DNA from: Chloranthus sessilifolius
Lineage: Eukaryota > Streptophyta > Magnoliopsida > Chloranthales > Chloranthaceae
DNA: 64,000 nt
NCBI GenBank assembly: GCA_021018995.1
Contig: CM037587.1
Location: forward strand, 9,879,366 to 9,943,365
Direction of reading: 5' to 3'
Shown: positions 1 through 64,000 of the stretch, one piece after another
How positions within the stretch are numbered: position 1 is the stretch's first letter
Layout: each line of letters begins with the position of its first letter
Program-made: the position numbers and the translations under genes
Notes under the pieces: generated by a model
Told to the model about the DNA's origin: nothing
The model's database searches: none
The model's input: the letters and a program-made list of their open reading frames with translations, nothing else

Positions 1-330
1 ATCTTGATTTCGCCGAAAGGATCCCATGTACCAGTCTCTATCAAGCTCAACTTTCCTTGCACTAACAACATGAACAAGTACGAAGCTTGTGTCACCGATT
101 TGCAGGCGGCTCTTGATCTGAATATAACTCACCTCTGAGTATTCGGCGATTCGCAGTTGATCATATGTCAGATGAATGGTGACTGGAAGACGAAAGACGA
201 GGAACTGATCCCTTACCATGAGCACCTTGAGGATCTGATAGCTTGCTTCAAAGATATGACATTCTCATATGTCCCCCGGATAAGGAATCGCTTCGCCGAC
301 GCACTCGCAACGTTGACATCAATGATAGAA
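1..330 (+). pseudogene. Tat-lineage second RNase H domain (partial)
   Basis: Frame 1 from the first base shows an RNase H fold: ISPKGSH, then NKYEACVTDLQAALDL, VFGDSQLIICQMNGDW and ADALATLTSM. The K-YEAC, GDSQLI and ADALA motifs match the archaeal-type RNase H that Tat elements carry in addition to the usual gypsy one; it would remove the RNA strand of the RNA-DNA hybrid. A TGA at 136-138 breaks the frame just before VFGDS. The N-terminus is outside the window. Confidence 0.8.
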
Positions 331-479
331 ATCTCGTTTGGTGCTGAGATGAAGCCAATCATGATCGAGCAAAGAAATGAGCCGGCTTTCTTCCTCCAGA
401 TTGAGGAACTTACAAAGCCTCATGATGAGATACCTTGGTTCTCAGATATCAAGAATTTCCTCGAGACACTAACTTTTTC

Positions 480-1672
480 TGAGGGTACATCCAAGGAGGA
501 CCGACGAACCATTCAACATCTAGCGGCAGGCTACGTCATTTGTGGGGAATGCCTTTACAAGCGATCCTATAATAACATCTTACTCGGGTGCCTTACTAGA
601 AGTGAAGCGATTAATATTATGAAGGAGATCCATGAAGGAGTATGCGGAGCCCACGCCAATGGTTACCTGCTTGCTAAGAAAATTTTGCGACAGGGATACT
701 TTTGGACCACTATGGAATCAGATTGCTGCAAACATGTTCAGAAATGCTACAAGTGTCAGGAACACTCCGGTCTGATACACGCTCCTGCCATCGATCTTCA
801 CTGCATGACCACTCCTTGGCCATTTGCTACCTGGGGGTCGGAATGATTAATCCGAAAGCATCAAACGAGCATCGATTCATCCTCATCGCCATTGAATACT
901 TTATCAAGTGGGTAGAAGAGGCATCATACGCCAACATCACAGCCAGTCACGTCGAGAAGTTTCTCAAGAGTAATATTGTGTGCTGATTTGGAGTACCCAA
1001 GGATATCATCACAGATAATGGCACAAATTTTTCAAATAAGCGCATTCGAGCCTTTCGCGAGCAATACAAGATCAAGCACCATCGTTCATCACCTTATCGG
1101 CCTCAAACTAATGGAGCCATAGAAGCTGCTAACAAGACAGTCATCCGCATCCTTGAGAAAATGGTCGTCACTTATCGAGATTGGAGCGAAATGTTACCAT
1201 TTGCTTTGTGGGCCTACAGAACGTCAATTTGTACCGCTACAGGGGCAATACCATTCTCCCTTATGTATGGAACTGAGGCCATCCTACCAGTTGAGGTTGA
1301 AGTACCCTCGCTCTGAATCCTTATGGAATCATACTTACCCGAAGCAGAGAGAGAGATCTCACTTCGAACAATTAAACTTATTGGACGAGAAGAGACTCCT
1401 AGCCTTGTGTCACACTCAAGTTTACCAGGGGCGAATTGCACGCGCTTACAATAAACGTGTCCGCGGTCGAGATCTAAAGGTAGGAGACACTGTGTTGAAG
1501 AGGATCTTCCCATTCCTCCATGCCGATTCGAGAGGAAAGTTTAAGCCGAACTGGGAAGAACCTTATGTCGTTCGAGAGGTACTACCGGGATACGCCATCC
1601 TCCTCACCACCATGGACGGAGATCATCTTCCTGAGCCTATCAATGCTTGATATGTTCGACGGTTCTACACTT
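480..1672 (+). pseudogene. Tat-a integrase (degenerate)
   Basis: The integrase would insert element cDNA into the genome. An HHCC zinc finger lies at about 625-770 (IHEGVCGAHANG, then CYKCQEH). The DDE core follows in another frame from about 840: FILIAIEYFIKWVE, ITDNGTNF with the second catalytic Asp, and NGAIEAANK with the Glu. The first Asp region is lost in the frameshift near 840. In-frame stops are at about 984 and 1314, and a second frameshift near 1370 restores the C-terminal part (VRGRDLKVGDTVLKRI, KFKPNWEEPYVV). Clearly non-functional. Confidence 0.85.
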
Positions 1673-3042
1673 AGTCTATCGCGATAAGGTAAGTATTGGT
1701 GAAATAGATACGGGACTGCTTAAGAACCACCCAAAAGAGGCCATCATTTTAAGCATAATAGTAAAAAAGAATCCCCAAAAATGATGATATCCTTTGCTAC
1801 CCCATTTTGAGCCTAGGCCTTTCTTTTAATGAACCACTTCCTTGAAAAAAAAAGTATGTACATATATAAAAAAAAAGAGAGGAAGTAAAGTCCCCATCAA
1901 AATCCAAAAAAAAATTAGAAAAAGTAAAACCTCAAAAAGAGATTGTCTAAAATAAGATAAAGAAAAAAGAAAAAAATTAGAAGAATCATGGGACATGTAC
2001 AGTAAAGCCCCCAAGGAAGAAAGTATGTTGAGAAAACTGAAGCCGTATCAAGGATACCTTCAAATCCTAACCTAACCCATGACCAAGCTACACCCTGAAG
2101 AAAGCCCTCTTTTTAGGTTCACAAGCAGTCATAATGTCTGTTAAGTCAACACAAGCCGAGTTGTGACGACACCAGGGCCCCATCCAGCCGGCTATGATGG
2201 AATCGATATCTATGTCGTGGCTTTTGAAAAAATGAAAGAAAAAAAATGAAAAATAAAATAAAATAAAAAAATACAAGCTTAAAGCAAGATGGACGTGGTG
2301 AAAATCCGAAAGGGCACTACGGGAAAAAATAGCAAGTTTGTGCGGACCAGGTGAAAACCCGAAAGGGCGTTTGGGATATGAGAGCTAAACCCATGGACGT
2401 TGTAAAAACCCGAAAGGGCACCATGGGTAAAAAGGGAGATAAGAAAGAATTAAAAAGAAAAGAAAGGTTTGGACTGATTGAGAAGATTAATGTTTGAGGA
2501 GCCCTCTTGGGCTGCTTATGTTAGTTCAAATCGGGTCCCAACCAAGTGTGTCTTCAGAACTGCTTTGTCAAACGTATGACTTAAGGTAAGGAGAAAGGTT
2601 TGACTCAATCCGAAGGGATGGATGCTCCAGTATTGATAAAACTGTTAAAATTCTCTCAGACTCAACCATTCGAAAGAGGGGCCTCTCATGTCAACACTCT
2701 CCGCTTGCTCTAGACGATCAGCAACAGGCTGCTCAGTCAATAGTCAGGCCTCATACTAGGGAGAAGACTGAACCAAATCTCCCTGCTCCATATCACACAT
2801 CAGCATCGACTGACGTGTCTCCCAAAGAGTAGCAATCCGGTCTATGTCCCCAGAGGACCCCTAGAAAAGATCAAGTCACATAGTGGGGGTTTTGCCTCAC
2901 AAGGCACCTGTTGAGAGTAGTCGAACTGACGTAACACTCAGAATGGGAAGTAGAAGGTGCTACCAGTGAATCCTATAAGGCTGATGCCCTCATGATCTCT
3001 GGAATGAACTATTGGGAAGGTCCGGTCCAACCAGGGAAGCCT
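1673..3042 (+). other. Tat-a 3' non-coding region
   Basis: No coding signal is seen on either strand. Long A-rich and AG-rich stretches lie at about 1850-1990 and 2225-2270. A short tandem repeat (annotated separately) lies in the middle. This fits the 3' untranslated region that follows integrase in Tat elements. Confidence 0.6.
2291..2427 (+). repeat. Three-unit tandem repeat with CCGAAAGGGC core
   Basis: Three units about 52 bp apart each begin GGAC and contain GTGAAAA or GTAAAAA, then (C/T)CCGAAAGGGC, then a GGG-ending tail (units near 2291, 2344 and 2395). Minisatellites of this kind are common downstream of pol in Tat elements. No function can be assigned. Confidence 0.75.
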
Positions 3043-4420
3043 CTAGATCAACTCAGCGCTAGTCAACCAAAGCTTTAGAGTCGACAAATCACCCTGCGGA
3101 AGCAAGTGACACCTACTCAAAAAGCACTGAGCCACCTCACCTCGGGCAATATAAAAGCATGGCACAGGCCCCAAGATAGCGAGATGCTCGCCTAACCAGA
3201 CCTGAAGCAGTAAGGGACACCCCCGAAGGCTCTCCACCTTGCCCAGAGCAAATGCATCAAGGCGTCAGTATAGTTCAACAATGACCAAGTGCATCACTGA
3301 TCGGCCCTCCACCAACTCAGTCAAAACATCGCAAAGAGCCAGGGAGAAGCTCTCTCCCCCAGTGAAGAAAAGGGCTTCTGAAATGAGACCGAGAGCAAAA
3401 GCTTTTGCGTTGAAGATGTTCCTAACCGACAATTTTCGAAGACTTTCGTCACTGAAAAGTTCTTTGAGGAATTTTAGCGAACACCATGTGGCCCCCTCAA
3501 TGATACTTTTCTCATACTCAAATTTCTTCGAGCCTAGAGTAAGATGAACGGATTTGGAGTAGTCCGACCGCAGCGTAACTCTTGCGAGGCCCCTATGAAG
3601 CTTCAAGCTAGACAAATTGGATAGCTCCTCGAGGGTTGGAGTTAAGCTCCCGCTTCCCAAAACGAAATACATGGAAATTTACATCCCAAAACGAAGCGGC
3701 AGCCATGGGTCAAGAAATCGTCCGATACCAATACGTATCGGTTTTGGACTTGGGCGGTACGATACAAAGGCATTATATCGTACCCCCTTAAAAACAATGT
3801 ACTTATCGTCCAATACGGGCAATGTATCGCCCGTATCGGACGATACAAACGATACATTGAAATTATCAAACAATAATTTCAATGTATCGTCCGATAATAT
3901 GTATATATATATTTTTTCCGATTGTGTAGACAATCGAAATTTTATTTTATTTTATTTTTTCCGATTGTCTAGACAATGGATAGCGACTGTGTAGACAATC
4001 GAATTTTTTTTTTTTTTTTTATTGTCTACACAATCGATGGCAATTGTCTACACAGTCGCCATCGATTGTATAGACAATAGTAAAAAAAAAAAATTCAATG
4101 TATCAAACCGATACATTCAATGTATCGCCGATACCCGATACGTATCGTCCTAGAGGTAAGGATGATACGTATCGGTTTACCGATATTTTGATCCTTGGCG
4201 GTAGCATAAAGAAGGTCCCACCGTAGAAGAACACCAAGGAAGGAGGGGAGGCGAGATAAGCCGAGCCGCTCGAGCTCAACAAGCTTGCTCTCATTTAAAC
4301 TCCCAAACCAACTTCTAAGAAAATTGGGCCCCAAGTATGAGGAGATGAGTAAATTGGGTCCGGGCCCTCCATGTAAGGGAGGGTTGGGAAGCGGGCCCAT
4401 AGACGTACAAAGATCTTTCA
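3043..4420 (-). pseudogene. Antisense DUF7745-like gene remnant, split by a MITE
   Basis: Read on the minus strand, upstream residues (FLRSWFGSLNE, LLRWDLLYAT) are followed after the MITE by ASFWDVNFHVFRFG, then in a shifted frame LTPTLEELSNL. The frame then runs about 130 residues to a TGA at 3265-3267. In the same frame it continues RRLDAFALGK-like through CPLLLQVWLGEHL to a stop at 3043. The FWD, F-FG, LTPTLEE and LLQ-W-EHL order matches a plant retrotransposon-associated domain (DUF7745, related to plant mobile domains). Lesions seen: one MITE insertion, one frameshift, one in-frame stop. The true start is uncertain; an intron near 4460 is possible. Family assignment is from memory of motifs. 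Confidence 0.6.
3703..4199. mobile_element. Foldback MITE with imperfect terminal inverted repeats
   Basis: The left end CCATGGGTCAAGAAATCG pairs with the complement of the right end (CCAAGGATCAAAATATCG). Inside are many GATACGTATCG-type inverted motifs. At the centre, ATTGTCTACACAATCG and relatives recur at about 3920-4080, so nearly the whole unit can fold on itself. It interrupts the antisense DUF7745-like frame. The flanks GCTACCGCC and GCTGCCGCT (minus sense) could be a diverged 9-bp target duplication, which would suggest a Mutator-like origin. It has no coding capacity. Confidence 0.7.
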
Positions 4421-5065
4421 AGAATATGAAAATCGATGTAGGGTGATGGACCTACCTTTGGAAAACAAGAACAAAAAGAATCAGTCAAGAGGGCCAAGAC
4501 GAACAGAAAAGAGAAGGATTCTGGACTGGCTCGGTTATATAAGGACCCACAACTCCCTAGGTCAAGGCTGGCGCAACTAATAGTGGCGCCAGTGCTTTTT
4601 GTCCTAGAAATTTGCCTGGAGCAACTAATAGTTGCGCCAACACAAAATTCCCCATCCCTTTTCCTTCGAATTTTTGGAAATTTTTGTGAGCCATTGCTGG
4701 CCCCACAGCTTGCTAACCTGTTTTACCTGCTTTATAAAAATGGTTGCACCTAGGAAAAAAAAAAGGGGGGGGGGATCTAACAGTAGCAATTAATTTGACT
4801 CTAGTGCAAGAGGAGCCCACACCAAGATGTGTGACATAAAGGGCCACTTTTTACGAGTGATCATCAAAGATTTTCCTGCGAGCAATCAGATATATGCGAG
4901 AAAGAGATAGCATTGCAACCAAAAGAAAAGCACTAAACATGTCCAAACATAAAATTATCCGGCCAATGCCACAAATATCTCTTACAAAACTTTGTGAAAA
5001 TCCCAATAAAAGTTATCTCAAAAAGTGCTAAAATGTCTAAATTGTTCAAATGCAGAAACTAAGGC
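4421..5065. other. Spacer between the two antisense units
   Basis: No coding frame is supported. It contains the first pair of GGCGCAACTA/TAGTTGCGCC palindromes, an A8-12 run with a G run at about 4750-4775, and the sequence just past the stop of the antisense PMD gene. It may hold the promoter of the DUF7745-like unit and the polyadenylation region of the PMD gene; neither can be shown here. Confidence 0.5.
4570..4639. repeat. Palindrome pair A (GGCGCAACTA / TAGTTGCGCC type)
   Basis: Two near-perfect 21-22 bp palindromes at 4570-4591 and 4618-4639. Each reads roughly GGCGCAACTA, a central base, then TAGTTGCGCC. The pair lies just upstream of the antisense DUF7745-like unit. The same pair occurs at 8325-8394 and inside the LTR at 10472-10540. 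Confidence 0.85.
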
Positions 5066-7539
5066 CTAATCCATGTCCGTGCCCTTTAACTTCTTCCGCC
5101 GACGAGAGGATCCCTGGTAAGTCCACATATCCCCCACCTGGGACCAGGCCTGAGAAATCCTACCAAGCAAAGATCGCGACTCCTTGGCAAGCGCTCACTA
5201 CAAGTCAAGGCCAAAAGTCAGAGGTCAGGGCCAATTGACGGACAAGAGCGAAAAGTGAAGGAACCAATGACCGGAAAAGAGGAACTGCAGAATACTCACT
5301 GTCTCCACATCCCGAAGCTCCGCAATGCTACGATAATATGCTGCGTACTCCATAGCCAAATCAAAGTCCTACATTCAGAGGGATACAATGTCAGCTATCA
5401 GGGCAATCATAAAACATGTGCAAAAGGAGGCCGAAACAAGAAAGAGATGGGTCGTCAGAAGGCTTACCCCTGGGATCACCTCAGGAGGAGGGACACGGGC
5501 TGCTTCAGTGGAGATACGCGCCTGCCTATCCACGTCGGCACACAGGCCTAAGAGAAAGCTGTCATCAAGGCGTCGGAAGGTCCCGTAGACCACGGTTGGA
5601 TCACCCCCATGGGCACCAGCTTGAGAAATACCCGACGAACCAACATCGGAGGAACCCTCGCCCGAGGGACCCGCACTAGAGGGACCCTCACCTGAAGGAC
5701 CCGCCCCGGAGGAACCAGCGGTGCCCGTCGCTGCCCCGCCTTCATTATTTGAGCCACCCCCCTTGAGCAAACTGCGAACAAGACAAAATCTGCTTAGAAA
5801 GAACAAAGGCCAAATTAAAACAAAAGGAGACTAATCTAAAAAAAAAGAGGAGAGTTACCTGCCCGAGTGGGCTGCCAAATGCAAGAAAATTAACGCTAGG
5901 GACGAAGCGCGGCAAGATGAACAGATACGGCAAACACTCATACCATATGTGATAATCTCCGGGTACAAGAAGGGCATTGATGGGAAGCCCATTATTAAGG
6001 AAGGCCACTGTGACCTCCTCAACACTACCCACAGGACCCATGACATCGGCGGGAGGGTCCATGGTTATGGCGTGATAACCCTGATACTGGTGCACCACCC
6101 GCTCCCCCAAATAGTAAACCCTCGCCCATGCCCCATAAAAGAAAACAATGCGGCAGTTATTGAGAAGGCGCGATGGACCTATGGCTGCCCGGTCCCAAAA
6201 GGCAGAGTTGAGGTATGGATCATGGAGGATCTGTCTAAGTCAAGAGATAACCAATCAATCAGACAAGCAACATAACAAATTAGGGAGAATTTCTGAGCTG
6301 AAGTAAACAGAGTTGAAAAGGGCTTTACCTCCTCAGGGACCATCAGGTCAAGTTGGGACCTCAAGCCCATCTCTAGGTGCTTCAGGCCCACATCACGACG
6401 TCGGGCATGGTTCCAGTTGCTAATAAGAGGATAGGTGAATGCATCCGAGTGGAGGAGTGGGCTCCCAGGATGAAAGTGGTGATACCCCCATAACTAAGAA
6501 AAGCAGTGCGCAAGATAACAAGTCAGTAACACACAAAGACCATCCAAGTAGAACTGATAAAAGCAAAAGGTAGGGGATTACCTCTAGGGCCACCCAAAAG
6601 CCAACGACGGATTTGGCTTCCCCGATAGTGGCCCGGGCTATGCCATACATCAACCGAGCGTATCCAACCCCGCCCCAATCATGCCTATGGACGTCGCCCC
6701 AATTATCCATGACGCTCAACAACGCTAGGCTGACTCAGCCATTGCTCGCATTGGTAAAAAGGGTCTTACCCAGCAGAAGCAGGAGAGTGATGCGGGCCAA
6801 GACGATCGCCCGCTCGGGCGTAATGTAAAGCACCCCTATCTGGCTGCCCCAGATCCACCAACTCATCAGCCGTATAGAGCGTGGATAGCCAGGTCATCTT
6901 GACCTCGATGCCATGTATCTGCCCACGAGGGGGATACACCCCTATCATCCGGATAATGTCCTCCTTGCTCGGCATTGCGAGACTAGCTATCGGTATGCCC
7001 CCCACCCGGATGCCAGTAATCATTGCCCAATCAACGGGCGTCAAGGCCATCTCAGCATACGACATATGAAAGGTCATCGTCTGAGGGCGGAGCCGCTCAA
7101 TCAATGCCATTAGATACACGACATTGGCCCTCATAGCGGGGCAAGACAGAAACTCCCCAAAGCCTACCTGCGACAGCAAGAACTTCACCAAGGGGGGGGA
7201 CATAGAGGTAGAAATCATGAAAATCAAGCCATCCCTCGCGGAATACGATAGAGGGAAGGTCCTGCATCCAAAGAAAAGCGCATCAGATGAAGGAAAAGAA
7301 GCGGAATTGCACAAAAGAAAGAAATTGAACCTATCTCTTACCCTGCCTGCTATGCCAAAATTAGAAATGTAGATATACTGTTGATGTAGGAGGCCGACTC
7401 GGGCAGCCTTGCCCTGCGTTTCGAGCCAAGGGCCCGCTTTTCGCTCTACCCAAATGAACTGCTCCCCTCGTGGACCGTATACTACCTCAGGTCCCTCCTC
7501 ATGGCCCTCCTCGGGGACATGCTCATCACCACCCGACAT
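5066..7539 (-). pseudogene. Antisense seven-exon plant mobile domain (PMD) gene carried by Tat-a
   Basis: Start ATG at 7539 (MSGGDEHVPEEGHEEG). Proposed exons, minus strand: 7539-7342, 7261-6582, 6493-6329, 6230-5859, 5771-5468, 5368-5300, 5197-5066. Donors are GTAAG/GTAAT/GTAAA/GTAAC/GTGAG types and acceptors are AG. PMD hallmarks are FHMSYAEMALTPVDWAMITGI, then GKTLFTNASNG, VMDNWGDVHRHDWGG, ARLMYGIARA, GFWVALE joined to a W-Y-HFHPG exon, and GERVVHQYQGYHAI. Exon 5 is Gly/Ser/Pro rich (GPSGEGPSS repeats); the last exon is basic (SSRRRKKLKGTDMD). Lesions: a frameshift near 6835-6845, a TGA after TNASNG, and phase mismatches at exons 5 and 7. PMD proteins are linked to transposon genes and, when domesticated, to silencing; no function is claimed here. 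Confidence 0.68.
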
Positions 7540-7673
7540 GCTGAGGCAACGAAAGCAATCACATCAGAGCAGATTAGTGATAAAAAAAAAAAAATCTTTT
7601 TATGCTACACTACTAAGGAAGGTAAGTAGTGCTCGCCCTTTTTCTTTTAGAAACCAAGGTATACACACAAAAA
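7540..7673 (-). other. Upstream sequence of the antisense PMD gene
   Basis: Short A-rich stretch immediately 5' of the PMD ATG (minus sense), between the start codon and the minisatellite. It is a plausible 5' untranslated region. No TATA box is clear enough to call. Confidence 0.35.
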
Positions 7674-8060
7674 TAAAAAACCAAAAAAAAAATCCCTTTA
7701 CTTCATTTGCAAAGATAAAAAAACCAAAAAAAATCCCTTTACTTAATTTGCAAAAAATTAAAATAAAACAAAAAAAAAATCCCTTTACTTCATTTGCAAA
7801 AAATAAAAATAAACCAAAAAAAATCCTTTTACTTCATTTGGAAAAAAATAAAAAATAAAACCAAAAAAAATCCCTTTACTTCATTTGCAAAAATAAAAAA
7901 AATAAAAAATAAAATCCCTTTACTTTATTTTGCAAAATAAAAAATAAAAACAAAAAAAAAATCCCTTTACTTTATTTTCAAAAATAAAAATAAAAACAAA
8001 AGATCCCTCTACTTTATTTTCAAAAATAAAAACAAAACCAAAAAATCCCTTTACTTAAAA
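7674..8060 (+). repeat. A-rich minisatellite, about nine ATCCCTTTACTT units
   Basis: About nine units of roughly 40-50 bp, each an ATCCCTTTACTT core, then TTTGCAAAA or TTTTCAAAA, then a long A/AAT tract. Unit length varies through the A tracts. Spurious Lys/Asn-rich reading frames across it are by-products. Minisatellites of this kind are usual in Tat 3' regions. Confidence 0.85.
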
Positions 8061-8324
8061 AAAAAGAAAAAAGAAGAAGCAAGAAAAATAAAATAAAATG
8101 GGTTTTAAATGGTTATCTTTCAAGGAAAAAAGGGTCTTAGATCTAGCGCGGGCCGGCAATCGATTGGCACAAGCAAGCAATGGCAATGAGACACACGTAG
8201 AGGCAATATAAAGGAACCCTAAGAAGGTCATTTTTCGGTTTTAAAGAGAAGTAGGGCGAAATTTTTTGAAAACATACCCTATAGCTCGAACCCGGGCTGT
8301 TTAAATTGCTCCCCAGCCAAGCTT

Positions 8325-8394
8325 GGCGCAACTATTAGTTGCGCCAAGCAATTTTGGGCCCCCTTTTGGCTTGGCATAACTAATAGTTGCGCCA
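8325..8394. repeat. Palindrome pair B (GGCGCAACTA / TAGTTGCGCC type)
   Basis: Two copies at 8325-8346 and 8373-8394. The first is a near-perfect palindrome flanked by GCTT and AAGC. The pair lies about 0.8 kb upstream of the antisense PMD start codon, so it is in or near that unit's promoter region. Confidence 0.85.
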
Positions 8395-10050
8395 ACCACT
8401 TATGGTCGGGTCTTGGGTCTAGTACGGGCCGCTTGCATGGCCCGGTACCCTCCTTCTCGTTGCTTGTTACTCCCGACAGATGCACGTGCTTTCAAGTGGT
8501 GTGTCGATCCTCATTCGACCTATATGGGAAGCCGTGCTAAGAATAAAGTGGATCGAGAGCAATAGGTGTCCCGATCCTACATAAAAAAATATAAAAAGTC
8601 TAAAAAATGATGAAAAAATCCCCACAGAAAAGCCAAAAAGATATCTCACATAAAATGTTAGAGTAATTCGCATAAAATAATAACTCTCAAAAAAATAAAG
8701 AATATTAACTTTGAAAAAACCACATAAAATAATAAATTTGAAAATCTAAAAAAAAATCACATAAAATGATAGAAAAATCACAAAAATAAATAATAACCTA
8801 TTTGTATTTCCCCACAGAGTACGCACATGCATAACGTGGTAAAATGTCAATGTTTTATCAGCAATGCAGCTGTGCCATATTAAAGTCTCGAGTCTAATGT
8901 TCGCCTTGGATCTTTGGATCCTTCTTCAAAGTAGGAGCAATGGCGTCAATACCGATTAAACGTTCAATATTTTGATTAGGTTGACTCCATTGCTAAATAT
9001 TCGAGCTAAGCGTTCTGTTTTAGATTCATATGAACTTAAGTGTCTTAAGTTTCAGATTTTTTGTTGGAAAAGGTCAATTGTTGGTTGAAACCAACCTGTT
9101 GAGAATGAGATTACATATCAATTAAACTATGTGCAATCATGCATTTAAAAGGGTTCATTTTCCTTTTATTTTTCTGCAGGCTTAAAACTAGTATGGGCAA
9201 CGATATTCCTATAAAGTGTACGCCATGCATCGGGGTATCCGTATGATGGTCATTTGTTCCCATAAATTATACCTGGGCAGGTTCGGGTCGGGGCTTCCAT
9301 CGCTTTTGTTATTGCTTATTGCCCCTGATGGGTGCATGATTATGCATAGTTGAATGAGGTTTATGATCATTGTTGACAGAAACCAGGATTGGATGTCCCT
9401 TTAGGGAAATACTTAATGTTTGCCCAGACCTACTCAAGGTAGTTGAAGCTGGGTACTCTAGGTCATATTGATCCAGGGCATGCTTTCAAAAACGGCACGT
9501 CCTCCCAAAAAGTATTACGACTTCTATTCACTCCGCTCGGGTAGCCATGCTAAAAAAACTTCGAGATTGATGGGTTTGCCTAAAGACCTCGAACTTTGCT
9601 TTCAGTAGGGACACCCGCAAACAGTCAGATGGGGCAATCAAATGACTCGTAGGATTGAACGCAAACTGTGGAGCCTTGCGTAGTTTTGCTTAGCGCCTAT
9701 CTTTAAGTGTGGGTCAATCACCCCCATTACTTACGAAGCTGGTGTATTCAGAATGAATCTTAAACATCAAATACCTTCAAATCATCTCAAGAAGCGAATG
9801 TTTGACTTGACGTACAGGGCTTTCACAACTCATTCCACCTCGGTTATGCCCAGTAATGTCGCTAAGCGCTTGGGGATCGATTACCTTGAGAAACAAATGT
9901 TTAGCCTGACATTCAGGGCTTTCGTTTTCTCACCATATTACTCATCTGATGTTTGAAGTTCGTTCTGAATGCAGCAGGCCCGTCAGTAATGCCTTGAGCC
10001 TCTTCGGATGTCTCTTTTCTTTAACATTCGATCATTAGTGATCGAATACC
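8395..10050 (+). other. Tat-a distal 3' non-coding region
   Basis: No coding frame is supported. An AT-rich segment with repeated ACATAAAAT motifs lies at 8580-8800. Two related units about 100 bp apart, each with an AATGTTT...CAGGGCTTTC core, lie at about 9795-9930. The rest looks like unique element sequence leading to the polypurine tract. Confidence 0.55.
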
Positions 10051-10060
10051 AAAGAGGGGC
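10051..10060 (+). promoter_or_regulatory. Polypurine tract of Tat-a
   Basis: AAAGAGGGGC lies three bases before the LTR start TGTAGACACCC. This is the position of the plus-strand primer for reverse transcription in LTR elements. Confidence 0.75.
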
Positions 10061-10364
10061 ATCTGTAGACACCCAAATTTGGCCCAAGGCCTGATCAAAA
10101 TGTATTTCGAGAGAGGCATATTTTGAGCTTTTGATGGCATGTATGAAACCCTTAACCCTCAGGAATCCTCCTAGATCCCTTAGGAACCTATTCCGAACCC
10201 TTAGAAACCATCCCGAACCCTTAGAAACCAATCCTGACCCTTAAAACCTGTTCCGGGCTTGAACCGAATCTTTCCAAGCCATGGATGAGGAGTGGTGCAT
10301 TATGATCGACTAAGGCATTCTACTATGATCGAATCTCATACCATTGAAAAGTAGAGGTCGTCAG

Positions 10365-10419
10365 CTTTCCAACGGTCTAAGAATTGCCCCAATCAGAGCT
10401 GTGTACATAAAGTTATGGC
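10365..10419 (-). other. Shared 55-bp LTR block (Tat-a copy, inverted)
   Basis: Read on the minus strand it starts GCCATAACTT, has GATTG at positions 26-30, ATTCTTA at 36-42, and ends GTTGGAAAG at 47-55. The same 55-bp frame, without gaps, occurs in the T2 3' LTR, four times in the T3 LTRs, and in the Tat-b LTR. Confidence 0.8.
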
Positions 10420-10471
10420 AGTCCAACCCCGGAGGGCAAAAATATAATTTCAAATGGCCCCGTAGGGATTT

Positions 10472-10540
10472 GGCTCAACTAATAGTTGCGCCAGGCCATT
10501 TCTCCCCAGAAATGGTTTGGCCCAACTAATAGTTACGCCA
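10472..10540. repeat. Palindrome pair C inside the Tat-a LTR
   Basis: Two diverged copies at 10472-10493 and 10519-10540, of the same type as pairs A and B (central CAACTAATAGTT). They lie about 50 bp beyond the shared 55-bp block and about 360 bp before the LTR TATA box, so in U3. Confidence 0.85.
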
Positions 10541-10898
10541 ACATTAAAGTGGACCCCACCTCGGGGAGCCAACTTTCAGGCTACCGTGCTGCATTATTTT
10601 ACTGTGGATATGTCTGGCTTATGAACAGTGATCTCTGGTTTTACCTCGAATTTCGTATCTAGGATTTGATTTGATTGACCACTTGGGTCTTTGGAGTGTG
10701 TTTTGATAGTTCTGTTGCACCCTTTTACACCTTATTTGCAATCTCTTAAGTGACTTAAGGCCCCATCCTGTCATCCACCATTGGAGGACTTTCTCACATG
10801 TTTCAAGGCTCAAAAAAACCTAGGAAGCCTTAGATTTGAGATTACCTAATTGCTAACCCTAATTGGCACTTAAGTGGTCTTCTAACCCACCCATTTTT

Positions 10899-10906
10899 TA
10901 TAAATA
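10899..10906 (+). promoter_or_regulatory. TATA box of the Tat-a LTR
   Basis: TATAAATA followed by GAGCCCCCC lies about 835 bp into the LTR. The Tat-b LTR has TATAAATAG at the matching place (47622-47630), which supports it as the element's promoter. Confidence 0.65.
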
Positions 10907-11626
10907 GAGCCCCCCTCCCCTTGGATTAAAGGTTGAGAAATTTGCTTAAGAGAGAAAGAGCTCAAAGTGAGAAGTTCTTCCTCCCTTTTGTGCACAATTT
11001 TCACATAAATTTCAGAATCTCCCAACCTCATTTCAAGCTTACTCTTGCCTCCAAAACCCTAGTCTAAGTGTGTGCTCCCCCCTAGACTCCTCACTCTACC
11101 TCTTAGCTTTAAGCCTTAGGAGTTAGAATCCTATTCTATACCATACAAAGCCTTTAAGAGCTCATTAAAAGCAAACCACGCAAGGCTCTCCTACGGTACT
11201 ACAAGGGCCCGAGGGCTTCGACTCTCCCCTTTTTTCTCCTATCTCTTTATAGCACTTCTCATCCTTGCATTTGTGCCGTTACGCCGCCAACTTTTCGGTA
11301 AGAGCGGAGGGGCACAAATAGGATTTTAGAGCCCTTTGGGCAAGAAGAGGCTTCTTTTGCTCCTAGCATTTCCCTTTCGTTTTGGCCATAAGTAGAGACC
11401 GCTTCAAGCGGGTTGATCGGGTGCCTAACACCTTCTCAATCGATAACCGAAGCCCCTACCCAAGAGCCTTTAGTGTGGACCGAAATCAGAGTCATATTTT
11501 TAGCACTTTGGTGCTCATAAAAATGATATAGGTATCCCGAGACACCAAAAGCCCCGGGTGGCGACTATGTTTTTGTTAGCAAGCGCATCGTCGCAACGAG
11601 ATCGTCACGAATCCCACAGTTGCACA

Positions 11627-13006
11627 CTCATGTATAATTTGTATGTTTGAATATTTTTGTTCTTTTATGTTATATGTTATATCATACACAGTTATATGTG
11701 ATACTTAATTTTTTTGAATAAATAATATTGTCACTTTTTACGTTTATCATTGGAGAGAGGGACACTGCTGTTTTAACTTTCAAATATGATAAGTATCTAT
11801 TATCTTTCTTGAAACAAAAAGAGAATGCCATCTATCTTCCACAGGTAACAAGGATTTTGAAATTGTTGTTCTTATTTTAGTTTTGTTTGCTGTTTTTAGA
11901 TGATTAGATTGAAAATTTGAAACCCATGTATGTTTTATTGCAGGGAATTAAGTTATACTAAGCTTGCAAATTTGCCTCCTATAATAAGCCTTTGTAAGTT
12001 TTATCCTTTTTTTTTTTTTTTTTTTTTTTCTATCTACTAATTTGATATGGGGACGTAATTTTTGTATTTTTTATTTGAGTTATGTGTAGATCCAAAGTGG
12101 GTAGCTGATAAAATCCAAAGTAGGTAGCTGATAAAACAAAAATCGATCTGGTCTGTTTTCATTTTGAGTGCAATAAATGTCATTGCATTTTCAATGGGTC
12201 CTGATCTTGTAAGTTTCCATATGAAAGCTTTAATGCAAATTGGGAAATGGCCAATCCATTCTACTAAAAAAGCATGGCAATGGTGCAACATCTACGACAG
12301 ATTTTGACAGATTTTGCCTAAATTTCCATATAAGATTTTACTTTGGAACCGGTGTATTCCTTTCATTACGTCTATTGACATAACATCATTTATCTAGAAG
12401 GAGCACATGCAGTTTAACAGTGAGGTTGCCATGTTGGCTTATGATTTGATGTTTCAACCAGAGATGTCAATGGGTCTTGTTAGCCTGCAGCCTGGCCCAG
12501 TTCGAGCCAGGTTCGGGCCAAGTTTCCCGGCCCGGTATTCTCATCCTATCTCATAAATTTTTAAATCAGTTTATCTTAGCGTAGAGGACAAGGAACCAAG
12601 TAGCGAAAAGAATATCACTTTACTCTTATTCATTTATGGTGCTGATTTCTTGAAGATTAAGTCAACTGTGTTGACTCATCGAGTTAATATTTTGTTTCAT
12701 TTGCTTATAGAATTATATGTAAGACAAAAAAAATCTGATCAAATTAATACAAGGGCTAAAAAAGTACATAAGATTTTCGGGACATCGTTGGCTCAGTTGA
12801 CTCAGTGAGTAACACGGGTACTCCAGGGACATTGAAGGTTCGAGTATCACGGACCGAAAAGATTCATTTGCGATCTCTGATTGTGTAGGTTTTTTTATTT
12901 GATAATTGTATCTCTTTATGATCTGTGTAGTGTTTTGAAGCCAAAGATGATCCTCGTGTAAGTGGCAATGGCGTGACGAAGACTCCGAGGAGCAGTCTTT
13001 GTGAAT
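11627..13006. other. Low-coding DNA next to the Tat-a LTR
   Basis: No convincing gene is seen. It has a T23-like run at about 12007-12030 and a GC-rich patch of GGGCC/CCCGG type at about 12490-12540. Short intron-boundary-like sites occur (for example GCAG near 11940), but no coding frame supports them. Confidence 0.4.
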
Positions 13007-13180
13007 CGCCTAGAATACTTTGGTAATGGCACTTTTCTGACTTGACTTTTATAATTTTTGTAAAACTCTAATGTTTGATGATATGAAAATAGACGCCTAG
13101 AATACCTTGGTAATGGGACTTTTCTGGCTTGACTTTTATAATTTTTGTAAAACTCTAATGCTTGATGATATGAAAATGGA
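13007..13180 (+). repeat. Tandem duplication, 2 x 87 bp
   Basis: Units at 13007-13093 and 13094-13180 both begin CGCCTAGAATAC and differ at only a few positions. A simple local duplication; the antisense reading frame across it is an artefact of the repeat. Confidence 0.9.
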
Positions 13181-14585
13181 ATCAACAGATACTTTTATAG
13201 TCTCGTGTAGTGCACCATCTGGATGGCTGGTCGGGTCGGGGATATGTTATTTTTTAATTTCATTTCGCCCGGGCACCACGGGGATGAAAGTATGGCTGTG
13301 AGGGCGTTATCTATGGATGAAGGTGGACACACAAAACTAAACTCAGTAAGAGTAACTCGTAATTAGCTTAGATATAACGTCATAATACCATATATTTTCT
13401 TTGTCTCCTAGCCCCGGATAAAATGAAGCCGTTTATCATTTTATTTCTCAGTAGTCAGTAGGCGAAGAAGGGTTTGATTTCTGTAAGATTTCTCTTTCGA
13501 CTTCAACTTGTTTGATCTATTTCTGCTCTTTTAAATTCTCGTTTGGTTTATCCGATGCTCGTTTCAGATCTCTTAATCACTATTATTTCCCTTTTTTGGG
13601 CTTCGGATCTTTGTTTTCTATTACTTTGTGAGCTCATGATCAGACATCAGAGTGTTCAGTCGATGTGGTTTTTGGTCTGACTGCGTAGTACCAACCCATT
13701 GCAATCTTTGAGATTGACATAAGTTGAATTTTCTACAGTAGTTTCATTTGTTTTGACATTTTTGTATAATGAAATCTGTAGTTAGGCCAGTTTGGACAAG
13801 GTAAAATTGTGTTCTTGTATCAATTGAACAAATGATTACAGTGGTATTAAAAAGAAACTTGCTTTTTGATAATTATGTAAAGCGAAAAAGTTATTTTGGA
13901 ATCTCTCCTTAGAATAAAAATTTAATAATTTGTGTTAAATCGGTGTTTTCAAAGGGGTGCAAAAAAATTAAGGAAAATGAGAATTTTTTTACTATCCATG
14001 TTCATATGCTTAGAGGCAATCAAATAAAAAGCAGAAGAAAAAGAGAAGAAAGATATTAAGAATCTCATTAACAGTTTTAATGTGAGGTTAAAAGGTGCGC
14101 CTCATGGCATGAAGTGTATGCCTCAGCCAAAAATAGGCATACACGTCAGTGGCAGCACTCCTTTTTGGAATGAGGCTTTTCCTATCTCCAGAGTCTCAAG
14201 GTTTACATGTCTAACTCCTTCCAGGACACTGCAGCATAACACACACTTAGAAATTGAATATTATAAAATCCAGAAAGTTCCAAAATTATATTGAAACTTG
14301 CAATATGTGTTAGAAGGCACCCAAATTAGCCCTTAGATTTTTGGTTGCACTTTAATAAACTCATTTATAATTTGGCTCGCACTTATATTACTGGATCACT
14401 TGTAAAAATTTCATCTTGCATAATGGCAGTAATATGTTACTAGTCTGGGCAGTGTAATTATGTGGTAAATTAACATTTGGCATGTGTATGTTGTCCCATC
14501 TCGTTAAGTTATTACAAGTGACACTGAAGATTCAATATTTAAGATTTTGTATTTGTTCATACTAAACCTTGAAATGGTGCTCTTA
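13181..14585. other. Region without a recognised gene
   Basis: AT-rich with no supported coding frame. A stretch at about 13430-13510 (TTTATTTCTCAGTAGTCAG, then GAAGAAGGG) looks like a plant 5' untranslated exon followed by an intron, and could belong with the exon at 14586. This is only a suggestion. Confidence 0.3.
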
Positions 14586-14745
14586 GGTGCCAGGTTTGAT
14601 GGATTCTGGTCCGCAGTCTCAGTCTCCAGATAATTTTGATGTGAATGCATCATTTCGTAAGCCCTCAAATGATGCAGCTAATAGAAAGTATCGTCGCCGC
14701 TCGCCAATTAGTGGATCGGCTTCTTCTTCATCTGATGGTTCGTAG
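14586..14745 (+). CDS. Isolated candidate first coding exon (Ser/Arg-rich N-terminus)
   Basis: After an AG acceptor at 14584-14585, ATG at 14599 opens 48 residues: MDSGPQSQSPDNFDVNASFR, then KPSNDAANRKYRRRSPISGS and a Ser run, ending at a TAG that overlaps a possible GT donor (TGATG/GTTCG). The codon pattern and residue order look like a real plant protein N-terminus with an RS-like tail, possibly an RNA-processing factor. I cannot name it. No following exon was found, so it is probably a gene fragment. Confidence 0.4.
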
Positions 14746-15945
14746 TTCTATACTCCATTTCGTGGCTCTTGTTTTCATTCAAGTTTTAGTATGTGCTACT
14801 TGTGAAAAATAAGATATATGACATCTTTTCAATATTGCATCATTCATTCATTTGCTGCATCATTCTTTTCTAACGTTTCAATGCATCCATCATTCATTTG
14901 CTGCGTCATTCTTTTCTAAGATTTGAGATAAACTTTATCAACAATTACTTAAAAATTATGACCTGCATCCCATATCTGGTCCTCATGATTTAAAATATGG
15001 GTAATTAGGTGCATACCTGGACAGCTCTACAGGTAAGACTTATATTGAGTTCCCTATGATGAGGACAAATTCGTTGTGATTATAATATAACAAATCCAAA
15101 GTATAAATTTAGGAAAAAATGGATAAAACTGGTGCTAATGGACCCATTTGGAATTTTACTGGGCACACATTAGGCTCGGTTTAAGCTAAGTGTTTGTGTC
15201 ATCTGCTGAGACTCTGTATCTCCGCATTTTGGCAAGGTGGTAGTTGCAAATTTCAATATGAGTCCGTTGAATTGATCCAGCCAAGTTTAAATTTTTGTCT
15301 ATGCTTGCTGGTGATTAGATGAACTTGCAGATGCAAGGTGCCTACTATGCCTATGAGGTATGTGTTTGAAATACTGGATTAAGTCTAGGGAGATGATAGT
15401 AGGTGTTGAGCATGGTAAACATGCAGTTTTTGTTAACCTTTGAATGTGGGGGGGATGGACCAGGCTTTTTTGGAAAGCAATATTAATTAGTCAATAATGT
15501 GATATGTTCAAAAACCAGTGGAGCCTTTACAACTACGAACTGGAAATTTCAAAAAGTAGATAGCCATGCTTTACAGAATATTATATTGGAAGACCACACA
15601 TTTGATTTTGAAAAATGAAAGGAAAAGCTCAGCAAACATATTAAATATGTTAACAGCAAGAACAACTTCATATTTACATGCTGCTGCATGTGTATAATTA
15701 TATTTATCATACCTCAACATTTTCTTAATTTTATCAAGCCTTTGAATCTGTGCCTTATGCCTTATGTTTGTCTCTATAATTTACATTGAGATTTCAGAGC
15801 TAAATGCAATCATAGTAGTGTGGGAGCCAAAGTCACCAGGTCGGGGCCGGTAATAATTCGGCAAGGTTAATACAATTTTCGAGAGCTACATTCTTTTGGT
15901 GTTCATACAATTTAATGTTATATATATTCTGATTTTTTTGCTCAG
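14746..15945. other. Low-coding DNA between the isolated exon and the SPT6 fragment
   Basis: No supported coding frame. It includes a two-unit tandem repeat at 14836-14927 and otherwise AT-rich, intron-like sequence. A short open stretch at about 15330-15358 ends in a GTATG donor-like site, but it is too short to assign. Confidence 0.35.
14836..14927 (+). repeat. Tandem duplication, 2 x about 46 bp
   Basis: Two units, each with TTCATTTGCTGC(A/G)TCATTC followed by TTTTCTAA. A minor local repeat. Confidence 0.75.
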
Positions 15946-16943
15946 ATCATATTTAAAATAGTTGAGGAGCATCCTAGAGATGTTGGTCCAGAAATAGATG
16001 AGAGAAGTGTTGTTTACGGCGACAAATCCCTACCTCGGCTTGATGATAATTCACGGATTTCTACTGATCAGCTAATTGGGTAACCAGGTAACAATTAGTG
16101 CCTCTTGCACAAAGTAGCTGATGTCTGATGATTTTCTAGTGTCAATTATTTTTCCACTTATTTTACAGGTATTGTTAAGCGAGCTGTGGCGCTCGGCCGT
16201 TATATTCAAAATCCTTTGGCCATGATTGCAACACTGTGCGGACCTGGGAGGGAGATATTATCATGGAAGCTAAGCCCATTGGAGCATTTTCTTACCCCTG
16301 ATGAGAAGTATGGCGTGGTTGAACAGGTAATGATGGATTCCACAAACCAAGCAGGCATTGACATAAATTTGGCTGCAAGCCACGGATGGCTTTTTGCTCC
16401 CTTACAATTTGTTTCGGGGCTTGGGCCTTGAAAGGCATCTTCCTTACAGAAAGCAATTGATAGAGCTGGGGTGGTTTTCAGTCAAAAACAAATCCCAATG
16501 AATGGAATTCTAAAAAAGGTGTTTATTAATGCGGTTGGTTTTTTGTGTGTCTGGCGGAGCAGGGTGGCCACTAGCAGCAGTCAGATTATAGACCTGTTGG
16601 ATGATACTAGCATCCACCTAGAGTCATATGACCTGGCCAAGAATATGATGAGGGTGTTACTGAGGATCAAAATGATATGGATGATGATGCCCAGGAGATG
16701 GCAATTGAACATGTCAGGGAGAAGCCAAACCTGCTACGAGCCCTTAATATTGAAGAATATGCTAAGAGTGTCGAGAAGGTGCTTAAAACCAGCAAAAGAG
16801 AAACCCTCCATGATATAAAGATGGAGCTGCTACATGGATTTCGAGATTGGCGTAATTCTCACAGAGGACCAACCCAGGTTGAAGAATTCTTCATGATTTC
16901 TGGTGAATCTGAGGATACCCTTTCCGAAGGAAGAGTTGTAAAG
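15946..16943 (+). pseudogene. SPT6-like: SPT6-like transcription elongation factor, two-exon fragment
   Basis: Exon 15946-16087 follows a TTTTTTTGCTCAG acceptor and reads IVEEHPRDVG, VVYGDKSLPRL. The intron 16088-16168 is GT...CAG. Exon 16169-16943 reads IVKRAVALGRYIQNPLAM, LCGPGREILSWKL, INLAASHGWLFAPLQF, KKVFINAVGFL, IDLLDDTSIH, AIEHVREKPNLL, DIKMELLHGFRDWR and FFMISGESEDTLSEGR before a GTAATT donor. This is the central region of plant SPT6, a nuclear histone chaperone that travels with RNA polymerase II. Lesions: TAA before the first donor, TGA after SGLGP (16429-16431), and a frameshift near 16645. Kept intron borders rule out a processed copy. N- and C-terminal parts are missing. Confidence 0.9.
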
Positions 16944-18529
16944 GTAATTGGATTATGTATCTCGCACTCTTTAAATGGTTCACTTTTGTATATTATCAGA
17001 CGGCGGAATTGTTATCTTTGCTATATCCTCTACTTGGAAGCAAAATCATTTGTCTTCCATGTTATTGTGTACAGTATTATAGTAGCACTCTTTTTTATGT
17101 TAGCTTGTTCTCAACTGTTGTATAAAAACATACATTCCTCACAGAAATCAGTCCTTTCGATTCCAAGTTCACTCTTGCAGCATCTATGAAAACCACATTA
17201 TAAAATATCTGCCAAATGAATTATTGAAGTTTTTATAATATTGGGAGCATAACCATATGGAGTCAACTTGCCTAACTATGGTTGTTATTCTTAATTTTGC
17301 CAGATGAATGTCATATGCAATGGCTGCAATTGAGTCGATCTCGCAGGATCGCTCGAATTCATTGATTTCAGCGGCAATGGGTCGGGCACATAAACTTGAC
17401 CTGTCGTGTCGGGCATGAGACATCCGACCCGACCTTTGGGTCGGGTAGGGTCGACCAAGAAGCCATGTCCGGTCGGGTGGGGGTTGGGTATTGCCTGAGT
17501 CGGGTTGACTCGACCCAACCTGATATTTTATATGGACAGAGTATAAAAATATGGGCTTTTTACCATGTCGGGTCGGGTTTTCGGGCCAGCTTGAGTGCAC
17601 CATCAGGTCAGGTGGGATGTACCATCAGGTCCGGCATTTGCAATTTTCTTATTGGGCAGTCAATATTTTGACCCAACTTGACTCGACCTGACCCGTTGAG
17701 CCCTTACTCTCAATGCCTAAATGTTTTATGAGTGGAGCCTTTTGATGTGTGCAATAATTTTCCATAAGGGAGAATGCTAATTGTTTCGTCAAATTTAGAT
17801 TTTAAATAAATATATTTTTTTTCTTTGCATGTGCAGTCTTCCATCTTGTAATTGTGGATCATTCAATACTCTTTCTTTGGCTTGAAGTAGGCACTTGGAT
17901 TCACACCTTCTTGGCTCTTATGGCTCAGGTATTACATGCTCCAGTTCGCATTGAAATGATTTGTGTTCCTTCTCTTGAAATTCCTTATTTGAAGTGAATT
18001 CATGCATGTACAACACCTTTATGATATTATATCCAACTGGCATCACCAGTGAAGTTGGTCTAATACATACTGTCCTGCTCTACATCAAGGTAATGAATTC
18101 TAGGATGTATGAATTAGGAAAATGAATTTCATAAGTTAATGCATCATAGCCTAGACTTTAACGATGTTCTCCTTTTAATTTCAGGTGAAACTTTCCGATT
18201 TCAAGCTCACCTCAAATGGATCACTAGGGGACGTGGACACTTGGTAAGAGAGGTGAAGCAAATTTAATTTTTTTCTTTTATTTTGAAAATGGGTCATGGG
18301 ATCCTTAGATTGTTAGCTCTCTTTCGTTTCTTTTTTTTATTTGAATAAAAGGATTGTATAGGCAGAGTTTAAATTGTTTGGCTAGTTTGAAAGGTTGGAT
18401 CATAGGTTCAGATGCAACTTTTTGGGCATCTATTTTTTATATTAAAGGCATTGAATGATTTGCATTTGAGTTGAATGGATGTGTTGAAATATGAAATTAA
18501 TAGCTTCTTTTTCTTTATATAAATTTTTT
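16944..18529. other. Downstream of the SPT6 fragment, including a GGGTCGGGT-rich patch
   Basis: The start is likely remnant SPT6 intron. At about 17340-17700, GGTCGGGT/CGACCC motifs are dense on both strands, giving many spurious frames; such patches occur in several plant transposons. No gene is recognised in the rest. Confidence 0.4.
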
Positions 18530-18720
18530 TAAAAGCATTAAAAAAAAATTATAAAAAAAAACATTAAAAAAATTGCATTAAAAAAAAGCATTAAAACAAT
18601 TGCATTAAAAAAAGCATTAAAAAAATTACATTAAAGAAAACATATAAAAATTGCATTAAAAAAAATCATTAAAAAAGGCACAAAAAAAAATTATTTAAAA
18701 AAAAAATTGCATTAAAAATC
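18530..18720 (+). repeat. A-rich tandem repeat of (T)GCATTAAAAAA units
   Basis: About ten irregular units, each GCATTA or TTACATTA plus an A run of 5-10. It borders the CACTA subterminal region and is probably part of the same element. Confidence 0.7.
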
Positions 18721-18759
18721 GTTGACGTAATTTTATTTTTTTTAAAAAATTTACATAAA

Positions 18760-18975
18760 AAAATCACTGCCAAAAGCAGTGATTTTTTCTATGACTATTT
18801 AGAGTAGATGTTGAAGTTCATAAACCACTATCTTGTATAGTGGTAAAAAAAATTACTGCTTTTTTTACAACTGTTTAGGGCAGTGGTTTTTGAAAAAAAA
18901 ATCACTGTCAAAGATGGTGATTTTTCAAAAAATCACTGTTTAAGACGGTGATTTTTTTGGCTTTCTCACGTAGTG
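18760..18975 (-). mobile_element. CACTA (En/Spm-type) transposon terminus with subterminal repeats
   Basis: Read on the minus strand, the end is CACTACGTGAGAAAGCC, the CACTAC-start expected of a CACTA inverted terminus. Behind it are at least five motifs of the form AATCACTG or AATCACCG paired with CAGTGATTT or CGGTGATTT, plus TATAGTGG variants, in both orientations; this matches CACTA subterminal repeats. The element must extend toward lower coordinates. No matching left terminus was found, so it is a solitary or truncated end. Confidence 0.7.
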
Positions 18976-20454
18976 GGTGCTGGTAAGGTCGGGACCGTGA
19001 CCATGGGCGTCCGTCTTCGGGTTGCCTTGTTGGTAGATAAGATTCTGAGATTGACCAGCCAGTTGATCAATTGAGACCATTTATATAGAAACTGCCAAAC
19101 CAATCCAAGGCGGATTTGGTTTGAGCTAAGGTAAGTATGCCGGATCAATAGTAATTGGGCTCGTATGGGCTTGTTCCACAGGCTAGAAATATTGAATCCT
19201 TTTAAGCCCTAGCCACCCCAAGCCCACTGTGACCCCTACCATAGTGTTAACACAAAATAAAAAGGGACAAAAACGTGGGCGAAATTAGAAAAATATCCCT
19301 CCTTTTTAAACGTTATAGCCTATTATTTTAAAATGAAACGATTTAAGCAAAAAGATTTTCACGATTTTTTAAAGCTCAGAAATTTGTGTGATGTAAAATA
19401 TCGAATTGTGATATTACAATTTTATCTTTCTCCTCAAAACCTTCAAACTAATTTTTTTCTTCTCTTTTTTTTTGATAAAACTGTCGGAGTTCTTTTGCGG
19501 TTGGATCCTTAGGGTTTTTAGTGTGATAAATTTTAAATTTGGAGAATAATTTGATTGAATATGTGGACTACTCTGTCTATTGTTTGGGTGAGATCTATTA
19601 CTTCTAACATGTGTTAACTAACCAATCTCACTCCACTATTTCGTAGTAGTACTAATGGAGAGGAGCTTAGTCACCGAAATCGGCAGCGTTTTGAAAAAGT
19701 CATATATCGCTCATAGATTTTTAGGTCCCCGGATACGCATCACGTTTAAGTCACAATTTATTTTTGACTAATCGCCATTTTTTGAAATTTCATGAAATTT
19801 ATGATTAAATCGTGATTAATTTACGATTTTTATAATAAATTGTAACTTTTAAAATATATTTTTTCAAATTTTCATTTTGTATTATATATTTTTATTTTTC
19901 TCCCAATTTTTCCTCAATTACTACTCACGATTCATGGTGTGGTGGCCATCATGGAGGTGGTGATGGTTGTGCATGCCGTCGTGGAGGTGATAGTCGTGGT
20001 GCTGTGTGATGTGGGTAATAAAGATTTGAATGTCTTTGATTTTGATGACTTTTTAATTCCATGTTGTGTTCGAATTAAATTATTTCTATTTTTTTACCAT
20101 AGTAGAGATTTTTTAAATCATTCAAATCGAAGCCTCCCTCCTAATTTTCCAAATAAAGTAGTTATTTTTTTTTTGATAATGTCAAGCAACTTTTTAATCA
20201 AGAGATCCAAAAGGACCCTTATTGAGATAAGTGAAAGAGTTATTTATTATTATTATTATTTTGTGAGGCTCTCCCTCTACTGCTGTCAATTATGAATTTT
20301 ACTTCATGCATTATGCACTTCATATGCATTGACACACTGCTGGACTCTTCTAATAAATCCCTAATCCTAAAAAGTTGGTTCTAGTACCAATCTTCATTTA
20401 TTTTATAAGGTTCATAATCAAAATTAGCATATTAACTTGGATTGTTAAGGGTTG
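18976..20454. other. Region without a recognised gene
   Basis: AT-rich. An open frame at about 19939-20295 begins with Val/His-rich repeats from GTGGTG runs and then AT-rich filler, and shows no family motif. Short dyads with AATCGTGATTAA occur near 19810. I see nothing I can support as a gene. Confidence 0.4.
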
Positions 20455-21222
20455 TGTTGGAAAAATTAGTCCAAATTGCACGAAGAGATATGGACATCCG
20501 ATTCAAGGAATATTATTCTCTTTAAACCAAATTTTGCCCCCACCACTTCAATAAAATGGTCGTCAATAGGTTATCGGCAAAATGATTATATGATATAACG
20601 AGCCGACTGTGTATTCATGTGATAGATTTAGCGAATCTGATTACACTATCATAACATCAAATATTGCGAGAAACTCTGAAATAATCTTTAAAATCGGATG
20701 AAAAGATAGAAAATGCAATAAGTAAAAATGTGGTCTCAGATCCCTTTTATAGAGATTAACAGGTACCAATGTACCGTTTCGTGAAAAGACACAATGGTCA
20801 CAAACGGTTTGAATGGGCACAATGGTCATAAATAAATAAGTTACAAACGGTTTGACTGGATACAACGGTCATAAACAAATTGGTTAAAATTTAAACGTTA
20901 ATAAATCAAACTGATAAAAAATAGTTACACTTTTGCCCAAAAAATTATTTACAAAGGTACCGCACTGTCATGCTACGTAGACGTGCTCGTCCCCATGCCT
21001 GTCTCGTCCTAATCAGGCCTGGCTCAGCACGTGCTCGCGTGTGTGTGACTGATGAGGATTATGGTGGTAGAGACCACACAATTCTGTACCCACTAGGTGA
21101 ACGCTATAAGCCTTGAGCCAAAGCTTCACCATATAACTCAAACTCAAAAATTGGGTTACACGATGTGGGACTATCCACAATCCACAAAGTAAAAATAAAA
21201 AACTTTTTAAAAATATCCAACA
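20455..21222 (-). repeat. 3' LTR of the copia element (768 bp)
   Basis: Bounded by TGTTGGA and TCCAACA inverted ends. On the minus strand, AGTAGGGGAT lies just before it and is the polypurine tract. It matches 43184-43942 over its length with many substitutions. Confidence 0.85.
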
Positions 21223-21744
21223 ATCCCCTACTATTTCAAAGATTTAAAGCAGAGCAAAGTAAAAAATATGGGCATAAATGAAAATTTCTTACAGACTTGA
21301 ATTTTCACTTTAGTGAAAATAATTCAAGGTTTTCCAAGGTCTTTAGTGAAACTAAGTCTTGAATTAACGATCTTATATGACAAATCAAAACTATTCCACA
21401 CACACACTTCACATTTTTAGTGTTCAATAAATAAGATAGCACGTTTAGGCCCTATGCTAGTACCCTGATTTTCGTAAGTGTTTATGAGAAAAAGTCATGT
21501 CTAATTGAAAGCGACTTCACCCTCACACTTATATAGGTAGACCTATAAGAAATGTTCATATGACTTTAACATCTCAACACATAGTATTATAAGACTATTA
21601 AGAGCAACGCTTAACCTCCCCTTATCCATTACAGGTGAAACACTACCCTTCTTGGGATGTATTTCTCATCAATGTAGTACTCTTTAGCTGTCATGTATTT
21701 ATGGCTTGTTTTTTCCTTTGAACCTAAACATTAGTTAAACAAAT
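21223..21744 (-). other. Copia 3' untranslated region and polypurine tract
   Basis: Between the RNase H end and the 3' LTR on the minus strand. No coding frame. The complement of ATCCCCTACT at 21223-21232 is the likely polypurine tract. Confidence 0.55.
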
Positions 21745-22387
21745 ATTAGGTAGGGTTCTCATCATAAGTGGCTGCTAGGTTTAATGTCTTTAAACCCCTC
21801 CCTATTGATATCTTGTGAATTCCATCTCTTCCAAGGCTTTTAGTAAACAGATTCATCAAGTTTTCTGCAGACCTGACCCCAATTACTGAGATTATTCCAT
21901 CTCTAAGTAATTATTTTACATAACTATGTTTTAGACTAATGCGTCTATTTTTTTCATTATACGTTTGACTATAAGCCTTTGACAGTGCTGCTTCACTATC
22001 ACAATGTATAGAGATTATTGACACTGATTTAATCATAAGTGAAATTTCTATTAGTAAATTCATTAACTATTTTGCTTCTTTTTCACTTGTTGCTAAGTCA
22101 ATGAATTATAATTCCATAATGGAATGCATAATGCAAGTTTGCTTCTTTGAACCCCATGAGATTGCAACTCCTCCAAAATTAAATATCCATATACTAGTGG
22201 ATTTTACTTCTTCCGTATCAAATATCCAACTTGCATCGCTATATCCTTCTAACACATGGGGATATTCAGTAAAATGCAAACCATAATCAATAACACCTTT
22301 TAAATATATAAAAATATGAGAAATTACATTCCAATGAACTGAACTAGGATTACTTGTAGATCTATTTAACTTAGTGAAAATGTAATA
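21745..22387 (-). pseudogene. Copia RNase H and RT C-terminus
   Basis: Minus-strand reading gives STSNPSSVHWNVISHIFIYL, LEGYSDASW and GGVAISWGSKKQT, then after stops HCDSEAALSKAYSQTYNEKN, SLKHSYVK and NLMNLFTKSLGRD. These are the RNase H active-site and C-terminal motifs of plant copia elements. Several stops make it dead. The upstream RT continues at 31903 beyond T2. Confidence 0.85.
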
Positions 22388-23624
22388 TGTAATAGATGCC
22401 CTAGTTTCAACCACACTGTTTGGTCTGGACATAGACCAGGTCTAAAACACGTGCTCCAAAGGACCTCGCAAAGTTCATGTTTAAACTATTTTGCCGAACA
22501 CAAGACACACAAAAGAAAGTGTAACCTTGTATCTGTCGAACACGTAGACATACGTACTCCAAACGTAGAACAGCCTGACACACAAGCAAATCCAGCCCAT
22601 ACATTAACTAAGGTATCTAAGGATTACGTTGGAAATTTCACCATAATCAACATACACTGGACACTTGTGTAATGGATTTACACATAAGCTGAATCCCATA
22701 TATAGATATAAAGTTTATAAGTATAGTAGATTTTACACTAAAGGCCGTCTCTAGATATATTTCTTTAAGTACAGCAAAGTTATATTTAACATTTGTAACA
22801 AATCCCGTTAATAATTAAAATGGCTGCATCCCCCAACTATGTTATCTTAAGTACCATTAGCTATATAGCTGGACTTGGTGTAATAGCTTTACACTCAAGC
22901 AAGCCTTGGTTTGGCTAGTACAAGAGCAAGCTTTGCATGAGATCCTAACCCCTTATTGTCTTTACTACGATACACTCAAATATTTAGTGTTGGCTTTATA
23001 AGGATTAATAGCTTTAAAGAGCTTATAAGCTCCTTGAAGCTCCACTTGACGACACGAACTTGTGAGTCATCGGGTGCTTTCATGCACGCAAGACCCGCTA
23101 GAACACTACAAACAACATCCACTTTCATTTTTGTCAGTTGCAAATTTGAAGGAATTTAGTAGGCATCAGACCTACAAATTTCATAAACCAAAACCCAGAA
23201 TTTGATACACTTCGAAACACGATTTTGAATTCCAAATCATGGATCACACCACGACTCTACACACGTGTCGCGAGAAGTGTCGCAGACTCGCCGACACACG
23301 CTCAACGACATCATATCGACACTACGAGTCCTTCGAAAGGTATGCCATAAACAAATAGAATAGGTTAGGTCAGTGGTTAATTTAGATAAATTATACATTT
23401 GTGGTGTCGATTCACTGAGAACGAATTGGCAACACGAATCACAGTTTGAAATAGGTTCGAAACTCATATGGCTCATAAAAACTACACCGAAATTTTCGCA
23501 TAAAAATGAATAAGAAAATCTAATTTTTGTACACAATATAGATGAAATAGATAAGCTTTATATTTATACCAAAGACCCAGTCAAAGGCTTGAGTAAAAGA
23601 AGTTAAAGTGGAGTAGAAAACACT

Positions 23625-23915
23625 TCGGCAAGCCCAACCTAACAGGCTTGCCGCGATAACCTTATATGGTTGCCGTGATAAGGTGCTCAGGCTTGCCGCG
23701 GCAAGCATTGTGCTCAGACCTTTGGTCTGTATTTTGATCATGAACTCGGATTGACATGATTCTTGATGCGTTGGAAATGGGACAACGAACCATACAACTT
23801 TTATGAAGAAATAAATTTCTGAATCCAACGTTTAAGAGGTCAAAAATTAGTGATAAGTTGTGGCAATATGCTCAGCTGCAAACCTTGTCGCGGCAACCTT
23901 TGTTGCTTGCCGCGG
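23625..23915. repeat. TTGCCGCGGCAA palindrome cluster in the T2 5' LTR
   Basis: At least five full or partial copies. The complete GCTTGCCGCGGCAAGC lies at 23691-23706 and a further TTGCCGCGGCTA at 23907. In the 3' LTR the matching sites (29662-29677 and neighbours) often read TTGCCGTGGCAA, a C-to-T change. Confidence 0.8.
23731..23778 (+). other. Shared LTR block, shortened copy in the T2 5' LTR
   Basis: Same block as at 29708-29762, but several bases are missing near its start; it keeps GAACTCGGATTG, ATGATTCTTGATGCG and TTGGAAA. It lies just after the palindrome cluster. Confidence 0.75.
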
Positions 23916-24932
23916 CTACCTTGTATCTGACGTGCTTGGTGACACCTTTGTCAGGGGTTTATGCTGGGATGACTTGCTGAGTTTGACCATGAGACTTGGG
24001 ACCATAAATGATCCATATTTGGGGTCTATGTTGACCCAATAAACCATTAAAAATACTAAAACTATGACCATATATCCTAAGTATATGGTGCACATAACGC
24101 GCTCATGCCGATGACTTCGTTTGGATGCGTGCAAGCACATGACTGCAAGCAAGTCTCATACGTAACACATAGGCTTGATCTTACGGTAGGGAATTTACTT
24201 TACTAATTTATATTGTGTTTTTCTCACTCTCGTCTAGCTAAGCAAGTTATTACATTGATCATGTAGAAATAGACAAATTGATACGCATATTAGTCATAGT
24301 CATGTATGATACTAAAATAAGTTACTATGAGTTCAATTTACGAAGAAGTAAGGATGAATATTCTAAGTATCAGTTGAGGAATGAAAATACAAGTTCGATT
24401 AATGATAGTGATGATAATAGATATCAGTTTTGATGTGTGTGTGCATGACTATACTCAAGTCAGTTTTGAGTGTATAAATGATAATATAAGTTCAAATTTG
24501 ATATCTGTTGTTGTATAGCTATGCTAGATTCAGGTAGGAAATGAGGATAAGAAGCTTAGTTTTGAATTAGTATGAACATGATAGTGCAGCTTTGCTAAGT
24601 TCAGTGTTGATAAATAGTTAACTCAGTTCGTAAGAATAGTTGGTAGGCATATGCTAATTCAGTTTTTGCTCAAATATGCTAGTTTTCGTGAGGTATAAGC
24701 ATGCAAGTTCAGTTATGCTAATGCAGTTAGATGGAAATGATGATACTATTAGTTTCAATGCATGAATATGAATAGTTATGCTAGTTCAGTTTTGATAGAT
24801 GATTAACAGTTTTGATATATGATTATATGCTAGTCTATCATGATTATACGCACTCTACTCATGATATTCTCGCATACTTGATACCATGCATGATCACGTC
24901 TTAATTCCTTGTACGTGATTGAGGTCTCGATC

Positions 24933-25192
24933 TAAGTGACCCTGCTCACTTAGCTCAGGGGCTTGACCAATCTCATGTCAAGTGACCTTGCTAACATAGC
25001 TCAAGGGTTTGACTTTTTGAACCAAGTGACCCTTCTAACTTAGCTCAGGGGCTTGACTAGTCCTGTATCAAGTGACCTTGCTAACATAGCTCAAAGGTTT
25101 GACCTCTTAAGTTAAGTGACCCTGTTAACCTAGCTCAGGGGCTTGATTATCTCAGTCCAAGTGATCCCGCTAACTCGGGAGCTTACTTTACT
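24933..25192 (+). repeat. Alternating 45-bp minisatellite in the T2 5' LTR
   Basis: Six units begin AAGTGACC/AAGTGATC. Two unit types alternate: one with TTAGCTCAGGGGCTTGA, the other with CATAGCTCAAGGGTTTGAC. The repeat is therefore a dimer of about 90 bp. The same array is in the 3' LTR. Confidence 0.88.
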
Positions 25193-25921
25193 TGTTTCTT
25201 GTTTTTGAACATGTCTTGTTTTCGCATGTTTCCTTGATATTATCTCGCATGATTCCTTGTCAGTACTCGTATTTGGTTAGCATGAATATGTCAGCATTGC
25301 CAGCATGATACAATAATTACATGATTTACTACTTGTTTTGTAATATATTACTAGGCTATATATATAAATGCTAGACTAGACCTAAAATAAGATGACATGT
25401 GCTTCGTTTTATTATGCCTTTAGACAGGAATAAATAATCTAACATATAAATTAGTATTGTAATTATCTTTGCTGAACTTTGATGATAGCTCATCCTACGA
25501 CTTTATGTCTTAGCTGCAGATACTGCTCAAGACCCTGAGCACGAGGCTGTTCCTACCTACCTACCAGCATGAAGAGGACGAAGAGGAAGGTTTTACTGAA
25601 GACTTCTTTCCTTGAGAGGTTTTAGAGAGAGAGAGAGAGATTTATTTTTAAATATTAAACATGTATAAACAGTAGTGTTGTTTAAGATAGCTTACTACTT
25701 CAGGTATAGGTTTCTGTTTATATTCCTGTTCAGTTTGTTGCTTTAGATAAATTAATGAATATCAGTTGTTGCCATATTTCTATGTATCAGAGTTAATTCA
25801 ATTTGCTTTCGCATATGTAATACTTTGTACATAATGCCCTTGTATGACAGGATCATGTTAGGTGATCCAAAGACCCGACCTTTCCCATTTACGAGAAGGG
25901 GAAAAGTCGGGCTGTCACAGG

Positions 25922-25933
25922 TGGTATCAGAGC
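25922..25933 (+). promoter_or_regulatory. T2 primer-binding site (initiator tRNA-Met)
   Basis: TGGTATCAGAGC starts two bases after the 5' LTR. It is complementary to the 3' end of plant initiator tRNA-Met, the primer used by this lineage. Confidence 0.9.
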
Positions 25934-26190
25934 CCGACGTTATGTCTTTGGAGACTTAACTCTGGCACAGATATATGGCAAGACTTCTGATGTTCGTTCA
26001 GTGTTAGAGCATATGCTTTAGGTCTTGTAGGGACTCAAGGCTATGGCAATAGGTTCTGGTTAGAGCATAGATTGTGAACCTTTACGACCACGTTTGATTG
26101 AAGTACTCGGTCAATAGTGATCGAAGTATGCCGGTAGGATCCGAGTTAAGACCGTAAACTTCACGCGTCTCTTCATCCATTTTGTTAGCA
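25934..26190 (+). other. T2 leader with gag core deleted
   Basis: No gag core motif is found between the primer site and the zinc knuckles, where about 0.9 kb of gag would be expected. This points to an internal deletion. Confidence 0.55.
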
Positions 26191-26304
26191 TTCTGTGGGA
26201 AATGTGGAAAGACATATAACATGGACGAATGCCGTAGAGCGTCTAGGGCGTGCTTTCGTTGTGGTATGATGGGACATCGGATTAAGGATTGCCCAGAGAT
26301 GGTG
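26191..26304 (+). pseudogene. T2 gag zinc knuckles
   Basis: Two CCHC-type knuckles: CGKCGKTYNMDEC (the usual His is replaced by Tyr in the first) and CFRCGMMGHRIKDC. They would bind RNA in the nucleocapsid part of Gag. The same two-knuckle layout is seen in T1 and T3. Confidence 0.85.
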
Positions 26305-26355
26305 GGAACGACATCAAAGACGGGACAAGATGCCCAAACCAGCAATGATATTATC

Positions 26356-26540
26356 TAAGGCATGTGAACTATTTAATTATAAGTTATTTAAAATTATTTG
26401 TGAGAAAGGTGCATCTAGGTAAATAATTTATATATGTATGCATCTAGTATATTGGTTTCCTTGCATCAATTTTAGAAATGATAACTTTATATTTTGTTAC
26501 GTAGATGCAATTTAGCTAACACTAGTATATATATAATTAG
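26356..26540 (+). other. AT-rich intron-like segment between gag and protease (T2)
   Basis: After SNDII the coding match stops. 185 bp of AT-rich sequence follow, full of stops and ending ATAATTAG. The protein match resumes with TLQLYPEDAY leading into the protease. T1 and T3 have AT-rich segments at the corresponding place. The 5' border here (ATC/TAAGG) lacks a GT donor. Confidence 0.55.
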
Positions 26541-27360
26541 ATACCTTGCAATTGTATCCAGAGGATGCCTACTTGTTGTATGAGGCACATGTTTTGGTAG
26601 ATCCTAGATCGGCACATTCCTTTATTACACCCAATTTATTGAAAAGTTAGGAAAGTTGAGAGTCACCCAAGAACCTCTCGACTTTATTATGACGTGTCAG
26701 TCCCTACTAGACAGTCTATCATTACTACCATGGTATGTCGATCAATCATCGTCGTAATTCAAGGTCACGACGACTATGAAGCAGTAGCCGATTAATCTTA
26801 CTCGATTTACTCGATATGGAAGGAGTTGACGTAATCCTTGGCATGAATTGGCTATCCAATCATCATGCGAGCATTGATTGTAGAAGCAGATTACCAATAG
26901 CCTGTGAATTCCCTAATATCTTCCCTGCTAAGTTGCCAGGATTTTTGCCTGGCAGGGAAGTGGGATTCGCTAGTGATTTAGCCCCGGGCACAGAGAAGGT
27001 ATTAAAGGCGCCTTATCGAATGGCATCGACAGAGTTGAAAGAACTTAAGGAGCAGTTACAAGAGCTTCTTGATAAAGGTTTATCAGACTGAGTGTGTCTC
27101 CGTGGGGCGCACCAGTACTGTTCATGAAGAAGGATGGTCAATGCATCCTTTGCATTGATTATCATCAATTAAATAAACTACCAATTGAGAATAGTTATCC
27201 GCTCCCCAGAATCGACGATCTCTCTGATTAGTTACAAGGAGCATGATGGTTCTCAAAGATTGACTTACGATTGAGTTATCACCAAATGAAGGTGAAAGCT
27301 GAAGATATTTCAAAGAAAAATTTTCAAACACGTTATGGTCAGACTACATGGGATACCAGT
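26541..27360 (+). pseudogene. T2 protease and reverse transcriptase remnants
   Basis: Protease: VLVDPRSAHSF (the D-S/T-G triad reads DPR), then DVILGMNWLSNHHASIDC from 26816. [35 protein letters not shown], then, broken by stops, HQYC and FSKIDLRLSYHQMKVKAEDI. A deletion joins the protease directly to the RT start, and the catalytic FVDD region is absent. Non-functional. Confidence 0.88.
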
Positions 27361-27901
27361 GAGTATCGTGTCAGACCACGATCCGTTATATACCTCCCGA
27401 TTCTGGCAGAATTTTCAAGAAGAAATAAGTTCCAAGTTGGGATTCAGTTTTGCATTTCATCCCCAGACCGATGGTCAAACAGAAAGGGTAAATCAAGTAA
27501 CATTTGTATGATAGATTGACACTCACGTATTTATTCAATTATCTCCGACAAAGGGCGTGATGCAATTTAGGAAATGAGGCAAGTTAAGTCCTCGCTATGT
27601 CGGACCATTTCAAGTCTTGGGCAGAGTTAGTGAGGTGGCATATTGAGTTGCTCTACCTCCACACTTAGCCAACATACATGACGTATTTCACGTGTCTATG
27701 ATGAGAAAGTATATCAGAGATCCAACCCATGTGTTGGATTATCAGCCATTGGATCTTTAGGAGTAGCTCAAATTTTGGATCGCAGAGACCAAATCTTGAG
27801 AACAAAATGTATTCAACTCGTATGGAAGAATCACGGTTCACATGAGGCTACCTGGGAGCGCGACTTTGATATTTGCGATCAGTATCCCCATTTATTTACC
27901 T
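27361..27901 (+). pseudogene. T2 integrase C-terminal part and chromodomain-like end
   Basis: Resumes within integrase (YTS-like IYLPILAEF, frame-disturbed FHPQTDGQTERV), then VALPPHLANIHDVFHVSMM, RKYIRDPTHVLDYQPLDL and finally VWKNHGSHEATWERDFDIC with QYPHLF. The last part is the chromodomain-type C-terminus (W-K-H...ATWE) of chromoviruses. Stops and deletions abolish function. Confidence 0.85.
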
Positions 27902-28358
27902 GAGGTAAGCCGTTTATTTTTGTAGAATCAATTATTCCATATGATATAACAAATTTTTGGTATACATATGTCGTTATATATATATCAAAGTACAGAGGTT
28001 GAGGGAAAACAAATTGTCCTCTACCATATATGCCCTGCTAATGCATAGAAATACCACTGTTTAATTTAAAAACAGTAACACTATATCCACAAATTGGGCT
28101 TGAACACTATCTAGTGAGTTAGTTCAATACATTCCCCTCATTAATTTTGTTTGTGCTTACTCTATAGTACCTAGGTATGTGCGTTATAAGGTAAAACAAG
28201 TAACAATATATTAATTTCCTATTGACTTTCGCCTTGTAATGTCGTATGCCTTCAATTATGTATATAAATTATATGAACTCTAATATTATGACAATAATAT
28301 CTCACTTTCTCCATCTTCATTTATTTTCGAGGACGAAAATCCCTTAAGTAGGGGAGAA
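27902..28358 (+). other. T2 3' untranslated region and polypurine tract
   Basis: Non-coding, AT-rich. It ends TTTTCGAGGACGAAAATC, then AGTAGGGGAGAA (28347-28358) directly before the LTR. The GAGGACGAAAAT box is typical of Tekay/Del elements. Confidence 0.75.
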
Positions 28359-29707
28359 TGTAACAGATGCCCAAGTTTCAACCACACTGTTTGGTCTGGA
28401 CATGGACCAGGTCTAAAACACGTGCTCCAAAGGACCTCGCAAAGTTCATGTTTAAACTATTTTTCCGAACACAGGGCACACAAAAGAAAGTGTAACCTTG
28501 CATCTGTCGAGCACGTAGACATACGTATTCCAAACGTAGAACAGCCTAACACACAAGCAAATCCAGCCCATACATTAACTAAGGTATCTAAGGATTACGT
28601 TGGAAATTTCACCATAATCAACATACACTGGACACTTGTGTAATGGATTTACACATAAGCTGAATCCCATATATAGATATAAAGTTTATAAGTATAGCAG
28701 ATTTTACACTAAAGGCCGTCTCTAGATATATTTCTTTAAGTACAGCAAAGTTATATTTAACATTTGTAACAAATCCCGTTAATAATTAAACTGGCTGCAT
28801 CCCCCAACTATGTTATCTTAAGTACCATTAGCTATATAGCTGGACCTGGTGTAATAGCTTTACACTCAAGCAAGCCTTGGTTTGGCTAGTACAAGAGCAA
28901 GCTTTGCATGAGATCCTAACCCCTTATTGTCTTTACTACGATACACTCAAATATTTAGTGTTGGCTTTATAAGGATTAATAGCTTTAAAGAGCTTATAAG
29001 CTCCTTGAAGCTCCACTTGACGACACGACCTTGTGAGTCATCGGGTGCTTTCATGCACGCAAGACCCGCTAGAACACTACAAACAACATCCACTTTCATT
29101 TTTGTCAGTTGCAAATTTGAAGGAATTTAGTAGGCATCAGACCTACAAATTTCATAAACCAAAACCCAGAATTTGATACACTTCGAAACACGATTTTGAA
29201 TTCCAAATCATGGATCGCACCACGACTCTACACACGTGTCGCGAGAAGTGTCGCAGACTCGCCGACACACGCTCAACGGCATCGTATCGACACCATGAGT
29301 CCTCCGAAAGGTATGTCGTAAACAAATAAAATAGGTTAGGTCAGTAGTTAATTTAGATAAATTATACATCTGTGGTGTCGATTCACTGAGAACAAATCGA
29401 CAACACGAATCACAGTTTGAAATGGGTTCGAAACCCATATGGCTCATAAAAACTACACCGAAATTTTCGTATAAAAATGAATAAGAAAATCCAATTTTTG
29501 TACACAATATAGATGAAATAGATGAGCTTTATATTTATAGCAAAGACCCAGCCAAAGGCTTGAGGAAAAGAAGCCAAAGTGGAGCAAAAAATACCCCGGC
29601 AAGCCCAGCCTAACAGGCTTGCCCCGGCAACCTTACATGGTTGCCATGGCAAGGTGCTCAGGCTTGCCGTGGCAAGCATTGTGCTCAGACCTTTGATCAG
29701 TATTATG

Positions 29708-29762
29708 ATTATAACTTTTGATCCCAAACTCGGATTGTCATGATTCGTAATGCGTTAGAAAG
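29708..29762 (+). other. Shared 55-bp LTR block (T2 3' LTR copy)
   Basis: Starts ATTATAACTT, has ACTCGGATTG at positions 21-30, ATTCGTA at 36-42 and ends GTTAGAAAG. Length and motif spacing equal the T3 and Tat copies. Confidence 0.8.
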
Positions 29763-30915
29763 GGGACAATGAGCCCTACAACTTTCATAAAGGAACCAAT
29801 TTATGAATCCAACTTTTAAGAGGTCAAAAATTGGTGATAAGTTGCGGCAACATGCTCAGCTGTAAAACTTGCAGTGACAACCTATGTTGCTTGCCGTGGT
29901 AACCCTATATCTGACGCGCTTGGTGACACCTCTGTCAGGGGTTTGTGCTGGGATGACTTACTGAGTTTGACCATGAGACTTGGGACCATAAATGGTCCAT
30001 ATTTGGGGTCTATGTTGAGCCAATAAACCATTAAAAATACTAAAACTATGACCATATATCTTAGGTATATGGTGCACATAACGCGCTCATGCCGATGACT
30101 TCGTTTGGATGCGTGCAAGCACATGACTGCAAGCAAGTCTCATACGTAACGCACAGGCTTGATCTTACGGTAGGGAATTTACTTTACTAATTTATATTGT
30201 GTTTTTCTCACTCTCGTCTAGCTAAGCAAGTTATTACATTGATTATATAGAAATAGACAAATTGATACGCATATTAGTCATAGTCATGTATGATACTAAA
30301 ATAAGTTACTATGAGTTCAATTTACGAAGAAGTAAGGATGAATATTCTAAGTATCAGTTGAGGAATGAAAATACAAGTTCGATTAATGATAGTGATGATA
30401 ATAGATATCAGTTTTGATGTGTGTGTGCATGACTATACTCAAGTCAGTTTTGAGTGTATAAATGATAATACAAGTTCGGATTTGATATCTGTTGTTGTAT
30501 AGCTATGCTAGATTCAGGTAGGAAATGAGGATAAGAAGCTCAGTTTTGAATTAGTATAAACATGATAGTGCAACTTTGCTAAGTTCAGTGTTGATAAATA
30601 GTTAACTCAGTTCGTAAGAATAGTTGGTAGGCATATGCTAATTCAGTTTTTGTTCAAATATGCTAGTTTTCGTGAGGTATAAGCATGCAAGTTCAGTTAT
30701 GCTAATGCAGTTAGATGGAAATGATGATACTATCAGTTTCAATGCATGAATATGAATAGTTATGCTAGTTCAGTTTTGATATATGATTAATAGTTTTGAT
30801 ATATGATTATATGCTAGTCTATCATGATTATATGCACTCTACTCATGATGTTCTCACATACCTGATACCATGCATGATCACGTCTTGATTCCTTGTACGT
30901 GGTTGAGGTCTCGAT

Positions 30916-31170
30916 CCAACTGACCCTGCTCACTTAGCTCAGGGGCTTGACCAATCTCATGTCAAGTGACCTTGCTAACATAGCTCAAGGGCTTGACTTT
31001 TTGAACCAAGTGACCCTTCAAACTTAGCTCAGGGGCTTGACTAGTCCTGTATCAAGTGACCTTGCTAACATAGCTCAAAGGTTTGACCTCTTGAGTCAAG
31101 TGACCCTGTTAACCTAGCTTAGGGGCTTGATTATCTCAGTCCAAGTGATCCCGCTAACTCGGGGGCTTAC
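30916..31170 (+). repeat. Alternating 45-bp minisatellite in the T2 3' LTR
   Basis: Same six-unit alternating array as 24933-25192, with a few substitutions and no change in unit number. The array therefore predates this insertion. Confidence 0.88.
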
Positions 31171-31902
31171 TTTGCTTGTTTCTTGTTCTTGAATATGTCT
31201 TGTTTTCGCATGTTTCCTTGATATTATCTCGCATGATTCCTTGTTAGTACTCGTATTTGGTCAGCATGAATATGTCAGCATTGCCAGCATGATACAATAA
31301 TTACATGATTTACTACTTGTTTTGTAATATATTACTAGGCTATATATGTAAATGCTAAACTAGACCTAAAATAAGATGACATGTGCTTCGTTTTATTATG
31401 CCTCTAGATAGGAATGGATAATCTAACATATAAATTAGTATTGTAATTATCTCTGCTGAGCTTTTATGATAGCTCATCCTACGACTTTATGTCTTAGCTG
31501 CAGATACTGCTCAAGACCTTGAGCACGAGGCTGCTCCTACCTACCTACCAGCCTGAAGAGGATGAGGAGGAAGGTTCTGCTGAGGACTTCTTTCCTTGAG
31601 AGGTTTTAGAGAGAGAGATTTATTTTTAAATATTAAACATGTATAAACAGCAGTGTGGTTTAAGATAGCTTACTACTTTAGGTATAGGTTTCTGTTTATA
31701 TTCCTGTTCAGTTTGCTGCTTTAGATAAATTAATGAATATCAGTTGCTGCCATATTTCTTCGCATCAGAGTTAAATCAAATCGCTTCTGCATATGTAATA
31801 ATTTGTACACGATACCCTTGTATGACAGGATCATGTTAGGTGATCCGATAGTGCGACCTTTCTCATTTACGAGAAGGGGAAAAGTCGGGCTGTCATATAA
31901 TA

Positions 31903-32640
31903 TCTGGCTTATATAATGCATTACATACATAAGGCTACCAATAACCTTTGTATATTTTAATTGTTGCACACATCTCCCATTATTTTTAATTAATTTAATT
32001 TTAATATCCAAAGGTGTATTGACAAGTTTCAAATCAAAGTAACTATATCTTTTCAAAATATTTTTAACTTAATGAGATTGATTTAGAGTTAACTTATTCT
32101 TATTTCTCACAATTTTGATTCCCAAAAATACATATGCATTTCCCATATCTTTCATGCTAAAAGATTAACATAAGAAGTTTTTAGTTTTCAAAATAACTTC
32201 TAAATTAGTTCCAAAAATAAGTAAATCAATTATATAAAGACATATTATAACACCACGATTATTAAAAAATTTATAATATATACATTTGTCGGCTTTATTA
32301 GTTTTGAAATTAAATTTAGTAATGATATTATCAAAATTTGCATGCCACTATTTTAGTGCTTGCTTTAATCTATATAAAGATTTAATGAGTTTACATACTT
32401 TCTTTTCTTGTCTAGGTACAATAAACCCGTCAGATTGTTCCTTATAGACTTCTTCTCTTATATCACCATTTAAGAAAGCAATTTTAACATCCATTTGATG
32501 AATTTCTAACTTGTGTATAGAAGAAGCTAAGGCAATTAGAAGTTTTATAGTCGAAAGTTTAGCAATGAGTGCGTAAATGTCAAAATAATTAACACCTTCT
32601 TGCTGCCTATGCCCTTTGGCAGTCAATCTTGCCTTAAATA
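31903..32640 (-). pseudogene. Copia reverse transcriptase
   Basis: Minus-strand open stretch 32626-32348: AKGHRQQEGVNYFDIYALIA, then HQMDVKIAFLNGDIREEVY, GFIVPRQEKKVCKLIKSLY and RLKQALK. This is the copia RT signature (VKTAFLNG-type). It then decays through stops to LMYVMHYI at 31903, where T2 interrupts it. The YVDD box region is degenerate (CLYIIDLLIF). Confidence 0.85.
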
Positions 32641-33900
32641 TTTCTATAGTTCCATCCGTTCTACGTTTTTTTTTAAGTATCCATCTATACCCTATGAGTT
32701 TAGATCCTTAGAGTAAGTACACTAATTTTTTACGTTTTATTTTTCATTATGGAGTTCATTTCATCATTGATAGCTTCATTCCAAAAGGCACTATCTCTAG
32801 ATTTCATAATATCAACAGAAGTTATAGGATCATCTTCTACATTTAGTCTTTTCTTAGTACTTTTCTTCCTATTCCCTTCAATAAGATAGATATAATAGTC
32901 ATTTGGAAGACTAGTTTCAAATCTTTGACGTTTACGTCTTCTAGGTTTGATAACGACTTCTTCATCACTCGAAAATTCAATAATATCTTTAGATTTAGAA
33001 GATTCTCCATCTTCATAAGTTTGACTTTCATAATTTAATTTATTAGATAAAATCGTAAACTTAGATTCATAGAATATAACATCTCTAAATTCTATTATAA
33101 TAATTTTATCTATATTATTATTATATTTCATAACTAGAAATCTATAAGTCTTTCTATTTTATTTATAACCAACAAATGCACATTCAGTTGTGCTAAGACT
33201 CATCTTAAGTCTCTTAGGATCTACTAATTTAACAAGTGCCCTACACTCCCACACTTTGAAATGAGTTAGACTAGGTTTTCTATTCTTCAAAAGTTCGTAA
33301 GGTGTAGTGAGAGTTTTCTTATGTGGATTTCTATTAAAAATATGAGTAGCGGTTAACAATGTTTTGCCCCATAAATTTTTATTTAAATTAGCGTTGACCA
33401 ACATTGCACTAAACATTTATACTAATGTCTTATTTTTTCTTTCGCCAACTCCGTTTTGTTGTGGCATATAAGGGGCCATCACCTCATGACGAATTTTATG
33501 AATTTTACAGTATTCAGAAAACTCATTTGATATGTATTATCCACCCCTATTTGATATAATGACTTTTATTCTTTTATTTAATTGATTTGATATTAAAATT
33601 TTATATATTTAAAATTTTTCAAAAGCCTAATTTTTAGTATTTAATAAATATATATGAGCATATTTTAAAAAATTGTCTATAAAAGTAATAAAATATCATT
33701 TGCATCCTCTAATAAGAATATTATTTAAATCGCAAATATCACTGTGCACTAGATCTAATAAGCATGAATTTCTCATAATACTGGGAAAGTGTTTCCTAGT
33801 AATCTTGGTCTTAGCACATATACTACAGGAACCACTATAAAAAATTTTATATTTGGAAATTAGATCTAAGTTAGTCATGTATTTCATAGATATATAATTA
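32641..33900 (-). pseudogene. Copia GAG-pre-integrase and integrase
   Basis: GAG-pre-integrase at 33887-33696 with CSICAKTKITRKHFP. The integrase C-terminal part is at 33416-33159: WGKTLLTATHIFNRNPHKKT, TPYELLKNRKPSLTHFKVW. A linker with acidic residues (33131-32730) leads to RT and includes DSAFWNEAINDEMNSI. The central DDE core is broken by stops. Confidence 0.8.
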
Positions 33901-34733
33901 ACATATCCTAATTTATCATGTCATAAATTAGAAAGAGAGACCGAGTAAGAAGAATGAGAGATTTCATTGATTTGATCAGTTACATTCAATTTGAACATGC
34001 TTTTCATGCATTTTCTTTTCCAACAAATTCATCATTCTTGGATAAAATAAACTTATCCGATTCAAATACAAGTTTGAAACCATGTTTGATTAGGAAACCA
34101 CTTGATACAAGATTCTTGCGATTTTAGGGTACATGAAGCACATCAATAAGCGCCATAACTTTTTTGAATGTGAAGTTTAATTTTATTTTTCCATGCCTTA
34201 TGATCTTTGCCATAGATGAGTTTCCCATGAAGAGATCTTAATCATTGTTAGCTTTTTCATACGTCACAAACATGTCACGGTTATTACACATATTTTGTGG
34301 CACCCGTGTCAATTCACCATTCATTGATGTCACCAACCATATTGACTTTCAAGAGAACGACTACAAAGTTATTTTTCTCTTCCACCTCATTCGCATGATT
34401 CTTTAATTTCTTGAAGAGGTGATAATCCCGTTTGAAATGTTCGGGTTTCTCACAGTGGTAGTATGTACTATTCTTCGGTACCATGGTCTTAACGATTTTT
34501 TTGTTCTCCTTGGAGTGAGAAATGTACTTTCTTTATTTTCTTTGACGGTCCATTAACAATTTTAGACTCAACCAAGTGTGCCTTTAATGTCATATCGATA
34601 TGATCTTCAGTTTTGTTCCTAACTCAAGATTCTTTCTCAATACGTAAATGAATGAGAAGATCTTCTATAGAGATCCTCTCAATATTACGCTTAAGGATTT
34701 CACGGTAATCCTTTTATGATGGAGGCAACTTGG
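33901..34733 (-). pseudogene. Copia gag C-terminal half and protease remnant
   Basis: Directly past T3 the copia gag resumes: KLPPS-KDY, ERISIEDLLIHLRIEKESR, a zinc-knuckle remnant (YHCEKPEHFK-like, frame-broken) and a protease remnant (IDTGATKYVCNN-like) with multiple stops. The match resumes at the base where the 42674-43056 gag piece stopped, showing T3 inserted here. Confidence 0.75.
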
Positions 34734-35529
34734 CAATTTGTAATATCTCAAAAATTTTGACCTTTGAACAGTATACCTCAGTGTGCATGTCCAACTGGTC
34801 ACATACCCGACATTGTGAAATTAATTAAATAAATTATTTTGGGCTAGGTCTTAAGTGAAAAAGGCTGATTTAGATTGTGTGTGGGTCATTAGATGGTTGC
34901 ATGTACACCAAGCTTCGGTGTATTGGCTCCACACCGAGTCCAATTGATAGGTGGGTTGGGTGTATAGGCTCCACACCAAACCAAAGGGTTATTTATAAAA
35001 TAGCTAACACTTCTCTTAGGTGTATTTGTCTCACGTAGAGTCTAGTTCCTTAGATAAGGCTAACACCCAAATGGGTGTATGCGTTTAACAAGGGAACAAG
35101 CCCTTTAAGTAATAAAAGGAAGGCAAAGCTTCCAAGGGAAGCTTAACTGGTTGCAATTTTGGGCTTTCCAGGGTTTCTAAAGAGAGAAAGAAGAGGAAGG
35201 AGCAAGCCCTTGGGTTTTGGTCAATTTCCCCTTGTTTTCTTCTTCTTCTTCTTCGATCAATCACCGCAAGGGAATGCCGATTCGACGTGGCTACGATCAA
35301 ATGGATTGAGAATGCGCTCTTTTGACTCGGGAACCCTAGCTTGGGTGTGAGCACGTGGATAGAGGAACCGATCATTTTAAGGTGAGAAAATTTGATGCTA
35401 AGTTGTGATTAGTATGTAGATTAGACTTTGGTTAGCATGTGGGTGAAAAATTAGAAGAATATGAGTTAGATTTGAAGAAAAATGAGTTGGAAGAAGTTAG
35501 AACCAGAGTTTGGGTGAAAGCTGACGAAA

Positions 35530-35637
35530 CCGTTAGATTAAAATGAAAGCTATTCAATTGAAATAAGTAATCGTTCGATCGAAATAAGTTAGAACCCGAG
35601 TTTGGGTGAAATCTGACGAATCCGTTCGATCGATTTT
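35530..35637. repeat. TTCGATCGAA palindromes in the T3 5' LTR
   Basis: Two intact GTTCGATCG copies and two decayed ones (CGTTAGATTAAA, TATTCAATTGAA). The 3' LTR has the same cluster at 40631-40707 with four copies better preserved. Confidence 0.8.
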
Positions 35638-35670
35638 GTTTGAGCATGTCGACACTGCTTTGATATTTTG

Positions 35671-35725
35671 GCCGTATCTTTCTACTCCGATCTCTAATTG
35701 CCATGATTCTTATGGTGTTGGAAAG
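35671..35725 (+). other. Shared 55-bp LTR block (T3 5' LTR, copy 1)
   Basis: GCCGTATCTT at the start, ACTCCGATCTCTAATTG in the middle, ATTCTTA at positions 36-42, GTTGGAAAG at the end. No gaps against the other copies. Confidence 0.8.
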
Positions 35726-35864
35726 AAGACAGAAATATCTATAACTTTTATTAATTGATAACTTGTGAATCAACCTTTTTAAAGGTTAAAATTGAGTAAG
35801 AAGTTGGGTCAAGTTTCGAGTTAGCATGTTTTGACTGAAGTGCCAAAATTGCTTCTTTATTTTT

Positions 35865-35919
35865 GCCATAACTATTTACTCCGAACTCCGATTTATACAA
35901 TTCTTGAGGAATTGGAAAG
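35865..35919 (+). other. Shared 55-bp LTR block (T3 5' LTR, copy 2)
   Basis: GCCATAACTA at the start, CTCCGAACTCCGATTT in the middle, ATTCTTG at 36-42, ATTGGAAAG at the end. The two T3 copies are 194 bp apart and share flanking similarity, so they arose by an internal duplication. Confidence 0.8.
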
Positions 35920-36539
35920 AGAACAATAATATCTATAACTTTTATGAATTAACAATTTTGTAAATTCAAAGTTTTAATGGTCAAAATTTAGGGGAAAGTT
36001 ACGTCAAATTCTAAATTAGCGCGAATTTGTCTGTTTCCACCTCGTTTTGGGAAGACACCTAAATATGTCTAAAGTATTAATGATTAGAGTTACTCCTTGA
36101 TGAATCATTGTGAACTTGTGATGTAGATCAAGGGCAGTGGCCATCGATAGAACTTTTCTTGGCTTCGCGTAACTTCGAAGGTTAAGGTAGGAGAACTTCA
36201 ATACAAGCATACAAGTTTGACTCTGATTCATAGTTCTTTGATATCATTGAATGCTTTGACGACTTTTGAACTAGAATTTGAAATCTTTTGAATCTAAAAA
36301 TGAATTGAAATCTGACATATGATCTTTAAAACATGAAAATTAAATTCTGACCTTGAATATGAATTTGAACCATAAATATGAAAATTTTGAACTTCGACGC
36401 TAAAATTTGATATTGAACTTGAATATGATCTTTGCACTTGAAATTTGAATCCTTTGAACCATGAAATATGAACTGTAGACTTTGAGTTAGAAATATGAAC
36501 TTGAATTCGAATTCGGAACCTTTGGAGTCTTTTGAACTT

Positions 36540-36920
36540 GTGTGAATGTATGCCCTTGGACCACTTTGGTGGGATTTACGTACACCCTTGAAAATCTTTG
36601 TAAATATGTACACCCTTGGACCGCTTTGGTGGGATATATGTACAACCTTGACCCGCTTTGGCAGGATTTACGTACTCCCTTAGACATCTTTGTATCTATG
36701 TACGCCCTTGGATTGCTCTGGTGGGATTTATGTACACCCTTAGACATCTTTGAATCTTTGTATGGCTTTGACCGCAGTCTCCGTGAAACAAACTATAAGA
36801 CAAGAAAGTTTAAGTGGATCACTATGGGCAGATTATGGGTATCTGTGGACCGCTGTAGGCGGATTATGTGCATCGGTAGGCTGCAATGGGCGGATTATAA
36901 GTACCTTGTGGGCCGCTAGG
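36540..36920 (+). repeat. Minisatellites in the T3 5' LTR
   Basis: First part: irregular units of about 30-60 bp with CCCTTGGACCGCTTTGG and a GGATTTACGTACAC-like step. Second part (36810-36920): units with GTGGACCGC and GGGCGGATTAT. The reading frames across them are by-products. The 3' LTR carries the same arrays at about 41610-41990. Confidence 0.8.
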
Positions 36921-37598
36921 GCGGAATCGAATCAGTAAAACGAAGATAAAACATGTAAGTAAATGAGAATCGGACCCAGTAAACCAAAGACCAGACACGT
37001 AAGTAAGCTACGTAAGAACGTGTAAGAAACGTAAATAACTTATGTAAGACATGTACAGGAATTTAGGTAAGAATGTGTAAGTGAATGTAAATCAACTCGG
37101 TAACCAAGGATAAGAAAATGTCTTTGAAATCAGTTTCTGTTTGATATGAAAATGTTTTCCATTCCGATATGAACATGTATTGGATTTTGCCATTTAATCT
37201 ATGCTTCATTATTATAAGATGTGGAATTGTATTGAGTTTCCTCTACTGAGCTTAGATGTAGCTCACCCTTTGACTATATGTCACAAGTATAATATTTATC
37301 AGGGCAGTGGACTTGTGGATTGAGGACTTGAGGATTGATAAGATTTTCGGGATCGTAGATTTTGGTAAGATGTGGTGTTGTTAGTTATTGTTCATGTTAG
37401 ATGTTTGAATTGGAGATTTAAATTATGCCAAAAGTATTACTTGCTTTGATTTCTGCATGTATGTGGATGTACCAAGTATTCTCTGTATTCGGATTGCGTG
37501 TTGCGATCTGATGATCCGAGTTTTCCTATTGGGTTTAAGTTAGTTGAAAAAAAATATCTCAAAAAAATTCAAGTTGAAAAAATCCGGACTGCCACAGT

Positions 37599-37610
37599 TG
37601 GTATCAAAGC
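37599..37610 (+). promoter_or_regulatory. T3 primer-binding site, first copy
   Basis: TGGTATCAAAGC two bases after the 5' LTR. It has one mismatch to the initiator tRNA-Met site TGGTATCAGAGC. Confidence 0.8.
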
Positions 37611-37696
37611 AAAAGTACTAGGTCTTATTGGGACCCGAAGCTTTGGCGATAAGTTATGTTAGGGTATAGGAAACCCAATTGTGACTCGGTCACAGT

Positions 37697-37708
37697 TGGT
37701 ATCAGAGC
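37697..37708 (+). promoter_or_regulatory. T3 primer-binding site, second (duplicated) copy
   Basis: Exact TGGTATCAGAGC, 98 bp after the first. CACAGTTGGTATCA and the following AGGTCTT-TTGGGACCCGAA are shared by both, so the LTR end plus leader was duplicated in tandem. Confidence 0.85.
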
Positions 37709-38045
37709 TTAGGCATTAGGTCTTGTTGGGACCCGAAAATTTGGGACTCAATTGCAATGACATTAGATTCTGTCGGAACTTAGGAGGTGGGTTCGCAATC
37801 CCTATTTTGAAATCTTCTAGAAATTCAGAGTCATGTCTCTCAATGACATTAGGTTGTCGGATCCTAGGCGTTAAATCTCCCATGAGACTGAGAGTCTTAG
37901 TTATGTGTGTGGAGTGTGACTGTAGGTCCAGAGATGTGACACTAGATTTTGTTAGAGTCTAAGCCGTGAGCTTTTGAAAGTCCTGTCTTAGTATAATAAC
38001 CCATAACTAATTGAAGCTTATATTTCATTGTGATAACAGATCATT

Positions 38046-39192
38046 ATGTCTGGTAGAGCTAGACGACCCAGAGATGATCGAGGTGGTAGAAGTTTCCAGT
38101 CAAATGCATAGGAGAGTGAAAGAGAAGAAAGACGAAGGATGATGCACACCATGGAAGTCATGGAAAATGCTATGTCTCAACAAGCTACAGTGTTAGCATC
38201 TAATAATGCCAATAACCATTAGCAGCCACCCCCACCACATCCGTCAGCATTTATAGAATTTCGGAGGATGCGTCCTCCAAATTTCTCAGGACAAGCATAT
38301 TCAATGGAAGCTGAGAACTGGCTTAATGAGATGGAGAAGATATTCAGTATGCTTGCATGCACTGAAGATGAGAGAGTCAGATGGGCGGCTTTCATGTTGG
38401 ATGGTGAGGCGGGTCTGTGGTGAAAATCTGTGTCTAGGACTAGGGCACAAGAGACTCCAGGTGTATTATGGACCTGGGATGAGTTTGTAGAGGAGTTTAA
38501 CAAGCAGTACTTCCCTAAAGTAGTGCACAATCAAATGGAGGTTCAATTCCTTCAACTTGTGCAAGGGAAGATGACGGTGAGAGAATAAGGGGTGGAGTTC
38601 ATGCGACTTTCATGTTTTGCTCCTAAGTTTGTGGCCTCGGATCTAATCAAGGCCAAGCAATTTCAACGCGGCTTAAGGCCGGATATCAAGGAAAAAGTCG
38701 CTGCTTTGAGTTGAAAACTTATGACGCAGTAATGAGCAAGGCTCTTGTGGTGGAAGAAGACATGGAAGAAATGTATAAGAAAAAGGACCAACAACATAGA
38801 GATAGAGCAAGTCATATGCAGTCATATGCCCATGAGCAGACACCCGAGATACTAAGATTCTTATTGCCAGCACCCCCTTAGTCTACTTAGACCGTTTATG
38901 TAGGACCACCTACGTCTGTGCCTGCAGTGACCTTTCATCCTTCGAATCTTGTGACAACTGGAGTGCCACAAACACAATATGCTCCACCCACCTCGTCATT
39001 TGCAGCTGATAAATCATGCCCAAGATGTGGGGGACGACATCGAGCAGCCGAGTGTAAGTGGACCACGGGTGCATGTTTCAATTGTGGTTAGATGGAGCAT
39101 CAGGTACGATACTGTCCGACGCCGAAGAAGGATAGGACGCCTTCGGCATGAGAACCTATTGATCATACAAGTGTCGCATATACCGTGTCCCG
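38046..39192 (+). pseudogene. T3 gag with zinc knuckles
   Basis: ATG at 38046 (MSGRARRPRDDRGGRSFQ). Core: FIEFRRMRPPNFSGQAY, AENWLNEMEKIFSMLACT, VRWAAFMLDGEAGLW, FVEEFNKQYFPKVVHNQME, FMRLSCFAPKF. Zinc knuckles at about 39017-39120: CPRCGGRHRAAEC and CFNCG-MEHQVRYC. At least five stops, including one in the second knuckle (TAG), and a frame disturbance near 38700. It aligns along its length with the T1 gag. As a nucleocapsid protein it would package element RNA; this copy is dead. Confidence 0.88.
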
Positions 39193-39317
39193 GTATATTT
39201 GATTTTTAAAATGATAATCTTTTCATATGGATGTATGATCAGTACTCTTAGATCAAATCTTTAGTGTATGTAGAAGGGTTGTAAATGTTTGGATATATAT
39301 ATGCATTTTCTTTGCAG
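39193..39317 (+). other. Intron-like segment after the T3 zinc knuckles
   Basis: Donor GTATATTTG right after the CATATACCGTGTCCCG coding match, and acceptor ATTTTCTTTGCAG/GG at 39316-39317 with a good pyrimidine tract. Length 125 bp, AT-rich, with stops in all frames. It sits at the gag-protease boundary, matching the intron-like segments of T1 and T2. Confidence 0.6.
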
Positions 39318-39845
39318 GGTTGAAGACCTTAATTATTTATAATGGTGACTAAATTATGAGTAAGTGTGCGAATGGGTTACTTAGAACCCTGGTTGATGCA
39401 TTAGTTGTATAGCAATGTGAAATAGTGGGGGATCTGTAGGGGAATGCTCTGTGTGCAGGGTAAATGGTAGTTAGCCTAATTGTGACTAATTGAATGATTA
39501 GGAGACTAGACTTAGCATAGGACAAGTGTTGGCCCTCTGTGTTCAATGTGTGGTCTTACTGTGATCGTTGTTCATGGGTTTTGTTCATCCTTGTCACCAC
39601 CTTGTTGCCGATGTACGTTATTGTGAACGATCATGGATAATAGATTGCATTAGCGTGAGGAAATGTTGTCGTCAATTCCTTTAAGAAGGGGCGGATGTAA
39701 TGACCCTAATTATTTTTTGTTGACGTTGAGTCATTGACTCTTGAGGAGAATATCATTATGTCTGTTCGGACTTGTGAGATATCCATACCTTTTCGAAGTG
39801 GGCACGTCAATTTTCGAGGATGAAAATTCTTTAAGGAGGGAAGAA
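39318..39845 (+). other. T3 3' non-coding region and polypurine tract
   Basis: No pol motif on either strand. It ends TTTTCGAGGATGAAAATTC, then TTAAGGAGGGAAGAA before the 3' LTR. Loss of pol is complete. Confidence 0.75.
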
Positions 39846-42668
39846 TGTAACATCTCAAAATTTTTGACCTTTGAACAGTAAGTCTCGATGTGCGTGCTCG
39901 ACTGGTCTCATACCCGACATTGTGAAATTAATTAAATAAATTATTTTGGGCTAGGTCTTAAGTGAAAAAGGCTGATTTAGATTGTGTGTGGGTCATTAGA
40001 TGATTTCGTGTACACCAAGCTTCGGTGTATCGGCTCCACACCGAGTCCAATTGATAAGTGGGTTGGGTGTATAGGCCCCACACCGAACCAAAGGGTTATT
40101 TATAAAATAGCTAACACCTCGTTTAGGTGTATTTGTCTCATGTGAAGTCTAGTTCCTTAGATAAGGCTAACACTTAAATGGGTGTATGTATTTAACAAGG
40201 GAACAAATCCTTTAAGTAATAAAAGGAAGGCATAGCTTCCAAGGGAAGCTTAATCGGTTGCAATTTTAGGCTTTCTTGGGTTTCTAGAGAGAGAAAGAAG
40301 AGGAAGGAGCAAGCCCTTGGGTTTCAGTCGATTTCTCCTTGTTTTCTTCTTCTTCGATCAATCATCGCAAGGGAATGTCTATTCAATGCGGTTGCGATCA
40401 AATGGCTTGAGAACGAGCTCTTTTGACTCGAGAACCCTAGCTTGGGAGTGAGCACGCGGATAGAGGAGCCGACCATTTTAAGGTGAGAAAATTTGATGCT
40501 AGGTTGTGATTAGTATGTAGATTAGTCTTTTGTTAGCATGTGGGTGAAATATTAGAAGAATATGAGTTAGATTTGAAGAAAAATGAGTTGAAAGAAGTTA
40601 GAACCCGAGTTTGGGTGAAATCTGATAAAACCGTTCGATCGAAATAAAAACTGTTCGATCGAAATAAGTAATCATTCGATCGATCTTGAAACCGTTAGAT
40701 CGATTTTGTTTTAGCATGCCGACACTGCTTTGGTATTTTGACCGTAAATTTCTGTCCCGATCTCTGATTGCCATGATTCTTATGGCGTTGGAAAGAAGGT
40801 AGAAAGTTCTATAACTTTAATGAATTGACAAACTTGTGAATCAACCATTTTAAAGGTAAAAATTGAGTGAGAAATTGGGTCAAGTTTCGAGTTTGTATGT
40901 TTTGACTGAAGTGTCGAAACTGCTTTGATATTTTTGCCATAACTATTTACTCCGAACTCCGATTTACTCGATTATTGAGGCGTTGGAAAGAGAACAACAA
41001 GATCTACAACTTTTATAAATTAATAATTTTTAAATCCAAAGTTTTGATGGTCAAAAGTTAGGGAGAAGTTACATCAAATTTTAAGTTAGCGCAAACTTGT
41101 CTATTTCCACCTCGTTTTGGGAAGACACTTAAATATGTCTAAAGTATTAATGATTAGAGTTAATCATTGATAAATCATTGTGTGCTTGTGATGTAGATCA
41201 AGGGCAGTGGCCATCGATAGGACTTTGCTTGGCTCTGCGTAACTTCAAGGGTTAAGGTAGGAGAACTTCAATACAAACTTACATGTTTGACTCTGATTCA
41301 TAGTTCTTTGATATGATTAAATGCTTTGATGGTCTTTGAACTAGAATTTGAAATCTTTTGAATCTGAAAATGAATTGAAATCCAACATATAATCTTTAAA
41401 ATATGAAAATTGAATTCTGACCTTGAATATGAATTTGTACCATAAATCTGAAAGTTTTAAACTTCGACACTAAAATTTGATATTGAACTTGAATATGATC
41501 TTTGCACTTGAAATTTGATTCCTTTGAACCATGAAATATGAACTGTGGACTTTGATTTAGAAGTCTGAACTTGAATTCGAATTCGAAACCTTTGAAGTCT
41601 TTTTAACTTGCATGAATGCACGCCCTTGGACCGCTTTGGCGGGATTTACGTACACCCTTAAAAATCTTTGTAAATATATACACCCTTGGACCACTTTGGT
41701 GGGATATATGTACGCCCTTGGACCACTTTGGCAGGATTTACGTACTCCCTTGGATATCTTTGTATCTATGTATGCCCTTGGACAGCTCTGGCGAGATTTA
41801 CGTACTCCCTTGGACATCTTTGAATCTATGTACGACTTTGACCGCAGTCTCCGTGAAATAAACTATAAGACAAGAAAATTTAAGTGGACCGCTATGGGCG
41901 GATTATGGGTATTTGTGGACCGCTATGGGCAGATTATTTGCGTCGGTGAGCTGCTATGGGCGGATTATAAGTACCTTGTGGGCCGCTAGGGCAGAATCGA
42001 ATTAGTAAAACCAAGATAAAACATGTAAGTAAATGAGAATCGGACTTAGTAAATCAAAGACTAGACACGTAAGTAAGCTACGTAAGAATGTGTTAGACAT
42101 GTAAGTAAGTTATGTAAGACATGTATAAGAATTTAGGTAAGAATGTATAAGTGAATGTAAACCAACTCAGTAACCAAGGACAAGAAAATGCCTTCGAAAT
42201 CAGTTTCTGTTTGACATGAAAATGTTTTTCATTCCGATATGAACATGTTTTGGATTTTGTCATTTAATCTATGCTTCATTATGATAAGATGTGGAATTAT
42301 ATTGAGTTTTCTCTATTAAGCTTAGGTGTAGCTCACCCTTCGACTATACGTCATAGGTATAATATTTATCAGGACACTAGACTTGTGGATTGAGGACTTG
42401 AGGATTGATAAGATTTTCGGGATTGTAGATTTTGGTAAGATGTGGTGTTGTTAGTTATTGTTCATGCTAGATGTTTGAATTGGAGATTTAAATTATGCCA
42501 CAAGTATTACCTGCTTTGGTTTCTGCATGTATGTGGATGCACTAAGTATTCTCTGTATTTGAATCGTGTGTTGCGACCCGACAGTCCGAGTTTTCCCATT
42601 GGATTTAAGTTAGTTAAAAAAAAAAATATTTCAAAAAAATTCAGGATGGGAAAATTCGGGCTGTCACA
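39846..42668 (+). repeat. T3 3' LTR (2823 bp)
   Basis: Direct repeat of 34739-37596, ending GGGCTGTCACA. Its shared-block copies are at 40741-40795 and 40936-40990, palindromes at 40631-40707, and minisatellites at about 41610-41990. Confidence 0.9.
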
Positions 42669-42673
42669 CGATT

Positions 42674-43056
42674 ACTGCACCAATAAGAAAATTCTCATCG
42701 AAATGAGAACCATTGACAATCATATAATTAATAACAACTTTAAAATCATGCACTTGATTAAGTATAGGTTTGTCATTGGTCATTTTAAAATTGAAAAATT
42801 GACTGATAATATAAGAACTATACCCTGCATCTTCAGTTTTGTATTTCTGTTTAAGTGCATCCCAGAGTTCCTGTGAAGTGTTGTAGGCACCGTAGACGCC
42901 GAATAACGAATCCAACAATGCATTGAGAATGTAGCCCTTGTACGTGTAGTCGTTTCCTTCCCATTTATGCTTTTTACAGCCTTCATTGAGAGTTGAGGAT
43001 TCAGTAATAGTGGGGCATAGATTTGTGAGAACGTACACAACTTTCAATGTGGTCAA
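42674..43056 (-). pseudogene. Copia gag N-terminal part
   Basis: Minus strand: DYTYKGYILNALLDSLFGVY, NTSQELWDALKQKYKTEDAG, FFNFKMTNDKPILNQVHDF, VNGSHFDENFLIGAVI. This is the UBN2-type gag of plant copia elements. T3 cuts it at 42668; the rest is at 34733 and below. Confidence 0.85.
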
Positions 43057-43183
43057 CAGAAAATATAATTTTTGTTGTCACCTTTTGAAGTTCGAACCAT
43101 CGAAACTATCCAACTTATGGATACTGTAGGGAATGAGGGAGTAGTCGAGGCTGTAATATGGGCCATGAAAATTGGTTTAAAAG
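43057..43183 (-). other. Copia leader between 5' LTR and gag
   Basis: Short leader on the minus strand. The sequence next to the LTR (CTTTTAAACCAATTTTCATGG) is not a recognisable initiator tRNA-Met site, so the primer is unknown or the site has decayed. Confidence 0.5.
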
Positions 43184-43942
43184 TGTTGGAAAAATTGCTA
43201 CAGATTATACAAAGAGAGACACAAATTCGGTTTGAGGCACGAAGAATATTATTGTCTTTAAACCAATTTTTGCCCCCACCACTTCAATCAAGTGGTCACC
43301 AACATGTTTCGGCAAAATGGTTTCAGGATACAACGAATCGACTGTATATTTGTGTGATAGATTTGGCTAATCTGATCACGCTACCAGAACACCAAATATT
43401 GTGAGAAACTCTGAAACAATCTTTAAAATCAGATGAAAAGATAGAAAATACAGTAAGTAAAAATGTGGTCTCGTATCCCTTTTATAGAGATCAATAGGTG
43501 TGAATGCACCGTTTCGTGAAAAGACACAACGTTCATAAACGGTTTGAATTGATACAACGGTCATAAACAAATCGGTTACAAACAGTTTGAATGGACACAA
43601 TGGCCATAAATAAATCAGTTAAAAGTTAATAAATCAAACGGATAAAAAACAGTTACACTTTTGCCCAAAAAATTAATTACAAATCACCGCACCGTCACGC
43701 CACGTACACGTGCTCGTGCCCGTCCCGACTCGACCCGTCCCGGCTCGACTCCGTGTGCATGTGTGTGTGACTGACGAGGAGCATGGCGGTGGAAACCACA
43801 AAATTCAGTGCCCCTGGATTGAAGGCTACAAGCCTCGAGCCAAAGCTTAACATATAACCCAAACCCAACAATTGGGTTACACGATGCGGCACTATCACAA
43901 TCCTCAAAGTAAAAACAATATTTTAAAAAAAAAAATCCAACA
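43184..43942 (-). repeat. 5' LTR of the copia element (759 bp)
   Basis: Matches 20455-21222 from TGTTGGAAAAATT to ATCCAACA, with many substitutions and small gaps. Two antisense gag/pol-type frames in it are chance. Confidence 0.85.
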
Positions 43943-44711
43943 TTATGATTGCGTTTCTCATGCCTTGTCTAAAACATGGAAACAATCCATGGGCCACGAT
44001 GGGGATCGATTAATCTCACAAGAAGTTATCGTATATCTTCATGTGAGGTTACACACTTAATAAGTACCTCTTCCGGACAAGGTTTTGACCATTTCGATGT
44101 TAGAATTGATCACAACATCATGACTAAGCTTAAGAGTTTCATTAGGAAGTTGATATATTGCTTTGATTCTGAGTGCAAGTTGAAACATTATGATGAGCAT
44201 AGCAGTCGCCTATATTAGGTCACAAAGAGATGTTAATAGAATACTTTTCAGATGTGATCAGAAATATTGAAGTATCAAAATGATTTTTTTTTTTCCACGT
44301 CTGAAAATCTAGATTTTCATTTTCCCTATAGATAGATATACATGGTTTATAGATACTATTTTGGACTTTTTAAAAATTAAATTAATTTGAAAAAAGATGA
44401 CCCCAAATAGATAGGACAACACATCGGTGACGTCGACGATGAAATAAAATTTCAAAATTAGTCTTAGCAGTAAAAAGACCATCTAGTAATTGTTATCTAT
44501 AAAAAGTAATCTCGGCTTAGATAACTTCATTAAAATTATATTTATTAAATAGAAAATCATGTAATGACATATTGTCATAGATTTCGATATCTAGGCTCTA
44601 CTATACAATCAAATTGTATATTTGAGGAGAAAATCTCAAATAGGATCCATGCAGGGTATGTTGCAATCCAAGAGTTCTACTTCAATTGAAGTGATAGTAT
44701 TTCAAGACAAT
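43943..44711. other. Region without a recognised gene
   Basis: No supported frame. A short stretch (about 44100-44220) reads KLKSFIRKLIYCFDSECKL but matches nothing I recognise. The rest is AT-rich. Confidence 0.4.
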
Positions 44712-45112
44712 GGTATGAACTATCATACTATATGGTGCAAAATGTTGGTTAACAAAAAAGAGACAAGAAGCTAGAATGTATGCAGCTGAGATGCATATGA
44801 TAAGATGGATGAGTGGAGTAACAAGAAAGGATAAAAATATAAATGATTATAAAAGGAGAAAATTATGAAATGTCATTTGGTATGTTTTGGATGTATCCAT
44901 CAAGAGAGAAACAGACCACCTATGAAGCAATGAGACGTTACAAGCGTAAGAAAGTAAAGGAAGAGGAAGCCCAATGAGACTTGGAGGGAGGTAGTAAGAA
45001 GGGAAATGAAGGATTGTAGAGTTATATGGTCTTTAGTGCTATATATACGAGTGAAGAAAAAAGACCTGCAAAGCCGACCCCAAATAGATGGGATAAAGCT
45101 ATGATGATGATT
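44712..45112 (+). mobile_element. 3' end of an RTE-type LINE
   Basis: Reads LYGAKCWLTKKRQ, MYAAEMHMIRWMSGVTRKDK, then broken remnants (ESKGRGSP) and an ending ADPK-MG. These are the C-terminal motifs of plant RTE-like non-LTR retrotransposons. The DNA ends in GATGATGAT-like short repeats rather than poly(A), as is usual for RTE. 5'-truncated and full of stops. Confidence 0.75.
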
Positions 45113-45379
45113 TTTATTTAATACACTAGTTTTCATAATTTATTTTTATTTTTCTTAATTATTAAGAAATTTAGAATGGTTTATCATAGAAATTATCTTC
45201 GTTTTTATCACCGTGAAGCCATAAATTACTTAATTAGAACAAGGATACAAAGGATTAAGAAGCACAACGAAATGCTAAGCCAAAAAATAGCAAACAAACA
45301 AAAAAAACAAAACTATACAAAGTAGCCAACCAGTGGCTAAACATGAAGAAGTGAGAGACTGAAACGTTGAGGAAAAGGA

Positions 45380-45770
45380 ACTTGCTCGCACTCCATAAGT
45401 ATCTTGAAAGTTGATCTAGCCATAGGATGGAGATGGCAGGCTCCATCCGCAGAGTTCCTCTTTAATTGTACCACAAATAAATTTGGCCGCTTGGAATTTC
45501 TTGTCAAATATTGGTCTATTGTGTTCATTCTAATTTTCCCATAACATCACAATCGAGAAAGCTTTCCAGAGAATTTCCACATTTCCTTTGAAGATATTCT
45601 TAGGTGAACCAACCAAGATCAAGACACAAGACTTACGTAGACACTCATAAACCACAAAATAGCTTCCACATATATCCCAGAAATGTCAGGTAAACTTACA
45701 TCTCATAAAAAGAGTTCCACTGACACTTCCTCTACTCTACAAAACTTGCACTTCTCACTCCAAGGGGAAG
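45380..45770 (-). pseudogene. Antisense L1-type LINE zinc-binding RT tail
   Basis: Minus-strand frames give KCKFCRVEEVSVELF (C-x2-C...E of a zf-RVT domain), then after a frameshift MRCKFT and HFWDICGSYF, and later LWKAFSIVMLWEN, NEHNRPIFDKKFQAAKFICG and TIKEELCGWSL. This pattern follows the RT in plant L1 elements. Two stops and one frameshift. It abuts the gypsy protease fragment head to head. Confidence 0.6.
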
Positions 45771-45775
45771 TCCAT

Positions 45776-46030
45776 TCCTCTTTTATGCAGTTACACACGC
45801 ATAAGGGCTCTACCCCATGCCTCCTCCCGTTGTGTACCTTAGACATTAAAGACTACTCCCTAGAAGCTGACCTCTTTTTGCTGAACATGAGAGACTTCGA
45901 CGTCATCCTCATAATGGATTGGCTTTCATTTCATCATGTCACTCTTAATTGTTATGATAAAACTTTAACCTTGAAAATCCTTGGTCGACCTAAAACATTT
46001 ATGCCATTGATTCAAAGAACCCTCGTCCTT
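45776..46030 (+). pseudogene. Isolated Ty3/gypsy protease fragment
   Basis: DYSLEADLFLLNMRDFDVIL, then MDWLSFHHVTLNCYDKTLTL and KILGRPKTF. This is the C-terminal half of an RVP_2-type aspartic protease; the catalytic D-S/T-G part is missing upstream. No LTR is attached, so it is a truncated remnant. Confidence 0.75.
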
Positions 46031-46758
46031 GCAACATGTCTTTGTTGTCGCTTCTAACCTTGTACAGAAGGAATCCGAAATTATGATCGATAGAGTCCCT
46101 ATAATTAGAGAGTTTCCGAATTGACTTGATACCTAGAACGAATCCCATATCACAACTGTTGGACGCACTTTTTCTAGGTCCCTTTTAGGTCCTAGAATAA
46201 GTGGCAAATCGCTCCTGAGTGAACTCTGTTTGCAATGGTTGACAAAAAGTGATAAATAATAAAAGGGGGAGTTTAAGTGCACTTGAAGAAAAAAGTTGTT
46301 AGTAATAAGCAAATTCTAAATAGAGTATACCAGGTTTTTGTGTGATCTCTATCTACCGATATTTATCGACGCTGTAAAACGTCATTGATCACCCGAGGAT
46401 ATGGTGCTGGTATGGGTTGGACTCCTATTCTAAACGTTGGCTTGCTGACTTTAGCAGTTATGGGTTGCCTAAGGTTTAACTAGTTTGGTTTCCTGCTCCT
46501 ATTGGGACCTATCTAAGAAAGGAGGTTGTGGCCCGCTATGCTAGGAAAGATCGGCCCCCTTCCTGGGTACCCTCCGTAAGCTCCCTCGGGCAAATCAGTG
46601 AGGCAATGACAATTTTATAAATATCGAGAAAGGTTGGGGACCTAATTGGCACTAGGCTAAGAATTTTAGTAGGGGCTTCCTAGGAGATGGATCTAAGGCT
46701 AAAATTTTCTCCCTTCAATGCTCTTTCGAGAATTGAGGCAAGTGGGATAGTTCCACTT
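46031..46758. other. Region without a recognised gene
   Basis: Probably unidentified retroelement debris. I see no coding motif or repeat boundary in it. Confidence 0.35.
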
Positions 46759-47032
46759 TATAGACACCCAAATTTGGCCCAAGGCACGATCGACACGTAC
46801 TTCAAGAAAAGCATACCCTCGAGCTTTCAAAAGTATTTTCCAAGCTCTTAGAAATCATCTCAAAACCTTTAGGAATCATCCCAAACCCTTAGGAATCAAC
46901 TCGAACCCTTAAAACCCTTCCCGGACCATTAGAAAGCCCAACCAGAATAGTAGTTGGAAAGATGAGTGCCAAAGTTTATATATAACTTTTTAGGAGTTGG
47001 GGCATATACCATTGGAAAGTAAAGGTTCTCAG

Positions 47033-47087
47033 CTTTCCAACGAGCTAAGAATCGCCTGATTTCGAGTTGTATATCAAAAGTTATGGT
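47033..47087 (-). other. Shared 55-bp LTR block (Tat-b copy, inverted)
   Basis: On the minus strand: ACCATAACTT start, ACTCGAAATC at 21-30, ATTCTTA at 36-42, GTTGGAAAG end. Same length and spacing as the Tat-a, T2 and T3 copies. Confidence 0.8.
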
Positions 47088-47123
47088 GATTCAAAAAAAG
47101 TGCATAAATGGAGGATTTTACTC

Positions 47124-47347
47124 ATGCGTACATTGAATGTATGCATAAGCAATTGTTGGCTGGAATTTGGCTATGTGTACAACCAATGTACACATAGGAA
47201 AATTTTGCCTAGATTTTCTCATGCGTACAACCAATATACACATAGGCAAATTTTGGTTGTTTGCTTCAGAAAAAGCACGGGCCCTAAACTTCTTTACTCT
47301 GTCAAAGGCACTGTTCCTAAGCTATGCGTACAACCAATGTATGCACA
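47124..47347. repeat. ATGTGTAC...GTACACAT palindromes in the Tat-b LTR
   Basis: Four copies at about 47124, 47172, 47221 and 47323. The best reads TATGTGTAC, seven bases, GTACACATA. It takes the same place after the block as the GGCGCAACTA pair in Tat-a, but with an unrelated sequence. Confidence 0.85.
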
Positions 47348-47621
47348 ACTTAAAATTTCACTTTTCCCTAAAAATGAAAGATTTCAAAGGGGTTTGACTT
47401 GTGGACCATCCCTTTGTTTGAGATTTATTTCTTTAGGACCCTAGTGCCCTCATTAGTTTAAGTTATAACCCTTATGCCATCTAACCCCTTACCCTATCAT
47501 CCATCATTAAACCCAATTCCCACATTTATAAGCCTTCAAAAATCTAGAAAACCTCAGATTAGAGATTACGTAATTGCTAACCCACGTAGCTCTTAATCAT
47601 CTCTCTAATCCACTCAAACTC

Positions 47622-47630
47622 TATAAATAG
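47622..47630 (+). promoter_or_regulatory. TATA box of the Tat-b LTR
   Basis: TATAAATAG followed by AGAGCCACCC, at the same place in the LTR as in Tat-a. Confidence 0.65.
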
Positions 47631-48333
47631 AGAGCCACCCTCCTCTTGATTAGGACCTTAAAAAATTTTCCAAAAGAGAGAAAATTCTAGAGAGTTTCCT
47701 CTCCACTTTCAACCACTAATCCTCCAAAAATTCCAGAACTTAGGTTTTCTCCTTAGACTCCATCTTCCATCACAAATCCCCTAGCTTTAGCAAGAACAAA
47801 GCCTTAGCCCCCCTCTCCTACCTCCTAGCTCCCAAGCCTTAGAGGTCAAGTAGACCCATTCCTCAACCCTTTTGCTATTGAAAGCTCACCGGAAGTGTAC
47901 TCACACAAAGGTTTACAGCGGTGCTACAAGAGCCCGAGCCTCTATTCCTCTACCTTCTTTTTCTTTCCTTCTATCCTAGAAATTGAGCCGTTACGCCACC
48001 GAAATTCCGGTGATTGCGGAGGGCTCAAATAGGATTGTAGTGCCTTCGGGCAAGGAGGAGTGCCGTTCAAATTTTAGTTTTTCTTTTACATTTGGCTATA
48101 GTAGAGACCGCTTACGAGCGGGTCGATCGAGTGCCTAACACCTTTTCGGTTGATAACCGAAGCCCCTACCCAAGAGCCTTTGGCAGTTGACCGATAAATC
48201 ATAGTCATATTTTATACTTCGGAGCTCATAATATTGATTTTGGGTATCCCGGGACACCAAAAGCTCCGGGCGGTGACTCCATCTTTCTTCAGAAGAGTGC
48301 ATCGTCGCGACGGACTTGCGACGGTTGCACAGA

Positions 48334-48351
48334 TGGCGACTCCCCTGGGGA
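48334..48351 (+). promoter_or_regulatory. Tat-b primer-binding site
   Basis: TGGCGACTCCCCTGGGGA starts two bases after the LTR. A TGGCGACTC-start site is typical of Tat/Ogre elements and has been assigned to a tRNA-Arg; the exact tRNA is not verified here. Confidence 0.75.
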
Positions 48352-48999
48352 TATTTTTAAAACTTTTACTTGAAGTTGGCCCCCTTTGCATGTGTTTTTG
48401 TTGATTTTTTATTTTTGCTCATTACTTACTCGTACGATTTCACATTTTTTCTACTTACCCCAACAATTTCGTCTTTACTCGTCTTAGCCATTTGGCGGGC
48501 CTATTTGAGCATTTACGATTTCGTCTTTACTCACCTTAGCTGTTTGGTGGGTTACTTGATAGCTTAACTTCATTTTTTATCATTTTAACACCTTAGCCAT
48601 TTTGGCGGTTTACTTGATAGTTTAGATTCATATCCCATCAGTGGACGCCGGCCCGTAGAGGTGGCATGGGACTCTCACCACCCGTTTTTGGACTTAAAGA
48701 AAACTCCCTTAAAAATTGAATCTTAAAAGTGAACCAATAGAGACTTAATTAAATCGTTCTCACAGATAACTTTTAAAAAGAGGGAGAATTTTTAGGCAAC
48801 GATATACCTGTCCCGATTCTCGATAGAGCGGCAGCCATAGTGGTGATGATCTCGAAAGGAACCACCCCATCCAGTAAGAGAGCAAAAGGAGAACTCGTGG
48901 TGCCGTAGCCACATCATCCCCAAACCACCCCCATCTCGTAGGGGAAGGAGAAAGAAGGTTTTTGGGCCACACCCAAGGAATCCATACCCTACCTGCTGC
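48352..48999 (+). other. Tat-b leader with three-unit tandem repeat
   Basis: Three units of about 55 bp at about 48470-48640 each contain CCTTAGC or CTTAGCC, then (A/T)TTTGGCGGG or TTTGGTGGG, and a TACTTGATAG-like tail. The rest is non-coding leader upstream of gag. Confidence 0.65.
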
Positions 49000-51280
49000 C
49001 AAACCATGTCTTGGGCGGTTGATCCAACTGTCTTTGACCCGGATTCATCCCCACCACCTTTCCTATCACATTCTCACCTGGAGGAGATACCCATCTCCGA
49101 CCCCTCCACCTAATCCCGATTCAATGTTACAGGTCCATTTGGAGCCCCCATTTTCCCCTCCACATCCTCTCAAAATACACTCCATTTTCCATCAACATTC
49201 ACTTCAAACACGCCCCATTTTCCATCCACTCCCACTCAAGATACATTCTTTTTCCACATCTCCCGGGTCATGCCCAATTCCCCCCCGGCATTTACCCAGG
49301 TCATGCCCAACTTTTCTTCATCCATCCAACATACAACCCATTTTTCCTCCACATCCATTCCAAATGAACCCAATTCCCCCCCACTTCCAACCAATCCATG
49401 CCCAACTTTCCCCACACATCTACCCAAGTCATGCCTAATTTTCCCACACGCCCCCTCATCAGAAGGGCCATCCACATCCACCAACTCCATGGCCATGATG
49501 GATGACATGGTTAGGGCTTACACCGCTTGGAAACCCGCCGAAAGCCTTTCTCATCCATCCCAAATACCTCCAAATCAATCACAAAACCTCTAAAATCTCC
49601 ATACCTTATTCTCCCAAAATACCATCCCAAATCAACCATCCATAATCCATACCGCTGAAGGCCCCTCTCATCAAACATGGGGCCCAAAGGCCCAATACCC
49701 ATCCCCAAGTCCATATAGACCCAAAACCAAGGGTCACAGTTTTCAACCCTTCATCCTTACCCCAATTTCTCACATACACCTATACCCAACATGCCCCCAT
49801 TCCCCCTCAAATGGCAAACCCATCTCATCCAATCCCCCAATTCGGCATGAGCCCCATTCACCCACATTCCTCACACCCAACCCAATATGGGAATCCATCC
49901 CATACCATCAACCATCCCCAATTCACCCATCCTCTTACCCCCAACCCAATCAGCAAAATTCCCATCAAGCCCAGTGATTCCACTAACCACCCACTCAACT
50001 TGTCCAAAATCCACAATTCACCCATCCCCTTAGCCTGCAAGCCACTCATCAAAGCTTCTCCCACATACAATGGCCATACCAGGCATCTACCCAATCCCTC
50101 CAAAATCTAACCAATCTCACTCCACCACCATATACTGATGTAGGTCTTCAGTATGAAGAAGATGAGGCTCGAAATAGCGAAGCCTCTGTAGGAGCATTCA
50201 CCAGCCTTAATCCCCCACCACCCACATTCACCAATCTCCAGGTAACCCAAAATGAAGTAGGGTAACATATCAGGGGACCAGCCCCAACATTACCATCAAG
50301 AGAATCAAAACTGGTAAAAGAACAGATGGGCAAGATCCAAAAGCAGTTGCTGAAGCTAGGTGGAATCGAGATTCATGCCATAGATTTTTTAGATCTATGT
50401 CTATTTGCTGAGGTGCTTTTACCACCTAAATTCAAAGTGTCGTCATTTAAAAAATACAACGGCACTGACAACCCCATTACACACCTCAAGTCATATTGTG
50501 GGGACATGTGCCAATATGGAGGGGATGAGCGGTAGCTCATTAAAAAATTTCAAAAGAGTCTCACGGAACACGCGTTAGGATGGTTCACTTCTCTTAAGCC
50601 GTCCATGATAAAAACTTGGAAAGACCTCATCCACCTGTTCCAAGAGCAATATGTCTACAACATGAACATTGAGCCGCGTAAATTTGATCTTGCCCGTCTG
50701 AGGTAGAAGCCCAATGAAACATTTAATGAATATCTCAAGAGGTGGAGGGCCCTAGCCGCCCAAGTAAGAAACCGTATACCCGAAAATGAACAAATTAAAA
50801 TGATTTAAAAAATAACTCTTCCAATCATCTCGGACTTTTTGGTATACCAGCAGCAATCCAGTTTTGTTGACCTGGTAAGAAATGCCAATTGCTATGAAGA
50901 CGCAGTGAGAGAGGGGCAGTTGAACAAAAATGCGGCCAATGGGGTCTGTAAATTTACCCAACAAAGGACTAAGAGAAGAGCAGAGATAGGGTAATGGCCC
51001 ATGGGCACCAATGACCCCTGAACTAAGAAGGGCCCGATATAACCGAGTGTTCACTCCCCTGGTGCAGTCCCTGAATGTCCTTTTGCCCTTACTGGTTGGA
51101 AAGGATTAGGTCACCAAACTCCAACTGCGAACTTCGTCGAATCCAATCCCGAAGAATTACGATCCAAGCACGCATTGTAGCTTCCATCAGGAACTAGGGT
51201 ACCTAACCGATTGATGCTTTCAATTAAAGCATGCGATACAAGACCTGATCGAGGCAGGGAAGCTCATTCCTCTAGCACCT
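49000..51280 (+). pseudogene. Tat-b gag
   Basis: The N-terminal part is Pro/Ser/His-rich low-complexity sequence (49000-50100). The core follows: EQMGKIQKQLLKL, LPPKFKVSSFKKYNGTDNP, HLKSYCGDMCQYGGDE, LTEHALGWFTSLKP, WKDLIHLFQEQYVYNM and FNEYLKRWRALAAQV. At the C-terminus, THCSFHQELGYLTD and CFQLKHAIQDLIEAGKL form the zinc-knuckle-like end. Stops occur at about 50533, 50704, 50805 and 50992. It is cut at 51280 by element X. Confidence 0.85.
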
Positions 51281-52725
51281 TGTTCGCTACTTATATGTGT
51301 ATCTAATTAAGTCTTAACCTATTACAACCGCAAAATGAAAATTATAGAGCTAGAATAGGATCGTTCCCACAAAGATAGTCTGTTTCTATTTTAATCTAAT
51401 ATTCTAAAAACTTATATTGATCTTTAAGGATTCCTAAACTACTTGAGAAATATGAATAAAAAATTTTCTAAACTAAAGTGCATAAAATAAATCCTAATTC
51501 TCCAACTTCAGATTATGGTTGTCAATCACAATCTTCTGCTATTGGATATTTATAGAATTAAACAGTACTGTTATACCATATATCAATTCTTCTAGCATTG
51601 GGCGTCAATCAATACTAAAATCCTATCAATACAAATTTAATCTAAACAATAATCAATCATAAATTTAGGCGTCAATCAAACTCTAAAAAATTGAAGATGG
51701 AAAAGTAAAAACCGTTACACTAATCTCCAAATTTGAACCTGAGTTGTCAATTCAAATCAAAACTTAAAGATGTTTACAAAGGAGTAAATAAAGAAAATAA
51801 AATCTAAACTAGAAAGTAAAAGTAGAACCATCCACGGGGTCGGTCCTTCAGCTTCCTCAGCCTTGGTTGTCAGGCAAGACTTTAGAGAACTGTGGATGAT
51901 GTTACTTTGTAAATCTTAAACTACTTTGATCGGAAGAACAAACAGACCTCAGTTGTTAATTGATGCTGAATAATTCTTCTCGATACCTATTCCTATACCA
52001 AGCCCTCTTATTTATAGATTATAAGGGGTCGGTTTATAAAACTTCTAATTCTAATAAAAGAAATTAAACTATCTTAATATAACTCTAATTCTAATTTTAT
52101 TCTTCCTTGCTTTTTTAAAAACTATTGATGTTTCTAGAATGTTCTTTAATCTTCAACAGTAGAGTCCTTCCAATAATCTTCTTCATCAATCTCTCAGATC
52201 CGTAATCAGTAGAACTTCTAATTATAGAATTCTTCTAATTCTATATATGGCAGTAGAAATTCTCACATGATTAGCAGTAGCAATTCTGAGAAGTTTCTGT
52301 TCTCAGAGAATCACAAATCACAATTTTCTATTTATATATATAGCATTCTCTGGAAAATCGTAAATTACGATTTTCTATCTTCTCATACATTCCACTCTTA
52401 AGACGATTCTTCACTTCATAGTATCGCTTCAGCCTCTTGATCGTTTCTTCTATGGAGAATCGTAAATCACGATTTTTCAGTTTATCTCTTAGCATATGCT
52501 CAATCGTCTTTTACGATTTTCTTCTTTCAGTAGACGGTGAATTATCTTTAACGCATAATCGTCTTTCTTACTGCTTTATGAGTTTATTTTGATAAATATT
52601 AATACTTTGGTTCTATTTTACTACTTTTTCTTAATATCTGCACATCAACAACTTATTAGTAATAACCTAAGTCCTAACAATAATAAGTTAAGGGTAATAA
52701 ATTGGTAAACTATGTGACTGATCAC
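51281..52725 (-). repeat. 3' LTR of element X (1445 bp)
   Basis: On the minus strand it begins TGTGATCAGTCACA and ends GTAGCGAACA. It inserted into the Tat-b gag; CACCT at 51276-51280 is one expected copy of its target duplication. It contains several AATCGTAAAT(T/C)ACGATT palindromes at 52310-52520. Confidence 0.65.
52310..52520. repeat. AATCGTAA...TTACGATT palindromes in the X LTR
   Basis: Copies at about 52310 (decayed), 52352-52375 (GAAAATCGTAAATTACGA then TTTTC), 52455-52478 and 52505. This is another family-specific palindrome cluster. Confidence 0.75.
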
Positions 52726-53339
52726 ACCCCCAAACTTAAGCTTTGCTAGTCCCTAGCAAATAAGGAAAAATAACTATTTTATTCTAAAATTAAATTGCCA
52801 CTTTCGTAGAAAGCACGATTGCATTTAACAGATCTAACAAGCCTTTAAACCCCTAGGTGATCCCTAGTGGAGGAGTTGTAGTCTTTTGAAGGTTTTAAGA
52901 AAAAGTTACCTACAAACTTCAAATATTTGTATACTTTTCAAAATATTGCTAAATAATCAAAATTAAAAATCTAAACTAAATTACCTAATTTACCTAATTT
53001 GGTCAATACATAGTTTGTTACGATTTTAAAAAATTACCAATCCTTTACCTTTCTTTCCCTTACGACAGTTATCTTTGATTAGAACCCCAACAAATTCAAT
53101 TCATAGTAAGCACAAAGTGTATATGCATTAGTGAACCGTTTATTCTTCATAAATTTTTCTAAATTGCAGCTTTAGAAAATATTTTCATTCAAAAACTCAC
53201 TATTGGCATCCTCTAAAAAAGATATCAAAAATTTTGGATTCTCTCAATATATTATTCAGAAAAATTCAGTCAAAGATAATTACAAAGATAAATGAATCTC
53301 ATAGAAAAGGATAATCTTAATTTTCTTCTTTTTATTTCT
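52726..53339 (-). other. Internal 3' region of element X
   Basis: AT-rich, no coding motif. On the minus strand it ends GCTAGGGACTAGCAAAGC, then the polypurine tract TTAAGTTTGGGGG, just before the LTR. Confidence 0.55.
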
Positions 53340-54839
53340 TGGGACAGCCCAATTTTCGACACCTCGAATCTCGTGCCATCAGCACGATCATCTTGACCGT
53401 GCCCCTTGACTAAGCACGGAACATTGGTATATCAAGCAACAATAATGAACTGAAAATAATAACTAGAATTATGAAATAAATATCATTTAAAAAACCCCTC
53501 AAAAGACAGTTCTGCCTTCATGCCCCTGCATGAATGGAGAACCGATCCGAACCATCGATGATTGCCAATCATCACAGATGGTTCGCCCAAAAGAATAATC
53601 CCATAATTTAATTACATTGTTTAACAAAAATAAGGCTTGACATACCAAGCCGTACCAAATAAGCTCACAAAAACTCTCAAAGATGCACAATGGAGTCCTC
53701 TAGAAGAAGTCCTCAGGAGGTGGCTCCAACTCGTCACCAGGCGCAAGGTCCGACTCACCAAGGTCAATGTCCCCTGAAGCCTCAGCAGTTGCTAATAGTG
53801 GACCTGCGACGTATAGTCTAAGGAGTGAGCTACATCCTAGCTCAATAGGGAACAAACACAGTGAACATATAGATTAAAACCTCACATATATTCCATGATA
53901 TTCTAAGCATGATGTAACTATGCAGATATTGAGAAAAACAGTTGAAAAGCTAGCAATTTATGATCACATTTTACTGGTAGTTTACACATGTCTTTTAATT
54001 ACTCATGAATGATACTGACTAGGCCTAAAGCAAAACTTAACCTTTCAACTTAAGTAATACCCGAACAATATAGCATCGAGCCCCGATGAGATACCCTTCA
54101 TTGTCATCTATATAGACAGTTTTAAACGTATTCCCTGGGAATACAATTAGTACCCAAGCCCCTTTAACCTGGGGATCCGTGGCGGGGTTTCAAACATATC
54201 ACAACATCCCTGGGATGTCCTTACTGTGTACGGATACGCCTCCGCACTGGCCTACGGTTTCGCTGCCGTATCGATCACGGATATCCTGCCGCGTCAGTCG
54301 TGGGTATCCCGCCACATCGGTGGGGTATCCTATCAAACCTCAAATAACAAAAATATCAGGTGCTTTACATATAGTTATTCACCATGTAAGTGTGGTATCT
54401 TATATCAGTTAGGCCCTATCAGACATTATTCAATCTTAGATACATCCCTGGGATATATCTATTCACTTGCATCACACCTGATGCTCTTATTACTTCACTT
54501 CCTCATCCCCTGGGGATGGCTTATTATTAGATGCTCTTATTGATGTCACTCACACACACTTTTCATAAAACTTTAAGCAATAAAACAGTTTTCAATTTGA
54601 TTCTATATCACTACATACATGCTCTTGCAAATTAAAGTACATGTCCAAGGTGTTCCGTACCTCAAGTCTCTGATAAATCACGCATCAAGGTCCCACGTGG
54701 CTCCTTGTGCCCATGATCATACGTACCACCTATGGTACAACATAACACATGCAACACATCATTAAAGATGCAACAAGGAAGGTCCAAGACCCTCCGAGAA
54801 TCTTGAAGTCAAACTAAAAAGTCAACAAAATTTAAGTCA

Positions 54840-55320
54840 GTCGATTAATCGAACTCCAAAGTCGATTAATCGAATCCAATTCGATTAATCGATTCCCAAA
54901 ATTGATTAATTGAGATTCCAAATCGATTAATCGATTCTCAAAATCGATTAATCGAGATTCCCAATCGATTAATCGATTCCAAATCGATTAATCAAAATTC
55001 TCAACTCTTTCAGTTCGATTCTTAATTCGAGTAATCGAATCCTAAAATCGATTAATCGATCCCAAATCAATTAATCGAAATTCGAAATCGATTAATCGAA
55101 ATCCCAATTCGATTAGTCGATTTCCCCAAACCACTTTCCTCCAGCCACTGGAGGTTCCCAGTCGATTAATCGACATCTAAATCGATTAATCGAAATCCAA
55201 AGTTGATTAATCGAATCTCAGTTCGATTAATTGAATTCGAGTTTCTTTGAATTTTCAACTTCTTGGCGAAAATTGATTAATCGAAACCCAATTTCAATTA
55301 ATCGATTTGGCCAGATTCAG
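54840..55320. repeat. CGATTAATCG palindrome array in the T1 LTR
   Basis: About twenty-five copies or near-copies of the perfect 10-bp palindrome CGATTAATCG, spaced by 6-12 bases of variable CCAAA/TTCCC filler. A separate array of the same motif is at 57968-58710. Confidence 0.92.
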
Positions 55321-55676
55321 CCCCCCTTTGAGCTGTTCTTCCAAATCTTTTGCCATCTAATTTCTTTCTTTTTCTAAGCCTTTATCCTACGGTTTAAATC
55401 ATTCCTAACTACAATTAAGCTCCCATAACTTATGCATTTAATTCACAAAGATTTTACCTTCAATCAATCTCAAATTGATTGGATCTAGTGGTTGGAAAGG
55501 CTAGGGTTCCAGCTTTTGGCTCTAACGGAATCCCTCGCTTCGAATTCGACCTTAAATGCTCGAATCCCCCTTCCAATCAGCTGCAATAACTCCTCTCTTT
55601 ACTCCTCTCTCTCTCTCTCTCCCTCTCCTTAACTCTTCTTCAACAATCAAACAATTGATTTTAGGGTTATTAAACC

Positions 55677-55684
55677 CTTTTATA
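55677..55684 (-). promoter_or_regulatory. TATA box of the T1 LTR
   Basis: TATAAAAG on the minus strand, about 210 bp after the LTR start. A CT-rich stretch with GAGAGAGA (55605-55625) follows in the expected transcribed region. Confidence 0.65.
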
Positions 55685-55894
55685 CTCCTTTTCCATGTGT
55701 TGAGCACATACACTCTATATAAGTGTATGCGACTCCTGATTCTGAATCACATTCCACACACTTATTTTATTCATACATCACATCCATTCATCACACCCCA
55801 CGTCAAATAGTGAACTCCTACTTGGTCAAACCTATGACCAGTCGGGCACGGATCCTGAGGTCATTGTTTAACGCAAAATTTTTGGGATATTACA

Positions 55895-55907
55895 TCCTCC
55901 CCACCTT
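55895..55907 (-). promoter_or_regulatory. T1 polypurine tract
   Basis: AAGGTGGGGAGGA on the minus strand lies directly before the LTR start TGTAATATCC. Confidence 0.85.
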
Positions 55908-56099
55908 GGGAATTTTTGACCTCGAAAATAACCCAAAGGTGTTCGCGTGCGTTCCCCACACACTGGGTGACACGTACCCACATACCAAAGCAATTAGATA
56001 CACTTAATTTACGCAGATACATAAAATTTTTTATGTATTTCATTGAATTCTAAAATGTTACAACTTGCTGTTTACATCTTTTCAATTACATCAAAAGTG

Positions 56100-57722
56100 T
56101 CATAATCGGCATACAAAAAGGAACATCCTAGTCTCAGTCTCACGCCGTCCCCTCGCTAGGCTGATATGATGTAGGGGCAGGCTCCTCCATCTGGACTGGT
56201 GGATGTGTGGGGGTTGATTGGGCTGCTGGAGCTGGCTGGCTGGTCTGTGGTGGCGGCGACTGTGAAGTCTGGGCTGGCTGCTCTGGTGGCTGTGGTGCCG
56301 AGCTCGTTGCGCCGGTAGCCGCAGTGGTGGGATGGAAGACTGGTGCCTATGGAAGGCGGTCCGTCCTGCGGTCCACTCCTCCTCCTGAGCAAGGCGCCGC
56401 TGGTAGTCCAACAGGTAGATGTAGTGGAGGGTATGGAACATCAGAAAGTTCATCCTCCGGTTCATCCTCTCGTTGTTGGCCTCCATGCGTGCCAACACGT
56501 CCTCGATGGTAGGACCGGAGAGAGCTGCGGGTCGGCGATGGGATGAAGTCGGTGTCGTCGAGGTAGATCGAGGTGGTGGTGTAGCTGTTGTGGTAGGAGG
56601 TGGGATAATGGGCTGGCTCGCAGCCGGTGGAATAACAGGTGGAGCCTCCTCCACTGGTGGTGCTCCGCCGGCGGGTAGGTCTAGCTGTGGTGGTGGGGGT
56701 GGTGGTGGTGCTACAGTTGCGCCTTCAGTTGGTAAGACCTTCTTCAGAAGGTTGCAACTACTGTTCCATGAGGAGTGTGAGAACCGTTTGATCTTGTCTG
56801 TCGCCCGCACCTCGTGGGGCGATATCGTGTACCCCGGAGCGTCGGAATAGCTCTCTAATATGCTCGAGATGAGCCGAGCATAGGGCATCTTTTCTTTGGG
56901 CCTTAGGTTGCCCTTCATCAGCTTGCCCTTTATGTACCTCATCCCCTCGAGGATGATCATGGTGGAATCGAACCGCCGGCCCTTGTAGGCCGCATACAGT
57001 GCTTGTTGAACCAACTCTACCCGCTCGATATCGTGTCGCATCGGGTAGAGGTTGCACTTGACGATGGAGTCGAGCATCCACATATACGGAGGTAAGTCTA
57101 CCCTCCGAATTGCGGTGCCCGAACCCCGCTTCCCCTTGGTCATGTCCCTTATAATTTCTTCGACATCCACCTCCTCTGGGAACGGTGGGAATAGGGTAGT
57201 CTCAGGGACAAAGTCCAAATAGCAGTCAAGTGCCTCATGGATGTTACGACGCGTAATTGCGTAGTTTCGACCCTCTATCTTGGTCAAGACTATGTCGTCA
57301 GTTGGGCTGTCTCTCAAGCCCTGGTAAAACAGTCGAACCAACCGAGGGTAGTAGGACCCACGGGTCGGTTTCAAAAGATTGCCGAGTCCGGCATTTTCAA
57401 GGTACCTACGAGCCCAATTGGTCTCGCCTTGCACATTAGGGTTTGTGAATAGGGTTGGGTCGATAATGTAATCGATCCCAATGGTCTTAGCTGCCCACCA
57501 CTAGTTGGGTTGAACCACATTGGTGGGTGGTGGTGGCATAGGTGTGGATTCACGTGAAGACTCACGCGAAGATGCGCCCGTCGACCCGGACGTGGTGTCC
57601 GATGCCGATGGTGATGGAGTCCTCACGGGTGATGGGGTAGGTGGTGGCGGTGCGGTGTTCTTACGCCGTACCGGGAGTTTAGTGGCTGCCTTCATTGAAG
57701 ACAATCGAGTTTTCGGTGGCAT
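56100..57722 (-). pseudogene. T1 extra ORF: putative plant transposon protein domain, with Pro-rich middle
   Basis: ATG at 57722 (MPPKTRLSSMKAATKL) opens one frame of about 540 codons, broken by a single TAG near 57502 after NVVQPN. After a Pro/Ser-rich head, the domain reads RRYLENAGLGNLLKPTRGSY, RLVRLFYQGLRD, EGRNYAITRRNIHEALDCY, IRRVDLPPYMWMLDSIVKC, EGMRYIKGKLMKGNL and YARLISSILE. It resembles the 'putative plant transposon protein' domain often carried as an extra frame by plant retrotransposons; this is from memory. A poly-Pro stretch and a helical segment (EDVLARMEANNERMNRRMNF) follow. The last ~90 residues may be frameshifted (an alternative frame ends TSPDGGACPYIISA). Function unknown. 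Confidence 0.6.
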
Positions 57723-57950
57723 TCCGATGAAATTTGAAGTAAACTAGGGTTTCTCTAACTCAAATTGAAGAAAAAGTTCAAATTTAGGGTTTACCGTAGG
57801 TTTTGGATGCGATGTTAGTCAAATGCGATCCGAAGTCGATCGGAGATGTCCAAACCCTAGGGTTCACAGTCGGTTGGAGAAGAGGAAGAAGAAGCGCGCA
57901 AAATAAAAAAACTCAAATGATTTCGAATGGGGAACAAAATCCCCAAATTC

Positions 57951-57960
57951 CTATATATAG
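57951..57960 (-). promoter_or_regulatory. TATA box upstream of the T1 extra ORF
   Basis: CTATATATAG, 230 bp before the ORF's ATG on the minus strand, followed by an AT-rich, CTTCTTCTTCC-containing leader with CCCTAGGGTTT and AAACCCTAG. This looks like an ordinary plant gene promoter and 5' leader, not read-through element sequence. Confidence 0.55.
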
Positions 57961-57967
57961 GCCCTGG

Positions 57968-58710
57968 TTCGATTAATCGATTTCTCAAAGTCGATTAATC
58001 GAGTTGCAAAACTAGCTAAGGCGCTCGAAATCGATTAATCGATTTCCAAAATCGATTAGTCGAAATACAAAATCGATTAATCGAAATCCATTTCAATTAA
58101 TCGAAATCGTAGCCGTTTAAAATTTCAAAATTTAGAGCTCACTGGTGTTAGCCAGTCGATTAATCGAAATCCATTTCGATTAATCGAAATTTTAAAATCG
58201 ATTAATCGAATTTTACTTTGATTAGTCGAAATCGCATGGTCCTTCAAATTTTTCCACATTCCTCAAATAACTCGATTAGTCAAATTTTCCAGTTCGATTA
58301 ATCGAATTACAAATCGATTAATCGAAATCGTCATCGATTAATCGAAATTGCATATAACTCAATTTCTCATTGAAAATCCCTTAAGTTATTCGATTAATCG
58401 AATCTCAAGATCGATTAATCGAAATCCAAATTCGATTAATCAAAACTTAGATTGATTAGTCGAATTCACTGTTACTTTAAATCTTTCAAATATCAGGCTC
58501 ACTGGCCTCTGCCAGTCGATTAATCGAATCCTCTGTTGATTAATCGATTTACAAAATCGATTAATCGAATTCCCTCAATTAATCAAAAATTTCAAAATTT
58601 TCATCTGTCAATATTTTTCCTCATTGCTGATGCCAGTCGATTAGTCGATCAAAACTCGATTAATCAAATCCTCAAATCGATTAATCGATTTGAAAAATTG
58701 ATTAATCGGT
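57968..58710. repeat. Second CGATTAATCG array, upstream of the T1 extra ORF
   Basis: More than thirty copies or near-copies of CGATTAATCG with similar spacer lengths to the LTR array. A longer unit (CTCACTGG..., GCCAGTCGATTA) recurs at about 58140, 58500 and 58630 and resembles CCACTGGAGG...CCAGTCGATTA in the LTR near 55150. Confidence 0.9.
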
Positions 58711-58890
58711 TTTACCCCGACTTCTCGAATTCTGTTGTTCCTTTTTGTTCTTTATTTCCTTGGCGATATTGATCTCAAATTTTTTTTTTTTTTTTCGATT
58801 TCTCATTGAATACATTGACCATCTGGTCATCATTGAATTACATAAACGATGAGAATCCGCAACATGCTTGCGGTGTTACAATGTTAACTC
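58711..58890 (-). other. Spacer between array and T1 chromodomain
   Basis: Contains a T15 run at about 58781-58795 (an A run on the coding strand) and otherwise unique sequence. It is probably the old 3' end of the pol transcript. Confidence 0.4.
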
Positions 58891-59418
58891 TCAAATTGTC
58901 GCAAATAAGCTTGGATACTGTTCTTTCACATCGGCTTCCCATTCCCACGTAGCCTCTTCGGTCGGATGATTCTTCCATCGAACAAGCACTAAAGCAATCA
59001 GTTTAGTACGTAGTACTTGTTCCTTTCGATCCGAAATCTCCGCCGGTTCTTCTATCATGCTCATGCCCTCATGCATCTCCAAAGGTTGACTTCCTAACAC
59101 ATGAGATGGATCATTCACGTACTTCCTGAGCATCGATACGTGGAAAACATTATGTACCCGATCAAATAGCGGTGGTAATCCAATGCTGTAAGCAACTTTG
59201 CCTACGCGACCCAAAATTTCAAATGGTCCAAGATAACGAGGACTTAACTTCCCCCTCTTGCCAAACCTCATCACGCCTTTCATAGGCGACACTTTCACAA
59301 ACACGTGTTCACCCACTTTATAGTCGACACTAGTCCACTTGATGTCAGCGTAGCTTTTCTGTCTGCTCTGTGCTGACTTCAGCCTTTCTCTGATTATACG
59401 TACGACGGTGGCGTTGTC
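58891..59418 (-). pseudogene. T1 integrase C-terminus and chromodomain
   Basis: Continues the integrase frame after a TAA at about 59419: GEHVFVKVSPMKGVMRFG, KLSPRYLGPFEILGRVG, LPPLFDRVHNVFHVSMLR, and at the end VLVRWKNHPTEEATWEWEAD with QYPSLF. The last block is the chromodomain-type C-terminus that directs chromoviruses toward heterochromatin. Confidence 0.88.
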
Positions 59419-60264
59419 TTAAAGTAGTTTTGGCCCTAAAATAAACTTCTCACCTGTTTCTTCCCAGTTGATGGGTGATTTACATCGTCGTCCATACAGA
59501 GCTTCATACGGTGCTATGCCAATGCTCATTTGGAAACTGTTGTTGTATGCGAATTCGATCAATGGTAGATACTGATCCCATGATCCTTGCATATCTAGCA
59601 TGCACGCTCTGAGCATGTCTTCGATTACTTGGTTCACTCGCTCTATTTGCCCATAAGTTTGAGGATGGAAAGTTGAACTGAAGTCTAGGCGCGTTCCCAT
59701 TCCTTCTTGAAATTTCTTCCAAATTTTGGATGTATACAGTGGGTCACGATCTAAAACTATGCTTCTCAGAATCCCGTGCAACCGTACGATCTCCTTCATG
59801 TATAAGTCTGCCAGTCTTCCTGCCGTATACATCGTATTGTAAGGCAAGAAGTGCGCTGATTTGGTTAATCGATCCACGACTACCCAAATGGCATTGTATC
59901 TCTTGGCAGTACGCGGTAATCCAACAATGAAATCCATCGAGATCGATTCCCACTTCCATTCTAGTATTGGTAAAGGCTGCAATAGTCCAGCAGGATGCCT
60001 ATGGTCAATCTTCACCTGCTGACAGGTCAAACACCGTGACACGTATTCAGCCACGTCTTGCTTCAAACCTCTCCACCAATAGTTCTTTTTCAAGTCTTGG
60101 TACAGTTTGGTGCTACCAGGGTGGATAGCATAATTTGATTTGTGGGCTTCATCAAGAATCGTTCGTCTTAGATCGGCATTGTCCGGAACGCAGAGACGAC
60201 CCTTGAATAATGAAAAACTGTCTTCTTTCACTGAGAAGTCCGGCCTGATGCCTTCAATCACATC
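59419..60264 (-). pseudogene. T1 integrase (zinc finger and catalytic core)
   Basis: HHCC finger: EAHKSNYAIHPGSTKLYQDL, then CLTCQQVK. Catalytic core: ISMDFIVGLPR (Asp 1), VLDRDPLYTSKIWKKF (Asp 2; usual SDRD reads LDRD), QIERVNQVIEDML (Glu). All three acidic residues are present. A TAG separates it from RNase H at about 60264 and a TAA ends it at 59419. Confidence 0.9.
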
Positions 60265-60882
60265 TTGATGAATCTATGTTAACGTCGGATCTTTCATCTG
60301 TAGATTGTGGATATGCTCAAATATTACTAGTCTCACTGATATGTTAGCCAAAAAGGATCCTGTAGCTCTCGACTCAATGTTTGCATCATAGAGTGCTAAG
60401 TCTTTCAATAATTTCCACCGGTGCATACCCAAAATCAAACAAGCTAACTCAGCTGAACTCTTCCGACTCAAAGCATCGGCTACTACGTTAGCCTTGCCTG
60501 GATGGTACTGTATAGAACAGTCATAATCCTTGAGGAACTCCATCCATCTGCGCTGTCTCATGTTGAGCTCTTTCTTTGTAAACAGGTATCTGAGGCTCTT
60601 GTGGTCGGTGAAAATTTCAAACGTTTCACCGTACAAGTAATGTCTCCAAATCTTAAGCGCAAAAATGACTGCTGCTATCTCCAAGTCGTGAGTCGGGTAA
60701 TTTTTCTCGTGTTCTTTCAGCTGTCTTGATCCGTAAGCTATCACCTTCTTGTGTTGGTTGAGCACGCAACCCAAACCATTGTATGACGCATCATCAGACA
60801 TCGCGTATCCTCCATCGCTCAAGGAATTGCTAATCGGAGTCAAGTGAGTCTCATCTTGAGTTCTTGAAAATTCTTCTCGCAT
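60265..60882 (-). pseudogene. T1 RNase H
   Basis: [80 protein letters not shown] and [10 protein letters not shown]. The conserved Asp, Glu and Asp residues of gypsy RNase H are visible. It is in a different frame from the RT upstream, so a frameshift lies near 60880-60900. Confidence 0.9.
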
Positions 60883-61787
60883 GCCTCACTCCACTCAAAT
60901 CTTGAATCCTTTCGTGTCAGCTTCGTGAGAGGTCCCGATATCTTTGAAAATCCCTCGACGAAACATCGATAGTAGCCTGCTAACCCAAGAAAACTTCGGA
61001 CATCGGTCACTGTCTTTGGTTGCTCCTATTTAACCACTGCTTCTATCTTTGCTGGATCTACAGTGACACCGTGCTTTGAGACAACATGTCCCAAAAAGCT
61101 AACCTCTTCCAACCAAAACTCACATTTGCTGAGTTTGGCATACAATTGGTGTTCACGTAGCGTCTGTAGAGCAATCCTCAAATGTTCTTCGTGTTCCGTC
61201 TTGGATTTGGAGTAAATCAAAATATCATCAACGAATACTACGACACACGAATCCAGGTGTGGTTTAAACACCTGATTCATCAGATCCATAAACGACGCCG
61301 GAGCATTCGTCAACCCAAACGGCATCACAAGGAATTCATAGTGTCCATACCGTGTCCTAAAAGCTGTCTTCTGAATGTCCTCTGCCTTGACTCTCAACTG
61401 ATGGTATCCAGATCTCAGGTCGATCTTGGAAAAATACCTTGCTCCTTGCAGTTGATCAAACAGATCGTCAATTCTAGGCAAAGGGTAGCGGTTCTTCCCA
61501 GTGAGTTTGTTCAGTTGTCGATAGTCAATGCATCTATGCATTGACCCATCTTTCTTCTTAACAAACAAGACCGGTGCTCCCCACGGAGACAGGCTCGGTC
61601 TGACAAACCCCTTGTCCATGAGCTCTTGTAGTTGCTCTTTCAACTCCTTCAACTTAGCAGGAGCCATTCTATATGGTGCTTTTGAAACAGGCTCTGTTCC
61701 CGGTGCTAAGTCAATGGAGAATTCTACTTCTCTCTCTAGAGGTAATCCAGGCAACTCTTCTGGAAAGACGTCGGCGAAGTCTCGCAC
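60883..61787 (-). pseudogene. T1 reverse transcriptase
   Basis: [106 protein letters not shown] and the catalytic [14 protein letters not shown]. All motif blocks are present and close to consensus. A TAG follows at 61026 (KIEAVVK-stop, where Trp is usual), then LGLAGYYRCFVEGFSK-like sequence. A one-base frameshift joins it to the protease near 61790. Confidence 0.93.
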
Positions 61788-62301
61788 AACGCTATCTCAG
61801 AGATGACGTTCTTTTCTTCCTTGTCCTCCTTTAAGAAAGCCAAGTATCCACTGCAACCCTTCCTGATCATTCGCTCGGCCCTTACTGCTGAGATCAGTGG
61901 CATATGTGATGACCTCACTCCTTGAAATCGAAATGATCTTCTTGTGTTCGGTCTGAAGATGACAACCTTGTTCTTGCAATCGACCGTTGCACAATGCTGC
62001 GCCAACCAGTCCATGCCAAGGATCACATCAAACCCTTGCATGTCCAGCAGTATCAACTTTGCCTCCAATTTATGCACATCCAGGTCTCGAATTGCTACGA
62101 TGACGGATTTGCAAGCTAACTCCGTGTCCACTAACTCTCCAGTCAGAATAGACACAGATAGGATAAAATCCAATGCCTCTGGAATAATCTTCATCCTCTT
62201 GGCAAATCGTGGAGTGAGGAATGAGTGGGTAGACCCTGGGTTTATCAACACTCTAGTGTCATATCCAACGAAGCATCCTTTCTCATATACAGTTAGCGTA
62301 C
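61788..62301 (-). pseudogene. T1 protease
   Basis: GTLTVYEKG, TRVLINPGSTHSFLTPRFA, IVAIRDLDVHKLEAKLI, MQGFDVILGMDWLAQHCATV and VIFRPNTRR. This is an RVP_2-type aspartic protease that would cut the gag-pol polyprotein. The catalytic D-S/T-G triad reads NPG, so the active Asp is lost. The frame changes before RT. Confidence 0.88.
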
Positions 62302-62472
62302 CTATAGTATACATACGTACATACAATAATTTACATATCAATTACACCCCTAATTCACATATAAATTCAGTGTTTGGAAAATAATCTACACTATTTCCTA
62401 ATGAATGCACCTTCTCTATCTAAAATTTTCAGGGAATTGACAATTCTTTATTTAAATAAAAATCTCATTTGG
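62302..62472 (-). other. AT-rich intron-like segment between gag and protease (T1)
   Basis: On the minus strand the coding match runs to NVHDVI, stops for 171 bp of AT-rich sequence with stops, and resumes at GTLTVY after TATACTATAG. T2 and T3 have AT-rich segments at the corresponding place. The 5' border (ATC/CCAAATG) has no GT donor. Confidence 0.55.
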
Positions 62473-63756
62473 GATGACGTCATGTACGTTCCCTGCTTCC
62501 TAAGCAGTGACTGCATAGGCTCTTCCATGAACGATCGGCTTCCGTGCTTGAATGGGTCATGGCGCTGAAACTGAAGCCATCTTCCCTTTATCAACCTCGG
62601 GGCAATCCTTGATCAAGTGGCCCACCTTGTCACATCGGAAACAACCCCTGGTTCCCACTCTACAATCCACGGTCCTATGAGGCTTGCCACACTTGGCACA
62701 AGTCTCTCGAGGTGCGAAAGAAACTGTACGAGAACCCTGTGTGACGGTAGCGCCAGTAGACATGGTAGGGCTCTCATAGCGTAAAGGTCTCCCCGACGCA
62801 AGTAGTGGAAATCTCTGTTGGTTGTGCTGTTGCGCCGGTCTTCCGAAACCCCTTTGGAACTGTGGTCTCTGATTTTAGGCCACGAACCTCGGCTTTTTAT
62901 TCACCGGTTCGTAGTTCCCCATTCTTCCTTGATCTGTGTTTCCCCTTTGTCGTTCTCTCTGCCTATATCTATTATTATTCTCCTCTTCCACAACTAGTGC
63001 CTTGCTCATGACCTCTTCATAGGTCCTTAACTGAAATGGAGCTACTCCTCCCCTAACCTCAGGCTTCAAGCCTTGCTGAAACCTCTTTGCCTTCATCACA
63101 TTAGTGGCGACGTAATCAGGAGCAAAACAGGCGAGTCGTAGAAACTCCACTCCATACTCTCTCATGCTCATCCTCCCGTGCACTAATTGTAGAAACTGAA
63201 TCTCCATTTGGTTTTTTACCACCTCTGGAAAATACTGTTTGTTTAACTCCTCAACAAACTCCTCCCAAGTCCACGGCAACTCTAGGGTCTCCTGAGCCCT
63301 ATTTCGTATCACGGACTTCCACCAAGGCCCAGCCTCCCCATCTAGCATGTAGGCTGCCCATCTAACACTCTCATCCTTCGTGCATGTCAGCACGCTGAAC
63401 ACCTTCTCCATTTCCATTAACCAATTCTCTGCTGCCATCGTGTCTGCCTGCCCAGAAAATGTAGGAGTTCTCATCCTCCTAAACTCAATGAAAGATGAAA
63501 CTACGGGCAGTGCAGGACCTACTGGTGGTGTAGGTGGCTGCTGCTCTCTTGTTGCATGAGCTGCAAAGGATGCGACTTGTTGTGCCATGGCAGCTGCCAT
63601 GGTCTCCATGGTGTGCATCATCCTTTGGCACTCCTCTCTATCCTCCTGTCTTTCTCTCACCCTCTCCTGTTCTCTCTGATCTCGATCCTGACGATCTCGA
63701 TCCTCATCCTCTTGTTGTCTACTACTGCTGCCCCCTGGGGCCTCACTCCCTCCCAA
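62473..63756 (-). pseudogene. T1 gag with two zinc knuckles
   Basis: ATG at 63756 (MGGSEAPGGSSSRQQEDED), a charged coiled N-terminus, then FIEFRRMRTPTFSGQAD, AENWLMEMEKVFSVLTCTKD, WAAYMLDGEAGPWWKSV, FVEELNKQYFPEVVKNQMEI, FLRLACFAPDYVA and PFQLRTYEEVMSKALVVEEE. A TAA after KKPRFVA (62875) interrupts it. The same frame continues to the knuckles CAKCGKPHRTVDC and CFRCDKVGHLIKDC (about 62600-62700) and KGKMASVSAP, with a further stop at 62557. Nucleocapsid/capsid role. Confidence 0.92.
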
Positions 63757-63938
63757 GGGTACTCAATTGGTAGGAGAGATGTAACCATCTCCACTATGCA
63801 AACTTCTCTGTTGGCCTCCTCTCGGTCGGCCTCTTCCCCTAGATGACATTGACGGCTGCATTTGAAACTAAGGTTTCGTTAGCAGAAGTCCCTATGTTCT
63901 GACAAAAAGAATGATTGTCAGAATTGCTAAAAGAAATT
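63757..63938 (-). other. T1 leader between primer site and gag
   Basis: Short untranslated leader on the minus strand; no structure is apparent beyond purine-rich stretches. Confidence 0.5.
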
Positions 63939-63952
63939 GCTTTGATACCAAC
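63939..63952 (-). promoter_or_regulatory. T1 primer-binding site (initiator tRNA-Met)
   Basis: Minus strand GTTGGTATCAAAGC directly after the LTR end CTGTCACA. It has one mismatch to TGGTATCAGAGC. Confidence 0.85.
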
Positions 63953-64000
63953 TGTGACAGCCCGGTTTTCGGCACCCCAAATCCCGTGCCATCAGCACGA
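63953..64000 (-). repeat. End of the T1 5' LTR (partial)
   Basis: 48 bp matching the 3' LTR at 53340-53387, including CGTGCTGATGGCACGGGAT and GGGCTGTCACA. The rest lies beyond the window. Confidence 0.85.

Follow-up and report, generated by a model that had tools for sequence, protein, structure and literature searches.

No part of a retrotransposon is considered less conserved than its LTRs, whose classification follows the pol genes. Among the closest described systems, the RM boxes of Sireviruses constitute a conserved, repeated non-coding motif in plant LTRs, located upstream of the promoter region and with a proposed regulatory role (PMC2829016). In grasses, LTR pieces of two families were joined in the recombinant CR5/CR6 LTRs, and the recombinant then spread (PMC4079200); for the complex elements of Triticeae, template switching was presented as a possible route by which two elements are joined during reverse transcription (PMC1950507). 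Motifs conserved across LTRs have also been sought with profile models, where conserved U3 features beyond promoter elements were noted (PMC3601003), and features common to plant LTRs by machine learning (PMC11656987). These comparisons refer to the accessible portions of the five papers.

The present analysis concerns a 55-bp block found in LTRs of Gypsy elements of Chloranthus sessilifolius, within a 64-kb stretch of contig CM037587.1 (positions 9,879,366 to 9,943,365), hereafter the window. Literature searches retrieved no description of the block, and when its words were sought in papers, the matches followed up were only Triticeae satellites and Populus repeats, both partial. A Thinopyrum repeat scored 8.0 bits, as high a score being attained by 4 of 1000 random sequences with the composition of the repeat; for a Populus repeat, at 7.2 bits, the figure was at least 1 of 1000. 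Neither was counted, because both had been found by searching for the block's own words. The window had no match in Rfam, a 21-base pattern had 0 matches in prokaryote genome contigs, and one 18-base pattern matched 1 stretch in viral contigs as compared to 3 for its reversal, the one stretch examined sharing nothing else with the block.

Copies of the block and the elements carrying them

Seven copies of 55 bp were confirmed at the coordinates and on the strands of the preliminary description; they align without gaps, with pairwise identities of 33 to 49 of 55 letters. In the element T2, delimited by LTRs at 22387..25917 and 28358..31895 (both +) with an iMet-type primer-binding site at 25922..25933 (+), the 3' LTR carries a sense copy at 29708..29762 (+), and the 5' LTR a shortened one, at 23732..23777 (+), which corresponds to columns 9-54 of the profile model. 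In T3, the 5' LTR (34739..37596, +), followed at 37598 by an iMet-type site with one mismatch, contains two sense copies, at 35671..35725 and 35865..35919 (+), the second 194 bp beyond the first; the 3' LTR (39846..42668, +) likewise contains two, at 40741..40795 and 40936..40990 (+), 195 bp apart. The same tandem arrangement, 194-195 bp, was observed at the locus L019, and three neighbouring pairs among 100 listed places of one anchor-word pair have blocks 215 bp apart.

The remaining two copies are antisense to their elements. In the Tat-a LTR (10066..11598, +; edges approximate, placed by similarity to the Tat-b LTR), the block occupies 10365..10419 (-), 305-359 bp from the LTR start, and a TATA-like box is predicted at 10899..10905 (+), 480-534 bp downstream of it. 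In Tat-b (5' LTR at 46761..48331, +), the block is at 47033..47087 (-), which is 278-332 bp into the sequence regarded as LTR, with a predicted TATA-like box at 47622..47628 (+), 535-589 bp downstream, and a primer-binding site at 48334..48351 (+) which we take to be of the Arg type. A pol piece upstream of the Tat-a LTR (139-843) encodes RVT_3, presumably the second RNase H (aRH) that precedes integrase in Tat, and the integrase zinc domain (Integrase_H2C2); matching pieces are present at the locus L032. A PMD-like antisense ORF at 6769-7563 reached 33 bits, below the cut-off of 34.9. The ORFs tried in Tat-b itself gave no recognised domain.

A main profile built from the seven window copies and 30 genome copies recovered the seven copies and the shortened one in the window at 34.5-53.4 bits, its best control scores being 3.3 bits in the reversed window and 4.5 bits in the dinucleotide-shuffled window. 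Since this test is partly circular, the profile was split by lineage. With Tat left out, a profile combining the T2/T3 copies and the 30 genome copies found both window Tat copies (E = 2.6e-8 and 1.0e-7), and the five T2/T3 copies alone still found them (E = 4.1e-6 and 5.2e-4); conversely, five Tat copies alone found all six T2/T3 copies (E = 8.8e-5 to 0.023). The majority letters of the two groups agree, ungapped, in 42 of 55 columns, compared to 14.5 columns on average and 28 at most in 20,000 letter shuffles of one majority sequence. A looser 78-bp version proposed for the T1 LTR (55422-55499) did not hold, as it scored 3.9 bits over part of its length, below the best shuffled score, and it was discarded as background.

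Distribution in the genome and the segment shared between lineages

The 2.17-Gb genome itself was searched as a check on whether the matches lie at background frequency, which they do not. Two pairs of block anchor words occurred 12,716 and 11,440 times genome-wide, against 1 and 143 times for their reversed controls, and a single fixed spacing was found in 100 of 100 and 98 of 100 of the places listed for the two pairs. The block is real and not local to the window. The seven window copies are exactly 55 bp, as had been described, but homology extends past this length.

At the sequence level, the block is present in LTRs of three primer classes, namely iMet (T2, T3 and the family F4), Arg (Tat) and Asp (the family F22), and it is sense in the first and antisense in the other two, which bears out the earlier observation of opposite orientations in T2/T3 and Tat. 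Most chromoviruses are reported to use a tRNA-Met primer, which is not reported in non-chromoviruses, and the Tat side is characterised by a non-Met primer and an additional ORF in antisense, for example PMD in Ogre (PMC6317226, accessible part). Both T2 (site at 25922) and T3 (the one-mismatch site directly after its 5' LTR) have the Met primer; in F4 no such site was seen within its 3-kb loci. The Pfam domain Chromo, which in chromoviruses follows integrase, was identified in T1, and pieces of the T1 chromodomain protein were detected by tblastn in T2 (27515-27900) and at the loci L007 and L017; in T3, tblastn showed gag alone. One gag search retrieved a single protein, from melon, with 30% identity. 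Chromovirus features are thus found in the T2, T3 and F4 group, for which Tekay was the lineage name used in the preliminary description. The Tat group comprises Tat-a, Tat-b, L032 and L034, with Arg-type sites at 48334 and in L032. F22 has Asp-type sites, and tRNA-Asp is the primer in Diaspora and the Calypso group according to the available text of PMC1142308; F22 is probably Athila. An assignment of F22 as chromovirus-like, based on the resemblance of its blocks to those of T3, was overturned by LTR edges and primers.

Crossing blocks with primer sites gave a concordant orientation for the non-Met classes. All seven blocks lying 5' of an Asp primer within 3 kb, that of the F22 locus L026 among them, were antisense, six of them at 1495-1601 bp, and all four blocks crossed with Arg primers were antisense at 1236-1356 bp. 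When a set of 143 blocks was crossed with Arg primers, no pair lay within 3 kb, and with iMet primers three pairs were obtained within 3.5 kb (two on the same strand, one on the opposite), against a chance expectation of 2.4.

The block forms an island of similarity between otherwise unalignable LTRs. In all 88 pairs of F4 and F22 sequences, one common piece surrounds it (median -52 to +208, 259 bp, 81% identity), and outside this piece only one other alignment of at least 60 bp was found across the 88 pairs. Identity falls to 0.425 just beyond +208, giving a sharp right edge, and the segment has opposite polarity in the two LTRs. One sharply bounded segment, inverted in polarity, with almost nothing else in common, indicates that the segment was exchanged or captured, and the earlier suggestion to this effect is therefore well supported. 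Concerning the direction of exchange, F4 nests among F22 rows, but F22 as one clade was not rejected (p 0.072). In most chromovirus-type family pairs, homology reaches about +80 to +140.

A proposed portable regulatory module and its alternatives

We assign a probability of about 0.52 to the reading that a portable, orientation-indifferent, enhancer-like cis-regulatory module of U3, exchanged or captured between lineages, has this block as its core. Host DNA-binding factors would recognise several of its words, set at fixed spacing, on double-stranded DNA, and like an enhancer the module would raise transcription of the element from a distance whichever way it points. The exchange or capture itself is shown by sequence, the polarity of chromoviruses (T2, T3, F4) being inverted in the non-chromoviruses, namely Tat and F22 with its Asp primer; the route may have been co-packaging with template switching or DNA recombination between nested copies. 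Both orientations occur in nature, and the block is distal to the predicted TATA-like boxes, about 480-589 bp upstream in Tat and about 695 or 1580 bp in T2; its position in U3 is predicted. A simple pattern search found no TATA-like box downstream of the blocks in the T3 5' LTR. In spacer columns 42-45, 30 different tetramers occur among 100 listed places, and the gap is constantly 4, so that protein contacts fit better than base pairing.

Several results count against the regulatory module, among them the iMet crossing, insufficient on its own to establish sense orientation, and the negative TATA-like search in the T3 5' LTR. The fixed length of the block is in part owed to common descent. 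The anchors showed no signal of helical phasing (p 0.82). At L018, an F4 locus, the upstream domain pieces are on the other strand, which we attribute to an adjacent element. In F22, conservation of the block columns is 0.80 and 0.76, compared to 0.57-0.79 elsewhere in the LTR, and the best-kept window is outside the block (71-85; 0.88). The strong constraint initially considered is supported only at depth, where words at fixed spacing persist between T2/T3 and Tat, but not within F22, where the block is barely above the rest of the LTR. A mitosis-type MYB site, with the core AACGG, was also considered on the other strand and rejected, because 37 of 100 listed copies have C at the deciding position, which is hence not fixed.

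The weak extra conservation within F22 also agrees with a neutral passenger, in which template switching or ectopic recombination swapped LTR segments between lineages on one or a few occasions, leaving the block as an alignable remnant without function. In T3, the copies drift like the remainder of the LTR (47 and 49 of 55 letters, compared to 88.9% identity for the whole LTRs), and LTR recombination between related families is documented in the part of PMC4079200 available. We nevertheless regard neutral exchange as less likely, as comparisons of varied depth centre on one core with one spacing, this core recurs in three primer classes and is similarly placed in Tat and F22, and neither its recurrence nor its tandem duplication would be explained.

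Insertion of a small mobile element, MITE- or SINE-like, into LTRs would account for both orientations in unrelated LTRs and for the sharp edges of the F4/F22 segment, but is improbable: the ends of the shared segment differ among pairings (-52 to +208, about -15 to +125, and 1 to 59 or 72) instead of being fixed, and no terminal inverted repeats were seen by eye. Slightly less credible still is a role in the transcript, as a small-RNA target or RNA structure. In Tat, 99 of 100 listed places have, at fixed spacing, an 8-bp inverted repeat made up of the last word and its flank, although its arms were part of the search pattern; however, the strands are opposite in different lineages, the spacer letters vary within the 21-base unit, and the repeat was not seen by eye in the T2/T3 copies. 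Convergence on the same host-factor sites, for which the anchors are words short enough to be read by factors, is very improbable, given that 42 of 55 ungapped majority letters and the 259 bp of F4/F22 are far more simply explained by common descent.

Returning to the portable module, thousands of elements carry the same block, one lineage in forward orientation and others in reverse, which suggests a trade in ready-made regulatory parts among retrotransposons. A wider and distinctly tentative extension is that separate Gypsy lineages draw on a common pool of regulatory cassettes: the U3 module would have crossed the chromovirus/non-chromovirus divide within the genome, helped the receiving families to reach thousands of copies and be of such age that relatives exist in other angiosperms, LTRs being mosaics that evolve independently of pol. 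A module crossing this divide in inverted polarity would give control regions their own history, and promoter trade between lineages would become testable in any plant genome. The block would also offer a concrete sequence for testing which factors of the host drive plant elements that are very abundant. In practice, it cautions against relying on LTR similarity in repeat classification, where it can mislead.

Comparison with described systems

The machine-learning study reports LTR ends, the TATA box and known factor sites, and the block is unmentioned in its accessible text (PMC11656987). With the profile approach, LTR length variation prevented the construction of a model for plant Metaviridae, as stated in the available part of PMC3601003, and a block of this kind would therefore have escaped notice there. 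The Sirevirus RM boxes belong to one Ty1/copia genus and have a CGG-CCG core and CpG islands, and the portion of that paper at hand reports neither sharing across superfamily branches nor opposite polarity (PMC2829016). In the Triticeae complex elements, as described in the accessible passages, whole parent sequences are fused into large elements, in contrast to a short module inside an LTR (PMC1950507). The CR5/CR6 recombinants, in the available description, involve related families of one chromovirus clade (PMC4079200), whereas the segment presented here is shared between chromoviruses and non-chromoviruses, and in opposite polarity.

Block copies and their polarity in the window

The profile search of the window returned eight block matches (34.5-53.4 bits) and, in the reversed or shuffled window, no block match above 4.5 bits. 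Seven of them are the gap-free 55-bp copies of the preliminary description, with 33-49 of 55 letters equal between pairs, and the eighth is the shortened copy claimed there; the version proposed for the chromovirus-type element T1 scored at background level and did not hold. Circularity was avoided by training the profile on one lineage and searching the other: a profile of T2/T3 and genome copies recovered both Tat copies (E 2.6e-8 and 1.0e-7), and one of five Tat copies recovered 6/6 T2/T3 copies (E 8.8e-5 to 0.023). Majority letters of the two groups are equal in 42 of 55 columns. Between the two T3 LTRs, the block pairs are equal at 47 and 49 of 55 positions, as compared to 88.9% for the whole LTRs, and thus block copies drift after insertion like the rest of the LTR.

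Both T2 and T3 lie on the plus strand, and in each an iMet-type primer site comes directly after the 5' LTR (one mismatch in T3). T2 retains protease, RT, integrase and chromodomain protein pieces and T3 a gag piece; since all resemble T1, where Pfam recognises a chromodomain, both are classified by sequence as chromoviruses; the narrower label Tekay comes from the preliminary description. Tat-b, with an Arg-type primer site behind its LTR, is also on the plus strand, as is Tat-a from its LTR similarity to Tat-b; the block therefore has sense orientation in T2/T3 and runs antisense in both Tat elements, which agrees with the preliminary description. The pol piece at 139-843, upstream of the Tat-a LTR, carries an RNase H-type domain (RVT_3), which we take to be an aRH. 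A PMD match just below the cut-off was obtained for an antisense ORF (6769-7563). A passage of PMC6317226 gives PMD in 57% of Ogre elements. Between the pol piece and the LTR, beside the PMD-like ORF, lies a tandem array of ~46-bp units (7666-8089), of a kind reported for Retand elements. Elsewhere in the window, the palindromic word TCGATTAATCGA and its variants are arrayed at ~21-bp spacing in the T1 region (54838-55307 and 57968-58712), and a plus-strand repeat pair (20454-21222 and 43183-43942) shows 80% identity, part of it also matching locus L011.

LTR-against-LTR alignments (E 0.01) of T2 with T3 took in the block together with the flank downstream of it (118-127 bp) and a second stretch of 61-65 bp beyond; one LTR pair also aligned over 19 bp at the end of the LTR. 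The sole alignment of the T3 3' LTR with Tat-a was 54 bp, corresponding to the inverted block (E 0.004), and the other five T2/T3 versus Tat comparisons at this threshold gave none. Between Tat-a and Tat-b, the block forms an 81-bp island (79%) flanked by two diverged alignable stretches.

Genome-wide abundance and locus families

Searches of the 2.17-Gb assembly revealed 5353+5431 matches to a 21-letter block stretch with up to 2 mismatches (reversed control 0+0), 6292+6424 to GATTCTT and CGTTGGAAAG with a gap of 0-14 (control 1+0), 5582+5858 to CATAACTT and GATTCTT with a gap of 15-35 (control 65+78), and 366+360 to a Tat-specific form extending into the flank (control 0+0). Background frequency, the refuting outcome named in the preliminary description, was not what these genome searches gave. 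Among the matches listed, taken from the start of the contig order and with related copies among them, the GATTCTT/CGTTGGAAAG gap was 4 in 100/100, with 30 different spacers; the CATAACTT/GATTCTT gap was 24 in 98 of 100, 23 in one and 25 in one; and the Tat-form gap was 10 in 99/100. When the profile was run on 20 randomly sampled stretches (200 kb), two matches exceeded 10 bits and a third had 9.6 bits, all in Tat-type elements, while the same sample reversed or shuffled reached 7.7 or 8.3 bits. Two places on contig 1 (1676784 and 4290993) keep the CATAACTT/GATTCTT anchors and their gap of 24 around a quite different middle, and are perhaps further LTR families.

Thirty genome loci were picked by exact 21-letter match, so that these 21 columns are uninformative in them. 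After masking of the block region, flank similarity divided the loci into six groups of 22, 4, 1, 1, 1 and 1; block-collinear alignments covered position +9 in practically all pairs, -141 in 12% and +384 in 6%. Loci L019, L029 and L030 resemble T3. In the group of four (F4: L007, L017, L018, L020), the LTR start is preceded by a purine run, and L007 and L017 have chromodomain pieces just upstream on the strand of the block, which by sequence makes F4 a chromovirus family with a sense block. The upstream domain pieces of L018 are on the opposite strand; as L017 and L018 are 96% alike and 11.6 kb apart, we read them as the LTR pair of a single element, beside which lies a neighbour.

In the group of 22 (F22), the LTR edge lies 327 bp beyond the block start. 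In 7/22 loci the sequence past this edge is shared and, taken on the other strand, consists of a G-rich purine tract leading into the LTR start (the exact tract pattern matched 4 of the 7); on this evidence F22 has the block in antisense, about 272-327 bp from the LTR start, close to its place in Tat (278-359 bp). At L041:7293-3044 (minus strand), an F22-like G-rich tract precedes an LTR-like stretch and gag-like ORFs, and two elements may adjoin there. A minus-strand element in the window (52371-52734) has the same tract, with its LTR beginning near 52716; where F22 would have the block (52371-52425), only a 3.2-bit remnant (52398-52411) is found, which could come from a decayed block or from chance.

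Probable exchange between families

F22 and F4 share one common segment in 88/88 pairs (median -52 to +208, 259 bp, 81%), with a single other alignment of at least 60 bp across all these comparisons. Their identity is 0.73-0.94 in windows inside the segment and 0.425 at +209 to +240; in columns 1-34 it equals that within F22 (0.778 and 0.781), and Tat versus the others gives 0.51-0.59. T2, T3 and the single-locus families share with F22 roughly -20 to +80..+140, Tat-a is alignable over 1-72 with 13/22 F22 loci, and Tat-b over 2-59 with 11/22. All pairings centre on one core. In the tree, F4 is nested among F22 rows, but a single F22 clade could not be rejected (p 0.072). We consider it probable (about 0.85) that the common segment crossed between lineages. 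Constraint is weak within F22, where conservation is 0.80 and 0.76 in block windows, 0.57-0.79 in flank windows and highest (0.88) at 71-85.

Predicted function and relation to known lineages

The block lies 480-534 bp (Tat-a) and 535-589 bp (Tat-b) upstream of a TATA-like box and ~695 or 1580 bp upstream of such candidates in T2, and a simple pattern gave no clear candidate in T3; a position in U3 is predicted from these distances. The block is duplicated in T3 and L019 (194-195 bp apart), and copies 215 bp apart occur at three neighbouring pairs among the 100 CATAACTT/GATTCTT matches listed. Helical phasing of the block anchors was not found. Opposite polarity, distal position, fixed spacing and varying spacers suggest an enhancer-like module read by proteins on double-stranded DNA; because the function is one that we infer, the regulatory reading stands at roughly even odds. 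In Tat-form copies genome-wide, the last block word and the flank make TTGGAAAG...CTTTCCAA, with centres 21 bp apart (~two DNA turns) and a gap fixed in 99/100 of the matches listed, the arms being demanded by the search pattern.

No description of the block was found in the open-access literature searched by block words and by idea. Two text matches to block words in other plants were partial and not counted; similar phrases are presumably present in LTRs of other plants. Such a gap in knowledge is plausible, since length variation kept LTR profile models from being built for plant Metaviridae (PMC3601003).

Genome searches gave 6169+6016 Asp-type (up to 1 mismatch) and 1971+1934 Arg-type primer sites (controls 0). 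On contig 1, 143 blocks (21-letter and GATTCTT/CGTTGGAAAG patterns) were crossed with 100 Asp and 100 Arg sites, all among the matches listed, together with the 16 of 45 Tat-form places within reach of the Arg list. Within 3 kb on the 5' side of Asp primers there were seven blocks (0.76 pairs expected by chance), 7/7 on the opposite strand; the distance was 419 bp for one block and 1495-1601 bp for the other six, and L026 of F22 is among the seven. Within 12 kb, 17/20 listed pairs were on opposite strands and 3 on the same. L027, a locus with the purine tract, is found 8452 bp from an Asp primer and on its other flank, the position expected of a 3' LTR. Four listed Tat-form blocks had an Arg primer up to 3 kb away with the block on the 5' side, 4/4 opposite (1236-1356 bp). 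The sense orientation of chromovirus copies comes from T2, T3 and F4; crossing with iMet primers gave 3 pairs within 3.5 kb, 2 on the same strand and 1 on opposite strands, against 2.4 expected by chance. At 9237509-9262330 of contig 1, four block copies on one strand follow in 8.2-8.3 kb steps and have an Asp primer among them; elements that share LTRs probably form a tandem here. As non-chromoviruses reportedly take Arg and Asp among other primers and leave tRNA-Met unused (a passage of PMC6317226), these primer assignments place the block on both sides of the chromovirus divide. By its Asp primer, as in Diaspora and the Calypso group (PMC1142308), F22 is probably Athila.
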